A stretch of DNA of 64,000 nt from Peribacillus frigoritolerans (GTDB lineage Bacteria > Bacillota > Bacilli > Bacillales > DSM-1321), in assembly GCA_030562215.1 (NCBI GenBank), contig JAUPFL010000001.1, positions 2,592,501 to 2,656,500 of the forward strand, written 5' to 3'. The notes beneath the pieces were generated by a model. It had not been told where the DNA came from and searched no databases. It saw only the letters and a program-made list of their open reading frames with translations. Shown piece after piece: positions 1-64,000 of the stretch. Position 1 is the stretch's first letter. Each line of letters starts with the position of its first letter. Both the position numbers and the translations under genes were made by a program.

Positions 1-1
1 T

Positions 2-184
2 CTTGAAGAAATACATAAATACCGATTGCTGAACGATATGGGATACATTGTTTGTGAGCATGGCCATGATGTTACTTTGCCAGAAAAAGTTGGTGACTTT
101 ACCGTTAAGAGAAAAGAAGTTTATGGCGTCATTGCCGTTACGATTTATCAATGGGGAAATGTACACGAACAGGGGGAACTATGA
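2..184 (+). CDS. rsmD: rsmD (ylbH), 3' end: 16S rRNA guanine(966)-N2 methyltransferase
   Basis: Only the last 60 codons are inside the window, read in frame from base 2 to the TGA at 182-184. The peptide contains the DMGYIVCEHG and YGVIAVTIYQWG segments typical of the C-terminal Rossmann-fold part of RsmD/YlbH, which methylates G966 of 16S rRNA in the small subunit. The catalytic motif lies upstream and cannot be seen. The stop codon abuts the coaD start at 185, the same coupling seen in Bacillus. The assignment rests on this order and the tail sequence. Confidence 0.85.
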   Translation, partial: LEEIHKYRLLNDMGYIVCEHGHDVTLPEKVGDFTVKRKEVYGVIAVTIYQWGNVHEQGEL

Positions 185-676
<492 letters not shown>

Positions 677-710
677 AAAAAGAGCATTGCCAACGCGCAA
701 TGCTCTTTTT
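677..710. terminator. Bidirectional terminator between coaD and ylbJ
   Basis: A 14-bp inverted repeat (677-690 with 697-710) with a 6-nt loop is flanked by A and T runs. It can end transcription of coaD on the plus strand and of ylbJ on the minus strand, which converge here. Confidence 0.9.
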
Positions 711-714
711 CGGT

Positions 715-1928
715 TTACGAAAGGCTTTTGAATAGCCTTTTGGTAAATATGATGATGTATAGGATCAAAAACACAAGTGTTAAAATGGGGCCAATATCAA
801 GCATGCTTTGATATAGGGAATTCGCGTGTTCATCTGATCCGCTGACTGGGAATGCGTTTATCGGGTTGCCGCTGTACATTGTGCCTTTATAGAATGGTTC
901 CCAAAGCAGGACGGTAATAATGGATGCCAGAAGGCCATGTGCTATCCTAGCCAGAAAAAGGGAGTGAAACGAATGTCCGTTGCGGCAATGATGCTGGCAA
1001 CTTGCGCTTGAATGCTGAACCCATTGAAAGCTAAGATGAAACTTGTCATCACAGTTTGCTGAAAGAGTGTCGCCTCTTCGACCGTGCTGGTTAATTTTGA
1101 ACCTAGAGTCATTTCAAACATGCCTGATATGAAGGGGAGGCTTAAGGAATCGGGGAAATTAAAAATATGTAAAATTCCTCCGACCCCAGAAGCTAGCAAT
1201 CCGGTAATGTTCATATGAAATAAAAGCTTGTTCACCACAGAAAAGAGAATGATGAACCCCCGATCATCAATAGGGTTTGGATGGATGAGAGTACCGCATC
1301 TCCAAGTAAACTGCCAAATGGTCTTGTTTCTTTTATTCTGGTTCGATGCATTTGGCTAAAGGCTTGTCTTATGGAAGGGAGCTTGGTCAGTACTTTTGTA
1401 TGGGATTTTTCTTCTTTCCAACGGTAAAAACGCATGATGATGCCTACACAAAAATTTCTAGGTAATGGGAAAGCGCAAGGATGATCCCTAAATGAGGATT
1501 GTGGAAAAAACCAACGGCAACGGCTACGAACAGGAACAATGGATTGGATGAATTAGTAAAACAAACGAGTCTTTCAGCTTCAATGCGGGTCAATTGTTCT
1601 TCCTGACGAAGCCTTACAGTGAATTTCGCCCCGGCTGGAAATCCTGATGCAAGTCCCATTGCCCAAACGAAACCACCCACTCCTGGTACACGGAATAAGG
1701 GACGCATAAATGGTTCGAGCATGACACCAATGAACCTGACAACCCCAAAACTGATTAATAACTCCGAGAAAATCAAGAAAGGTAAAAGCGAAGGGAAAAC
1801 AATTGTCCACCAAATATTCAGTCCGCTTTTGGAAGCTTCAAAGGATTCTTGGGGAAGATGATCAAGCCAACTGCCATCATCGTGACGGAGGTAGCTAACA
1901 GTACTGTTTTAGATTTTGATTTTAGCAA
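715..1928 (-). CDS. ylbJ: ylbJ: sporulation integral membrane protein (four frameshifts)
   Basis: Polytopic membrane protein of the YlbJ family, known in B. subtilis as a SigE-dependent protein needed for heat-resistant spores. The TTG at 1926-1928 is the best start because an AGGAGG-type site (rc near 1935-1942) sits just upstream. As sequenced, the frame breaks at about 1851-1854 (G run), 1450-1454 (A run), 1257-1261 (C run) and 955-959 (A run). Each break is repaired by adding one base to the run. The repaired protein is about 405 residues, close to the 408 of B. subtilis, and has several hydrophobic helices with nucleoside-transporter-like gate features. It converges on coaD and diverges from ylbK. 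Confidence 0.88.
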
Positions 1929-2233
1929 AATTCAGCCTCCTCTTGAAGGTTACTAAATAAGGGCAGTTCGTTTCGTATATAATAAAATATGAACTTCTTT
2001 TTCTCGAAAAGTAAGCGCATGATGGAATAAGGATTGTACCGACATGTAAAGAAGATGTTCTGTACAATGGAATTTCAATGCAGCCCTTCACTTCATTGGC
2101 TACATGGTTTATATTTGCCATGCTTGTTTCACTGTCAATATAAATAATATGCTTCTATAAATCCGTTTAAGACCATAACTTTGAATGAGTGTTATTTCAA
2201 TATTTTGAATTAGTTAAAGCGGGAGGGATATCT
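1929..2233. other. Intergenic region between divergent ylbJ and ylbK
   Basis: About 300 bases with no credible gene. It should hold the promoters of both divergent genes. AT-rich stretches such as TATATAATAAAATAT near 1976-1990 are present, but I could not assign a convincing -35/-10 pair on either strand. Confidence 0.5.
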
Positions 2234-3031
2234 TTGTCGAAACCAAAGGTCGGGCTTGCACTTGGGTCAGGAGGAGCTAGGGGGTTTGCACATATTGGCG
2301 TGATAAAGGTATTGCAGCAAGAAGGCATTCCGATAGATATGATTGCTGGAAGCAGCATGGGAGCTATGGTTGCAGCCTTTTATGGAGCGGGGTCGGATAT
2401 CGAGAGGCTCTATAAGTTGTCCCGTGCATTTAAGCGAAAGTATTATTTGGACTTCACCATACCTAAGATGGGCTTCATTTCGGGTAAACGGACAAAGGAT
2501 TTAATCAGGGTATTTACATATGGCAAGAAATTTGAAGAACTTGATATTCCTGTGGCGGTGGTCGCCACTGATATAAAAACGGGGGAAAAAGTCATTTTTC
2601 AGGAAGGCCCCATCGCACCGGCTGTAAGGGCAAGCATCTCCATTCCAGGCATTTTCATTCCCGAAAAAATCGGAAACAGACTGCTTGTTGATGGCGGTGT
2701 TGTTGACAGGGTTCCTGTTTCAGTCGTGAAGGATATGGGAGCAGACATCATTATTGGTGTGGATGTAGCCCACGTGAAACAGGATATGGAGATAAACTCC
2801 ATTTATGACGTCATCATGCAAAGCCTCGATATCCTGCAAATGGAGCTGGTTAAAAGCAGGGAGTTTGCTTCAGACGTCATGATACGCCCCAGGGTTGAGA
2901 AATACAGCTCGAAATCATTTACAAACGTACAGGAAATAATTAGTATTGGAGAAGAAGCTGCAAGAGGTAAGATAGATCAAATTAAGCAGAGCATTGTTAC
3001 TTGGAAGGAGTCCTTTGAAGATGAGCCGTAA
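2234..3031 (+). CDS. ylbK: ylbK: patatin-like phospholipase family protein
   Basis: Predicted serine acyl hydrolase of the patatin/RssA family; the substrate in Bacillus is not established. Seen in the 265-residue product: the oxyanion-hole glycine motif GSGGARG at 11-17, the nucleophile elbow GSSMG at 39-43 with Ser41, and the catalytic Asp in DGG at 153-155. The TTG at 2234 is chosen because GGGAGGG lies 7 bases upstream and the protein then matches the usual length of about 260. Its 3' end overlaps the ylbL start by 11 bases, so the two are co-translated. No signal peptide is visible. Confidence 0.93.
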   Translation: MSKPKVGLALGSGGARGFAHIGVIKVLQQEGIPIDMIAGSSMGAMVAAFYGAGSDIERLYKLSRAFKRKYYLDFTIPKMGFISGKRTKDLIRVFTYGKKFEELDIPVAVVATDIKTGEKVIFQEGPIAPAVRASISIPGIFIPEKIGNRLLVDGGVVDRVPVSVVKDMGADIIIGVDVAHVKQDMEINSIYDVIMQSLDILQMELVKSREFASDVMIRPRVEKYSSKSFTNVQEIISIGEEAARGKIDQIKQSIVTWKESFEDEP

Positions 3032-4046
3032 AATGTATGTACGCACTTTCCTGGTGGTGGCTATACTTCTCATAGCATCAGCCCTTTATTCCCTACCTTT
3101 TTATGTGTCAAAACCAGGAATGGCTAAAGAATTGGAGCCAATCATTGAGGTATCCGGAGGAGATGAAGCAAAAGGAAGCTTTATGTTAACCACTGTAAGG
3201 ATGGGCCGGGCGAATATATATTCCTACATGCTGGCGAAGTGGAGCAAATATCAGGAGCTTTATCCGGAAACATCCATCCGAACCGAAGATGAAACAGATG
3301 AAGAATATAATATCAGGCAGCTCCACTTGATGGATGGCTCTAAAAATAATGCCATTAAGATCGCATATGAAAAAGCAGGGAAAGAAGTCGAATACGAGTA
3401 CCTGGGTGTATATGTTTTGGACGTGCTAAAAGGAATGCCGGCAGCTAAAGAGCTGAAAGCGGGCGATCAAATCATTCAGGTTGATGATGTTAAATTCAAG
3501 TCCGCACAGGAATTCATGGACTATATTAACGGAAAGAAGGCCGGAGATGAAGTTAAAATAGTCTATAAGCGGGAAGAGACAGAGAAAACGGCCGTTCTTT
3601 CATTGCAGCCATTTAAAAATGACCCAAATAGGGTAGGAATCGGCATTTCGCTGGATGATAATCGAAAAGTGACCACTAAACCAGCGATTGCCATAGATTC
3701 AGAACAAATAGGCGGTCCTTCGGCTGGTTTAATGTTTTCATTGGAAATTTATAATCAATTAACCAAAGGTGATCTTACAAATGGATATGACATAGCGGGT
3801 ACGGGAACGATGTCCGATGATGGGACAGTCGGTCCAATTGGCGGAATTCAACAGAAAATAGTTGCAGCCGATAAGTCTGGAGCCGAAATATTCTTTGCCC
3901 CGAATGAAAACGGAGCAGCAGGTTCGAATTATGAAGATGCACTCATTGCAGCAAAGGATATTGACACCGACATGAAGATCGTGCCGATTGACACCTTTGA
4001 AGATGCAATAACCTATTTAACGAAGCTAAATGGAAAAGAAAATTGA
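3021..4046 (+). CDS. ylbL: ylbL: membrane-anchored PDZ-Lon-type serine protease
   Basis: In B. subtilis YlbL degrades the SOS division inhibitor YneA and so helps checkpoint recovery. The 341-residue protein has an N-terminal membrane anchor (about 8-28), a PDZ domain (about 125-190) and a C-terminal Lon protease domain. The Ser234-Lys279 dyad is visible (GGPSAG and QQKIVAAD) at the same positions as in the B. subtilis enzyme. The ATG at 3021 follows GGAG and overlaps the ylbK stop. The catalytic domain should face the outside of the membrane. The frame is intact and a terminator follows. Confidence 0.96.
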   Translation: MSRKMYVRTFLVVAILLIASALYSLPFYVSKPGMAKELEPIIEVSGGDEAKGSFMLTTVRMGRANIYSYMLAKWSKYQELYPETSIRTEDETDEEYNIRQLHLMDGSKNNAIKIAYEKAGKEVEYEYLGVYVLDVLKGMPAAKELKAGDQIIQVDDVKFKSAQEFMDYINGKKAGDEVKIVYKREETEKTAVLSLQPFKNDPNRVGIGISLDDNRKVTTKPAIAIDSEQIGGPSAGLMFSLEIYNQLTKGDLTNGYDIAGTGTMSDDGTVGPIGGIQQKIVAADKSGAEIFFAPNENGAAGSNYEDALIAAKDIDTDMKIVPIDTFEDAITYLTKLNGKEN

Positions 4047-4085
4047 AAAAAGCGCAGGCAGTCACCTACTGTTTGCGCTTTTTTT
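4046..4085. terminator. Bidirectional terminator between ylbL and ylbM
   Basis: The inverted repeat 4046-4062/4068-4085 has a GC-rich core (AGCGCAGGCAGT) and terminal A/T runs, so it can serve both converging genes. Confidence 0.88.
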
Positions 4086-4140
4086 GATGATTAGTTTTTT
4101 TTACTCTAAAGGATGAAACGGACCAATCTTGAACCATTCT

Positions 4141-5343
4141 TCATTTGAAAATGATGGGAGATTCATATTCCCGTTTCATCAATGCGGCTTGATACGGTTC
4201 GGACAAGCCCAGTGCATATACCTGTGCTGCTCTCAAGTCCGTATCGATGTCCTGCTTCCGATAGGACGAAAGTTTAGAGATGAGCGGGAGGGGCAAGCCT
4301 TTTTTACAGAGCCAAGATATTCTTGTCCCCGGCCATTCATGCCGAGAAGTCTGATATAGGCTGGTTGGTCATTGTGAATCACCTGTTCCTTTAATGTATG
4401 GGTCAATATATGGACACACATCCGCTGTAGCCGTGTCCATGTATAGCGTTTTGTCTTAAGCGCTGCCATGAACCCAGTAAAGCTCGAAGATTGGTTGGCC
4501 ATCTCCTTTATTCGGTGTTCTATGCCTTCCTCAATTTCGTATATTGCTGCCAATTCGGTTAAAGAGGAGGAAAGGATACGGTATTTCAACATGGACCAAT
4601 ACATTTCCCAGTCATGCAAGGCATGGTAGTGCATTAAATATTTTTCAAGACCACTCAACGTCGCTTGTGGAATATAGCTGGAAACAGAATTTAAATCCTG
4701 ATGTTCATGGATGGCTTTACGTATCCCAGTTGCGCTGGCAATAGGGTCTTTGGACAACTTTGTTTCATGGTATCCGGCAGCGACCCTTTGAATCGTATAA
4801 GGGCGAATGGAGTAGCCGTTTGAAAGGGCAGCACTTACATATTCCTTTCAAGGATATTATTCGGCTTCGTCAAATCCAATGCCGCATCATCATTGATGAT
4901 CGAACGATAAGCCTGGGCAGCACTTGCCGGATAACTATTACCGGCATCCATGGCCGATTTAATTGCGGCATCGAATGCAGCGGAATTATCCGAAAGAATT
5001 CTGTGGGCGGTGATGAATGGTTCAATTTTGCCATCCTCGCTTCCGAAGCAAAAGGAGTCACAGCCAAGGGATTCCAAAAGAGCGATAGATCCTTTTGCAA
5101 ATATTTCCGCCTTCTGTGTCGCGAAAGCATAGGGCAGCTCAATGACAAGGTCTATGCCGCCATTCAAGGCCATTTCGGCACGTGTCCACTTGCTGACGAT
5201 AGCGGGCTCGCCACGCTGTAAGAAGGGTCCGCTCATAACAGCGACAATAACATCTGCCCCTGTTTTTCTCTACTTTCTCTCGCATGTAAAACATGTCCAT
5301 TGTGAAAAGGGTTATATTCGACTACTAAACCGCAAGCTTTCAT
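4141..5343 (-). CDS. tmcAL: tmcAL (ylbM): tRNA(Met) cytidine acetate ligase (three frameshifts)
   Basis: Forms N4-acetylcytidine at the wobble base of elongator tRNA-Met from acetate and ATP. The ATG at 5341-5343 begins [17 protein letters not shown], which contains the nucleotidyltransferase ATP-binding motif HNGH. The frame breaks at about 5263-5267 (T run), 4845-4852 and 4300-4305 (T run). Restoring one base at each gives a continuous protein of about 401 residues, against 415 in B. subtilis. It ends at the TGA complementary to 4141-4143. The gene converges on ylbL and diverges from yceD, as in Bacillus. Confidence 0.9.
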
Positions 5344-5505
5344 TCGTTCACCTCAGAGAAAAACTTTGTATTTTATCAACTTAGTGCTAAAATAGTATTT
5401 CAAGTAAAATTACTATAAGTAATCGTCTGGATTTTTGTTTGAAAATGATTCATAAAACTTAGACAATCAGTTAGGATGACTACATTATAGTGTAAAGAAA
5501 AAATA

Positions 5506-5534
5506 TTGACAAACTTATAATTGAAAGCTATAAT
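5506..5534 (+). promoter_or_regulatory. SigA promoter for yceD-rpmF
   Basis: A perfect TTGACA (5506-5511) is separated by 17 bases from a perfect TATAAT (5529-5534). It lies 28 bases upstream of the yceD start. It is the strongest consensus promoter in the window and fits a ribosomal protein operon. Confidence 0.9.
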
Positions 5535-5562
5535 TATTTTTGTTGCCTTGAGGTGATTTCAT

Positions 5563-6084
5563 TTGAAATGGACGATTAGTCAACTTCAAAAAATTCGGGA
5601 CAAAGATTTACGGTTTGATGAACTGGTGGATGTCTTGGACATTAGAGAAAGAGACCCGCAAATTCGCGATGTTTCTCCGATCAGAGTAGCAGGAAGAGCT
5701 GATATCAGCTCGACCGAGATTACTTTTCACTTGCATCTTTCAGGTGAATTAACATTACCTTGCTCCCGTACACTGGTAGACGTTAAATATCCGATTGATA
5801 TTGATACAAAGGAAACCTTTCTTTTAAAGGCAGATGGCACAGATTTCTACGGAGATGATGTCACTGTTGTGGAAGGTGACGTTGTAGACCTAATACCGGT
5901 AATTAAAGAAAATTTATTGCTAGAAATTCCGATGCAGGTTTTTTGTGAGGATGTCGATTCGAATGAAGCTGCTCCTCAATCTGGGAAAGACTGGGCTGTT
6001 ATTTCCGAAGAGGAAAATGAGCATAAGGTTGATCCGAGATTTGCAAAGCTTGCCGACTTTTTTGACAACAATAAAGAATCTTGA
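5563..6084 (+). CDS. ylbN: yceD (ylbN): DUF177 family protein
   Basis: Member of the YceD/DUF177 family that nearly always precedes rpmF in bacteria; plant and E. coli homologues are linked to 23S rRNA accumulation. The 173-residue acidic product shows the family pattern of a central LPCSRTL segment (residues 65-71) and an acidic tail. The start is a TTG at 5563 preceded by GAGGTGAT. It is co-transcribed with rpmF from the consensus promoter just upstream. The molecular role in Bacillus is not settled. Confidence 0.92.
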   Translation: MKWTISQLQKIRDKDLRFDELVDVLDIRERDPQIRDVSPIRVAGRADISSTEITFHLHLSGELTLPCSRTLVDVKYPIDIDTKETFLLKADGTDFYGDDVTVVEGDVVDLIPVIKENLLLEIPMQVFCEDVDSNEAAPQSGKDWAVISEEENEHKVDPRFAKLADFFDNNKES

Positions 6085-6147
6085 TTGGAACGAAAAATCG
6101 TTAATCGATTTTTCCAGCTTTTTTATATTTTTAAGGAGGTGGGAATA

Positions 6148-6320
6148 ATGGCTGTACCTTTTAGAAGAACGTCGAAAACTGTAAAAGAAAACGTCGTACG
6201 CACTTCAAGCTTCAAGTACCTGGTATGGTAGAATGCCCGAGCTGTGGTGGAATGACTCTTTCACATCACGTTTGTAAAGAATGTGGAACATATAAAGGAA
6301 AAGAAGTTGTCGCAAAATAA
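6148..6320 (+). CDS. rpmF: rpmF: 50S ribosomal protein L32 (frameshifted)
   Basis: L32 is a small zinc-ribbon protein of the large subunit. AAGGAGGTGGG precedes the ATG at 6148. The first 13 codons read [13 protein letters not shown], then the frame is lost at the AAAA run at 6183-6186. One extra A restores a 57-residue protein with two cysteine pairs (CPSC and CKEC) that bind zinc, followed by [11 protein letters not shown]. Without the repair the frame stops at about codon 25. A broken L32 gene in an otherwise ordinary chromosome is unlikely, so this points to a sequencing error. It is too short and broken to appear as a simple open frame. Confidence 0.93.
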
Positions 6321-6369
6321 TTTCTTGACCTACTTGAGAGCTTAGCTTTCTTGATGCAACACGCTAATC

Positions 6370-6400
6370 AAAGCGCAGGGATTTTTCTCTGTGCTTTTTT
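6370..6400 (+). terminator. Terminator after rpmF
   Basis: The hairpin AAAGCGCAGGG/CTCTGTGCTTT has some G-U pairs and a T-rich loop. It is followed by a T run and ends the yceD-rpmF unit. Confidence 0.75.
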
Positions 6401-6467
6401 ACAAATATATTTGGCAGAATATTTCGAATCATCCACATTTGCCAATGATTTTGGAGAAGGTGTTTAC

Positions 6468-7232
6468 ATGGATCAGGTGATTGAAGTTGAAAGGGATAAA
6501 CGCGGTTTCGTGAAGCTTCTATTTAATAGACCGGAGAAAAGGAATGCCGTGAATTATCAGCTGATGGACGAACTTGAGTCGATATTGTCAGAAGCTGCAT
6601 GCGATGATGAAGTTAAGTTGCTGGTCCTGACAGGGGCGGGCTCTGAGGCGTTCTGTTCAGGCGGGGATCTAAGGGAATTTCAGGATTTGCATACAGATGA
6701 AGAGGCCTTTGCTATGTTATCGAAAATGGGTGAAATTCTTTATAAACTAGCAGTTTTCCCAAAACCGACAATAGCGCTAATCAATGGAAGTGCTTTCGGC
6801 GGTGGATGCGAAATAGCGACAGCTTGTGATTTCAGATTAGCAAAGAGGGAAGCTAGGCTAGGGTTTGTGCAAGGTACTCTAGGGATAACGACAGGCTGGG
6901 GCGGAGCAACGCTTTTACTTGAAAAAATACCAGAGCAAAAAGCGCTAAAGCTATTATTGGATGCAAAAATACATAAAGCCGAGGAAGCGAAGGAACTTGG
7001 TTTCGTAGATGAGATAGTCGGAGAAGGTACCGATGGATGGGAATGGTTCGCGGAAGATTTTCTCCGCCATGAGACAGGGGTATTGATGGCCTATAAACGA
7101 TTGCTGGTCCATAAATGGCAGGATGGCGGGCTTAAAGGAAGAATGGATGCGGAAATCCGGGAATGTTCCAAACTGTGGGCGAGTGATGAGCATCATGCTG
7201 CAGTCGAGCGTTTTTTAAATAAGAAAAAATAA
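6468..7232 (+). CDS. Enoyl-CoA hydratase/isomerase (crotonase) family protein
   Basis: A 254-residue crotonase-fold acyl-CoA enzyme. The oxyanion-hole segment CSGGDL is at 63-68 and the second glycine-rich segment GGGCE at 111-115, with Glu115 at the first catalytic position. The second catalytic glutamate of true hydratases appears to be replaced by Gln135 (FVQGTLGITTGWGG, 133-146). Hydration is therefore uncertain, and isomerase or decarboxylase activity is possible. The ATG at 6468 follows GGAGAAGG. It stands alone between rpmF and rsfA; related genes occupy this place in some other Bacillaceae. The substrate is unknown. Confidence 0.85.
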   Translation: MDQVIEVERDKRGFVKLLFNRPEKRNAVNYQLMDELESILSEAACDDEVKLLVLTGAGSEAFCSGGDLREFQDLHTDEEAFAMLSKMGEILYKLAVFPKPTIALINGSAFGGGCEIATACDFRLAKREARLGFVQGTLGITTGWGGATLLLEKIPEQKALKLLLDAKIHKAEEAKELGFVDEIVGEGTDGWEWFAEDFLRHETGVLMAYKRLLVHKWQDGGLKGRMDAEIRECSKLWASDEHHAAVERFLNKKK

Positions 7233-7311
7233 TCATTACACGCTCTATATACCTTCTATCTTTCCTAGCATGTGCATATTATGAATTAAAACTTGCTAAG
7301 GAGGTAGAGAG

Positions 7312-7931
7312 ATGACGATTGCGAGACAAGATGCATGGACTCATGATGAGGATCTGTTGTTGGCTGAAGTGGTACTAAGGCATATACGAGAAGGCAGTAC
7401 ACAATTAAAGGCGTTTGAAGAAGTGGGGAAACAGTTATCGAGGACATCTGCTGCTTGTGGGTTCCGTTGGAATTCATTTGTCAGGAAGCAATATAAATCA
7501 GGGATAGAGCTGGCGAAAAAACAAAGGAAAGAACAGGCAGTCAATAATCCTGAAGTGGAAAGGGATTCGGTTGCAGCGGTGGAAAATGTCATGATTGAAG
7601 AAAAAAGCCCGAGCATGAAGATAAAGAATCTATTACCCTTCAGGAAGTTATATTATATTTAACCAAAATGGATGAATTCTTTCAGCTTGATAATAAGGAA
7701 AAGGAACGGATTTCTGAGCGGTCCCTATTTCTTGAACGGGAAAATGTCCGATTACTGGAAGAGAATGTCCTGCTTAAGGAAAACCTGAAAGCTGTTGAGG
7801 AAGATTATCGTGCGTTAATGCAGATCATGGAGCGTGCAAGAAAACTTAGTGTGCAAGAGGACGAAAAGGCGAATCCGAAGGTGAGTTTTCAAATGGATAA
7901 GAATGGTAATTTGGAAAGGGTCAATAAATAA
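7312..7931 (+). CDS. rsfA: rsfA (ylbO): prespore-specific transcriptional regulator (frameshifted)
   Basis: RsfA family regulator, expressed under SigF in the forespore of B. subtilis and modulating SigF-dependent genes. The N-terminal Myb/SANT-like domain (about residues 1-65: W-T-HDEDLLLAE through CGFRWNSFVRK) should bind DNA. The C-terminal part is a coiled coil rich in Glu, Leu and Lys. AAGGAGGTAGAGAG precedes the ATG at 7312. The frame breaks at about 7619-7623. Adding one G gives a 206-residue product, against 193 in B. subtilis. It converges on ylbP. Confidence 0.9.
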
Positions 7932-7963
7932 AAAATGCGGGTGGGAAAATCCGCCCGCATTTT
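7931..7963. terminator. Bidirectional terminator between rsfA and ylbP
   Basis: The stem AAAATGCGGGTGGGA/TCCGCCCGCATTTT with an AAAA loop overlaps the rsfA stop and serves both converging genes. Confidence 0.9.
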
Positions 7964-7975
7964 CTTGCTACTTCC

Positions 7976-8464
7976 TTATTCTTCTGTATCTATTTCTTTA
8001 TTATCTTGTATGTCAAATGGGCTCCAAATCAGTGGGTTCTCTCCGAGGTCCCTGTCCAAATCATAGGAAACAGCAGAAAAACCCATCTTTTTCCAAAAGT
8101 CTTGTGAATGGACTCTTGGGTTGGTTTTGATAGGCATGTTCAGGCTTTTGGCGAATTCGACCAAAGCTCTTCCATAACCTTTTTTCTGATAGTTAGGCAG
8201 GACTTCAAGTTTCCAAAGAACAAGGAAATCCCTGGACTTGTCAAAATACCGGTCGAATTTAGCGCTTCTTTTATACAGGCTCATGCGGGCTACGAGTTTA
8301 TCGCCATAAAAGATTCCGTAAAAAGGTGATTGGCTGTCATTTTCGATGATGTTACCCTCTAAATCATCTAGCATGGACAGTTCCTGTATCCCGTATTCTT
8401 TGAATTTTTTGAATTCCTCAAGCGTTTTAAAATTTACAAGTAATCGTTCAACCTTGTATTCCAT
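7976..8464 (-). CDS. ylbP: ylbP: GNAT-family N-acetyltransferase
   Basis: Predicted acetyl-CoA-dependent acetyltransferase with unknown acceptor. The 162-residue product starts at the ATG complementary to 8462-8464, with GGGGAGC upstream, rather than at an upstream in-frame start. The acetyl-CoA-binding pyrophosphate loop is visible as QKKGYGRALVEFA in the second half, preceded by the strand LWKLEVLPNY. Length and position match YlbP of B. subtilis (160 residues). Some relatives are annotated as glycosylphosphatidyl or peptide acetyltransferases, but nothing here decides that. Confidence 0.88.
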   Translation of the reverse strand: MEYKVERLLVNFKTLEEFKKFKEYGIQELSMLDDLEGNIIENDSQSPFYGIFYGDKLVARMSLYKRSAKFDRYFDKSRDFLVLWKLEVLPNYQKKGYGRALVEFAKSLNMPIKTNPRVHSQDFWKKMGFSAVSYDLDRDLGENPLIWSPFDIQDNKEIDTEE

Positions 8465-8927
8465 AAAAAAGCTCCCCTTAATTCTGATAAACCTCTTCCG
8501 ATAGTACCCTTTGAAAGTCATCCCACTGATCTTTACATGTGGAATTCCAGCTCAGGTTAAATCTAGTATGACATCATCGACTTATCCTGGCTGACTAAAT
8601 GCTTATAGCCTTTTATCCCCCGCCCTTTTCCCTTCAATTTCTCTTGGGTTGAGTTTGGAGTTATCTTTTGTTCCTGTAAATTCTTCAAAATGGCTAAGCT
8701 TTTCGTATCTAATATACCATTAAATTAACACTTAAAGAAGAAAATATATCTTCAATGGCGTATTAATAATTCTTTCCATTGGTATTTTATGATGAGGCAT
8801 CGTTAATGGCAGTTCAATTTCATTCAATCAGATTGGCTGCGTTTTCCAACGATGGGAAAATTGGTGCAGGGTAAAAAAGATAATGTGATAAAATAGAAAT
8901 ATATTTCAAAAAGTAAGGAAGGGTATT
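8465..8927. other. Intergenic region between divergent ylbP and panE
   Basis: About 460 bases with no open frame that looks coding, no clear hairpin and no repeat. It must contain the ylbP and panE promoters. GATAAAAT near 8886-8893 could be a -10 for panE, but no matching -35 is clear. Confidence 0.5.
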
Positions 8928-9829
8928 ATGAGAATTGGAATCATTGGCGGAGGGGCCATAGGGCTGCTGTTTGCGTCTCATTTAAGTGAAAAACATAATG
9001 TGACTCTATATACTCATACCTCGGAACAGGCGTCCATCATCCAACGTGATGGAATCCGCCTTATTGAGGATGGTGAAAGCCGACTGCTGACAGGCATCAT
9101 TTCTAAGGGGCTGGATGAAGGGATATCGGATGTGGATCTTCTTATAATGGCCGTCAAGCAATATCACCTTCCGCAAATACTGCCTAGGATCAAAGGCATT
9201 CAGGTTCCATTGCTATTCTTGCAGAATGGCTATGGGCATATTTCTTATTTAAAGCAGCTTCAATCCCCAACCATATATGTGGGGGTAGTGGAGCATGGAG
9301 CATTGAAACATGATGGGAATACCGTGGAGCATACGGGGCTCGGCATTACAAAGGTTGCTTCCTATAAAGGGGAACTTGAGCAACTATCGTTATTGAATGA
9401 AAGGATCGATCATTTTCCTTTTAAGATGAGTGAAGATTTTCACTCGATGCTGATGGATAAACTTGTCGTCAATGCAGTGATAAATCCATTAACGGCGATA
9501 CTTAATGTGGAAAATGGCGGTTTAATCACTAACTCTTTTTACTACCAATTATTTCAAGAACTTTTTGAGGAAATCTCAGTATTTTGGAAATTCAAAATAA
9601 GGCTGAGTCATTTGAACATGTGAAATCCGTTTGTATGGCAACTGCGGAAAATCGATCGTCAATGCTAAAAGATTTAGAAAATGGCCGTAAAACGGAAATT
9701 GATGCTATTTTGGGTCATATCCTCTCGGAGGCAAAGAGTAAAGGGAAAAGTGGTTGCCTGACGTCTTCTCTATATAAGATGGTCAAAGGAAAAAGAGTCT
9801 CAGGGGGGATGAGGATGTGCCGTACGTAG
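8928..9829 (+). CDS. panE: panE (ylbQ): 2-dehydropantoate 2-reductase (frameshifted)
   Basis: Reduces ketopantoate to pantoate with NADPH in pantothenate/CoA synthesis. The Rossmann dinucleotide motif GGGAIG is at residues 7-12 and the ketopantoate-reductase C-terminal helical domain follows (LMDKLVVNAVINPLTAIL with the conserved Lys and Asn). GGAAGG precedes the ATG at 8928. The frame breaks in the T run at 9582-9585. Adding one T joins the two halves into about 300 residues (298 in B. subtilis). Its end overlaps the next gene by 13 bases. Confidence 0.92.
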
Positions 9830-10207
9830 TTTCAAGCCTTGCCGCGATATTTATTACCTTGCCATTCGTAGGGTATATACTTTTTTATAGGGGCCAAACA
9901 ATTCACTGGAAACCATCGGCGCTCCGTTCAATTTGCAATGGACATGAGTACGCTGCTGTTCGTATTATCCGTTCATTATTTGATCATTACGATTTGGGAT
10001 ATGCAAATTCTTTGGGTGATCATGCTCATCATGCTCATCAACGCATTCGTGGTGGTTCTTGTCCATTACAAGGTAAAAGAAGAAATCATTTTCCATAAGG
10101 TATTAAAGGGTTTTTGGAGAGTGAACTTCGCCTTCTTTTTTGTGGCTTATCTATTATTATTTTCAATTGGAATAATTACAAGTATTACGAAGGTATTGAC
10201 TACATAA
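9817..10207 (+). CDS. DUF3397-type small membrane protein (frameshifted)
   Basis: About 129 residues after repair, with four hydrophobic segments and a short basic loop (KQFTGNHRRS). Proteins of the DUF3397 family sit between panE and bshC in several Bacillaceae, which supports the call; their function is unknown. The start is taken as GTG 9817, with AGGGGGGATGAGG just upstream. The frame changes at the six-T run at 9881-9886. Removing one T, the opposite direction to most breaks here, gives a continuous protein. Confidence 0.72.
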
Positions 10208-10316
10208 CATAGAACATCGCATCAATTTTCTGCTGCTGGGCAACTTCTTTTGTTTTCTTAAACCGGAATGTTATACTCTAAAAAGAATTGTAGTTGCAGA
10301 GAAAGGGAGAACAGAA

Positions 10317-11942
10317 ATGGAGATGAAAGATCTCGCGTTACCATCTTTAAACCGTTTTGCATCGGACTATTTACAAAACCGTCTCGAAACGGAGGATTAT
10401 TTTCACTATGACTTGTCTAAGCCTGACATTTATCTCAATAGGCATAATGAATTGATGAACCGTTCTTTTTCACGTGATGAATTGTCGGATTACATACAAC
10501 AATACATGTCTCGTCTTTCATTCAGTGAGGCAGTTAAGGGGAATATTGAAAGGTTGCGCAGGGATGATTCCGTGGTTGTGATCGGAGGACAGCAGGCTGG
10601 GTTATTATCAGGGCCGTTGTATACCATTCATAAAGTGATATCGATCATTAAACTTGCGGAAGAACAGGAAAAGAAACTGGGGCAGCCAGTCATTCCAGTT
10701 TTTTGGATAGCTGGGGAAGATCATGATTTGGCTGAAGTCAATCATGTTTATGTTATGAAAAACGGAAAACCAGATAAAAAAACCTATCCTTCCTACCAGC
10801 CATATAAAACAATGGTTTCTGATGTGGAGCTGGAAACGGAAAAGGCAGAGAAGTGGCTTGAGGAAATCATTGAAACATATGGAGAAACGGAATTTACGAA
10901 CAAACTCCTGATTGATATGAAGGAAACCATTAGGAAATCGAATACCTTTGTCGATTTCTTCGCCGAGCTGATTCATGAATGGTTCAAAGAATATGGCCTT
11001 TTACTAGTCGATGCCGGAGATCCGGATTTAAGGCGAATTGAGAAGGCATACTTTGAATCGATGGTCAATGAAAGTGGACGGATTGCTGAAGTGGTCGAGG
11101 AACAGCAATCATTCATGCATGCGAAAGGGTATGCAAAAATGATTGAAATGGATAAACGGGCAGCTAACTTATTTTATTATGATCCAGAAAAAAGATCGAT
11201 GTTTACTCGAACGTGTAGAAGGCGGTTTCAGCGGAAAAAACGGTGAGGTAACATTTACCGGGGAGGAACTCTTGCAGATAGCCAAAAATCATCCAGAACG
11301 ATTAAGCAACAATGTCATTACACGCCCGCTCATGCAGGAAATGCTCTTCCCTGTATTGGCTTTCGTTTCTGGGCCAGGGGAAATAGCCTATTGGGCAGAA
11401 TTAAAAAGGGTGTTTGAGTTGTTTTCCATGAAGATGCCGCCAATCATTCCTAGGTTAAACATCACGCTGGTGGAGCGGAGTATCCACAGCGACCTAGAAG
11501 AAATGGAACTCAGTTTGGAAACTGTTCTGACTGAAGGAACCGCTAATGCTGTGGAAAGTTACCTTGATTCCGTTAAAGATGAAACGATTGACACTCTGTT
11601 CGGGACGCTGAAATCACAGCTTGAAGAGAACCATGAAAAGCTTTTTGTCCACGCTGTCTCTTTAGATAGAGGACTTGAGCCGATGTTGAATAAAAACATT
11701 GAATTCATTCAAAAGCAATTGAATTTCATATATGGCAAAATCGGTGACCGTACAAAGGAACGACATTCGGTCATATTGAAAAATATGACCGGATAGCAAA
11801 TTCACTGTACCCTCTCGAATCACCCCAGGAGAGGATTTGGAATGTGTTTTATTACTTGAATCAATACGGGCCGGAGTTCGTACGGGATATGATGAAACTG
11901 GACTATCGGTTCAATAATCAGCATAAATTGATTTTCATTTAG
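10317..11942 (+). CDS. bshC: bshC: bacillithiol synthase, cysteine-adding enzyme (two frameshifts)
   Basis: Adds cysteine to glucosaminyl-malate, the last step of bacillithiol synthesis; bacillithiol is the main low-molecular-weight thiol of Bacillales. Recognisable motifs include the nucleotide-binding-like VVIGGQQAGLLSGP (about residues 87-100) and FWIAGEDHD (about 136-144), with HWIAGEDHD-type conservation across BshC. The ATG at 10317 follows AAAGGGAG. One A must be removed at 11188-11193 and one A added at 11779-11783. The result is 541 residues against 539 in B. subtilis. The C-terminal 50 residues lie beyond the second break. Confidence 0.93.
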
Positions 11943-12030
11943 AAAACCATTCGTTTTTGGGAAAAGTGGCGGACAAATCATTTTGAATACGGTTGCCTCA
12001 GACCAATCCTGATGAAGGGATTGAAAGGTG

Positions 12031-12064
12031 AAAAAAAGACAGGTGCTAAAGCCTGTCTTTTTTC
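12031..12064 (+). terminator. Terminator after bshC
   Basis: The hairpin AAGACAGG/CCTGTCTT with a short loop is flanked by seven A's and a T run, and isolates bshC from the mraZ operon. Confidence 0.88.
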
Positions 12065-12227
12065 TGTTTCCTGGGCAATTGTCAGGTGGTGCTTCGACAG
12101 TAATAGTGGGACTGCGTCTTAGTCTGAGTGCATTCGAGGGAAATGCACGTTTCTTTGAATAATTTGGCTAAATAAACTTAAGAAGAAAAGAAGGTAATTT
12201 TTACTTGGAAGGAGAAAGTAAAAACAA

Positions 12228-12282
12228 GTGGAGAAAGGTGGGGAATGTGGTACATTGAGATTAGAATGTGGGGGTAGTGGGT
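12228..12282 (+). promoter_or_regulatory. MraZ-box repeats upstream of mraZ
   Basis: Five GTGG-starting hexamers lie directly before mraZ: GTGGAG 12228, GTGGGG 12238, GTGGTA 12247, GTGGGG 12268 and GTGGGT 12277. Their 9-10 base spacing matches the direct repeats known to bind MraZ in other bacteria. They probably mediate MraZ control of its own dcw operon. The last two also overlap the ribosome site. Confidence 0.65.
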
Positions 12283-12714
12283 ATGTTCATGGGAGAGTAC
12301 CATCATAACATCGATATAAAGGGCCGTTTGATAGTCCCAGTGAAATTCAGGGAAAATCTTGGGGAGCAATTTGTCCTTACCCGCGGACTCGATCAATGTT
12401 TATTTGGTTACCCTATGGAAGAGTGGAAGCTGCTAGAAGAAAAGCTGAAAGCCCTGCCTTTAACAAAAAAAGATGCCCGTGCCTTTACCCGTTTTTTCTT
12501 TTCAGCAGCTACAGAATGCGAAATTGATAAACAAGGGCGAATTAATATCCCCACGCCGCTTACTTCATATGGCCAATTGGAAAAAGAATGTGTAATTCTT
12601 GGTGTTACCAATCGCATTGAGATTTGGAGCAAATCCCTTTGGGAAAACTATTTTTCAGCTTCGGAGGATTCTTTCGCTGAGATAGCAGAAAATATGATTG
12701 GCTTTGATATTTAA
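12283..12714 (+). CDS. mraZ: mraZ: transcriptional regulator of the dcw cluster
   Basis: A 143-residue AbrB-like (SpoVT-fold) DNA-binding protein with two MraZ repeats. Each contains the DxxGR signature: DIKGRLIVP near residue 13 and DKQGRINIP near residue 89. It forms rings and binds GTGG repeats upstream of its own gene in characterised species. The ATG at 12283 (MFMGEYHH) matches the family start; the in-frame GTG 15 bases upstream is part of a GTGG repeat. First gene of the division and cell wall cluster. Intact. Confidence 0.96.
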
Positions 12715-12766
12715 GGCTGCCCTCAGAAATAGAGTCACTCAATAACCGATTGGAAGGATGTCTAGC

Positions 12767-13699
12767 ATGTTTCAACATACAACAGTGTTATTAAAAGAGA
12801 CGGTTGATGGATTAAACATCAAACCTGATGGAATTTATGTGGATTGTACTTTAGGAGGAGCCGGTCACAGCGAATACTTACTTTCACAGCTCTCTGACAA
12901 GGGAAGGCTTTATGCTTTTGATCAGGACGAAACGGCGATTCGGAATGCTAAGGAAAAATTGGAAAGCTATGGCGAACGTATTGTTCTTGTTTCTAATAAT
13001 TTTAAATACTTAAAAGAAGAGTTGAATGCCCGGGGAATCGAGAAAGTGGATGGGATCCTTTATGATTTAGGTGTGTCATCTCCACAATTGGATACACCGG
13101 AGCGTGGTTTCAGCTATAACCATGATGCGCCTTTGGATATGAGGATGGACCAAAGTGCTGCCATTTCTGCCTATGATGTCGTGAATACTTGGTCATTCCA
13201 TGATTTGCTGAGGATTTTCTTCCAATATGGAGAAGAAAAGTTTTCGAAACAAATTGCCAGGAAAATTGAAGCGGCACGTGAAATAAAACCGATTGAAACG
13301 ACGTTCGAGCTTGTGGAATTAATCAAGGATGGGATACCGGCCCCGGCAAGGCGTAAAGGCGGACACCCTGCGAAACGAGTGTTCCAAGCAATAAGAATCG
13401 CTGTGAATGACGAACTTGGTGTCTTTGAAGATTCCTTGGAGCAAGCCATATCGCTTTTGGATAAAGAGGGAAGAATATCTGTCATTACATTCCATTCGCT
13501 TGAAGATAGAATATGTAAAACGGTATTTAAAAAGGCCAGTAGCATGCCGGATCTTCCGCCAGGACTTCCAGTTATCCCGGATGAATTCAAGCCAACTATG
13601 AAAATAATTACGAGAAAACCGATTTTACCTTCAGAAGAAGAATTGGAAGGGAATAATCGTTCCCGGTCGGCTAAGCTAAGAATTGCCGAAAAGCAATAA
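12767..13699 (+). CDS. rsmH: rsmH (mraW): 16S rRNA cytidine(1402)-N4 methyltransferase
   Basis: Methylates C1402 in the decoding centre of 16S rRNA with S-adenosylmethionine. The 310-residue protein has the methyltransferase motif [10 protein letters not shown] near residue 30, the conserved [11 protein letters not shown] near 100 and the [12 protein letters not shown] segment near 200. The ATG at 12767 is preferred over the in-frame ATG at 12758, because GGAAGG would overlap the latter and lies 8 bases from the former. It lies 52 bases after mraZ and is intact. Confidence 0.96.
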
Positions 13700-13724
13700 T
13701 TACAAAAAAACAGTGAGGGGGAAC

Positions 13725-14084
13725 ATGAATGAGTTCCATAGCCAAAAAGTGCAAGAACAGCAATATGAAGACCAACAGCAGCAACAGACACATCAAACAG
13801 TGGTCATCCGTAAAGCGAAGATATCCATTGGTGAAGTTTTCTTACTATGTGCCCTTGCTATCATGGTTACCTTTATGGGAGTGAAAATAGTCTCTAATCA
13901 AGCGGCCATCTATGAAACGAATAAAGAAATCCAGCTAGTGGAAACTTCGATTGAAGAACAGGGTAAAGTGAATGATGATTTGAAAGTGCAGGTTGCTGAA
14001 CTTAGTACATACGAAAGAATTTGGAAAAAAGCTGCAGCGCTAGGGTTCAAGCTAAATGAGAATAATGTGAAGGGTGTGCAGTGA
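13725..14084 (+). CDS. ftsL: ftsL: cell division protein FtsL
   Basis: Bitopic membrane protein of the divisome that forms a trimer with DivIB and DivIC and activates the septal synthase. The 119 residues show a Gln-rich cytoplasmic start, one membrane helix (about 45-65, GEVFLLCALAIMVTFMGV) and an extracellular coiled coil with heptad-like spacing. The ATG at 13725 follows GTGAGGGGG. It lies between rsmH and pbpB as in all Bacilli. Sequence conservation is low, so the call rests on topology and position. Confidence 0.93.
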   Translation: MNEFHSQKVQEQQYEDQQQQQTHQTVVIRKAKISIGEVFLLCALAIMVTFMGVKIVSNQAAIYETNKEIQLVETSIEEQGKVNDDLKVQVAELSTYERIWKKAAALGFKLNENNVKGVQ

Positions 14085-14086
14085 TA

Positions 14087-16237
14087 ATGCAGAAACAAAA
14101 AATATGAAGCATGGGGCAGCCGGATTATTCTTCTTATTCGGCCTGCTCTTTTTGTGTTAGTCTGCCGCTTTTTGTATATTCAGGTGACAGGTACAGCAGG
14201 CGGGGAGGTATTGGCTTCGAAAATCGACAAGAAATATGAAAAAAACAGGTCATAGAAGCAAAAAGGGGAAGCATACTCGATACAAAAGGTGAAGTCATTG
14301 CCGAGGATACTTCCTCCTATATCTTAAGGGCAGTACTTAGTGAAAAGGAGCCGGAGCATGTTAAGGATCCGGAGATGACCGCTAGTAAGCTTGCTAAATA
14401 TATCGACATGGATGAACAGGACATCTATGAAAGACTTACGAAAAAAGGGGCATACCAGGTGGAATTTGGCAGCGCCGGCAAGGATTTGACTCAGGTCTTA
14501 AAGCAGAAAATAGAAAAATTGGAACTGCCGGGAATTACATTTGGAAGAACCAATAAACGTTTTTATCCTAACGGAATTTTCGCCTCCCATCTGATTGGCT
14601 ATGTTGAAAAGGATGAAGAAACGGGAGAAATGGCTGGTAAGTTCGGCATCGAAAGGTACCTCAATAAAGAATTGCAGGAAACGGATGGGAAACTGACATA
14701 TGACAGTGACTCATGGGGCTTCCTCTTACCGGATAAGAAGGAAAAGGTTGTTGCTCCTGATAATGGCAATGATGTCATGCTTACGATCGATAAGAAAATA
14801 CAAACGTTCCTGGAAGACTCGATGAGCAAAGTGCAGGAAAAATACGATCCCGAACAAATCATAGCGATTGTCTCCAATCCCAAAACGGGGGAGATTGTGG
14901 CGATGGGGCAAAGGCCTACCTTCCATCCGACAACGAAAGTCGGGCTTACGGATACATGGCGTAACCTGGCTATTGAAGAAACCTTCGAACCGGGTTCAAC
15001 CATGAAAACATTCACCCTTGCGGCGGCTGTTGAGGAAGGGGTCTTTAATCCGAATGAAAGCTTTGTGGCTGGAACCTACAAAGCCGGATCGGGGAAAATC
15101 GGAGATCATAGCGGAATCGAAAGAGGTAAGAGCATGACCTTTCTTGAAGGGGTTCAACGTTCCTCGAACGTCGCTTTTGCCACACTTGCAATGGATAAGA
15201 TAGAGCGGATACTTTCCGTGAGTATTTGACTAAGTTCGGATTTGATAAAAAACGGGAATTGACCTGCCGAACGAGATAACCGGTAAAATTCAATACAAGT
15301 ATAAGCTTGAAAAAGTTACTACTTCCTTTGGACAGGGTTCGACCGTTACACCGATTCAACAAATCCAAGCTGCATCCGCAATAGCCAATGATGGAAAAAT
15401 GATGCGGCCGTACGTGATAAAAAGCATTTCCGATCAGGATACCGGAAAAATATTGAAAACGACTAAGCCGAAAGTGACAGGGCAACCGATTTCGACAGAA
15501 ACTGCAAAACAAGTACGTGATTATTTGGAAACGGTAATTTCCGCGAAAAAAGGAACAGGGAAAAATATGCCATTGATGGTTATGAAGTAGCAGGAAAAAC
15601 CGGTACTGCACAAATTGCGGGTCCGACAGGTAGATATTTAGAAGGGAAAAATAACTATGTGTTCTCCTTTTTAGGAATGGCTCCAAAAGATGATCCGCAG
15701 TTGGTCATGTATGTGGCGGTCAAACAGCCAAAGTTAGGTGTATCTTATGTTGGGGCTGATCCATTGTCAGAGATATTTAATCCTGTCATGCAAAATAGCC
15801 TGCAATATCTAAACATAAAACCTTCCGAGGTTAAAAAACAAAAAGCAAATAAAATCGTGGACTATACGAATCAAACCGAGAGTTCAGCTGTCAAAGAACT
15901 GAAGGAACTTGGTTATGATGTAAGTACGATCGGAAGTGGGCGTAAAGTGCTCGATCAATCCCCGAAAGCGGGGAGTATACTTTTACAGGGTGAAAAGATA
16001 ATCCTCAGGACGGAAGGTGAAATGGAAGTTCCTGACATGAAGGGATGGTCACTGCGCGATGTCATGAAATTGGCCAAGGTTGCAAAACTGGATCTGAAAA
16101 CCAAAGGTACTGGATACGTAAGTAAACAGAGTCTTGAGGCCGGGAAAAAGGTTAATGAAGGAGAGACCTTCAATATTGAATTATCCCAGCCAGATGGAGC
16201 CGGAGAAGATATACCGACAAAAGAGAAAACAGAGTGA
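14087..16237 (+). CDS. pbpB: pbpB: penicillin-binding protein 2B, septal transpeptidase (six frameshifts)
   Basis: Essential class B PBP that cross-links septal peptidoglycan in complex with FtsW, FtsL and DivIB. An N-terminal membrane anchor is followed by the PBP dimerisation domain, the transpeptidase domain (STMK nucleophile near 14998, SSN near 15163, KTGTA near 15600) and two PASTA domains. Single bases are missing at about 14096-14101, 14149, 14243, 15203, 15249-15254 and 15560-15564. Repair gives 718 residues, against 716 in B. subtilis. The first three breaks would remove the whole N-terminus, so no truncated form would be functional. Confidence 0.93.
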
Positions 16238-16349
16238 AGGTAAAGAGGGGATCCAAATGGATCCCCTCTTTATTTCTTTCAAAGTTTATAGTCTAGCATC
16301 GAGTAGACAAGCATATATTGAAGCATGTATGAAATGGAGGTGCCTGTTT

Positions 16350-18270
16350 TTGCGTGTTTCGAATGTTACTGTCCGAAAACGGCTGGCAATCGCATTGGCA
16401 ATCGGTATCGTTGTTTTTTTTATCATTGATATCCGATTGGGAATTGTACAGTTTTATCTGGGGGATAAGTTGACGGGGCTGGCTAAAGATTCCTGGAGCA
16501 GGAATATTCCTTTTGAAGCCAAACGAGGAGAAATCCTGGATCGGAATGGTGTCGAGCTGGCAACGAATATATCCGCGCCAACAGTCTATGTCATCCCAAG
16601 ACAGATTGAGAATCCTGGGGAGACGGCGGAGCAGCTTGCTTCAATATTGGATATGACAAAGGAAAAGGCTTATCAATGGTTAACGAAACAAGCGATGAGC
16701 GTCAGAATTCCGGAAGGCAGAAAGATATCTCATGAAAAGGCGAAGGAAATTAAAGCATTAGGGATAAAGGGCGTATATATCGCTGAAGATTCAAAGCGCC
16801 ATTACCCATTTGGTGAATACCTTTCGCATGTTCTTGGCTTTACGGGATCTGACAATCAAGGGTTGATGGGCATTGAATTGTCTTATGATAAGGAACTAAG
16901 CGGGGAAAAGGGATTCGTTAAATTTTACTCGGATGCGAAGGGGAAAAGGCTCGAGAATATGGCCGATGACTATAAGCCCCCTGTTGATGGTGATAACTTG
17001 AAGTTGACCATTGATAGCAAAATCCAGACCATTGTGGAGAGGGAGCTTGATAATGCGGAGGCGACATATGATCCCGATGGGATAATTGCCATTGCAATGG
17101 ACCCGAACACAGGGGAAATATTGGCAATGTCCAGCAGGCCAACCTTCGATCCGGCCAATTTTCAAAATGTACCCTCAGAAGTGTATAATCGTAATTTACC
17201 AGTTTGGAGTATATATGAACCAGGTTCTACTTTTAAGATCATCACGCTTGCTGCGGCGCTTGAAGAAGGGAAGGTCGACTTACAAAAGGAACATTTTTAT
17301 GATTCCGGACATGTGGAAGTTTCAGGGTCTACGCTGCATTGCTGGAAAAGCGGAGGACATGGGGACCAAACTTTTCTTGAAGTAGTCGAGAACTCATGTA
17401 ACCCTGGTTTTGTAGAATTAGGGAACCGGCTTGGTAAAGACAAGCTGTTTAAATATATAAATGATTTCGGTTTTGGGCAAAAGACGGGGATTGATTTAAC
17501 CGGAGAAGGAAAAGGAATCATGTTCAACATGGATCGAGTGGGTCCGGTTGAGCAGGCAACGACTGCGTTTGGACAAGGTGTAGCCGTAACGCCCATTCAG
17601 CAGGTGACAGCGGTATCGGCGGCCGTGAATGGCGGGACTTTATATACACCTTATATCGCGAAGGAACTGGTGAATCCAAAAATGGGGAAGTGCTGATGCG
17701 AAAGACCCCTCAGGCGAAGAAAAAGGTGATTTCAGAAGCAACCTCGAAGAAAGTCCGTGAAGCACTTGAATCCGTTGTCGCCCAAGGAAGCGGTAAAGGA
17801 GCATTCGTGGAGTCGTACCGCGTCGGCGGGAAAACGGGTACAGCCCAAAAAGCTGAAAATGGCAGATACCTTGAAAATAATTATATTCTTTCATTCATTG
17901 GTGTCGCTCCAGCGGATGATCCGCAAATCGTCGTTTATATAGCTGTGGATAATCCGAAAGGAACGGTACAATTCGGCGGGGTCGTTGCCGCACCGATCGT
18001 TGGGAATATCATGGAGGATTCACTTAGGGCCATGGGCGTCAAGCCAAGGAAAAACCAGATCGAGAAGGAAACGGTATGGACGGATCCCGTCATGGTCGAG
18101 GTACCCGACGTCGTGGGTCTCAGCAAAAAGAGTTGCAAACCCAGCTCATTGACCTTAAGCTGGATATTGCCGGCAATGGGGATAAAGTCATAAATCAAGC
18201 CCCGGATCCAGGTGTTAAAGTAAAACAAGGCTCTACAATAAGAATTTATCTTGGCGAAAATACAGAATAA
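16350..18270 (+). CDS. spoVD: spoVD: sporulation-specific penicillin-binding protein (two frameshifts)
   Basis: Class B transpeptidase needed for spore cortex peptidoglycan, working with SpoVE in the outer forespore membrane. The start is TTG at 16350 after GGAGGTG, giving LRVSNVTVRKRLA, which aligns with the B. subtilis N-terminus. There is a membrane anchor at about 12-30, a transpeptidase domain with STFK (near 17225), SCN (near 17395) and KTGTA (near 17832), and one C-terminal PASTA domain. One A is missing at about 17681 and one at 18124-18129. The repaired length is 640 residues (646 in B. subtilis). It probably also has its own mother-cell promoter, which I could not locate. Confidence 0.93.
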
Positions 18271-18294
18271 GTATAATATAATATATGAATAGTT

Positions 18295-18323
18295 AAAGCG
18301 GCTGAAGAATCATCAGCCGCTTT
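18295..18323 (+). terminator. Terminator-like hairpin after spoVD
   Basis: An 11-bp perfect stem (AAAGCGGCTGA/TCAGCCGCTTT) with a 7-nt loop and a short T run. It separates spoVD from murE, which has its own promoter. Confidence 0.8.
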
Positions 18324-18324
18324 G

Positions 18325-18353
18325 TTTACGGAGTCGGGATAACCCCGTATAAT
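18325..18353 (+). promoter_or_regulatory. Probable SigA promoter for murE
   Basis: TTTACG (18325-18330), 17 bases, then a perfect TATAAT (18348-18353), about 75 bases before the murE start and just after the spoVD terminator. Confidence 0.55.
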
Positions 18354-18428
18354 TGAAATTGGTTTCTCGACAAGCCAAGGCTAATCACATATAATGAATC
18401 CTCAAATTAAGTTGAGAGGGATGGAAAA

Positions 18429-19902
18429 ATGAAGCTTCACAAATTACTATCTTATTTAAACTCCTTATTTACGTATGAAGGAGAAAATCCTGAAATCACC
18501 TCCATTGAAAATGATAACCGTAAAGTCATAGACGGAAGTTTATTTGTTTGTATAAAAGGTTATACAGTCGATGGTCATGATTTTGCCCAACTTGCTGTAG
18601 AACATGGAGCTGCAGCAGTCATTGCCGAAAGGCCGCTTGACCTCGATGTTCCCGTGATCGTAGTCAGGGATTCGAGCAGGGCGATGGCAGTGCTTGCCGA
18701 TGCATTTTATGGCCATCCGACTCAAAAGATGCGCTTGATCGGAATTACAGGAACGAATGGAAAGACGACGACCAGTCACTTATTGGAAAAAGATTTTCGA
18801 GGATCGACATGAAAAAACAGGTTTGATTGGCACGATGTATACAAAAATTGCCGATACGGTATATGAAACTAAGAATACGACGCCAGATAGCGTTACACTG
18901 CAGAAGGCATTTCATGAAATGGCAGAAGCATCCGTCACCACGGCCATTATGGAAGTTTCATCGCATGCACTTGAGCTTGGGCGCGTCCATGGCTGTGATT
19001 ATGATATTGCCGTCTTTACGAATCTCACTCAGGATCATTTGGATTTTCATAAAACCATGGACAGATACAGGCAGGCAAAATCCTTATTTTTCTCACAGCT
19101 TGGCAATGCTTACATAGAAAATCGCCCTAAATATGCTGTACTCAATGCCGATGATGAGGCAACAGCCGATTTCATTAAAGCGACTGCTGCTACAGTCGTT
19201 ACATACGGCATAGACAATGATGCGGATATAAGGGCCAAGGATATAAAAATTGATGCAAATGGCACATCGTTCACCTTGACAGCAGGTAAAGAAGAGCGTT
19301 ACATTCAGCTGAAGCTAATTGGTAAATTCAGTGTTTATAATGTACTCTCAGCCATCTCTGCTGCTTTGTGCGCCGGTAACGATCTGGATGGGACGATTAG
19401 ATCCATCGAGGAAATAAAAGGTGTTGCAGGCCGTTTTGAGCTCATTTCAGCGAATCAGGACTTCCCGGTCATTGTTGACTATGCCCATACTCCGGACAGT
19501 TTGGAAAATGTTCTAAAGACTGTTGGTGAGTTTGCTAGAAAGAAAATTTTCGTGATAGTGGGCTGCGGCGGGGACCGAGACAAGACAAAACGTCCAATCA
19601 TGGCTCAAATTGCATGCAGTTTGGCTACTGACCCGATCTTCACCTCGGATAATCCGCGCAGTGAAGATGCTGCCCAGATCCTCCGGGATATGGAAGCTGG
19701 TGTAGCAGGCAAAGAATATACGGTTATTGAAGACCGCAGGCAGGCGATAGCTTACGCAGTTTCCAAGGCGGAAGAGGGCGACGTTATCTTAATAGCTGGA
19801 AAAGGTCATGAAACCTATCAATTGGTCGGTGATGAAGTGCTTCACTTCGATGATCGTGAAGAAGCGGAAAAGGCGATTCAAAGTCGTTTGGGTTCAGTTT
19901 GA
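18429..19902 (+). CDS. murE: murE: UDP-MurNAc-L-Ala-D-Glu:meso-diaminopimelate ligase (frameshifted)
   Basis: Adds the third residue of the stem peptide. The P-loop GTNGKTTT is near residue 110. The DNPRSE motif near 19656-19673 is the diaminopimelate recognition element, so the wall is predicted to be meso-DAP type. GAGAGGGATG precedes the ATG at 18429. The five-A run at 18786-18790 has one A too many; removing it joins the two parts into about 490 residues (494 in B. subtilis). This is one of four breaks that need a deletion. Confidence 0.95.
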
Positions 19903-19992
19903 ACCAACGCTGAAATTGACCTGCAACAAATTAAGAAAAGACATCAAGCAGAATTTTATATTTGAATTGTGTTAGGAATGAGGGAATAAGGA

Positions 19993-20970
19993 ATGTTGGA
20001 ACAAGTGATTTTTTATACGATTTTGGTGGCGTTTTTAGTAACCGTTCTTCTTTCGCCGATTTTCATCCCGTTTTTAAGAAGATTGAAATTCGGGCAAAGT
20101 ATTAGGGAAGAAGGCCCGCAATCGCATCTGAAGAAAACGGGAACACCCACCATGGGCGGTTTGGTCATATTATTATCTGTTACCATCGCTACACTAGTCA
20201 TGACTTTGAAATTTTCGGCACCTTCAACCGAAACGTATTTATTATTATTCGTTACTTTAGGTTTTGGTTTATTAGGTTTCCTTGATGATTTCATCAAAGT
20301 GGTCATGAAACGTAACCTGGGACTGACTTCCAAGCAAAAACTGCTTGGACAAATTGTGATTTCGGTCATCTTTTACTTCGTCTTCAAGCAGACAGACCGT
20401 TTTAATCCTGAATTGACGATTCCAGGCACTGACTTTGCTTTTGATTTTGGCTGGTTTTATCTGTTTATCGTTATTTTCTGGCTGGTAGGTTTTTCGAATG
20501 CCGTCAATTTGACGGATGGGCTTGATGGACTTGTCTCAGGAACATCAGCCATTGCCTTTGGTGCTTTTGCCATTTTGGCCTGGAGTCAGTCACAATATGA
20601 TGTCGCTATTTTTTCGGTGGCGGTTGTCGGTGCAGTACTCGGATTTTTGGTATTCAATGCACACCCGGCAAAGGTTTTCATGGGGGATACGGGTTCCTTG
20701 GCCCTTGGGGGAGCAATCGCAACCATCGCCTTGTTAACGAAGCTTGAAATCCTCCTGGTAATCATTGGCGGAGTCTTCGTCATTGAAACGCTCTCGGTCA
20801 TCCTTCAGGTAGGATCTTTTAAAACGACTGGTAAACGTATTTTTAAAATGAGTCCGCTTCACCACCATTATGAGCTTTCCGGCTGGTCGGAATGGCGCGT
20901 CGTCGTCACTTTCTGGACAGTGGGGCTGCTGTGTGCGGTACTCGGAATCTATTTAGAGGTGTGGATATAA
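19993..20970 (+). CDS. mraY: mraY: phospho-N-acetylmuramoyl-pentapeptide transferase
   Basis: Transfers the MurNAc-pentapeptide from UDP to undecaprenyl phosphate, forming lipid I in the membrane. The 325-residue protein has about ten membrane helices and the conserved cytoplasmic motifs: FLDDFIK (near residue 96), NLTDGLDGL (near 173) and the C-terminal PLHHHYE (near 290). The ATG at 19993 follows GAGGGAATAAGG. It abuts murD with no gap. Intact. Confidence 0.97.
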
Positions 20971-22321
20971 TTGAAAGAGACTGCAAAGTATTCAGAGAAA
21001 AAGATATTAGTATTGGGTTTGGCAAAAAGCGGAGTGATGGCAGCTTCGCTTCTACATAAATTAGGTGCTTTCGTTACGGTTAATGACATGAAGCCATTAT
21101 CGGAAAATCCTGAGGCTCAAGGACTTCTTGAACAGGGAATCAAAGTCATCTGCGGCAGTCATCCGATCGAGCTTCTGGATGAGGGTTTCGAGCTGATCGT
21201 GAAAACCCGGGAATCCCCTATCGGAACCCTATCGTAAAAGGGGCATTGGAAAAAGGGATTCCTGTTATCACGGAAGTTGAACTGGCCTATCAGATAAGTG
21301 AAGCACCTTTCATAGGAATCACTGGTACAAATGGGAAAACGACCACGACAACATTGATATACGAAATGTTGAAGTCCGGTGAAAAATCCCCGTTGATTGC
21401 CGGTAATATCGGGACAGTGGCTTCTGGTGTTGCTGAAAATGCAAAACCAGATGACTCGATCGTCATTGAATTATCATCGTTTCAGTTAATGGGAATAGAC
21501 GAATTTCGTCCTGAAATCTCAATCGTGACAAATTTGTATGATGCACATTTGGATTATCACAGTTCCAAACAGGAATATGTCGAAGCAAAAGCTGCCATTA
21601 CGAAAAATCAAATAGCATCAGATTTCATGATTTATAATGCAGATCAAGATCTTGTTTTATCCATGGCGAATGAGACCAAGGCAGAACTTGTTCCTTTTTC
21701 AGCTGAAGTGAAACATGAGAATGGAGCCTATGTGGAAGATGGTGCCGCCTGTTTCCGTGGGGAAAAATCATTGAAGTTTCAGAGATAGCACTTCCCGGGA
21801 AGCATAATTTGGAAAATGTGCTCGCAGCCATCTCAGCGGCCAAGCTGAAGGGTGTAGCTAATGAAGCCATTCAGACTGTACTGAAAACATTTTATGGTGT
21901 GGAGCACCGTCTGCAGTTCGTAGCAACGATCGATAACCGTAAATTTTATAATGATTCGAAAGCGACGAACATTCTTGCAGCATCCAAAGCATTAACATCC
22001 TTTACGGAACCTGTCATCTTATTGGCAGGCGGTTTGGATCGCGGAAATGAATTTGATGAGCTGAAACCGGCGATGAAAAATGTCAAAGCCGTGATAACTT
22101 TTGGTGAAACGGCGGAAAAAATTGAACGGGTAGCCAAAGAAATAGGAATAGCGAATATAAAACGTGTCGATAATGTAGAAAAGGCCGTGCCTGCTGCATT
22201 TGAATTATCAAATGAAGGCGACTGTATTCTCCTCTCCCCGGCTTGTGCAAGCTGGGACCAATATAAAACTTTTGAGCAAAGAGGAGACATGTTTATGGAG
22301 GCCGTGCATAAACTTAAGTAA
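20971..22321 (+). CDS. murD: murD: UDP-MurNAc-L-alanine:D-glutamate ligase (two frameshifts)
   Basis: Adds D-glutamate to UDP-MurNAc-L-Ala. The start is TTG at 20971 with GAGGTG 8 bases upstream, directly after the mraY stop. The ATP-binding GTNGKTTTT, the [10 protein letters not shown] segment and the C-terminal [18 protein letters not shown] are all present. One A is missing near 21202 and one at 21763-21767, each in a run. The repaired length is 450 residues (451 in B. subtilis). A strong terminator follows, so spoVE is transcribed separately. Confidence 0.95.
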
Positions 22322-22367
22322 GAGCTTTCGCAGAGAGAAGTGAACCTGCTTCTACGTTGACACCATG

Positions 22368-22402
22368 AAAAAAGCGATAATGAGCCGTTATCGCTTTTTT
22401 TT
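22368..22402 (+). terminator. Terminator after murD
   Basis: The hairpin AAAAAAGCGATAA/TTATCGCTTTTTT ends in eight T's. Confidence 0.9.
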
Positions 22403-22472
22403 GACTAAAGTGCTGACAAGCAATCAGTACTGATGTATATATTCGCAGGCTCGAAAAACTTCCTAGAGGTGG

Positions 22473-23578
22473 ATGTCCGTGCCATTAAAAAAATCGAATC
22501 CTGATCTCATTCTCATTATCGTCACCTTAAGTCTTTTGACTGTTGGATTAATCATGGTTTACAGCGCGAGTGCCATTTGGGCAACATATAAATTTGATGA
22601 TTCGTTTTATTTTGCTAAAAGGCAGTTGCTGTTTGCCTGCGTCGGTGTCATAGCGATGTTTTTTATCATGAATGTGGATTACTGGACGTGGCGGACATGG
22701 GCCAAGATCCTTATCATCATTTGTTTCATTATGTTACTGGCTGTGCTTGTACCAGGTATAGGGATGGCGAGAAATGGTTCAAGGAGCTGGATTGGTGTAG
22801 GTGCTTTTTCGGTCCAACCCTCTGAGTTCATGAAGCTGGCGATGATCGCTTTTTAGCTAAGTTTTTATCAGAACGGCAAAAGCTGATCACCTCCTTTAAA
22901 AAAGGGATGCTTCCATCCTTGGGTTTAGTGTTTTTGGCATTTGGATTGATCATGTTACAACCGGACCTTGGAACGGGAACGGTAATGGTTGGAACGTGCA
23001 TTGTCATGATTTTTATTTCCGGGGCAAAAATCAGTCATTTTGTCGGCTTGGGACTAATTGGGGTAGCAGGTTTTATCGGTCTGATTTTGTCAGCGCCCTA
23101 CCGGATAAAAAGGATCACGTCTTTTCTGGATCCTTGGGAAGACCCTTTGGGCAGTGGATTTCAAATGATTCAATCGTTTTATGCAATCGGGCCAGGAGGA
23201 TTGTTTGGATTGGGACTCGGGCAAAGCCGCCAAAAGTTTTTCTATTTACCAGAACCGCAGACTGATTTCATTTTTGCCATACTTTCCGAGGAACTTGGCT
23301 TCATCGGGGGCTCTCTGGTCATTTTATTATTTGCGCTTATGCTTTGGCGGGGCATTCGGATCGCACTTGGTGCCCCTGATTTATATGGTAGCCTTGTAGC
23401 GGTGGGAATCATTGCAATGGTCGCCATTCAAGTGATGATCAATATTGGGGTGGTAACGGGTCTGATGCCAGTTACGGGTATCACCTTGCCCCTCTTAAGT
23501 TATGGCGGTTCATCGCTGACGCTCATGTTGATGGCGATTGGGGTGCTCCTGAATATTAGCCGATATTCAAGGTTCTGA
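22473..23578 (+). CDS. spoVE: spoVE: SEDS-family spore cortex glycosyltransferase (frameshifted)
   Basis: Polymerises lipid II for cortex peptidoglycan, partnered with SpoVD. SEDS protein with about ten membrane helices; the conserved QPSEFMKLA near residue 118, YRIKRITSFLDPWEDPLGSG near 200 and the YGGSS loop near 340 are visible. AGAGGTGG precedes the ATG at 22473. The frame stops at 22855 because one T is missing from the run at 22850-22854; repair gives 368 residues (366 in B. subtilis). SpoVE and FtsW are paralogues; position next to murD/murB and high similarity favour SpoVE. Confidence 0.92.
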
Positions 23579-23602
23579 AATAAGTAAAAAATGTGGTTTG
23601 GC

Positions 23603-23641
23603 AAAAGGGAAGCCCTGTTAAACGCAGGGCTTCCCTTTTTT
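23603..23641 (+). terminator. Terminator after spoVE
   Basis: The stem AAAAGGGAAGCCCTG/CAGGGCTTCCCTTTT is followed by T's. A strong stop here separates spoVE from murB. Confidence 0.92.
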
Positions 23642-23932
23642 ACGTTGAAAACCCTTCCAGGAAAACGATTTTGGAGGGTGCCTTGCCGAAAATTAGAAAT
23701 AAATGAAATGCCGCTTAAATATTACCATGTATGAATGTTGGGGAATCCACAATAAATATTGGCAATACGTCTTTGTTTAGACTATAGTATAAGAGGGTTA
23801 GGCCGTACTGGGGCTTGCTTCTGTTCATTTTTCTGCTAAAAAGGCGTTATTAATCTTGTAATATAAGTGACCTCATGGAAGAGGAAATGAAAATTATAAC
23901 TTGGAATTTTTGGAACAACAAGGAGGTTTATC
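23642..23932. other. Region between spoVE and murB where murG would normally be
   Basis: About 290 bases without a coding frame. In B. subtilis murG (about 1.1 kb) lies between spoVE and murB. Nothing here resembles a murG fragment; only a promoter candidate is seen. Confidence 0.6.
23759..23788 (+). promoter_or_regulatory. Probable SigA promoter for murB
   Basis: TTGGCA (23759-23764), 18 bases, TATAGT (23783-23788). It fits murB having its own promoter after the spoVE terminator. Confidence 0.5.
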
Positions 23933-24840
23933 ATGGATAATGTGATAAAGCAATTAACTGAAATGAAAATCGGCAAAGTTCTTGAACAGGAACCGCTTGC
24001 AAATCATACAACTATGAAAATTGGGGGCCGGCTGATTTATTCATCGTGCCGTCATCCATTGAAAATATAGAAAAAGCGATGCAGGTCATCAAAGAAAATG
24101 GAATGCCGTGGAGGGTGATCGGCAGAGGCTCGAACCTACTGGTCAGTGATGGCGGAATTGAAGGTGCCGTGCTTAAATTGGGTAAAGGACTTGATCATCT
24201 CGAGATAAATGGGACGGAGATTAAAGCAGGAGCTGGGGTATCACTTGTCAGCCTATCCGTACAAATCAGTAAAAAAGGATATGCAGGATTGGAATTTGCC
24301 AGTGGGATTCCTGGTTCCGTCGGCGGGGCAGTCTATATGAACGCTGGTGCACACGGTTCCGATATGAGTGAAATTCTCAAGGAGGCACATGTTCTTTTTG
24401 AAGATGGAACTCTAGCTTGGCTATCGAAAGAAGAAATGGAGTTTTCTTATCGAACTTCTCTGCTTCAGAAGAAAAGACCTGGTATCGTACTGGAAGCAAT
24501 TTTTCAATTGATAGAGGGTGATAAAACCGAAATCGTTGAAAGAATGCAAAATAACAAGAATTACCGTAAAGATACCCAGCCATACAATCTACCATGTGCC
24601 GGGAGCATATTTAGGAATCCACTTCCACACCATGCCGGTAAATTGGTCGAGAATGCAGGCCTGAAGGGACATTCTATTGGCGGCGCTCAGATTTCACCGA
24701 TGCACGGGAACTTTATCGTTAACACAGGTAATGGAAGTGCAGCGGATGTTCAAGCCTTGATACAGCATGTGAAGGATACGGTATATGATAAATTTGAGAT
24801 TGAAATGGAAACGGAAGTGGAAATTATAGGGAGGAAATAA
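23933..24840 (+). CDS. murB: murB: UDP-N-acetylenolpyruvoylglucosamine reductase (frameshifted)
   Basis: FAD- and NADPH-dependent reduction producing UDP-MurNAc. AAGGAGG precedes the ATG at 23933. FAD-binding motifs are seen: GRGSNLLV near residue 65, the [18 protein letters not shown] segment near 125 and the catalytic C-terminal CAGSIFRNP. The frame is lost in the G run at 24023-24027 (one G missing). Repair gives 302 residues, against 303 in B. subtilis. It is followed by an AT-rich perfect palindrome and divIB. Confidence 0.95.
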
Positions 24841-24841
24841 T

Positions 24842-24881
24842 GTAATACATTATATCCAAATATTGTGATATAATGTATTAC
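24842..24881. repeat. Perfect 14-bp inverted repeat between murB and divIB
   Basis: The arms 24842-24855 and 24868-24881 (GTAATACATTATAT and its reverse complement) flank a 12-nt spacer. It is AT-rich with no T tract after it, so it is a poor intrinsic terminator and may be an operator or a weak RNA hairpin. Confidence 0.8.
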
Positions 24882-24971
24882 CTTTAAAGTTTATTAATAA
24901 CATAATATTGAGTTTGTCTTGATTTCACACTGTCAAGAACCATCCATTTTTTTCAGGAAGAGGTGAAGGGG

Positions 24972-25753
24972 ATGGAAAAGGGAAAAATCGTTTCCATTGA
25001 GGACCGCATCCCGAAATTAAAACAATTAAGAAAAAGCAAAGCAAACAGGCGACTTGTTCTTTTGCTGTCCCTTTTCTTCATTCTGGTTGCTTGTGTGCTA
25101 TATTTCTTATCCCCGTTGAGCTATGTGAAATCCGTGCAGGTAGAGGGGAATCGTTATATTACTTCCAAACAGATCATTAAATTGAGTAAGGTGAAGAAGG
25201 ATCGAAGCATTTGGAAGGTTGATACAGGGGCAGCGGCAGCCAATATCAAAAAAATCAAGAAATAAAAAGCGTCAAGGTGACACCGGTATTTCCTAATTCC
25301 ATTAAAATTACCGTTTCGGAACATAACAGGATGGCATATCTGTCCAATAATGGGAAGTTTGCACCCATTTTGGAAAACGGGTCCGTTTTAGAGGAGTTGG
25401 CAACAGGAGAAATTCCAGTATTTGCCCCAGTTTTAATTGGTTTCAAAGAGGGTAAAGCATTAAAGTTGCTTTTAGAAGAGCTGGACAAGCTTCCTGCCGA
25501 GATTCAGAATGCGATTTCGGAAATTCATTACGCTCCTACAAAAACCGATGACTACCACATCGTCATGTTCATGAACGATGGGTTTGAAGTAAGTGCGACA
25601 AGCCGGACTTTATACGAGAAAATGATTCACTATCCATCGATAGTCGGCCAGTTGGATCCAGATGTAAAGGGAGTCATCGATCTGGAAGTGGGTTCTTATT
25701 TTAAAGCATATGAAGACGCTGAACAAAAGGAAGGCACCAATGAGGAAAATTAA
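24972..25753 (+). CDS. divIB: divIB (ftsQ): cell division protein DivIB (frameshifted)
   Basis: Bitopic divisome protein, in a trimer with FtsL and DivIC. A basic cytoplasmic start is followed by one membrane helix (about 25-47), a POTRA domain (about 50-120: LSYVKSVQVEGNRYIT) and the FtsQ/DivIB domain. The ATG at 24972 has GAGGTG 6 bases upstream. The frame ends at 25263 because one base, probably an A, is missing near 25257. Repair gives 260 residues (263 in B. subtilis). The 3' end overlaps ylxW by 14 bases. Confidence 0.93.
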
Positions 25754-26437
25754 TGGCAAACGGGTGGTTTTACCCCTGGTTTGCGTGGTTCTCGGATTCA
25801 TGATTGCCTTCTCTTACAATCTGACCAAAGAAGGTGAAGGTGCAGGTGCAGGGAAGGACAAAGCCTGGGATCAGGAATATGAGCTCAGGCAGCAACTGAT
25901 CGAACAAGAGAAGCAGAACCGGGAACTTCAGAAGGAACTCCTTAAGAAGCAAGAAAATGTATCTCAAATAGAAAAAGACCTAGCGCAGGAAAAGCAGCTT
26001 TTTTCAATTTGGCAAAGGAAACGGAAAAATACCGTATGTTTCTCGGAAAAGTGAAAGTGAAAGGCTCAGGCCTTCAGGTGACGCTTGAAGATGGTACAGA
26101 TATGGATTCAGAAGCCAATGTTAATAATTACCTCGTCCATGAACAGCATGTCTTCAAGGTCGTCAATGAACTATACATATCAGGTGCAGAGGCTGTTGCG
26201 ATTAACGGTCAAAGGTTAAATCATGATTCATACATAATCTGTAATGGGCCTGTGATTACAATCGATGGCCATCAGCATCCTGCTCCCTTCATCATATCTG
26301 CGATTGGGGACCCGGATGTCCTGGGTGCTTCACTGGATTTACCCGGTGGCATCAAGGAACAGCTAGTTAATGAGAATATTATCTTTACAGTGGAAAAGCA
26401 AAAGAATATCATTTTTGATCCAATTATTGGAGGGTGA
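25740..26437 (+). CDS. ylxW: ylxW: DUF881 membrane protein (frameshifted)
   Basis: About 232 residues after adding one T to the run at 25998-26003: an N-terminal membrane anchor, a Glu/Gln-rich coiled coil (about 45-90) and a C-terminal DUF881 domain (KVKGSGLQVTLEDG onward). The ATG at 25740 follows AAAGGAAGG and overlaps the divIB end. It matches YlxW (231 residues) in the dcw cluster. No biochemical function is established. The neighbouring ylxX is a paralogue, so the pair looks like an old tandem duplication. Confidence 0.88.
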
Positions 26438-26479
26438 TCAGACCGCCGGATTCGATGAAAGATTGGTGAGAAACTGGAA

Positions 26480-27249
26480 ATGAAAAAAAGCTTTCTTTTA
26501 GTTTGGTTACGTTGATTGCTGGCTTCATGCTCGCTATTCAATTCAATTTGGTGAATCAGCCTGTCGTTTCCGATACAAGGGATATGTGGGAACTGAAAAA
26601 TGATTTATTGAAAGAACAGCAGACCCAGGCGGAATTAATAGAGGGTATCAGTAAGCTTGAGGGAAAAATAGCATCCTATGAAACAAAGAAAAATGAGAGT
26701 AAAGAAGAAGTATTGCGTGACACCCTGACCGAATTAAAGACGGATGCAGGCTTGACCGAAATAAAAGGTAATGGGGTAATCGTATCTATACAGCCTATCA
26801 AAGCAGATATCCTTCTTGGTGAGAAGGCCGAGTATATTTCACCTGTATTGATCATTCGGCTCATTAATGAAATGTATAGGTATGGCGCTGACGAAATTTC
26901 CATTTCAGGACAAAGGTATATATCAACATCGGTTATTCGTGATATTAATGGGCAGCCGAAAATGGACGGATATCCTCTAGTTCATTACCCGGTCGAAATA
27001 CAGGCAATAACCGTTAATCCAAAGAAACTGAAGCAGCGCATTGAAGGTTCCGAACTTATGGATGATTTCTTTATAGATAATTTTGAAGTGCAGATCAATG
27101 TGCCTTCACGCGAGTTGACATTGCCGGCTTACCAAAATGCTATTAATGTGGAACACATGGAACCCATTATGGATGGGGGGAATCGTAATGTGGCTTTCAG
27201 TTTTTGGGCTGTTGATTGGAATCACCCTTGGTTTTTTGGTGGATTTTGA
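26480..27249 (+). CDS. ylxX: ylxX: DUF881 membrane protein, paralogue of ylxW (frameshifted)
   Basis: Same architecture as ylxW: anchor, short coiled coil and DUF881 domain (TEIKGNGVIVSIQP; ISGQRYISTS). The ATG at 26480 is followed by a run of seven A's; one more A links it to the main frame. As written the frame runs to 27249, overlapping sbp by 62 bases. Adding one G to the six-G run at 27175-27180 would place the stop at 27186-27188, overlapping the sbp ATG. That gives 236 residues, against 237 in B. subtilis, so the shorter end is more likely. Confidence 0.85.
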
Positions 27250-27568
27250 TATTCCCCATGAATATTCAAATTATCTCTCCATTGCCGTGCTTGCTGCTTT
27301 TGATACCTTATTTGGGGGCATACGGGCTCATTTGCAAAATCTTTATGATGAAGTTGTATTTGTAACAGGATTCTTCTTTAATATTGTTTTAGCCGCAGGT
27401 TTGGCTTTTCTAGGTGTACATCTTGGTGTAGACTTATATTTAGCCGCAATCTTTGTGTTCGGTGTAAGGCTCTTTCAAAATATTGCCCTGATTAGAAGGA
27501 TCCTGATTGAAAAATGGTCCATTTCCCGGAAAAAGCAGAAAAAAATCTATAATTTTAAAGGGAATTAA
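27188..27568 (+). CDS. sbp: sbp: small basic membrane protein
   Basis: A 126-residue protein with three to four membrane helices and a basic C-terminus (KKQKKIYNFKG), closely matching B. subtilis Sbp (121 residues), including the HEYSNYLSIAVLAA and GGIRAHLQ segments. It always lies upstream of ftsA in Bacillus; the function is unknown. The start at ATG 27188 is set by the G run upstream. Intact. Confidence 0.92.
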   Translation: MWLSVFGLLIGITLGFLVDFDIPHEYSNYLSIAVLAAFDTLFGGIRAHLQNLYDEVVFVTGFFFNIVLAAGLAFLGVHLGVDLYLAAIFVFGVRLFQNIALIRRILIEKWSISRKKQKKIYNFKGN

Positions 27569-27718
27569 GTTATAAATGACGAATAGTTTATGGCAGTATC
27601 TAGTTTATTAAGTAGGTCAGTTTCATTGAGAAGCGAACAATATGCACCATAAAGTGAGAAATCTACGAGTTTTGTTCGGGAAATACCAAATGAAACGCTT
27701 ATCTATGAAATTCGCCAG

Positions 27719-27748
27719 TTGTTGTATTCAGTTCTGTTATTCTATAAT
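27719..27748 (+). promoter_or_regulatory. Probable SigA promoter for ftsA-ftsZ
   Basis: TTGTTG (27719-27724), 18 bases, then a perfect TATAAT (27743-27748), 69 bases before ftsA. B. subtilis ftsAZ also has promoters in this gap. Confidence 0.6.
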
Positions 27749-27816
27749 GTATAAGTCTTCGATATAAAAATGTTATTCTACTAATACATGTATAAAACTG
27801 AAGGAGGTGCCATGGA

Positions 27817-29113
27817 ATGAACAGCAATGAAATATACGTAAGTCTTGACATCGGTACATCCAGTGTAAAAGTTATCATTGGGGAAATGGTCAATGACACA
27901 TTAAATATAATCGGCGTAGGAAATGTTAAATCAGAAGGGCTCAAAAAGGGTTCGATCGTCGGTATAGATGAAACCGTCCAATCCATTCAAAAGGCTATAG
28001 AGCAAGCAGAACGGATGATAGGGATGGAGATAAAAAAGGTAATCGTAGGCATAAGTGGAAATCATGTGACGCTTCAGCCGTGTCATGGGGTAGTAGCGGT
28101 ATCCAGTGACAATAAAGAGATTACCGAGCATGACGTTTTCCGTGTCAGGAAGCAGCGGAGTTAATAACGATACCTTCCGACAGGGAAATCATCGACGTGG
28201 TGCCGATTCACTACAAAGTTGATGAACTTGATGAAATCAGTGATCCAAGGGGCATGATAGGTGTCCGGTTGGAAATGAGAGGGATATTAATCACAGGTCT
28301 TCGGACAATTTTACATAATACGCTGCGCTGTGTGGAAAGGGCAGGATTGGAAATAACCGATATCGCCCTTCAGCCCTTAGCCGCAGGTTCCCTTGTTTTA
28401 TCCAAGGATGAAAAAGAACTTGGTGTGGCACTTGTCGATATTGGCGGTGGTTCCACGACCCTGGCGATTTTCGAACAAGGCTATTTACAATATACGTCTG
28501 TGATACCTATAGGCGGTGAAACACTTACGAAGGACCTTTCCATCGTTCTAAGGACGACTATGGAAGAAGCTGAGAAAATAAAAGTAAAGCATGGACATGC
28601 CTTTTATGATGACGCGTCTGAAGATGAAGTATTCCAAATACCGATCATCGGCAGCGATCAGCAGCAGACCTGCAACCAGTTAATGCTTTCGGATATCATT
28701 GAAGCGCGGGTGACCGAAATCTTCGAGTTGATTCAAGATGATTTGAAGAGACTTGGCTTCCAGGATATACCGGGTGGTTTCGTGTTGACCGGGGGCGTCG
28801 TCAAGATGCCGGGAGTCCTGGAGCTGGCTCAATATGTGTTCCAAAACCGAGTAAGGACAGCTGAACCCAATTACATTGGTGTTAGGGAACCCCAATACAC
28901 TACGGCTGTTGGTTTGATTAAACACGCATGCAAGAAAGAGAGAATGAAAAAAACACCGCTAATAAAACTCCTGTAGCAGCTGGACAAGCTCAAGAAGATA
29001 ACGACCAGCGTAGCCAGAAGGTTTCTCAGAAAAACAAAGAGAACACGGCTAAAAAACAAGGTGAAAAAGGTGAATCTAAATTCAAAAAAATCCTGGGTTA
29101 CTTTTTTGAATAA
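27817..29113 (+). CDS. ftsA: ftsA: actin-like divisome protein (two frameshifts)
   Basis: Anchors FtsZ to the membrane and recruits division proteins. Actin-fold motifs: [11 protein letters not shown] near residue 6, [10 protein letters not shown] in the middle and GGVVKMPG near the end; the extreme C-terminal segment [10 protein letters not shown] is the amphipathic membrane-targeting helix. AAGGAGG precedes the ATG at 27817. One base is missing near 28146 and one A near 28934. Without the second repair the membrane helix would be lost. The repaired length is 432 residues (440 in B. subtilis). Confidence 0.95.
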
Positions 29114-29157
29114 CAATCATTAAGAATCGGGAATTTCGTCAAAATAGGAGGATTGTC

Positions 29158-30315
29158 ATGTTGGAGTTTGATTCTAATCTAGAACAATTAGCAACGATAA
29201 AAGTAATAGGTGTTGGCGGCGGCGGAAACAATGCGGTAAACAGAATGATCGAGCATGGTGTACAGGGTGTTGAGTTTATTTCTGTCAATACTGACGCACA
29301 GGCTCTTAATCTATCAAAAGCAGAAATCAAAATGCAAATCGGTGGGAAGCTTACACGCGGTTTGGGTGCAGGTGCCAATCCAGAGGTAGGAAAAAAGGCT
29401 GCTGAAGAAAGCAAAGAGCAGATTGAAGAAGCGCTTAAAGGTGCCGATATGGTATTCGTAACGGCTGGAATGGGCGGCGGTACGGGTACGGGGGCTGCTC
29501 CTGTCATAGCGGGCATTGCTAAAGATTTAGGGGCCCTTACAGTGGGTGTAGTTACACGTCCATTTACTTTCGAAGGCCGAAAACGTGCAACACAGGCACA
29601 AGGCGGCATTTCATCCATGAAGGAATCGGTTGACACACTGATCGTCATTCCGAACGACCGCCTTCTTGAAATCGTCGATAAAAGCACGCCAATGCTTGAA
29701 GCATTCCGTGAAGCCGATAATGTACTTCGCCAAGGTGTACAAGGGATTTCAGATTTAATTGCTGTTCCAGGTCTTATTAACTTGGACTTTGCCGATGTGA
29801 AGACCATCATGTCCAACAAAGGTTCCGCTCTTATGGGAATCGGGATTTCCTCCGGGGAAAACCGTGCGGCGGAAGCGGCGAAAAAAGCCATTTCCAGTCC
29901 GTTGCTTGAAACATCAATTGATGGTGCCCAAGGCGTACTGATGAATATTACCGGTGGTACGAACCTAAGTCTTTTTGAAGTCCAGGAAGCGGCCGATATC
30001 GTGGCTACAGCATCCGATCAAGACGTCAACATGATTTTTGGTTCGGTTATCAATGAAAACCTTAAAGATGAAATCGTCGTTACGGTAATTGCTACAGGCT
30101 TTAACGAGGTTGAAGCTTCAATTCGGCCTACTGGACGTCCAACACTCGGACAGCAGCAGCAATCAAGACCTCAGACACAACAAACGCCACAGCCAAACGT
30201 GAAGCGTGAAGTGAAGAGGGAAGAAGTCAATGAACAGCCTGCACGTAATGCCAATCAAGGTGATGAGGCCCTGGATATTCCAACCTTCCTCCGTAACCGT
30301 AATAGACGCCGTTAA
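29158..30315 (+). CDS. ftsZ: ftsZ: tubulin-like division GTPase
   Basis: Polymerises into the Z ring. The 385-residue protein shows the GTP-binding signature GGGTGTG at 106-112, the T7-loop region with NLDFADV, a Gln/Pro-rich linker (about 320-365) and the conserved C-terminal peptide DIPTFLRNR, which binds FtsA, SepF and EzrA. The ATG at 29158 follows AGGAGG. Intact, in contrast to ftsA. A terminator follows. Confidence 0.99.
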
Positions 30316-30331
30316 TACCGGACGTCATATG

Positions 30332-30357
30332 CCGTTCCCATTTGGGAACGGTTTTTT
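30332..30357 (+). terminator. Terminator after ftsZ
   Basis: The compact hairpin CCGTTCCC/GGGAACGG with a 4-nt loop is followed by six T's. Confidence 0.92.
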
Positions 30358-30403
30358 GTCGTTAATAAAATGCATTCCTTAAAAGCAATTGTGTCAAATG
30401 ACC

Positions 30404-31219
30404 TCATAATAATGGGGAATTTCTGTAGGATCGCGACTTTCGTTTTTGTTTTTGATAGTTTTTGGCTTCAGCCAATGGTTTATTTTGATTCAAGGCTATT
30501 TCTTGCCGCCTTGAAAGAATTCGTTGTGCTTTGGCCAGTTTTTTCGACCGTCCGGAAGAATTTTGGGTTTTGATAAACCGTACCATCTGAAAGAATCGAA
30601 AAGTTCTTCAAACCAAGATCTACACCGCACGAACGATTCGTTTTAGGAAGTACTGGTACATTGGTTTCCGCTAAAACGGAAATGAAATATTTACCCGATG
30701 GGTTCCGCCTGATTTGTGGCATTGATGATTCGCCCTTCGACCTCGCGGCTTTTAGCAAAACGAACGAGGCCGAGTTTGGGCAATTTATTTGGTTTCCAAT
30801 CATTCCGATATTTCCATTCGTATGTTTAGACGTGTAGGATTGGACCGGATTCTTTTTTCGATTTGAAACGTGGCGACTCGTTTTGTTTTTTAATATCGAC
30901 TATAGGAATCTGCTGAATTTTCCGCCGATTTCTGTAAGGCTATACTGTCTACTTCTTTCAGGATAGAATACTCTTTCTTTATAGCTGGAAGTTCTTTGAT
31001 TGTTGTGTATTTATTCAGAAAAAACCTTTCCATTCATTAGAGGGTAATTGGCCGTTTTGCTTCATTTCTTCACAGATATACCAGTAAGCATCTTTCTCAT
31101 TTTGTTTGCCTAAATAGAAGTTTTAGGACAAAACGAGAGCAGCCAAACGTTTTATTGATAGGAATAAGTTGTTCTTTCGTTGGATAGATTCGAAATTTAT
31201 AAGCCTTGTTTACGACCAT
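30404..31219 (-). pseudogene. Truncated, decayed IS605-family tnpB (OrfB) remnant
   Basis: Minus-strand remnant of a TnpB/IS891-type RNA-guided nuclease gene. It starts at the ATG complementary to 31217-31219 with NKAYKFRIYPTKEQ, the typical TnpB opening. Later pieces include NPVQSYTS, RRNPSGKYFISVLAE, the RuvC-I motif CGVDLGLKNFS with its Asp, and LAKAQRILSRR. At least six frame changes occur in 0.8 kb, more than the background in this window. Similarity stops near 30404, so the RuvC-II/III and zinc-finger parts and the right end are missing. It cannot be an active nuclease. No tnpA is seen. Confidence 0.82.
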
Positions 31220-31235
31220 TGGTTTCACCCCCGTT

Positions 31236-31265
31236 ATTATCAAACAAGGAACATATGTTTGTCAA
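31236..31265 (-). promoter_or_regulatory. Promoter of the tnpB remnant
   Basis: On the minus strand a perfect TTGACA (31265-31260) is 18 bases from GATAAT (31241-31236), upstream of the tnpB start and a GGGGGTG ribosome site. It is intact although the gene is dead. Confidence 0.6.
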
Positions 31266-31376
31266 AAAAATACTTTGGCTTAGGCCACCTGCCATTCATC
31301 CCCCTTACCGTTGGGCTCTAGCCCTATACACGCTTGAAGAGGGAGTCTTCTGGTGGGAAATGATAAATTATTAAAC
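31266..31376. mobile_element. Probable left-end flank of the IS605-type element
   Basis: Sequence between the tnpB promoter and about 31376, with short inverted segments (for example AAGAGGGAGTCTTCT near 31335-31350). It does not belong to ftsZ or spoIIGA. The exact element boundary is not visible; no target duplication is expected for this family. Confidence 0.4.
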
Positions 31377-31508
31377 TTTTATAACATAAATCGACAGAAG
31401 TAAAAGGGAGCAGGATAGTCTCTAAGACAGTCTTGAAAATATCAATAGCTGTTTTTCTACAAAAAGGGTAAAAATGACTGAAAAACTCTTAAGTTTTCGG
31501 TACAAAAA

Positions 31509-31542
31509 GTGACACACTTTCTAAGGGCAGGTACGCTATACT
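31509..31542 (+). promoter_or_regulatory. spoIIG promoter: SigA elements with an unusual 22-bp spacer
   Basis: GTGACA (31509-31514) and TATACT (31537-31542) are separated by 22 bases instead of 17. This wide spacing is the hallmark of the Spo0A-activated B. subtilis spoIIG promoter. A near-match to the Spo0A box (ATCGACA, one mismatch) lies at 31390-31396; boxes next to the -35 are not clear. Confidence 0.7.
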
Positions 31543-31585
31543 TTTTGCTAGTGGAAGGTTAGTTCATATAAGGAGGGGAGGGTGT

Positions 31586-32512
31586 TTGACTTTATATTTA
31601 GATGTGATCTGGTTATTGAATTGGTTATTTGACTGCCTCCTTTTATATTGGACCGCAATCATTCTCAAACGAAGGGTAGCTCTTTGGCGGGTGTGCATCG
31701 GCGGACTGATTGGTTCCTTCATTATCGTATTGGCATTCACTCCTTTTTATGCAATTGCCGACCGGGTATACATGAAGATTTTAGTATCCATGGTCATGGT
31801 GCTGGCAACCTTTGGGTTCAATAGGTTAAAACTTTTCGTGAAATCGGTGGCCACTTTATATTTTGTGACATTTTTATCGGGAGGAATCCTTCTGGGACTT
31901 CACTACTTATTTGAATTCCAAATCGTGTCCAAGGACCCTGGTCAATATGCCGGAATCAATCGTTTTGGCGACCCTGTCAGCTGGATATTCGTAATGATCG
32001 GGTTCCCGCTCGCATGGCAATTTTCCAAGCGAACACTTGAAGGGATGGAAATGATCAAGCTTACACATGAACAAATGGTTTCGGTCTCGGTTAAAATTTC
32101 TGACTTTGAAGGAACGTTTCATGGACTGGTGGATAGCGGCAATCAACTATATGACCCGATTACACGTTCCCCAGTAATGATCATCTCTCTTTCAGGCGGG
32201 GAAACAGGAATTCCGAACGATATGCTGGAGCTCTTTAAAAACCCTGATAACCTGATTAGTCAGGAAGTGCAGCCCGAATATTCATGGACAGGAAGAATGC
32301 GTGTCATCCCTTATAAAGTCGTAGGGCATGAGCATCAGCTGTTAACCGCAATCAAACCGGATTATATTAAAATCGTTCAAGGAGAAAAAGAATTTCATGT
32401 CAAGCAGGGTCTCATTTCGTTTACCTTTCAACAACTCTCTCCCGATAATAGCTATCAATCTATCGTTCACCCGAAGATGTTAACCGGGATCCCGGTACAA
32501 ACTGCCTCCTGA
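31586..32512 (+). CDS. spoIIGA: spoIIGA: sporulation sigma-E factor processing peptidase
   Basis: Membrane-embedded aspartic protease that removes the pro-sequence of SigE once activated by SpoIIR. The 308 residues contain five N-terminal membrane helices (to about residue 150) and a C-terminal half-pepsin domain with the catalytic motif VDSGNQLYDP near residue 189. The start is TTG at 31586 after GGAGGGGAGGG. It is followed 58 bases later by sigE, its substrate gene, as in all Bacillus spoIIG operons. Intact. Confidence 0.96.
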   Translation: MTLYLDVIWLLNWLFDCLLLYWTAIILKRRVALWRVCIGGLIGSFIIVLAFTPFYAIADRVYMKILVSMVMVLATFGFNRLKLFVKSVATLYFVTFLSGGILLGLHYLFEFQIVSKDPGQYAGINRFGDPVSWIFVMIGFPLAWQFSKRTLEGMEMIKLTHEQMVSVSVKISDFEGTFHGLVDSGNQLYDPITRSPVMIISLSGGETGIPNDMLELFKNPDNLISQEVQPEYSWTGRMRVIPYKVVGHEHQLLTAIKPDYIKIVQGEKEFHVKQGLISFTFQQLSPDNSYQSIVHPKMLTGIPVQTAS

Positions 32513-32570
32513 ACCATCGATTCACTCTTAAATTTGACCCATAATCCGTTTATTAGAAGGGAGAATTATT

Positions 32571-33290
32571 TTGAAGAAATTCATTCTTCGGCTCACTTAC
32601 TTTTGGTACAAACTATTGTTCAAGCTCGGATTGAAAACGGACGAAATATTTTATATAGGAGGGAGTGAGGCGCTGCCGCCACCCCTTTCAAAGGAAGAAG
32701 AGGCAATACTGATCAATAAATTACCAAATGGTGATGAAGCTGCACGCTCGATCTTGATTGAACGTAATTTAAGGCTGGTTGTTTATATTGCTAGGAAATT
32801 CGAAAATACTGGCATCAACATTGAAGATTTAATCAGCATAGGTACCATAGGTTTGATCAAAGCTGTGAATACATTCAATCCTGAGAAGAAAATAAAACTG
32901 GCTACATATGCATCGAGATGCATCGAGAATGAAATATTGATGTATTTACGCAGAAATAACAAAATCCGCTCTGAAGTTTCTTTTGATGAGCCTCTGAATA
33001 TTGATTGGGATGGAAATGAACTTCTGTTATCGGATGTACTTGGTACGGATGATGACATTATCACGAAAGACCTTGAGGCAAACGTTGACCGTAAGCTCTG
33101 ACAAAAGCACTTACACAGTTATCAGAACGTGAAAAACAGATAATGGAACTCCGTTTTGGACTTGCAGGCGGGGAAGAAAAAAACCCAAAAGGACGTTGCC
33201 GACATGCTGGGGATTTCCCAATCTTACATTTCGCGTTTAGAAAAAAGGATTATTAAGAGGCTTCGTAAAGAATTTAATAAAATGGTGTAA
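32571..33290 (+). CDS. sigE: sigE: RNA polymerase sporulation sigma-E precursor (two compensating frameshifts)
   Basis: First mother-cell sigma factor. The TTG start at 32571 follows AGAAGGGAG. The hydrophobic pro-sequence (about 1-27), cut by SpoIIGA before the [12 protein letters not shown] segment, is present. Region 2 ([12 protein letters not shown]) and the region 4 helix-turn-helix ([17 protein letters not shown]) follow. One base is missing near 33095 and one A is extra in the seven-A run at 33177-33183. Between these the protein would be wrong and stop early. The repaired product is 239 residues, identical in length to B. subtilis SigE. Confidence 0.95.
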
Positions 33291-33374
33291 AAAATAAAGT
33301 GCTTAAATGTCAATCAAATCAATACTTTGGTAGCTATATTGAAAAATAATCGGGATTTTCTGTTCTAGCCATGT

Positions 33375-33403
33375 GCATATTTTTTCCTCCCGCGGAAATA
33401 CTG
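33375..33403 (+). promoter_or_regulatory. Candidate forespore (SigF/SigG) promoter of sigG
   Basis: GCATA (33375-33379) and GGAAATACTG (33394-33403) with a 14-base gap resemble the SigF/SigG consensus. They lie 36 bases before the sigG start. SigF and SigG drive sigG in B. subtilis. Confidence 0.5.
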
Positions 33404-33439
33404 TTTTTTGTACAGCGCTCCTGTGAGGAGGGAATAATT

Positions 33440-34218
33440 TTGTCTCGTAATAAGGTTGAAATCTGCGGTGTGGATACATCAAAATTACCGGTTTTAAAGA
33501 ATGAAGAAATGAGAAAACTCTTTAAAGAACTGCAAGATGGCGATATTTCAGCAAGAGAGAAACTGGTAAACGGGAATCTTCGACTCGTTCTAAGCGTCAT
33601 TCAACGCTTCAACAATCGGGGAGAGTATGTAGATGATCTATTTCAGGTAGGCTGTATAGGGTTGATGAAGTCAATAGATAACTTTGACCTAGGTCAAAAT
33701 GTTAAGTTTTCAACGTATGCTGTACCGATGATTATTGGAGAAATCAGAAGATATCTTCGTGACAATAATCCGATTCGGGTATCCCGTTCTTTAAGAGACA
33801 TCGCTTACAAAGCTTTGCAGGTAAAAGAAAAGCTCATAAGCCAGACCCTTCGTGAGCCGACAGCTGAAGAAATCGCCAAGGTGTTGGAAGTTCCTCATGA
33901 AGAAATTGTTTTTGCACTAGATGCTATACAAGATCCAGTTTCACTTTTTGAACCGATTTATAATGATGGCGGGGATCCGATTTATGTACTCGACCAACTG
34001 AGTGATGAAAAAATAAAGATAGTACCTGGATTGATGAAATAGCTATAAATGAAGGCATGAGACGGTTGAATGACCGGGAAAAAATGATCCTTCGCAAACG
34101 GTTTTTCCAAGGGAAGACGCAAATGGAGGTAGCCGAGGAAATCGGCATTTCACAAGCACAGGTCTCCCGATTGGAAAAAGCGGCAATCAAGCAAATGAAT
34201 AAAAATATCCAACAGTAG
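33440..34218 (+). CDS. sigG: sigG: RNA polymerase sporulation sigma-G factor (frameshifted)
   Basis: Late forespore sigma factor. The start is TTG at 33440 after GAGGAGGG, giving LSRNKVEICGVDTSK, which aligns with the B. subtilis start. Region 2 (NLRLVLSVIQRF; FSTYAVPMIIGEIRRYLRD) and region 4 (VAEEIGISQAQVSRLEKAAIKQ) are almost identical to the known protein. One A is missing from the run at 34007-34011. Repair gives 259 residues (260 in B. subtilis). The gap from sigE holds a forespore-type promoter. Confidence 0.96.
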
Positions 34219-34240
34219 AAGCTGAGCAAGAGAAAAAGTT

Positions 34241-34280
34241 AGCTGAAGCGGGTAGGGCAAAAATGTCGGTACCCGCTTCA
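34241..34280. repeat. Inverted repeat downstream of sigG
   Basis: An 11-bp perfect stem (TGAAGCGGGTA/TACCCGCTTCA) with a 15-nt loop. A T-rich stretch follows only about 20 bases later, so it may be an inefficient terminator. Confidence 0.6.
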
Positions 34281-34319
34281 CAGCTACTTATCCATTGCGG
34301 CTTTTTTATTTTGTTGAAA

Positions 34320-34337
34320 ATCCCTTCCGGAAGGGAT
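34320..34337. repeat. 18-bp perfect palindrome upstream of ylmC
   Basis: ATCCCTTCCGGAAGGGAT is fully self-complementary with no spacer. It is operator-like and lies 110 bases before ylmC. No known factor is recognised. Confidence 0.6.
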
Positions 34338-34446
34338 CGTGAATCGGGGACGTTTATTTATCGTAATCTTCATCCTTGAGCGCATCTTGTCATATACATA
34401 GGAATAGGACCTTCATCTATGATGAATTTTTGAGGAGCTGAGTGAT

Positions 34447-34715
34447 GTGACCAGGATTTCCGAATTTCAAATTAAGGATATCGTCAATATAGCGGATGGT
34501 AAGAAATTGGGTAATATGTCAGACCTTGAAATAAATACGGCCACGGGGAAAATAGAGGCAATCGTCGTTTCAAATGGCACCAGATTAATGGGTTTTTTTG
34601 GGAGAGAGCAGGATATTGTGATTCCATGGCGCAAAATAAAAAAATCGGTGCAGATGTCATACTTGTTGAACATCAGACGGTATTTCAAGGAGAACTGAAA
34701 GATGAACGTTTTTAA
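34447..34715 (+). CDS. ylmC: ylmC: PRC-barrel (YlmC/YmxH) sporulation-associated protein (frameshifted)
   Basis: Small PRC-barrel domain protein (about 89 residues after repair, 81 in B. subtilis). The sequence FQIKDIVNIADGKKLGNMSDLEIN matches the family. The start is taken as GTG 34447 with GAGGAGCTG upstream. The seven-A run at 34640-34646 lacks one A. Correction restores the IGADVILVE strand and a stop at 34713-34715. The function is unknown. B. subtilis has ylmA between sigG and ylmC; it is absent here. Confidence 0.85.
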
Positions 34716-34770
34716 AGGTGCGTGGCGCAAATATATGATACACTAGACTAAAAATAAAGAGGTTTATAGC

Positions 34771-35596
34771 ATGAAAGAGCCATTTGTTTTAATAAAAGAC
34801 CAATATATGCTCATTGACAGCTGGAGACAAAAAATCTCCAGCTCGTAGCGGGCTTCACCACAAAAAACGGGGGGTCAGTACAGCTGAATTTCAAACATTG
34901 AATACCGGTTTTCATGTCGGGGATAAACTTGAAGATGTCCAGGGAAACCGCAGGATTATAGCCGATAAGCTGATGTATCCGCTTAATGAATGGATAGGTG
35001 CCGAGCAGACTCATGAAACGAATATCCATCAGGTTACCAGCCGCGATGGCGGGAGGGGCGCTACGGATTATGATTCAGCCTTTAAAGCGACTGATGGATT
35101 CTATACGAAGGACCAAAACGTTCTATTGACCCTTTGCTATGCAGACTGCGTGCCCTTATACTTTCTTGCTCCGGCACATGGAATGATTGGGGTTGCACAT
35201 GCTGGCTGGAAGGGTACGGTTAATGGAATTGCACGAAAAATGGTTGAGGCATGGCTGAATGAGGGTATAAAAGCAAGTGAGATATTTGCTGTTATTGGAC
35301 CGTCGATTTGTTCGAAATGCTATGTAGTTGATGATTATGTCATGGATTTAGTGCAGAATTTGCTGGTAGATATTGACGAAAAGCCCTATAATTTAATCAG
35401 TGAAGGACAATATCAGTTAGACCTTAAGCAACTTAATGCATTGATTCTTCAAAAATCAGGAATTCCAAATAGTCAGATCGACGTTACATCATACTGTACA
35501 AGCTGCGATCATGAATTGTTTTTTTCACATCGCCGTGATAATGGGAAGACAGGCAGAATGATGAGTTTTATCGGTTGGAAGGAGGATTTAGAGTAA
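34771..35596 (+). CDS. ylmD: ylmD: YfiH/laccase-domain purine nucleosidase-like protein (two frameshifts)
   Basis: Member of the YfiH (LACC1-like) family, reported to act on purine nucleosides; older annotations say multicopper polyphenol oxidase. Metal-binding residues are visible in the CYADCVP segment, VAHAGWKGT and the C-terminal YCTSCDHELFFSHRRD. The ATG at 34771 has AGAGG upstream. One C is missing near 34843 and one G from the run at 34870-34875. Repair gives 275 residues (278 in B. subtilis). The stop lies 3 bases before the ylmE start. Confidence 0.9.
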
Positions 35597-35598
35597 CA

Positions 35599-36268
35599 GT
35601 GAAAGTAGTGGACAATTTAAAAAACATCGAAGAAAAAATAAATATAGCATGTGAAAATAGTGGAAGGGACCGTGATGCGATTAAGTTGATCGCAGTGACG
35701 AAATATGTTTCGGTCGAGAGAGCGAATGAAGCATTGGAAGCGGGAATACTTGATTTGGGTGAAAACCGTGACGAAGGGCTTCTGGCTAAATATGAAGTGC
35801 TGAAGGACAAGCCAAACTGGCATTATATTGGTTCCATGCAAACACGTAAAGTCAAGAATGTCATCGATAAAATTTCATATATCCATTCATTGGATCGCAT
35901 TTCTTTGGCAGAAGAAATTCAAAAACGCGCAAATGAGCCGATAAACTGTTTAGTGCAGGTGAATGTTTCAGGTGAGGAATCAAAACATGGTCTGAATCCT
36001 GAGGCGACAATTGATTTCATAAAGGGTTATCTGATTTTGATAAGGTGAATGTCGCAGGATTGATGACGATGGCTCCATTGACCGATGATGAACAGATTTT
36101 GCGGGAATGTTTCCGAAAACTGAAAGGCATCCAGGTTGAAATACAAGATTTAGAGTTGAAGCATGCCCCTGTACTGAATTGTCCATGGGTATGTCCAATG
36201 ATTTCATGATTGCCATTGAGGAAGGCGCTACAATGATCAGGATTGGTACAGCACTTGTTGGCGAATAA
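35599..36268 (+). CDS. ylmE: ylmE: PLP homeostasis protein, YggS family (two frameshifts)
   Basis: Pyridoxal 5'-phosphate-binding protein of the YggS/PROSC family, involved in PLP and amino acid homeostasis. The PLP lysine is in VTKYVS near residue 36. [17 protein letters not shown] and the C-terminal SMGMSNDF phosphate-binding loop are present. The GTG at 35599 is chosen by alignment (VKVVDNL). One T is missing near 36030 and one C near 36164-36167. Repair gives 223 residues. It lies just before sepF as in most Firmicutes. Confidence 0.92.
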
Positions 36269-36289
36269 TTTTAAGGAGGTACGCTATAG

Positions 36290-36754
36290 ATGTCGTTCGT
36301 ATCAAAATTTAAATCTTATTTCGCGCTGGATGATGAGTACGAGTACAGGGATGAAGTGGTGGAAGAAGAGGAGGCTGAACCGAAAGTCGTGAAGTCAGCT
36401 AAACAGCAACAGTCCGCTTCTGCAGGGAATAATGCCAATCAGAATATCGTAAGTTTGCAAAGCGTACAGAAATCTTCTAAAGTAGTATTATTGGAGCCGC
36501 GTGCTTATGCAGAAGCCCAGGAGGTAGCTGACCATTTGAAAAACAGGCGCGCAGTAGTCGTGAACCTTCAACGAATCCAGCATGACCAAGGAAAGCGAAT
36601 CATCGATTTTCTAAGTGGGACTGTTTATGCAATCAGCGGGGATATCCAAAAAATCGGAACAGATATATTCTTATGTACCCCGGACAACGTCGATGTTTCC
36701 GGTAATATTACCGGCTTCGCCGCCGAAGAGGAGTACGAAGAAGCGAGGTGGTAA
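36290..36754 (+). CDS. sepF: sepF (ylmF): cell division protein SepF
   Basis: Z-ring-associated protein that binds the FtsZ tail and tethers it to the membrane. The 154 residues show the N-terminal amphipathic helix ([13 protein letters not shown]), an acidic linker and the C-terminal DUF552 domain ([15 protein letters not shown] to [12 protein letters not shown]) that polymerises into rings. TTAAGGAGG precedes the ATG. Intact. Confidence 0.96.
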
Positions 36755-36760
36755 TGGTTA

Positions 36761-37027
36761 ATGGGTTTAGTGCTTCAGGGTTTATATTATTTAATTGAAA
36801 TTTATTCAATGGCATTAATCGTTTACATATTGATGTCATGGTTCCCCAATGCAAGGGAGACATCAATCGGTCAATTTTTGGAAAAAATTTGCGAACCGTA
36901 TTTAGAACCGTTCAGAAAGTTCATTCCGCCGCTTGGCATGATTGACCTTTCACCTCTTGTGGCCTTGCTGGTTCTTAATTTTGCCAGCGGTTATGGAATC
37001 CATTACTTACAGACCTTAATAGGATGA
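36761..37027 (+). CDS. ylmG: ylmG: YggT family membrane protein
   Basis: An 88-residue protein with two membrane helices and the YggT family pattern ([11 protein letters not shown] between helices, [15 protein letters not shown]). It starts 7 bases after the sepF stop. The function in Bacillus is unclear; chloroplast relatives affect nucleoid partition. Confidence 0.92.
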
Positions 37028-37053
37028 TCAGCAATTAACCTGACATGCATCTT

Positions 37054-37086
37054 ACTACACAGCCGGAACATTTTCCGCTGTGTAGT
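37054..37086. repeat. Inverted repeat between ylmG and ylmH
   Basis: A 12-bp stem (ACTACACAGC-GG/CCGCTGTGTAGT, with one bulged C) and an 8-nt loop, with no T run after it. Possibly an mRNA processing hairpin or a weak terminator. Confidence 0.55.
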
Positions 37087-37160
37087 TGCAACGCAGAATG
37101 AGTTTATCAATTCCTTATGATCGACCATTAATTTGATAACTAAGGAGCATTTATTCAATC

Positions 37161-37934
37161 ATGAGTATTTATCAGCATTTCAGGCCGGAGGAAAAAGATT
37201 TTATTGACCAGGCTTTGAATTGGATTGATCAGGTTAAAAATTCCTACGCTCCGAAACTATCTGATTTTCTTGATCCGCGTCAGCAGGAAATCCTTACTTC
37301 CCTAATGGGGAATGATCCGGAAGCGAAACTGCAATTCAATGGCGGGAGCGATTTCGTAGAGCGAAAACGTGTGCTCATTTACCCTGATTATTACTCTCCT
37401 GAACCATCTGATTTCAATATCTCCTTATACGATATCTCCTATCCAAAAAAATTTGTAACGCTTGAACATAGGCAAATACTTGGAACCTTGATGTCACTAG
37501 GGGTAAAACGTGAAAAATTTGGTGATATAATAGTGACGGATGAGCATATTCAATTTATAGCTGCCGAAGAGATGGATTCATATCTCGTCGGGAATCTGGA
37601 GAAAATAGGTAATGCTTCCGTTTCCATCAAACGGCTTCCAATCGAGAATATCGTCCAAGTTAAGGAAAAATGGGAAGAGCAAGTAACCACCGTCAGTTCT
37701 CTTAGGCTTGACAGTGTGCTATCGGCCGTCCTGAATTTGTCTCGTCAAAAAACCCAGTCCTTGATAACGTCAGGAAAAGTAAAGGTGAATTTCAAGCAAA
37801 CGGAAAGCGTCTCGGAAGAATGCCGTGAAGGTGACACACTTTCCATCCGAGGTTTTGGCAGATGTAAAATAGCTTCGATCGATGGGAAAACCAAGAAGGA
37901 TAAGTGGAGAATCTCGTTAGGCAGACAAAAATAA
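37161..37934 (+). CDS. ylmH: ylmH: S4-domain RNA-binding protein
   Basis: A 257-residue protein with an N-terminal YlmH domain and a C-terminal S4 domain (about 178-240: LRLDSVLSAVLNLSRQKTQSLITSGKVKVN). Recent work places YlmH among ribosome-associated quality-control factors binding nascent-chain-tRNA 50S complexes, which fits rqcH lying in the same window. The ATG at 37161 follows AAGGAGC. Intact. Confidence 0.93.
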   Translation: MSIYQHFRPEEKDFIDQALNWIDQVKNSYAPKLSDFLDPRQQEILTSLMGNDPEAKLQFNGGSDFVERKRVLIYPDYYSPEPSDFNISLYDISYPKKFVTLEHRQILGTLMSLGVKREKFGDIIVTDEHIQFIAAEEMDSYLVGNLEKIGNASVSIKRLPIENIVQVKEKWEEQVTTVSSLRLDSVLSAVLNLSRQKTQSLITSGKVKVNFKQTESVSEECREGDTLSIRGFGRCKIASIDGKTKKDKWRISLGRQK

Positions 37935-38019
37935 TTCAAGAAAAAGCAGGATTCATAAATTTATTGTCGAATATAGAGTTTTAACATACTAGAGTAGAAA
38001 CCGTTCTGGAGGTGCCGTA

Positions 38020-38535
38020 ATGCCCTTAACCCCGATAGATATACATAACAAGGAATTTAGCAAAGTATTTCGAGGGTATGATGAAGATGAAGTAAATGAA
38101 TTTCTCGACCAGGTCATTAAGGATTATGAACTGATTTTGAGGGAGAAGAAGGAACTGGAAGATAAACTGAACGAGACTTTTGATCGTTTGGGACATTTTA
38201 CGACAATTGAGGGTACACTTAACAAGTCGATTATTGTCGCTCAAGAAGCAGCCGAAGAATTAAGGCGCAATGCCCAAAAAGAAGCGAAACTGATCATAAA
38301 GGAAGCAGAGAAAAATGCTGACCGGATTGTAAATGAGTCACTTGTGAAAGCAAGGAAAATAGCGATGGATATCGAAGATTTGAAAAAACAATCCAAAGTA
38401 TTCCGGACACGTTTCAAAATGCTTGTCGGTGCACAGTTGGATTTGCTGGACAATGACGATTGGGATCATCTTCTGGATTATGAAGTGGATGCGACTGAAA
38501 TAGAATTAAATGAGAGAGTGGAAGAGGAAATTTAA
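38020..38535 (+). CDS. divIVA: divIVA: polar/septal curvature-sensing scaffold
   Basis: A 171-residue coiled-coil protein that recruits MinJ-MinCD and chromosome-anchoring factors to negatively curved membrane. The N-terminal lipid-binding segment LTPIDIHNKEFSKVFRGYDEDEVNEFLDQV is characteristic, followed by long Glu/Lys-rich coiled coil. GGAGGTG precedes the ATG. A promoter for ileS follows at once. Intact. Confidence 0.97.
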   Translation: MPLTPIDIHNKEFSKVFRGYDEDEVNEFLDQVIKDYELILREKKELEDKLNETFDRLGHFTTIEGTLNKSIIVAQEAAEELRRNAQKEAKLIIKEAEKNADRIVNESLVKARKIAMDIEDLKKQSKVFRTRFKMLVGAQLDLLDNDDWDHLLDYEVDATEIELNERVEEEI

Positions 38536-38543
38536 ACGATTCC

Positions 38544-38573
38544 TTGACTTTGAACACTTTTTTCGCATATAAT
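38544..38573 (+). promoter_or_regulatory. SigA promoter for the ileS T-box transcript
   Basis: TTGACT (38544-38549), 18 bases, a perfect TATAAT (38568-38573), about 25 bases before the T-box stem I. Confidence 0.8.
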
Positions 38574-38597
38574 TTTTTAACAACAATACTATTCATT

Positions 38598-38868
38598 ATG
38601 AAATTAGACGATGACAGGGAAAGTAAATTCTTCACACACTTATTTTTAGCGAACCGGGGATGGTGAAAGCCCGGAATAAGCGAAGATATTGAAGATCACC
38701 CTTGAGTTCTGAGTTGAACCTGCTCTTGCAGTAAGTAAATGAAGCGTTTCATTCACGTTACGAATGCTCGAGAGGTTGGATTCACTTCGTGAATCTTTCT
38801 AGCCAGGGTGGTACCGCGGGAAGCAAAGCTTTCTCGTCCCTTTTTTAGGGATGGGAGGGCTTTTTATT
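38598..38868 (+). promoter_or_regulatory. T-box riboswitch of ileS
   Basis: Leader RNA that senses uncharged tRNA-Ile and allows readthrough into ileS. The stem I distal loop with the GGGATGGTGAAAGCCC pattern (38655-38673) is present, and the T-box AGGGTGGTACCGCG at 38806-38819. The terminator stem is near 38830-38866 with a T run. The likely specifier is ATC near 38694-38696, followed by a purine, which suits isoleucine; this position is inferred from layout. Confidence 0.92.
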
Positions 38869-38931
38869 TTGGCCGGATATCAAGTCATCGGTTCGAATGA
38901 ATTTTTTAAAAGACGGATGGAGGATTTTATG

Positions 38932-41700
38932 ATGGAATACAAAGATACCTTATTGATGCCTAAAACTGAATTTCCAATGCGGGGGAATTTGCCGAAACGT
39001 GAACCGGAAATCCAAGAAAAATGGAAAGAAATGAACATCTATAAAAAAGTGCAAGAACAAACTGAAGGACGTCCTTTATTCATTTTGCATGATGGACCTC
39101 CATATGCCAACGGCGATATCCACATGGGCCATGCAATGAATAAGGTTTTAAAGGATTTCATTGTCCGATTTAAATCGATGAGCGGTTTTCAAGCACCGTA
39201 TGTACCTGGCTGGGATACACATGGGCTTCCAATCGAAACGGCATTGACGAAAAAAGGCGTGAAACGGAAAGAAATGAGCGTTGCCGAATTCAGAAAGCTT
39301 TGTGAAGAGTATGCTTATGGTCAGATTGACAATCAACGTGAGCAGTTTAAGAGAATAGGGGTCCGTGGTGATTGGGAAAATCCTTATATCACATTGAAGC
39401 CTGAATATGAAGCACAGCAAATCAAGGTATTCGGTGAAATGGCGAAAAAAGGCTACATTTATAAAGGGAAAAAACCTGTTTACTGGTCCCCATCAAGTGA
39501 ATCAGCGCTAGCCGAAGCTGAAATTGAATATCAAGACAAACGCTCTGCGTCGATCTATGTTGCTTTTGAAGTCACAGATGGCAAAGGTGTAATCGATGAA
39601 GGTGTCAAAATCATCATCTGGACGACAACTCCATGGACGATTCCAGCTAATCTTGGTATCTCATTGCATCCGCAATTAAATTATGTAGTGGTGGCTGTCG
39701 AAAATGAAAAATTCTTACTTGCTGAGGCACTGCTTGAATCGGTTACGGAAACATTAGGCTGGGAGAACCCGTCTATCCAAAAAACGGTAAAAGGGAGCGA
39801 GCTGGACCGTGCTGTTGCCAAACATCCTCTTTATGACCGCGAATCTTTAGTGATGTTAGGTGAGCACGTAACGACTGAAGCTGGAACGGGTTGTGTTCAT
39901 ACTGCACCTGGCCATGGTGAAGATGACTTTATCGTTGGGCAAAAATATGGCTTGGACGTACTTTGTCCTGTAGATGAAAAAGGGGTCATGACGGAAGAAG
40001 CAGGGGAATTTGCCGGATTATTTTATGATCAAGCGAATAAACCGATTACCGAAAAATTAACTGAAGCAGGCGCGTTATTGAACTTGACGTTCATCACGCA
40101 CTCATACCCACATGACTGGCGGACGAAGAAGCCAACGATCTTCCGTGCAACAGCACAATGGTTCGCGTCGATCAAGGACTTCCGCAATGAACTTCTGGAA
40201 GCGATTGAAGAAACGAAATGGGTACCGGCTTGGGGCGAAACGCGCCTATTCAATATGGTCCGTGACCGTGGGGATTGGTGTATATCCCGCCAACGCGCTT
40301 GGGGCGTGCCAATTCCAGTGTTTTATGCAGAAAATGGCGAGCCGATCATTACGGATGAAACCATCGACCATATTTCAAACCTATTCCGCGAACAGGGTTC
40401 AAACATCTGGTTTGAGCGTGAAGCGAAAGATCTTCTGCCTGAAGGCTATACACATGAAGGCAGCCCGAATGGTATCTTCACGAAAGAAACGGATATCATG
40501 GACGTATGGTTCGATTCCGGATCTTCTCATCAAGCGGTACTTGAAGAAAGAGACGACTTGCAACGCCCTGCTGACCTTTATTTAGAAGGGTCCGATCAAT
40601 ATCGCGGCTGGTTTAACTCATCACTTTCAACAAGCGTTGCGGTTACAGGCAAAGCACCATATAAAGGTGTACTTAGCCACGGGTTCGCATTGGATGGCGA
40701 AGGCCGTAAAATGAGTAAGTCGATTGGGAACGTTGTACTGCCATCCAAGGTCATGAACCAACTTGGTGCAGATATCTTACGCCTTTGGGTAGCTTCGGTG
40801 GATTACCAATCGGATGTCAGGGTTTCCGATCCTATTTTAAAACAAGTTTCGGAAGTTTACCGTAAAATCCGTAATACATTCCGCTTCCTGTTAGGGAACT
40901 TGGATGGCTTCAATCCAAAAACCGATAAAGTGGCAGTTCAAGAATTGCCTGAAGTCGATCGATACATGCTGGTTAAATTAAATAAACTGATCAAACAATC
41001 GAAGCTAAGTTATGAAAATTATGAGTTTGCTACTATTTATAATATGGTCAATAATTTCTGTACACAGGATTTAAGTTCGTTCTACCTTGATTATGCAAAA
41101 GACATTCTTTATTGTGAAGCACCAAATGGTAAAGAGCGTTTGGCCATTCAAACGGTCCTTTACGAATCATTGGTCAGCTTAACCAAATTGGTGTCACCGA
41201 TCCTCTCTCATACAGCTGATGAAGTATGGGCGTTCATTCCGGGTGTAACGGAAGAAAGTGTACAGTTGACATTGATGCCTGAAGAGATTTCCTTAGATGA
41301 TGCTGAGGTCATTGAGTCAAAATGGACGGCGTTCATGGATGTCCGTGATAATGTTCTGAAAGCATTAGAAGAAGCCCGTAACCAGAAGGTCATCGGAAAG
41401 TCACTGAACGCTAAAGTGATGGTATATGTTAATGAAGAAACGAAGAATCTGCTTGATGGCATCAAGGAAAGCTTTGAACAGCTATTCATCGTATCCGAAT
41501 TCGAAATCGCTGGCGATGTGGCAAGTGCCCCGGCAGAAGCGGTTAAACTTGAGGATATAGCGATCCTTGTTACAAAAGCAGAAGGTGAAACGTGTGAACG
41601 TTGCTGGAATGTTTCGAAGGAAGTAGGCCAAGTGGAAGATCATCCAACACTTTGCCCACGTTGTGCTACAGTCGTGAAAGAGCATTACGTGAATCAATAA
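38932..41700 (+). CDS. ileS: ileS: isoleucyl-tRNA synthetase
   Basis: Class I synthetase, 922 residues. HMGH is at 64-67, KMSKS is near residue 594, the editing domain (CP1) carries [10 protein letters not shown], and a C-terminal zinc site CERCW...CPRC is present. The ATG at 38932 is preferred because GGAGG lies 8 bases upstream and [18 protein letters not shown] matches the family; ATG 38929 is also possible. The open frame begins far upstream inside the T-box terminator but that part is untranslated leader. It is the longest gene here with no frame break. Confidence 0.98.
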
Positions 41701-41707
41701 TTCCTGC

Positions 41708-41743
41708 AAAAAAGCCGGTCCCTATATGAAGGGCCGGCTTTTT
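41708..41743 (+). terminator. Terminator after ileS
   Basis: The stem AAAAAGCCGGTCCC/GGGCCGGCTTTTT is a strong intrinsic stop. Confidence 0.9.
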
Positions 41744-41854
41744 GTGGTAATGAAAACTAAAACCCCAAACGGGAATTTTGCCTTTATCCAATCTTCCCGA
41801 TATTCTTCAGGTACAGTTCTGTTTTTCGGATTAGTCATTATTTCTAGTTTATGC

Positions 41855-41860
41855 TACAAT
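41855..41860 (+). promoter_or_regulatory. Extended -10 promoter candidate for lspA-rluD
   Basis: TGCTACAAT places an extended -10 (TACAAT 41855-41860) 36 bases before lspA. The -35 (TTAGTC near 41831) is weak. Confidence 0.5.
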
Positions 41861-41896
41861 TCAAAAGTGAAGATTTGATTAGTTTGGGGAAAAAAT

Positions 41897-42367
41897 GTGT
41901 TTTATTATTTGATTGCCCTTTTGGTCATAGCTCTCGATCAGCTGACAAAATGGATGATTGTGAAAAAAATGGAGTACGGAGAAAGCATTGAAATTATTGA
42001 AAACCTTCTATATATTACCTCGCATCGTAATCGTGGGGCAGCATGGGGAATTCTACAAGGTCAAATGTGGTTTTTCTACATCATCACCATCGCTGTCATT
42101 ATTGGACTTGTCTATTATATTCAGAAAATGGCGAAGGAAAGCATTTTGCTTGGAGTTGCACTTGGTCTCATGCTAGGCGGTGCGATTGGTAATTTCATCG
42201 ATCGTGTTGCTCGTCAGGAAGTAGTGGATTTCGTTCATACCTATATTTTCAGCTACAGTTTCCCTGTATTCAATGTTGCTGATGCCGCGCTTTCAATTGG
42301 TGTCGGACTGCTCGTGATTCATATGTTTTTAGAAGAAAAAAACGCTAAGGAGAAAGATAATGGATAA
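41897..42367 (+). CDS. lspA: lspA: lipoprotein signal peptidase II
   Basis: Membrane aspartic peptidase that removes signal peptides from diacylated prolipoproteins. The 156 residues have four membrane helices and the two catalytic segments, [10 protein letters not shown] (Asp near 110) and FNVADAALS (Asp near 132). The GTG start at 41897 has GGGGA upstream. It overlaps the rluD start by 8 bases. Intact. Confidence 0.96.
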
Positions 42368-43277
42368 AAGGTTATACAGCATCGATGAAACACTAAAAGG
42401 AGTTAGGATTGATAAGGCCCTTTCCACTTTGAATGAGGAATGGTCTCGCACTCAGGTCCAGCAATGGATCAAGGATGATCATGTTTTGGTAAATGGCGCG
42501 GTTATTAAGACGAATTACAAAGCTGTTCCTGGCGATACAATCGAAGTGACGATTCCAGACCTTGAGGAATTGGATGCGGTAGCAGAGGAAATGGATTTGG
42601 ATATCTATTATGAAGATGCAGATGTACTCGTGGTTAATAAACCGAGCGGTATGGTCGTCCATCCGGCACCGGGACATGTATCTGGCACGCTTGTAAATGG
42701 ATTGATGGCTCACTGCAAGGATCTTTCTGGAATCAACGGTGTCATGCGTCCTGGAATCGTCCATCGGATCGACAAAGATACATCAGGTCTATTGATGGTT
42801 GCCAAAAATGATATGGCACATGAGAAACTGGTACAGCAGCTCGTTGACAAAACGGTTACACGTAAGTATCAAGCTGTAGTTCATGGTGTGATCCCTCATG
42901 ATTTCGGAACGATCGATGCACCGATCGGCCGCGATAAAAAAGATCGCCAAAGCATGACTGTCACAGATTCGAATGCCAAAAATGCTGTCACGCATTTCCG
43001 TGTCATCGAACGCTTCAAAGATTTCACTTTGGTGGAATGCCAGCTTGAAACAGGAAGGACACATCAAATCCGTGTTCACATGAAATACATTGGCTTCCCA
43101 CTGGCGGGTGATCCGAAATATGGTCCGAAAAAGACCCTGAAATTAGATGGACAAGCGTTACACGCCGGTCTTTTAGGTTTCATTCATCCACGTACAAATG
43201 AGTATATGGAATTCGAAGCTCCGATTCCGGAAGAGTTTGAGAATTTAATTAATCAATTACGTAGAAGTAAGGATTGA
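42360..43277 (+). CDS. ylyB: rluD-type (ylyB): 23S rRNA pseudouridine synthase
   Basis: RluA/RluD family pseudouridine synthase of 305 residues. An N-terminal S4 domain (about 15-70) is followed by the catalytic domain with HRIDKDTSG at 135-143 (Asp138) and GRTHQIRVH near residue 230. The exact target uridines in Bacillus are inferred from E. coli RluD. It starts inside lspA, and its stop overlaps the -35 of the pyr promoter. Intact. Confidence 0.94.
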
Positions 43278-43302
43278 CAAATTCATTTTTCTGATATATC
43301 AT
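43274..43302 (+). promoter_or_regulatory. SigA promoter of the pyr operon
   Basis: A perfect TTGACA (43274-43279) overlaps the rluD stop, 17 bases before TATCAT (43297-43302). It lies just upstream of the first PyrR attenuator. Confidence 0.8.
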
Positions 43303-43319
43303 AATAACAACTTAATAAG

Positions 43320-44015
<696 letters not shown>

Positions 44016-44045
44016 ACACCATGAAAATTTCATATTACCCTTTTA

Positions 44046-44155
44046 AAGACAGTCCAGAGAGGCTGGCAAAGGGGAGTCAATCGGGAGAGCTGTGCCTATG
44101 TATAGGCATTTACCTTCTGAGAAACCCTCTTTGTATAATGCAAAGAGGGTTTTTA
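44046..44155 (+). promoter_or_regulatory. PyrR attenuator 2 (pyrR-pyrP gap)
   Basis: Consensus binding loop AGTCCAGAGAGGCTGGCAA (44051-44069), then the terminator AACCCTCTTTG/CAAAGAGGGTT plus T's (44123-44155). Confidence 0.93.
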
Positions 44156-44191
44156 CAGTTTTGATGGAATTTTCATGAGGGGGATACGAAA

Positions 44192-45480
44192 ATGGAAGAA
44201 ATGAAAAGGGACATCGTACTGGATGTCGAGGACGTGCCAAAGGCTGGCCAGTGGATTACGTTAAGCATCCAGCATTTGTTCGCAATGTTCGGTGCAACGG
44301 TGCTGGTGCCATTTCTGGTAGGATTAAGCCCGGCGGTAGCACTGGTTTCAAGCGGGTTGGGCACACTTTCATACTTATTGATAACGAAAGGTCAGATACC
44401 AGCTTATCTCGGTTCATCTTTCGCTTTCATTACACCAATCATCGCGGCTAAGGCTTTAGGAGGTCCGGAAGCGGCCATGATCGGCTGTTTTGCGGCAGGG
44501 TTCATATATGGGATTGTAGCTTTGATCATCCAAAAAGTCGGATTGCGCTGGTTAATGAATATACTTCCTCCGGTTGTGGTGGGTCCGGTGATTATCGTAA
44601 TCGGATTAAGCCTTGCCGGAACGGCAGTGGACATGGCAATGTATGATCCACAAGATAAATACAGCGTCACATATATAGTTATAGCGCTGATCACATTAGC
44701 GGTAACCATCATCTGCAACGTGTTCTTCAAGGGATTCATTAACTTGATCCCCATTTTAATGGGAATCATAGTGGGCTACGGCTGTTCGGCTGTTGCAGGA
44801 ATAATAGATTATGAACCGATCAAGGCAGCAAAATGGTGGGAAATGCCTGAATTCATGTTTCCGTATGTAACCTATACACCGTCCTTCTCATGGGAAGTCA
44901 TTGCCATCATGGTACCGGTTGCCATCGTAACTTTATCAGAACATATCGGACACCAGATGGTACTGAGCAAAGTGGTAGGTAGGAACTTTTTGGAAAAACC
45001 AGGTTTGCATCGCTCAATTTTAGGAGATGGCGCAGGAATCATGATTGGTTCCTTCATCGGTGGGCCGCCGCTGACTTCATATGGTGAAAATATTGGGGTC
45101 CTGACAATGACTAAGGCGTACAGTGTGTATATCATCGGAGGGGCAGCATTGACTGCAATCATCTTTGGCTTTAACGGTAAGATTTCAGCAGTCATCAGCT
45201 CGATACCTACAGCTGTGATGGGCGGCATTTCCATCTTGCTCTTCGGTATCATCGCTTCAAGTGGATTAAGGATGCTGATTGATAATAAGGTCGACTTTGA
45301 CAAAAAAGAAACCTGATGATAGCTTCAGTCATCTTGGTGTTAGGAATCGGAGGAGCGTTCGTACAACTATCGGAAACGGTATCGCTTTCCGGAATGGCAC
45401 TTTCAGCCATCGTCGGAATCCTTCTTAACTTGATTCTTCCGGACCGGGAAAAAATATCCGGAGATATATTTGGAAAGTAA
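44192..45480 (+). CDS. pyrP: pyrP: uracil permease (frameshifted)
   Basis: NCS2-family uracil:proton symporter with about 12-14 membrane helices. Family motifs are seen, including SLAGTAVDMAM, the SEHIGHQ segment with its Glu, and GGPPLTSYGENIGV. GAGGGGGATACG precedes the ATG at 44192. One A is missing from the run at 45302-45307. Without it the protein stops at 374 residues and loses the last two helices. Repair gives 429 residues (435 in B. subtilis). Confidence 0.95.
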
Positions 45481-45517
45481 GATACTGCATCAAAACAATA
45501 GATCACCTTTTAAAAGA

Positions 45518-47860
<2,343 letters not shown>

Positions 47861-47864
<4 letters not shown>

Positions 47865-48967
47865 AAAGACAGCTAATTTTAGAAGACGGGACAGTATTCC
47901 ATGGGGAAGCATTCGGTGGGGACGTAGAAAAAATCGGTGAGGTCGTTTTTAACACAGGGATGACGGGATACCAGGAGATTCTATCCGATCCATCGTATTG
48001 CGGTCAAATCGTTACACTTACGTACCCATTAATCGGGAACTACGGGATAAACCGTGATGACTTCGAATCCATCAATCCAGCGATAGCAGGATTCGTCGTT
48101 AAGGAAACGGCAGAACTTCCTTCCAACTGGCGAAACCAATTATCGCTTGATGAATATCTGAAAATGAAGAACATACCTGGAATAAGCGGAATCGATACGA
48201 GAAAGCTGACAAGAATCATCAGGAAATCAGGTGCACTTAAAGGGGCGCTCTGCAATATCAACAAAGATGCAAATGAAGTGGTTTCCCAGTTGAAAGCAAC
48301 GGTGATACCTTCTAATCAAGTGAAACAGGTTTCAACAAAAGCACCTTATTCCAGTCCGGGCAGAGGCCCGCGGGTAGTCCTTGTAGACTATGGCATGAAG
48401 CATGGGATTTTACGTGAGTTGACGAAGCGCGGCTGTGATGTCGTGGTTGTGCCTTATAACGTCACGGCCGAAGAAGTGATGCAATATCATCCGGATGGCG
48501 TGATGCTTTCAAACGGTCCTGGAGATCCGAAAAGTGTTCATGAGACGCTTGAAATGATCCGTTCAATCCAAACGCAAGTGCCATTATTCGGAATCTGTTT
48601 AGGACATCAATTATTCGCACTTGCAAACGGGGCGGATACGACAAAATTGAAATTCGGCCATCGAGGTTCGAATCATCCGGTTAGGGACCTTCGTACCGGA
48701 AAGGTATCCATCACATCTCAAAATCATGGATATACAGTTGAAGAGCTTTCCATAGAAAGTACAGATCTTATTGTGACGCATACAGCATTGAATGACGATA
48801 CGATTGAAGGTCTGCGCCATAAAAAGTATCCAGCGTTCACCGTACAATATCACCCGGAAGCATCACCAGGTCCAGAAGATGCCAACTACTTATTCAATGA
48901 ATTCTTACAAATGATTGAAGCTGCAACCAACAAGGGGGAAAAAACATGCCAAAACGCACTGATATAA
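47861..48967 (+). CDS. pyrAA: carA (pyrAA): carbamoyl-phosphate synthase small chain
   Basis: Glutaminase subunit, 368 residues. The class I amidotransferase domain has the nucleophile FGICLGHQ and the catalytic His in [10 protein letters not shown]. The first half is the CPSase small-chain domain ([11 protein letters not shown]). It starts inside the last codons of pyrC and overlaps pyrAB by 22 bases. Pyrimidine-specific copy, as it lies in the pyr operon. Intact. Confidence 0.97.
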
Positions 48968-51900
48968 AAAGCATCCTAGTAATCGGTTCCGGTCCGATCG
49001 TCATCGGACAGGCCGCCGAGTTCGATTATGCAGGAACCCAAGCGTGTATAGCCTTAAAAGAAGAAGGCTATCGAGTGATCCTGATTAACTCTAATCCTGC
49101 GACAATCATGACAGACACTGAAATGGCTGACGCGGTTTATATCGAACCGATCACATTGGAATTTGTCAGCAAAATCATTCGTAAAGAGCGCCCGGATGCA
49201 CTGTTACCTACCTTGGGCGGACAGACTGGCTTGAACATGGCCGTTGAGCTTGCCGAATCAGGAATCCTGGAAGAATGCAATGTCCAGATTCTTGGGACAA
49301 AACTATCGGCAATCCAACAAGCGGAAGACCGTGACCTTTTCCGTACGCTAATGAACGATCTTGGGGAACCGGTGCCTGACAGCGACATTATTCATAACTT
49401 GGAAGAGGCTTATACATTCGTTGAACGAGTCGGCTATCCGGTCATTGTTCGACCTGCCTTCACGCTTGGCGGAACAGGCGGTGGGATTTGCGATAACGAA
49501 GAGCAGCTGATCGAGATTGTTGAGGGTGGCCTGAAAAGCAGCCCGGTTCACCAATGTCTGCTTGAGAAGAGCATTGCCGGTTTCAAAGAAGTGGAATATG
49601 AAGTGATGCGTGATTCCAATGATAATGCAATAGTCGTTTGTAATATGGAAAACTTCGATCCTGTCGGTGTCCATACAGGCGATTCAATAGTTGCCGCACC
49701 AAGCCAAACATTAAGTGACAGAGAGTACCAAATGCTTCGTAATACGTCTCTGAAGATTATCCGTGCCCTGAAAATTGAAGGTGGATGTAATGTTCAGCTT
49801 GCGCTAGATCCGAACAGCTATCAATATTATGTCATTGAAGTGAACCCAAGGGTCAGCCGTTCATCGGCACTTGCTTCAAAAGCGACTGGATATCCAATTG
49901 CAAAGCTTGCAGCAAAGATAGCCGTTGGTTTGACGCTCGATGAAATGATGAACCCTGTCACTGGCAAAACCTATGCCAGCTTTGAACCGGCACTGGACTA
50001 TGTCGTTACGAAAATTCCGCGCTGGCCTTTCGATAAGTTCGAAAGCGCCAACCGTAGGCTCGGTACCCAAATGAAGGCGACCGGAGAAGTCATGGCAATC
50101 GGCCGTACATTTGAGGAATCAATTTTAAAAGCTGTCCGTTCCCTTGAAGCGGGTATATACCATCTTAATTTGAATGACGAGTTTGAGGATGGAAAAATAG
50201 AGAAACGGATCCGAAAAGCGGGAGATGAACGGTTATTCTATATCGGTGAAGCGTTAAGAAGGGGAAAAACGATTGAAACCATCCACGAATGGAGCCAGAT
50301 CGATTTATTCTTCTTGCATAAGTTGAAAAAGATAATCGACTTTGAAAAGCAGCTAAAAGAACATTCTTTTGATTGTGAAGTATTGCAAAAGGCTAAAGAA
50401 CTAGGGTTTTCTGACAAAACGATCGCCGAAATATGGGGAGTTCCCGAAATTGATGTCTATGAATTCCGGAAACAGCAAGGAATCATCCCTGTTTACAAAA
50501 TGGTTGATACATGTGCTGCCGAATTCGAATCGGAAACACCGTATTTTTATGGGACATACGAAGATGAGAATGAATCCATCGTTACTGACAAGAAAAGTGT
50601 CATTGTCCTGGGATCAGGCCCAATTCGGATCGGGCAAGGAGTAGAGTTTGATTATGCGACCGTACACTCGGTATGGGCCATTAAGGAAGCGGGATATGAA
50701 GCGATCATCATCAACAACAATCCCGAAACGGTTTCAACGGATTTCAGTATCTCCGACAAACTTTATTTCGAACCATTGACTATTGAAGATGTCATGCATG
50801 TCATCGATTTGGAAAAACCGGAAGGGGTCATCGTCCAGTTTGGCGGACAGACGGCAATCAACCTTGCAGATGGTCTTGTTGAAAGAGGAGTGAAGATCCT
50901 TGGTACTTCCCTTGAAGACCTGGATAGGGCGGAAAATCGCAATAAATTCGAAAAAGCACTTAAGGATTTAGGCATTCCGCAGCCAAAGGGCAAAACTGCA
51001 ACATCGGTTGATGAAGCGATCGTCATCGCTGAAGATATTGGTTACCCGGTTTTAGTAAGGCCATCGTATGTTCTCGGAGGAAGAGCGATGGAAATCGTCT
51101 ATAAACAAGAAGAATTACTGCACTACATGAAAAATGCCGTGAAAATAAATCCGGATCATCCTGTCCTGATAGACCGCTACTTAACGGGTAAGGAAATCGA
51201 AGTAGATGGTATTTCCGATGGTGAAACGGTCGTGATCCCTGGAATCATGGAGCATATCGAACGCGCTGGCGTCCATTCAGGTGATTCAATTGCAGTTTAT
51301 CCGCCGCAAAACTTAACGGAAAAACAAAAAGAAGTAATCATCGATTATACGACCCGATTGGCAAAAGGCTTGAATATAATTGGTCTCTTGAACATTCAAT
51401 ATGTCATCAGCAATGAAGAAGTGTATGTGATTGAGGTAAATCCACGTTCAAGCCGAACCGTTCCATTCTTAAGTAAAATTACGAATGTGCCGATGGCTAA
51501 CCTAGCCACGAAGGTCATCTTTGCCACACGCTTGAAAGCCAAGGTTACAAATCGGGGTTAGTGCCAGAACAAACTGGGGTCTATGTGAAAGTGCCGGTCT
51601 TCTCTTTTGCAAAATTAAGAGGTGTGGACATCTCACTCGGACCTGAAATGAAATCGACCGGTGAAGTAATGGGGAAAGATAGCACCCTTGAAAAAGCTTT
51701 ATATAAAGGGTTGGTCGCTTCCGGTTTCAAGATCAAGGGACATGGTTCGGTGTTATTGACGATATCTGATAAAGATAAGCAAGAAGCGCTTCTTTTAGCT
51801 AGGCGTTTCCATAATATCGGCTTCAAGCTGATAGCCACCAGCGGAACTGCTGCCCTATTGGAGCAATCCGGGATCCCGACTGCGATCGTCGGAAAAATTG

Positions 51901-52147
51901 GCGAAGAAGGTACAAACCTGCTAGATGTCATCCGGAACGGGGAAGCGCAATTTGTCATAAATACTTTGACAAAAGGTAAGCAGCCGGCCCGGGATGGTTT
52001 CAGAATCCGACGTGAATCGGTTGAAAATGGAGTGACATGCCTAACATCACTTGATACGGCAGAAGCCATTTTAAGAGTGATAGAATCCATGACCTTCTCG
52101 GCAGAAGCAATGGGAAAAACGGAAAAAAGTCGTGAGGTGAGCTATAT

Positions 52148-52151
<4 letters not shown>
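48946..52151 (+). CDS. pyrAB: carB (pyrAB): carbamoyl-phosphate synthase large chain (frameshifted)
   Basis: Synthase subunit with two ATP-grasp halves and a C-terminal MGS-like allosteric domain. [15 protein letters not shown] in half one and [15 protein letters not shown] in half two are visible. One G is missing near 51544, in the second ATP-grasp half; as read the frame stops at 51561. Repair gives 1068 residues (1071 in B. subtilis). The ATG at 48946 follows GGGGGAAA. The stop overlaps the pyrK ATG (ATGA). Confidence 0.96.
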
Positions 52152-54544
<2,393 letters not shown>

Positions 54545-54551
<7 letters not shown>

Positions 54552-55180
54552 ATAATAAGATAGCTGAACATCTATTGGAAATAAAAGCAGTGTACCTACA
54601 GCCGAATGACCCCTTTACTTGGGCATCTGGAATTCAATCACCCATTTATTGTGACAACCGGTTAACCCTTTCATACCCAGAGGTTCGCAATGAAATTGCG
54701 GAAGGATTGAAAGGTTTGATTGAACAGCATTTCCCTGAGGCTGAACTGATTGCAGGCACAGCAACTGCAGGCATTCCGCATGCTGCTTGGGTGAGTGAAA
54801 AATTAAATGCACCGATGTGCTATGTTCGATCCAAAGCCAAGGAGCACGGAAAGGGCAATCAAATCGAAGGCCGCGCAGTTCCAGGACAAAAAGTGGTGGT
54901 TGTGGAAGACTTGATTTCAACCGGCGGAAGTGTTATTACTGCTGTTAACGCGCTGAAAGAGGCAGGCTGTGATGTTCTTGGAGTCGTTTCGATCTTTACT
55001 TACGAATTGGAAAAGGGAAAAGAAAAATTCGAAGCTGAGGGCATTATTAACCATTCGTTGAGTGACTACTCGACTTTGATAAAAGTCGCTAATGAAAAAG
55101 GGGACATCACCGCAGAGGAATTGGAAAAGCTAAAAAAATGGCGGGAGAATCCGGCTGATACAGCTTGGATTTCAGCATGA
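54545..55180 (+). CDS. pyrE: pyrE: orotate phosphoribosyltransferase
   Basis: Joins orotate and PRPP to OMP. The 211-residue protein has the PRPP-binding motif [14 protein letters not shown] near residue 118. TGGGAGGG precedes the ATG at 54545. Last gene of the operon and followed by a strong terminator. Intact. Confidence 0.97.
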
Positions 55181-55227
55181 AAATAGAGGCGGCCCAATCA
55201 CGCACGATTGGGCCGCCTCTATTTTTT
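55180..55227. terminator. Bidirectional terminator between pyrE and rqcH
   Basis: A 20-bp stem, AAAATAGAGGCGGCCCAATC with its complement, with a 6-nt loop. It serves both convergent transcripts. Confidence 0.95.
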
Positions 55228-56947
55228 ACTCCTTCTCCGCTTCCTTTAAGCGTATGACAGTATCGGCATCCGGTGTAATATAAATGGTCTGCTGATGGTC
55301 ATAGATCACGAACCCGGGCTTGGAACCGTTCGGTTTCTTAACATGGCGAACTTGTGTGAAATCAACGGGCACTGAACTCGATTGCTTTGCTTTACTGAAG
55401 AAAGCTGCTAATACGGCTGCCTCTTTTATCGTTTTTTCACTTGGCGCTTCATTTCGAATCACAACATGTGAGCCGGGTATATCTTTCGTATGAAGCCATA
55501 TTTCATCACGGCGTGCAAACTTATTCGTTAAATAATCATTTTGTTTATTATTCTTCCCGACAAAAATGAGATCTCCGTCTGTAGCATAATATGTTTCAAG
55601 CTGCGGTTTTGCATTTGCAGGCTTTTTCATGCCTTTTTTCTTTTTTTGCCTAATGTATCCTTCTTCCTGAAGTTCTTCGCGAATCTCCTCTATATCTCTG
55701 GGTGACGCTGATTGGAGCTGCTGATGCAAGGCTTCGAAGTAGGCCAATTCCAATTTTGTTTTTTCGATTTGTTCTTGGACGACTCCGACTGCATTTTTGG
55801 ACTTTTGGTATCTGGAGAAGTATTTTTGTGCATTATCTGATGGGTTTTTTAATGGGTCAAGCGGGATGGTGACCACACTTTGTTCTTCATCATAATAATT
55901 GACGACTTCTATTTCCTTCATGCCTTTTTTCATCTGATATAGATTAGCTGTAAGCAGCTCACCGAACAACTGATATTGTTCTCCGCGTTCCGTATCTTTT
56001 AATGTACGTTCAAGCTTCCCGATTTTCTTTGAGTTCTTTTCGATTTCATTAGTAATGAAACGTTCTACATCCTGGCTCTTTTGCTTAACCCGATCTCTTT
56101 CTGCCTTTCCGAAGTAATAGCGGTCGAGCATTTCGCTCAATGAAGAAAACGTACGTTGATTCCCAGTCAGATGCTCTAGTGAAAGCATATAAAAAACTTC
56201 TTTATTTCCATCTTGTTTGATCGTGGCAACATATTTCTGTTCCGAGATTTCTTGGATAATTTTTAAAAAAGCTGTTGGAAGGGTCGTGCTGTTGGCAAGT
56301 CCAGCCCGGTAGACGGCTTCCTTTGCAACTAATGGTGAAACTCCTGAAAAATGGGCAACAAGCTGTCGATCCAGCTTTCCTGCATTGAAGTCAATGTTCT
56401 TCCTGATATCGTCCTCGGTAGCCTCGAAGGGGTCATTTTTTTCTTGTGCGGGTGGAGCCTTATATTCCTGGCCGGGCAATATCGCCCGATAACTGTTAAC
56501 GGCATGTGAAACATGCTTAATGCTGTCCAAAATCATATTTCGTTCTTTATCGACTAAAACAATGTTGCTATGTCGCCCCATGATTTCGATGATTAACTGC
56601 TTTTGAGAGACATCTCCAAGCTCATTGCGGCCCTTCACTTCAAAAATGATCATCCTATCAAGTTCATATTGATAAATATTTTCTATCGTATAACCTTCGA
56701 GGTGCTTCCTAAGAAGCATGCAGAACATGGGTGCCTCTTTGGGATTTTCATAACTTTCTTCGGTCATTTGAACCCTCGAATAACTTGGGTGGGCTGATAA
56801 TAAGAGCTTATGGTTCTTACCTCCAGCACGAACAACCAGTATTACTTCATTTTTATAAGGCTGATGTACCTTATTGATTCGTCCACCTTTTAATAAAGAA
56901 GCGATTTCTTCCGTCATCGCCTTCGTAAATAATCCATCAAATGACAT
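55226..56947 (-). CDS. rqcH: rqcH (yloA): ribosome quality control factor, NEMF homologue
   Basis: Binds split 50S-peptidyl-tRNA complexes and directs C-terminal alanine tailing. The 573-residue protein has an N-terminal NFACT-N domain with the conserved Asp97-Arg98 pair needed for tailing, a long coiled coil (about 290-420) and the NFACT-R domain ([15 protein letters not shown]...[11 protein letters not shown]). It also resembles older 'fibronectin-binding' annotations. Lone minus-strand gene between pyrE and the P-ATPase. Intact. Confidence 0.96.
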
Positions 56948-57357
56948 TCTATTTTTACTTCCTTTACATAAGATTTTCTAAGAACTCATTTTTGCCGGGC
57001 GTTATAAATCGATCGGGGCTGCCCATTTTAGTTAATCACAATTTTTAGCGAACTGGGTGAAAGCAGGAGTTGCAGTTCAGTGAATGGATTCTTTTTTTAT
57101 TTCCTGATATTTATTCAAAATTGGTCCATTCCATGATTACAGTTCGTTCATTCAAAAAATTAACCGGATCGTTCTTCTTTCCGCAATTCTGTTTAATTAT
57201 AGCATTATTTTGGACGAGTCTGAATAATCATGGAAGAAGAGCAGGTTGTTTTATGTATCGGTAAGCAGGCAGGTGTTGGGTGAGTAAAGCAAAAAGCGCC
57301 TGTTGAGATGTATACAGGAGCCTATTTCATTCTATTCAAAGGGATGTGTGATACTTG
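56948..57357. other. Intergenic region between divergent rqcH and the P-ATPase gene
   Basis: About 400 bases without a convincing coding frame. It contains the rqcH promoter and a short hairpin near 57296-57323 (GCGCCTGT/ACAGGAGC). No repeat or RNA gene is recognised. Confidence 0.55.
57196..57224 (-). promoter_or_regulatory. Extended -10 SigA promoter for rqcH
   Basis: On the minus strand TTCAGA (57224-57219), 17 bases, TATAAT (57201-57196) with an upstream TG (extended -10). Confidence 0.6.
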
Positions 57358-60033
57358 ATGGAGTTCAGGGAAATGAATAATCAAGAAATGGAGAAAGCGC
57401 TTCAAACAAACGTTACACACGGTTTGGACGATGATGAAGTAAAGGACAGGCTGCGAAAGAATGGTTTTAACGAATTGAAGGAAGGAGAAAAACAGTCAGC
57501 CATTCTTTTATTTTTCGCCCAATTCAAAGATTTCATGGTCATTGTTTTACTTGCCGCGACATTGGTCTCCGGGATATTGGGTGAATATATCGATGCGATT
57601 GCCATCATGGCGATTGTTTTTTTGAATGGATTACTTGGTTTTTTTCAAGAACGGAAGGCAGAAAAATCCTTGGATGCCTTAAAGGAAATGGCTGCACCTC
57701 AAGTTAACGTGCTTCGAGATGGCCAGTGGCTGAAAATCCCATCGAGAGAAGTTGTTGTAGGGGATATCCTGAAGTTTTCGAGCGGTGACCGTATTGGTGC
57801 CGATTTACGGATCATCGACCATTCAAGCCTTGAAATAGAAGAGTCGGCACTTACCGGCGAGTCACTCCCGGCCGTTAAATGTTCTGATCCATTGATGAAT
57901 GAGGTTGAAGGTATCGGTGATCAGGAAAATATGGCGTTTATGGGAACGATGGTGACAAGAGGGAATGGAGTCGGAATCGTAATCGCTACAGGAATGAATA
58001 CGGCGATGGGGAAGATTGCGGATCTCCTGCAGACCGCAGAAACAAAAGAAACACCGCTTCAACGGAGGTTGGAGCAGCTGGGCAAAATTTTGATCGTCAC
58101 GGCTTTAATATTAACTGTAATCGTGGTCCTGACTGGTGTCATTCAAGGACATGACCTTTATACGATGTTTTTAGCCGGGGTATCTTTGGCAGTTGCGGCG
58201 ATTCCGGAAGGCCTGCCGGCCATTGTGACCGTAGCCTTGTCTTTAGGTGTTCAGCGTATGATCAAACAAAAAGCGATTGTCCGCAAACTTCCCGCCGTAG
58301 AAACGCTTGGCTGTGCAACGGTGATTTGTTCAGATAAGACAGGTACACTGACACAAAACAAAATGACGGTGACGAAGGTTTGGAGTGGGGGAAAACTTGG
58401 GATGTCGGTGGTTCTGGTTACAATCCGGTCGGAGAGTTTTCTTTAGAAGGAGTTTCAGTTGCCCCGAAAAACCATAATGCCTTGCTTCAAATAATTACAT
58501 TCGGCATGCTCTGTAATAAAGCTGAGTTAAAGGAGAATGGTAAACAATATATTTTAGACGGTGATCCGACAGAAGGGGCGATGTTGGTCGCGGCAATGAA
58601 AGCGGGATTGACGAGGGAACACCTATCTAAGAGGTTTACGATAGTGAAGGAGTTTCCATTTGACTCTAGCCGTAAAATGATGAGTGTCATTGTGAAGGAT
58701 GATAAAGATAATCATTTCGTTATCGTAAAAGGTGCCCCGGACGTATTGATCGCCCAGTCCGACACGATTCTTTGGGAAGGAAGGTCGGAAATATTAAATC
58801 GGGAGAGTAAGGAAAGGGTGCAACAGGACATGAATGGGCTTGCATCGCAGGCACTTAGAATGATTGCTGTGGGTTATAAACCTCTTTCAAAAGGAACGAT
58901 TTTGCTGCATGAAACCGAAGCAGAGCGCAATTTGACCTTCATGGGACTGCAGGGCATGATCGATCCCCCGCGTCCGGAGGTGAAGCAGGCAGTTAAGGAA
59001 TGCCGGGATGCCGGGATCAAAACTGTCATGATTACAGGCGACCATGTAATAACCGCAAAGGCAATTGCTAAAGACCTCGGAATTTTAAAAGGAAAAGACC
59101 GTGTACTTGAAGGACGGCAATTGGCGGACATGGAAGTCGGGGAACTTGAGGAAGTTGTTGAAAGTGTTTCGGTATTTGCCCGCGTTTCCCCGGAACATAA
59201 GTTAAAAATCGTAAAAGCCTTGCAAAATAAAGGGCATGTTGTTGCAATGACAGGGGATGGTGTCAATGATGCCCCTGCGATAAAATCAGCCGATATTGGT
59301 ATATCCATGGGCATCACGGGGACTGATGTCGCTAAGGAAGCTTCTTCCTTGATATTGGTTGACGATAATTTTGCCACAATTAAATCAGCCATAAATGAAG
59401 GCAGGAATATTTATGAAAACATCAGGAAGTTCATCCGTTATCTGCTAGCATCCAATGTCGGGGAGATTTTGGTCATGTTTTTGCGATGCTATGTGCCTTG
59501 CCATTACCTTTGATACCAATCCAGATCTTATTCGTGAACCTTGTAACTGACGGACTGCCTGCGATGGCATTGGGCCTAGATTCCGCAGAAGAAGATGTAA
59601 TGAAAAGAAATCCAAGAAATGCTAATGAAGGTGTTTTTGGAAGAGGGCTTGGCTGGAAGATCATCTCACGTGGTTTTCTGATCGGGGTTTCTACATTGAT
59701 TGCATTTTATGTTGTATATCGTGCAAATCCGGATAACCTTGCTTATGCACAAACGATTGCGTTCGCTACCTTGGTCCTGGCTCAGCTTATACATGTATTC
59801 GATTGCCGAAGTGAACGTTCGATCTTCTCGAGAAATCCATTCGGTAACCTTTATCTAGTGGGGGCGGTGATATCCTCCCTATTATTGATGGTAGCCGTCA
59901 TGTATGTACAGCCTTTACAAACAATCTTTCATACGGTACCGATTTCGGGCAGGGATTGGTTATTAGTAATAGGAATGGCATCCATTCCAACTTTTTACTG
60001 GCTGGAACCTTTTTAGCAAGAAAAGCACAATGA
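57358..60033 (+). CDS. yloB: yloB: P-type Ca2+-transporting ATPase (three frameshifts)
   Basis: SERCA-like P2A ATPase; in B. subtilis YloB is a Ca2+-ATPase of sporulating cells. Seen in order: the actuator LTGES, the Ca-site helix AAIPEGLPAIV, phosphorylation motif SDKTGTLT and the hinge GDGVNDAPA. One A is missing near 58393-58396, one T at 59479-59483 and one T at 59992-59996. The repaired length is 892 residues (890 in B. subtilis) and it ends at the TGA at 60031-60033. The ATG at 57358 is in frame behind a TTG at 57355. Confidence 0.94.
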
Positions 60034-60050
60034 TATATGATATAATCTTT

Positions 60051-60088
60051 AAGGTGGTAGAGTCTTGCTCTATTGCCTTTTTATTTTT
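60051..60088 (+). terminator. Terminator after the P-ATPase gene
   Basis: The stem AAGGTGGTAGAG/CTCTATTGCCTT includes three G-U pairs, followed by a T-rich tract. Confidence 0.8.
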
Positions 60089-60105
60089 GTAGTATTTTAT
60101 TTGTG

Positions 60106-60139
60106 AGCTAAAGTTTTTGTACTTTAGCTAATATATAAT
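60106..60139 (+). promoter_or_regulatory. Inverted repeat next to a -10 element upstream of yloC
   Basis: AGCTAAAGT (60106-60114) and its exact complement (60121-60129) with a 6-nt gap lie just before TATAAT (60134-60139). It could be an operator at the yloC promoter; no good -35 is visible. Confidence 0.5.
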
Positions 60140-60189
60140 GAATGTTTAAGGCAAAATTACTACATTATGTTTTGATAGGATGTGGAACC

Positions 60190-61064
60190 ATGGTTACCAG
60201 TATGACGGGCTATGGAAGAGAAGAAGCGGAAAACGAACAGGTCAGGGTTTTTGCTGAAATCAAGACCGTGAACCATCGTTTTTGTGAATATATGATTCGA
60301 ATGCCGCGCCAGCTTTTGGTTTTGGAAGAAAAGGTGAAGAAGAAGGCGAATCAATACATAAGAAGGGGACGGGTGGAAATCTTCATTACAGTGGAAGGTG
60401 AGAGCCTTGTTTCCAAAAAGGTGAAGATCGATTGGGATCTTGCTGATCAATATGTGGGATTGATGGATGAAGTCAAGGGAAAATACAATCTGGAAAGTTC
60501 AATTACATTACAGGATATGCTGCAACTTGAATCGATTTTCATGACGGAAGAAGTACCCGCTGTTCCTGACGATTTGGAATCCCTGTTAATGAAGGCTGTC
60601 ACGGGGGCATTGGAAAATTTGAAAAAATGCGGAATCTGGAAGGTCAAGAACTTGCCTTGGACATGAAACGCCAGCTTGAAAAGTTTGGTGAGATTGTAGC
60701 AGGGGTCAAGATGCATGCACCTTCAGTCGTCGAAAAATATAAAGCCCGGTTGGAAATCAAACTGGGCGAGTTGACTGATGGATTGATAGAAGATAGCCGC
60801 ATTGTGACAGAAGCGGCAATTTTTGCTGATAAATGTGATATAAATGAAGAACTGACCAGACTCGATAGCCATGTACAGCAATTTTCAAGGACCCTTACCC
60901 ATAGTGAACCAATTGGAAGGAAACTTGACTTCCTTGTTCAGGAAATGAATAGGGAAGTCAATACGATTGGATCAAAGGCAAATGATTCGGCCATTACCAA
61001 AGAAGTGGTGGAAATGAAAAGTTTGCTTGAAAAATTGAAGGAACAGGTTCAAAATATCGAGTAG
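60190..61064 (+). CDS. yloC: yloC: YicC-family endoribonuclease-type protein (frameshifted)
   Basis: YicC/YloC family; YicC of E. coli was shown to be an endoribonuclease, and YloC is reported to cleave RNA. The N-terminal TSMTGYGR and EIKTVNHRFCE and the C-terminal DUF1732 (RLDSHVQQF; GRKLDFLVQEMNREVNTIGSK) are conserved. The ATG at 60190 follows AGGATGTGG. One A is missing at 60624-60629. Repair gives 291 residues, equal to B. subtilis YloC. It heads the run yloC-remA-gmk-rpoZ. Confidence 0.92.
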
Positions 61065-61117
61065 TCGGTTTATGATGAACCTAACAAGGTGACAATAGAT
61101 ATGAATGGGGGACAAAA

Positions 61118-61381
61118 ATGTCAATTAAGCTCATTAATATTGGTTTTGGGAATATCGTTTCCGCGAACCGGATTGTATCCATCGTGAGCCCTGAATCGGC
61201 TCCGATCAAAAGGATCATCCAAGACGCCCGAGATCGTGGATCCTTAATAGATGCTACATATGGTAGAAGAACTAGGGCCGTTATAATTACAGACAGCGAC
61301 CATGTTATCTTATCTGCCGTTCAACCGGAAACGGTTGCCGCACGGCTTCAAGATAGAGATGACAGCGTAGAAGAGGGGTAA
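61118..61381 (+). CDS. remA: remA (ylzA): extracellular matrix regulator RemA
   Basis: An 87-residue DNA-binding protein (DUF370) that in B. subtilis forms ring oligomers and activates matrix (eps, tapA) and osmoprotectant genes. The whole protein is highly conserved, including [17 protein letters not shown] and [18 protein letters not shown] precedes the ATG. It sits 10 bases before gmk. Intact. Confidence 0.95.
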
Positions 61382-61385
61382 CTGA

Positions 61386-62006
<621 letters not shown>

Positions 62007-62009
62007 ATC

Positions 62010-62213
62010 ATGTTATATCCATCAATTGATTCTCTATTACTAAAAATCGATTCTAAATACTCACTTGTATCGGTGGCAGCTAAACGCGCCAGGGAAATGC
62101 AAATTAAAGATAATTGCCTTGTAAAACCGGTTTCCCATAAAGCGGTAGGTCGTGCCCTTGAAGAAATTCATTCCGGTAAATTGACTTACGATAATTCTTA
62201 CGAGGAAAACTAA
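62010..62213 (+). CDS. rpoZ: rpoZ (yloH): RNA polymerase omega subunit
   Basis: A 67-residue omega subunit that helps beta' folding. The sequence [14 protein letters not shown] and [15 protein letters not shown] matches the family. GTTGGAGGCGG precedes the ATG. Same length as B. subtilis YloH (67). Intact. Confidence 0.95.
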
Positions 62214-62237
62214 GAAAACACAGAGCTTGACCTATCG

Positions 62238-62326
62238 GGCCTGACACCCTAAAGCAAACAGGAGCGTTACATTTGGAAAGTGCTTCCTTCCTGCGGCCAA
62301 GGTGTCAGGCCTGTTTGTTTTGATTT
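62238..62326 (+). repeat. Interleaved inverted repeats / terminator after rpoZ
   Basis: GGCCTGACACC (62238-62248) pairs with GGTGTCAGGCC (62301-62311), and CAAACAGG (62255-62262) pairs with CCTGTTTG (62310-62317). The arms interleave and share the bases CC, so the two stems compete or form a pseudoknot. A T-rich tract follows, so the structure probably also terminates transcription. Confidence 0.65.
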
Positions 62327-62432
62327 TTTAAATTAATGGGGGAATCCATTGGTTATTGCGCATTTCAAATGAAATTTCTTCGGTTTTCCGTCATAATTAG
62401 AAAAAATAGAATGTACAGTTAGGGAAATTTGC

Positions 62433-63641
62433 ATGCTTATCGATAAAAAAGTACTTCTTTGTGTCACCGGCGGGATTGCTGTATATAAGGCTGCTGCCCT
62501 GACAAGTAAATTAACTCAGGAAGGTGCTCATGTTAAAGTGATCATGAGTGAATCGGCACGTAAGTTCGTGACGCCGCTCACCTTTCAAGCACTTTCGAGA
62601 AATGATGTGTACACAGATACTTTTGATGAGAAGGATTCTTCAGTCATTGCCCACATCGACTTGGCTGATTGGGCTGATATCATCCTTTTGGCTCCAGCTA
62701 CAGCCAATGTCATTGGCAAAGTAGCCAATGGAATCGCGGATGATATGATCACTACCACACTATTGGCAACGGAAGCACCTGTTTGGGTTGCGCCGGCAAT
62801 GAACGTGCACATGTACGCGCATCCAGCGGTTCAGAAAAATATGGAGACACTTCGGTCGTTTGGATACCAATTCATTGAACCGGGTGAAGGGTATTTGGCC
62901 TGCGGATATGTAGGAAAAGGGCGATTGGAGGAACCTGAAACAATCGTAGAACACCTTAATCGATATTTCGGTGAACGCAAATCACAGCAACAGCCTCTTA
63001 AAGGAAAGAAATATTTGATAACGGCAGGACCGACACGTGAAGCGATTGATCCGGTGCGTTACGTGACGAATCATTCCAGCGGCAAAATGGGCTATGCCCT
63101 TGCCGAAGAGGCAATTGAAATGGGCGCTGAGGTGACTTTGATTACTGGCCCAGTGAACTTGACGCCACCTCCCGAGGCTAGAGTAATACCAGTGGAATCA
63201 GCAGCAGATATGTATGATGCGGTATTTGATCAGTTCGATACCATTGACGTCGTAATCATGACTGCTGCAGTGGCGGACTATAAACCGAAGATTTATCATA
63301 CTCAAAAGATGAAAAAGCAGCCAGGGGAAAATGTGATTGAATTTGAACGGACAAAGGATATCCTTAAGGAACTCGGTGAAAATAAAACTCATCAGATTTT
63401 GGTTGGCTTTGCGGCTGAAACGAACAACGTTGAAGAATACGCAAGAGGAAAATTAGTCAAAAAGAATGCAGATATGATCGTTGCCAATAATGTTACCGTC
63501 GCAGGGGCAGGATTTGGAACGGATACGAACATCGTGACCATTTACGATAAAAATGGAAGTGCGACCGAACTTCCAAAAATGAGTAAAGCGGATATAGCTA
63601 AAAGCATCCTGGCAGAAGTATCTCGCATGCAAAAGGAATGA
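62433..63641 (+). CDS. coaBC: coaBC (dfp): phosphopantothenoylcysteine decarboxylase/synthetase
   Basis: Bifunctional CoA enzyme, 402 residues. The N-terminal FMN decarboxylase domain (CoaC) shows GGIAVYKA near residue 10, the active-site LAPATANVIGK and PAMN motifs, and a Cys in ACGYVGKGRL. The C-terminal CoaB domain has ITAGPTREAIDPVRYVTNHSSGKMG near residue 190. With coaD and panE it makes three CoA-pathway genes in this window. The ATG at 62433 follows AGGGAAA. Intact. Confidence 0.96.
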   Translation: MLIDKKVLLCVTGGIAVYKAAALTSKLTQEGAHVKVIMSESARKFVTPLTFQALSRNDVYTDTFDEKDSSVIAHIDLADWADIILLAPATANVIGKVANGIADDMITTTLLATEAPVWVAPAMNVHMYAHPAVQKNMETLRSFGYQFIEPGEGYLACGYVGKGRLEEPETIVEHLNRYFGERKSQQQPLKGKKYLITAGPTREAIDPVRYVTNHSSGKMGYALAEEAIEMGAEVTLITGPVNLTPPPEARVIPVESAADMYDAVFDQFDTIDVVIMTAAVADYKPKIYHTQKMKKQPGENVIEFERTKDILKELGENKTHQILVGFAAETNNVEEYARGKLVKKNADMIVANNVTVAGAGFGTDTNIVTIYDKNGSATELPKMSKADIAKSILAEVSRMQKE

Positions 63642-63647
63642 TATCTT

Positions 63648-64000
63648 ATGGATATAGCATCCGTCATCGTGGATGTACCTGCTAAACAAACGGATCGAGA
63701 ATTCGACTATCGCATCCCTGAAAAGTGGAACCAAGTCATCAAGCCCGGAATGAGAGTCATCGTCCCATTCGGTCCAAGAATGGTGCAGGGGTTCGTCACA
63801 GGTTTAAAAGCTAAAAGCGATTTTGCGAAATTGCGCTTTATAAAGGAACCGATGGATTTGGAGCCCATCCTTAATGATGAATTGCTTCAGCTCGGTGACT
63901 GGTTGACCAAAAAGGCGATGTGTTTTAAAATTTCAGCGCTACAGGCCATGCTTCCGGCAGCGATGAAAGCAAAGTATGAAAAAGTTATTAAAGTCGTTGA
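63648..64000 (+). CDS. priA: priA: primosomal replication restart helicase, 5' part
   Basis: The first 117 codons of the PriA helicase are inside the window and run off the end. The N-terminal DNA-binding domain is recognisable: VIVDVPAKQTDREFDYRIP and the GMRVIVPFGPR segment, then DWLTKKAMCFKISALQAMLPAAMKAKYEK. The ATG at 63648 lies 6 bases after the coaBC stop. The order coaBC-priA is that of B. subtilis. The helicase domain is outside the window. Confidence 0.95.
   Translation, partial: MDIASVIVDVPAKQTDREFDYRIPEKWNQVIKPGMRVIVPFGPRMVQGFVTGLKAKSDFAKLRFIKEPMDLEPILNDELLQLGDWLTKKAMCFKISALQAMLPAAMKAKYEKVIKVV

Follow-up and report, generated by a model that had tools for sequence, protein, structure and literature searches.

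Private single-base indels in conserved genes of a Peribacillus frigoritolerans assembly very probably reflect uncorrected consensus error

The window analysed here, a 64,000-nucleotide stretch of Peribacillus frigoritolerans contig JAUPFL010000001.1 (assembly GCA_030562215.1), raises a simple question: are its many interrupted genes, essential ones among them, broken in the cell or only in the assembly? A preliminary description had reported about 48 single-base indels in about 28 genes, with about half of the genes interrupted, including rpmF, pbpB, murE, murD, murB, ftsA and carB. We compared the window with five single-contig Peribacillus genomes, about 95-96% identical to it, leaving out window genes without counterpart in these relatives, such as a tnpB-like element, and indels on which the relatives disagree among themselves. 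Gene-wise multiple alignment bears the description out, with 53 private frame-breaking indels in 31 of 62 conserved genes (Table 1), and all seven essential genes named above carry breaks. Scaled to the conserved coding sequence compared, this amounts to about 0.9 frame breaks per kb (53 in 57,471 bp), and 51 of the 53 events concern one base.

These breaks are private to one assembly, since the same 62 genes contain only 0, 1, 0, 0 and 2 in the five relatives. Correspondingly, the open reading frame reaches at least 90% of that of the reference relative, G015, for 38 of the 62 window genes, vs 61-62 in the four other relatives. Missing bases far outnumber extra ones (49 vs 4), and this bias, previously proposed as a platform signature, matches the published nanopore pattern, from which we infer the platform. 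The extra bases are in murE, sigE, the 2-dehydropantoate 2-reductase gene and the YicC/YloC gene, as judged from per-gene event and net counts. Among four genes initially said to have gained a base, an insertion is confirmed for murE and sigE, whereas the DUF3397 gene and bshC each have a two-base deletion, which changes the frame as one extra base would.

Comparison over the whole window, genes and spacers together, gave 48 single-base indels (41 missing, 7 extra) for which all five relatives agree against it. The controls are not at zero: their own private indels number 1, 14, 2, 3 and 4 by this count; in the genome with 14 (G024), a single frame break falls within the 62 genes. Five genes with shortened frames escaped this strict count, probably because gap placement varied across the pairwise alignments; the gene-wise alignment places events in all five. 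A 57-aa ORF flagged by the whole-window method was not confirmed by gene-wise alignment and was not counted. As to sequence context, 30 of the 41 missing bases fall in runs of at least 4 (length in the relatives), as anticipated, but 11 lie in runs of 1-2, so that the attribution of nearly all breaks to homopolymers was too strong.

Table 1. Conserved genes of the window with frame breaks (positions within the window; gene names taken from relatives' proteins)
Gene	Span	Strand	Frame breaks	Remark
spore_ylbJ family gene	715..1928	-	4	relative's protein
nucleotidyltransferase family gene (NF010191)	4141..5343	-	3	
rpmF (ribosomal protein L32)	6139..6320	+	1	Ribosomal_L32p
RsfA family regulator	7293..7931	+	1	
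2-dehydropantoate 2-reductase family gene	8928..9812	+	2	
DUF3397 gene	9817..10207	+	1	
bshC	10317..11942	+	2	
ftsL	13683..14084	+	1	span is longest open frame, 97% of reference
pbpB-position penicillin-binding protein	14087..16237	+	6	named by position and PBP family
spoVD	16257..18270	+	2	
murE	18429..19902	+	1	
murD	20971..22321	+	2	
spoVE	22473..23578	+	1	
murB	23933..24840	+	1	
FtsQ/DivIB gene	24963..25753	+	1	
DUF881 gene (first)	25710..26437	+	1	
DUF881 gene (second)	26503..27249	+	2	span is longest open frame, 96% of reference
DUF1290 gene	27188..27552	+	1	
ftsA	27817..29113	+	2	
sigE	32571..33289	+	2	by gene alignment; 3 by whole-window count
sigG	33371..34218	+	1	
YlmC/YmxH family gene	34447..34715	+	1	
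pgeF	34771..35596	+	2	
YggS family gene	35575..36268	+	2	
pyrR	43461..44015	+	1	span is longest open frame, 90% of reference
NCS2 nucleobase transporter, uracil permease position	44192..45480	+	1	NCS2 above cut-off, uracil permease model below
carB	48946..52151	+	1	
dihydroorotate dehydrogenase electron transfer subunit	52148..52926	+	1	presumably pyrK
pyrF	53677..54551	+	1	
calcium P-type ATPase gene	57355..60033	+	3	
YicC/YloC family gene	60138..61064	+	2	

The same damage recurs wherever the assembly was sampled: in two other 40-kb regions, in the 12 rRNA operons and in rpoB. The dnaA region holds 39 frame breaks in 22 of 43 genes (3 of 46 were left out, and some ORFs of 41-112 aa in this set may be no real genes) and the dnaI region 30 in 18 of 42, with 0 or 1 break per region in each of the three relatives compared. 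Indels affect 6 of 12 16S, 12 of 12 23S and 6 of 11 5S copies, while none was found in the relatives' copies (eight 16S, five 23S, four 5S), whose 23S genes show no length differences; one 23S base outside any run is absent from all 12 copies and could be a true lineage difference. In this assembly rpoB is split into frames of 810 and 412 aa (1193 expected from relatives), gyrB into three pieces (vs 646 aa), and the dnaA domain lies in a 233-aa frame (vs 449-462 aa). Completeness is 87.46%, vs 99-100% (rounded) in 35 other genomes of the genus. Mean open-frame length was 211-253 aa in four further stretches of this genome and 208-600 aa in 12 stretches of three relatives, a weak comparison because the stretches are different regions.

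With three regions pooled, shortening exceeds lengthening (115 vs 15 among 78,136 runs of all lengths) and rises steeply with run length, as expected of long-read consensus error. Conserved A/T runs are shortened in 5 of 380 cases at length 5, 20 of 140 (14%) at 6, 15 of 38 (39%) at 7 and 12 of 16 (75%) at 8 or more; for G/C runs the figures are 3 of 252 at length 4, 16 of 48 (33%) at 5 and 6 of 7 (86%) at 6. The control genome (G021) has 1 of 227 A/T runs of at least 6 shortened and none of 60 G/C runs of 5-6. Of the 115 shortened runs, 41 have a length of 1-4, and as the control genome also shows 11 of that length, part of these short-run differences may be true or stem from another error type. 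When the 41 contexts were checked for a methylation-linked cause, GGGGA, CTCCCC and similar G-rich words were enriched; no palindromic motif was conspicuous among them by eye. Long runs are shortened in 22 of 92 coding (24%) and 8 of 23 intergenic cases (35%; Fisher p=0.30), a small sample (115 long runs) that excludes only a large difference.

It is therefore almost certain that the breaks are uncorrected consensus error, whatever the platform. The indels are private and run-length dependent, occur also in rRNA genes and other regions, and hit genes of which no second full copy was found; moreover the broken genes show normal selection, and genes and spacers do not detectably differ in this small sample. 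That the sequencer was an Oxford Nanopore instrument with an R9-type pore is likely. Such a pore would be unable to count identical bases once a run exceeds the stretch it senses, and consensus building would then tend to lose one base from runs of about six or more A/T or five or more G/C. Base-calling errors would remain if accurate reads had never been applied to mend the consensus; the long-read consensus would carry them while the cell's genes themselves would be whole. We infer both this lack of polishing and the intactness of the genes in the living cell.

Alternatively, the same kind of uncorrected error could come from another long-read platform, for instance older low-coverage PacBio continuous long reads, which we hold to be improbable. 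Three contigs for 5.38 Mb do suggest long reads, and poorly polished PacBio assemblies also retain single-base deletions. The steep threshold at six A/T or five G/C, however, suits a pore sensing about 5-6 bases. Base-calling of R9.4 in 5- or 6-mers, with the same deletion bias, is described in PMC12007338.

Real decay, with true indels removing genes from a lineage that is degenerating or depends on a host, would also yield breaks in half of the conserved genes, but we consider it extremely improbable, as had been argued from the start. Genes as central as rpoB, gyrB, dnaA, ftsA and murD are broken, and a search of the genome found no second full copy of any of them; in all 35 other genomes of the genus that were searched, ftsA and murD are intact. 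Private substitutions remain biased to third codon positions (424 of 537 in broken genes, 262 of 348 in intact ones): by this measure selection on the broken genes is not relaxed, and they are otherwise under normal constraint. Genome size is inside the range of close relatives, every 23S copy carries indels, and coding sequence shows no detectable protection of its long runs compared with spacers. A true hypermutator culture, for instance without mismatch repair, whose homopolymers really shrank, is just as hard to credit. Such mutators are expected to accumulate homopolymer indels, and private substitutions are more frequent in the window (14.5-17.3 per kb) than in four of the five relatives (5.0-12.9), although branch length also matters; against this, G024 is equally rich (13.5-18.4) with 1 frame break, essential genes without spare copy cannot all be lost, and 12 of 16 A/T runs of at least 8 short in one lineage would demand absent selection. 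Least credible of all is that the breaks are real and that slippage of the polymerase or the ribosome at short runs rescues frameshifted genes by the hundred, some of them essential, in a free-living Peribacillus, as the indels are confined neither to long A/T tracts (22 of 55 G/C runs of 5-6 are shortened, plus 41 runs of length 1-4) nor to protein-coding sequence, spacers and rRNA genes being affected too.

On this reading the breaks are an ordinary assembly artefact in an ordinary Peribacillus, with nothing biologically new and no biological consequence, but they call for caution. The assembly is no reliable source for claims of gene absence, for pseudogene counts, for completeness (87%) or for protein trees, and other "broken gene" findings in this genome should first be checked against the run-length rule.

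Among known systems, the insect endosymbiont Blochmannia also has homopolymer indels inside otherwise conserved, even essential genes, and its poly(A)/poly(T) frameshifts are perhaps rescued by transcriptional slippage (PMC3017870). There 8 genes are concerned genome-wide, in A/T tracts of an AT-rich genome with many tracts of at least 9; here 31 of 62 genes of the window are affected, G/C runs and non-runs are hit as well, and so are rRNA genes, in which there is no reading frame that slippage could restore. Much closer are nanopore-only bacterial assemblies, in which residual homopolymer indel error was reportedly described by Watson and Warr in 2019. It is documented also in PMC8011154; false deletions predominate, at homopolymers of 2-8 (PMC12007338), an unpolished assembly had 16S copies with indels and 664 of 2116 genes affected (PMC8306402), and homopolymer calling was the chief gain of R10.4 over R9.4.1 (PMC9262707). 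There as in the window, single-base false deletions dominate and concentrate in homopolymers, genes are split and rRNA copies affected, with no substantial difference seen between the two.

Among the five single-contig Peribacillus genomes whose homologous 70 kb were taken for comparison (G015, G024, G021, G019 and G001), substitutions reach 23-48 per kb, and the window differs from them by 40-46 per kb. Each of 62 conserved genes defined from G015 (57,471 bp) was aligned with its counterparts. The window has 53 frame-breaking events in 31 of the 62 genes, versus 0, 1, 0, 0 and 2 in the five relatives in the order listed. Of the 53, 49 are deletions and the other 4 insertions, and 51 involve a single base. 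The broken conserved genes announced by the preliminary description are thus real features of the assembly and private to it. An open frame of at least 90% of the reference is kept by 38 of 62 genes, against 61-62 in the four relatives besides G015. In a stricter count over the whole window, where an indel is private if all five other genomes agree against one, the window carries 48 single-base indels (41 missing, 7 extra bases) and the relatives 1, 14, 2, 3 and 4. Eleven of the 14 in G024 are extra bases, yet among the 62 genes this genome has a single frame break. By the same count, 35 breaks fall inside 24 genes, where 24.6 affected genes are expected if breaks are even per coding base, so that they scatter along the DNA like random events.

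The broken genes, named from the relatives' intact proteins, include rpmF, bshC, ftsL, spoVD, murE, murD, spoVE, murB, divIB/ftsQ, ftsA, sigE, sigG, pgeF, pyrR, carB, pyrF and the gene for the dihydroorotate dehydrogenase electron transfer subunit, which we take to be pyrK. The penicillin-binding protein gene at the pbpB position has six breaks. Every essential gene previously named as interrupted proved to be so in the gene-wise alignment. The statement that nearly every case lies in a homopolymer is an overstatement, since 11 of the 41 missing bases sit in runs of 1-2. Similarly, among four genes said to hold one base too many, murE and sigE do carry an insertion, while DUF3397 and bshC carry two-base deletions; the remaining insertions sit in two other genes. 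The interval between spoVE and murB is too short for murG, which lies between them in B. subtilis.

Coordinates of individual features
Feature	Location	Extent
spoVE-murB interval	window 23579-23932	~354 bases
tnpB-like element	window 30420-31362	~0.94 kb
Single A absent from all 12 23S copies of the window's genome	23S rRNA genes (L122-L133), around base 1220	1 base
Partial 16S match beside full copies (example)	G024:C1:29120-30001	

All runs of equal length in the compared relatives were scored in three regions, and their reading in the window's assembly was then checked. The fraction of A/T runs read short rises from 0.0002 at length 1 to 0.013 at 5, 0.14 at 6 and 0.39 at 7, reaching 0.75 for runs of at least 8, and that of G/C runs from 0.012 at length 4 to 0.33 at 5 and 0.86 at 6. 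G021, the sole control genome treated alike, has 1/227 short A/T runs of 6 or more and 0/60 G/C runs of 5-6. Runs of 1-4 are read short 41 times in the window's assembly versus 11 in G021, so some of these short-run differences may be true.

Ribosomal RNA genes have no reading frame. In the window's genome, indels are carried by 6 of 12 16S, 12 of 12 23S and 6 of 11 5S copies; none was found among 8 16S, 5 23S and 4 5S copies of the relatives. In 23S, 15 of 24 indel sites are confined to one copy, eight are shared by 2-10 copies and a single site by all 12. Both 6-base G/C runs are short (6/12 and 10/12 copies), as is a G/C run of 5 (6/12), following the same run-length law as the rest of the assembly. 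The A missing near base 1220, outside runs and within an inverted repeat, is present in 5/5 relative copies; the explanation is either systematic base-calling error or a genuine difference of this lineage. Partial 16S matches stand beside full copies at several places in G024 and G021.

Damage extends to two other 40-kb regions, as a check of indel density elsewhere revealed. Around dnaA, 22 of 43 genes hold 39 breaks between them, and in the dnaI region 18 of 42 genes hold 30; three relatives have at most one break apiece in either region. The dnaA domain is left with a frame of 233 aa versus 449-462, rpoB with frames of 810 and 412 aa versus 1193, and gyrB with three pieces versus 646 aa, its paralogue being likewise split. 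No second full copy was found for broken dnaA, rpoB, gyrB, ftsA or murD, and the last two are intact in the 35 other genomes of the genus set searched (36 with the window's own).

The window's isoleucyl-tRNA synthetase shares 95% protein identity with Peribacillus simplex VanAntwerpen02 and 99% with Bacillus sp. BA3, and its gene is matched at 91-97% DNA identity in 14 of the 35 genomes. Completeness is listed as 99-100% for all 35, versus 87.46% here (5,375,132 bases in three contigs, the window at 2,592,501-2,656,500 of contig 1). We therefore regard the organism as an ordinary Peribacillus whose assembly is the odd one out.

Gene decay would also break frames. True indels are strongly filtered out of genes, as the relatives' low counts show, and no difference between genes and spacers was detected in the indel pattern (long runs short in 22/92 coding and 8/23 intergenic cases, p=0.30, a small sample that excludes only a large difference). 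The broken genes evolve normally, with the third-position bias of working genes (424/537 private substitutions, versus 262/348 in intact genes). The run-length law, the rRNA indels, the other regions, the genes without spare copy and these normal substitutions favor assembly error over decay. The tnpB-like element resembles tnpB of IS200/IS605 (2 of 6 plasmid matches are so annotated), and two open pieces of it have no Pfam match. It recurs in G021 at 92% identity, with a stop-to-stop frame of 281 residues versus at most 139 in the window, and was not found in the corresponding 70 kb of the other four relatives.

A pore sensing five or six bases together would be unable to count a longer single-base run, and the consensus would then settle on too short a run. 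In published work, R9.4 base-calling works by 5- or 6-mers and false deletions predominate, at runs of 2-8 bases (PMC12007338); in an unpolished nanopore assembly, 664 of 2116 genes are affected and 16S copies, too, carry indels (PMC8306402); R9.4 assemblies polished with Racon and Medaka still show 151-5298 pseudogenes (PMC8011154); and the gain of R10.4 is ascribed largely to homopolymers (PMC9262707). From its error profile, the platform was very probably an R9-type nanopore. That the window's broken genes are a well-documented assembly artefact is well supported, and the result serves as a warning about this assembly.

Alternatively, the frameshifts could be real and rescued by slippage, as proposed for Blochmannia vafer, where transcriptional slippage may rescue A/T-tract frameshifts in eight genes (PMC3017870). 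The present genome differs from that case in ways that argue against such rescue: too many genes are broken, G/C runs and short runs are affected too, and rRNA genes also carry indels.
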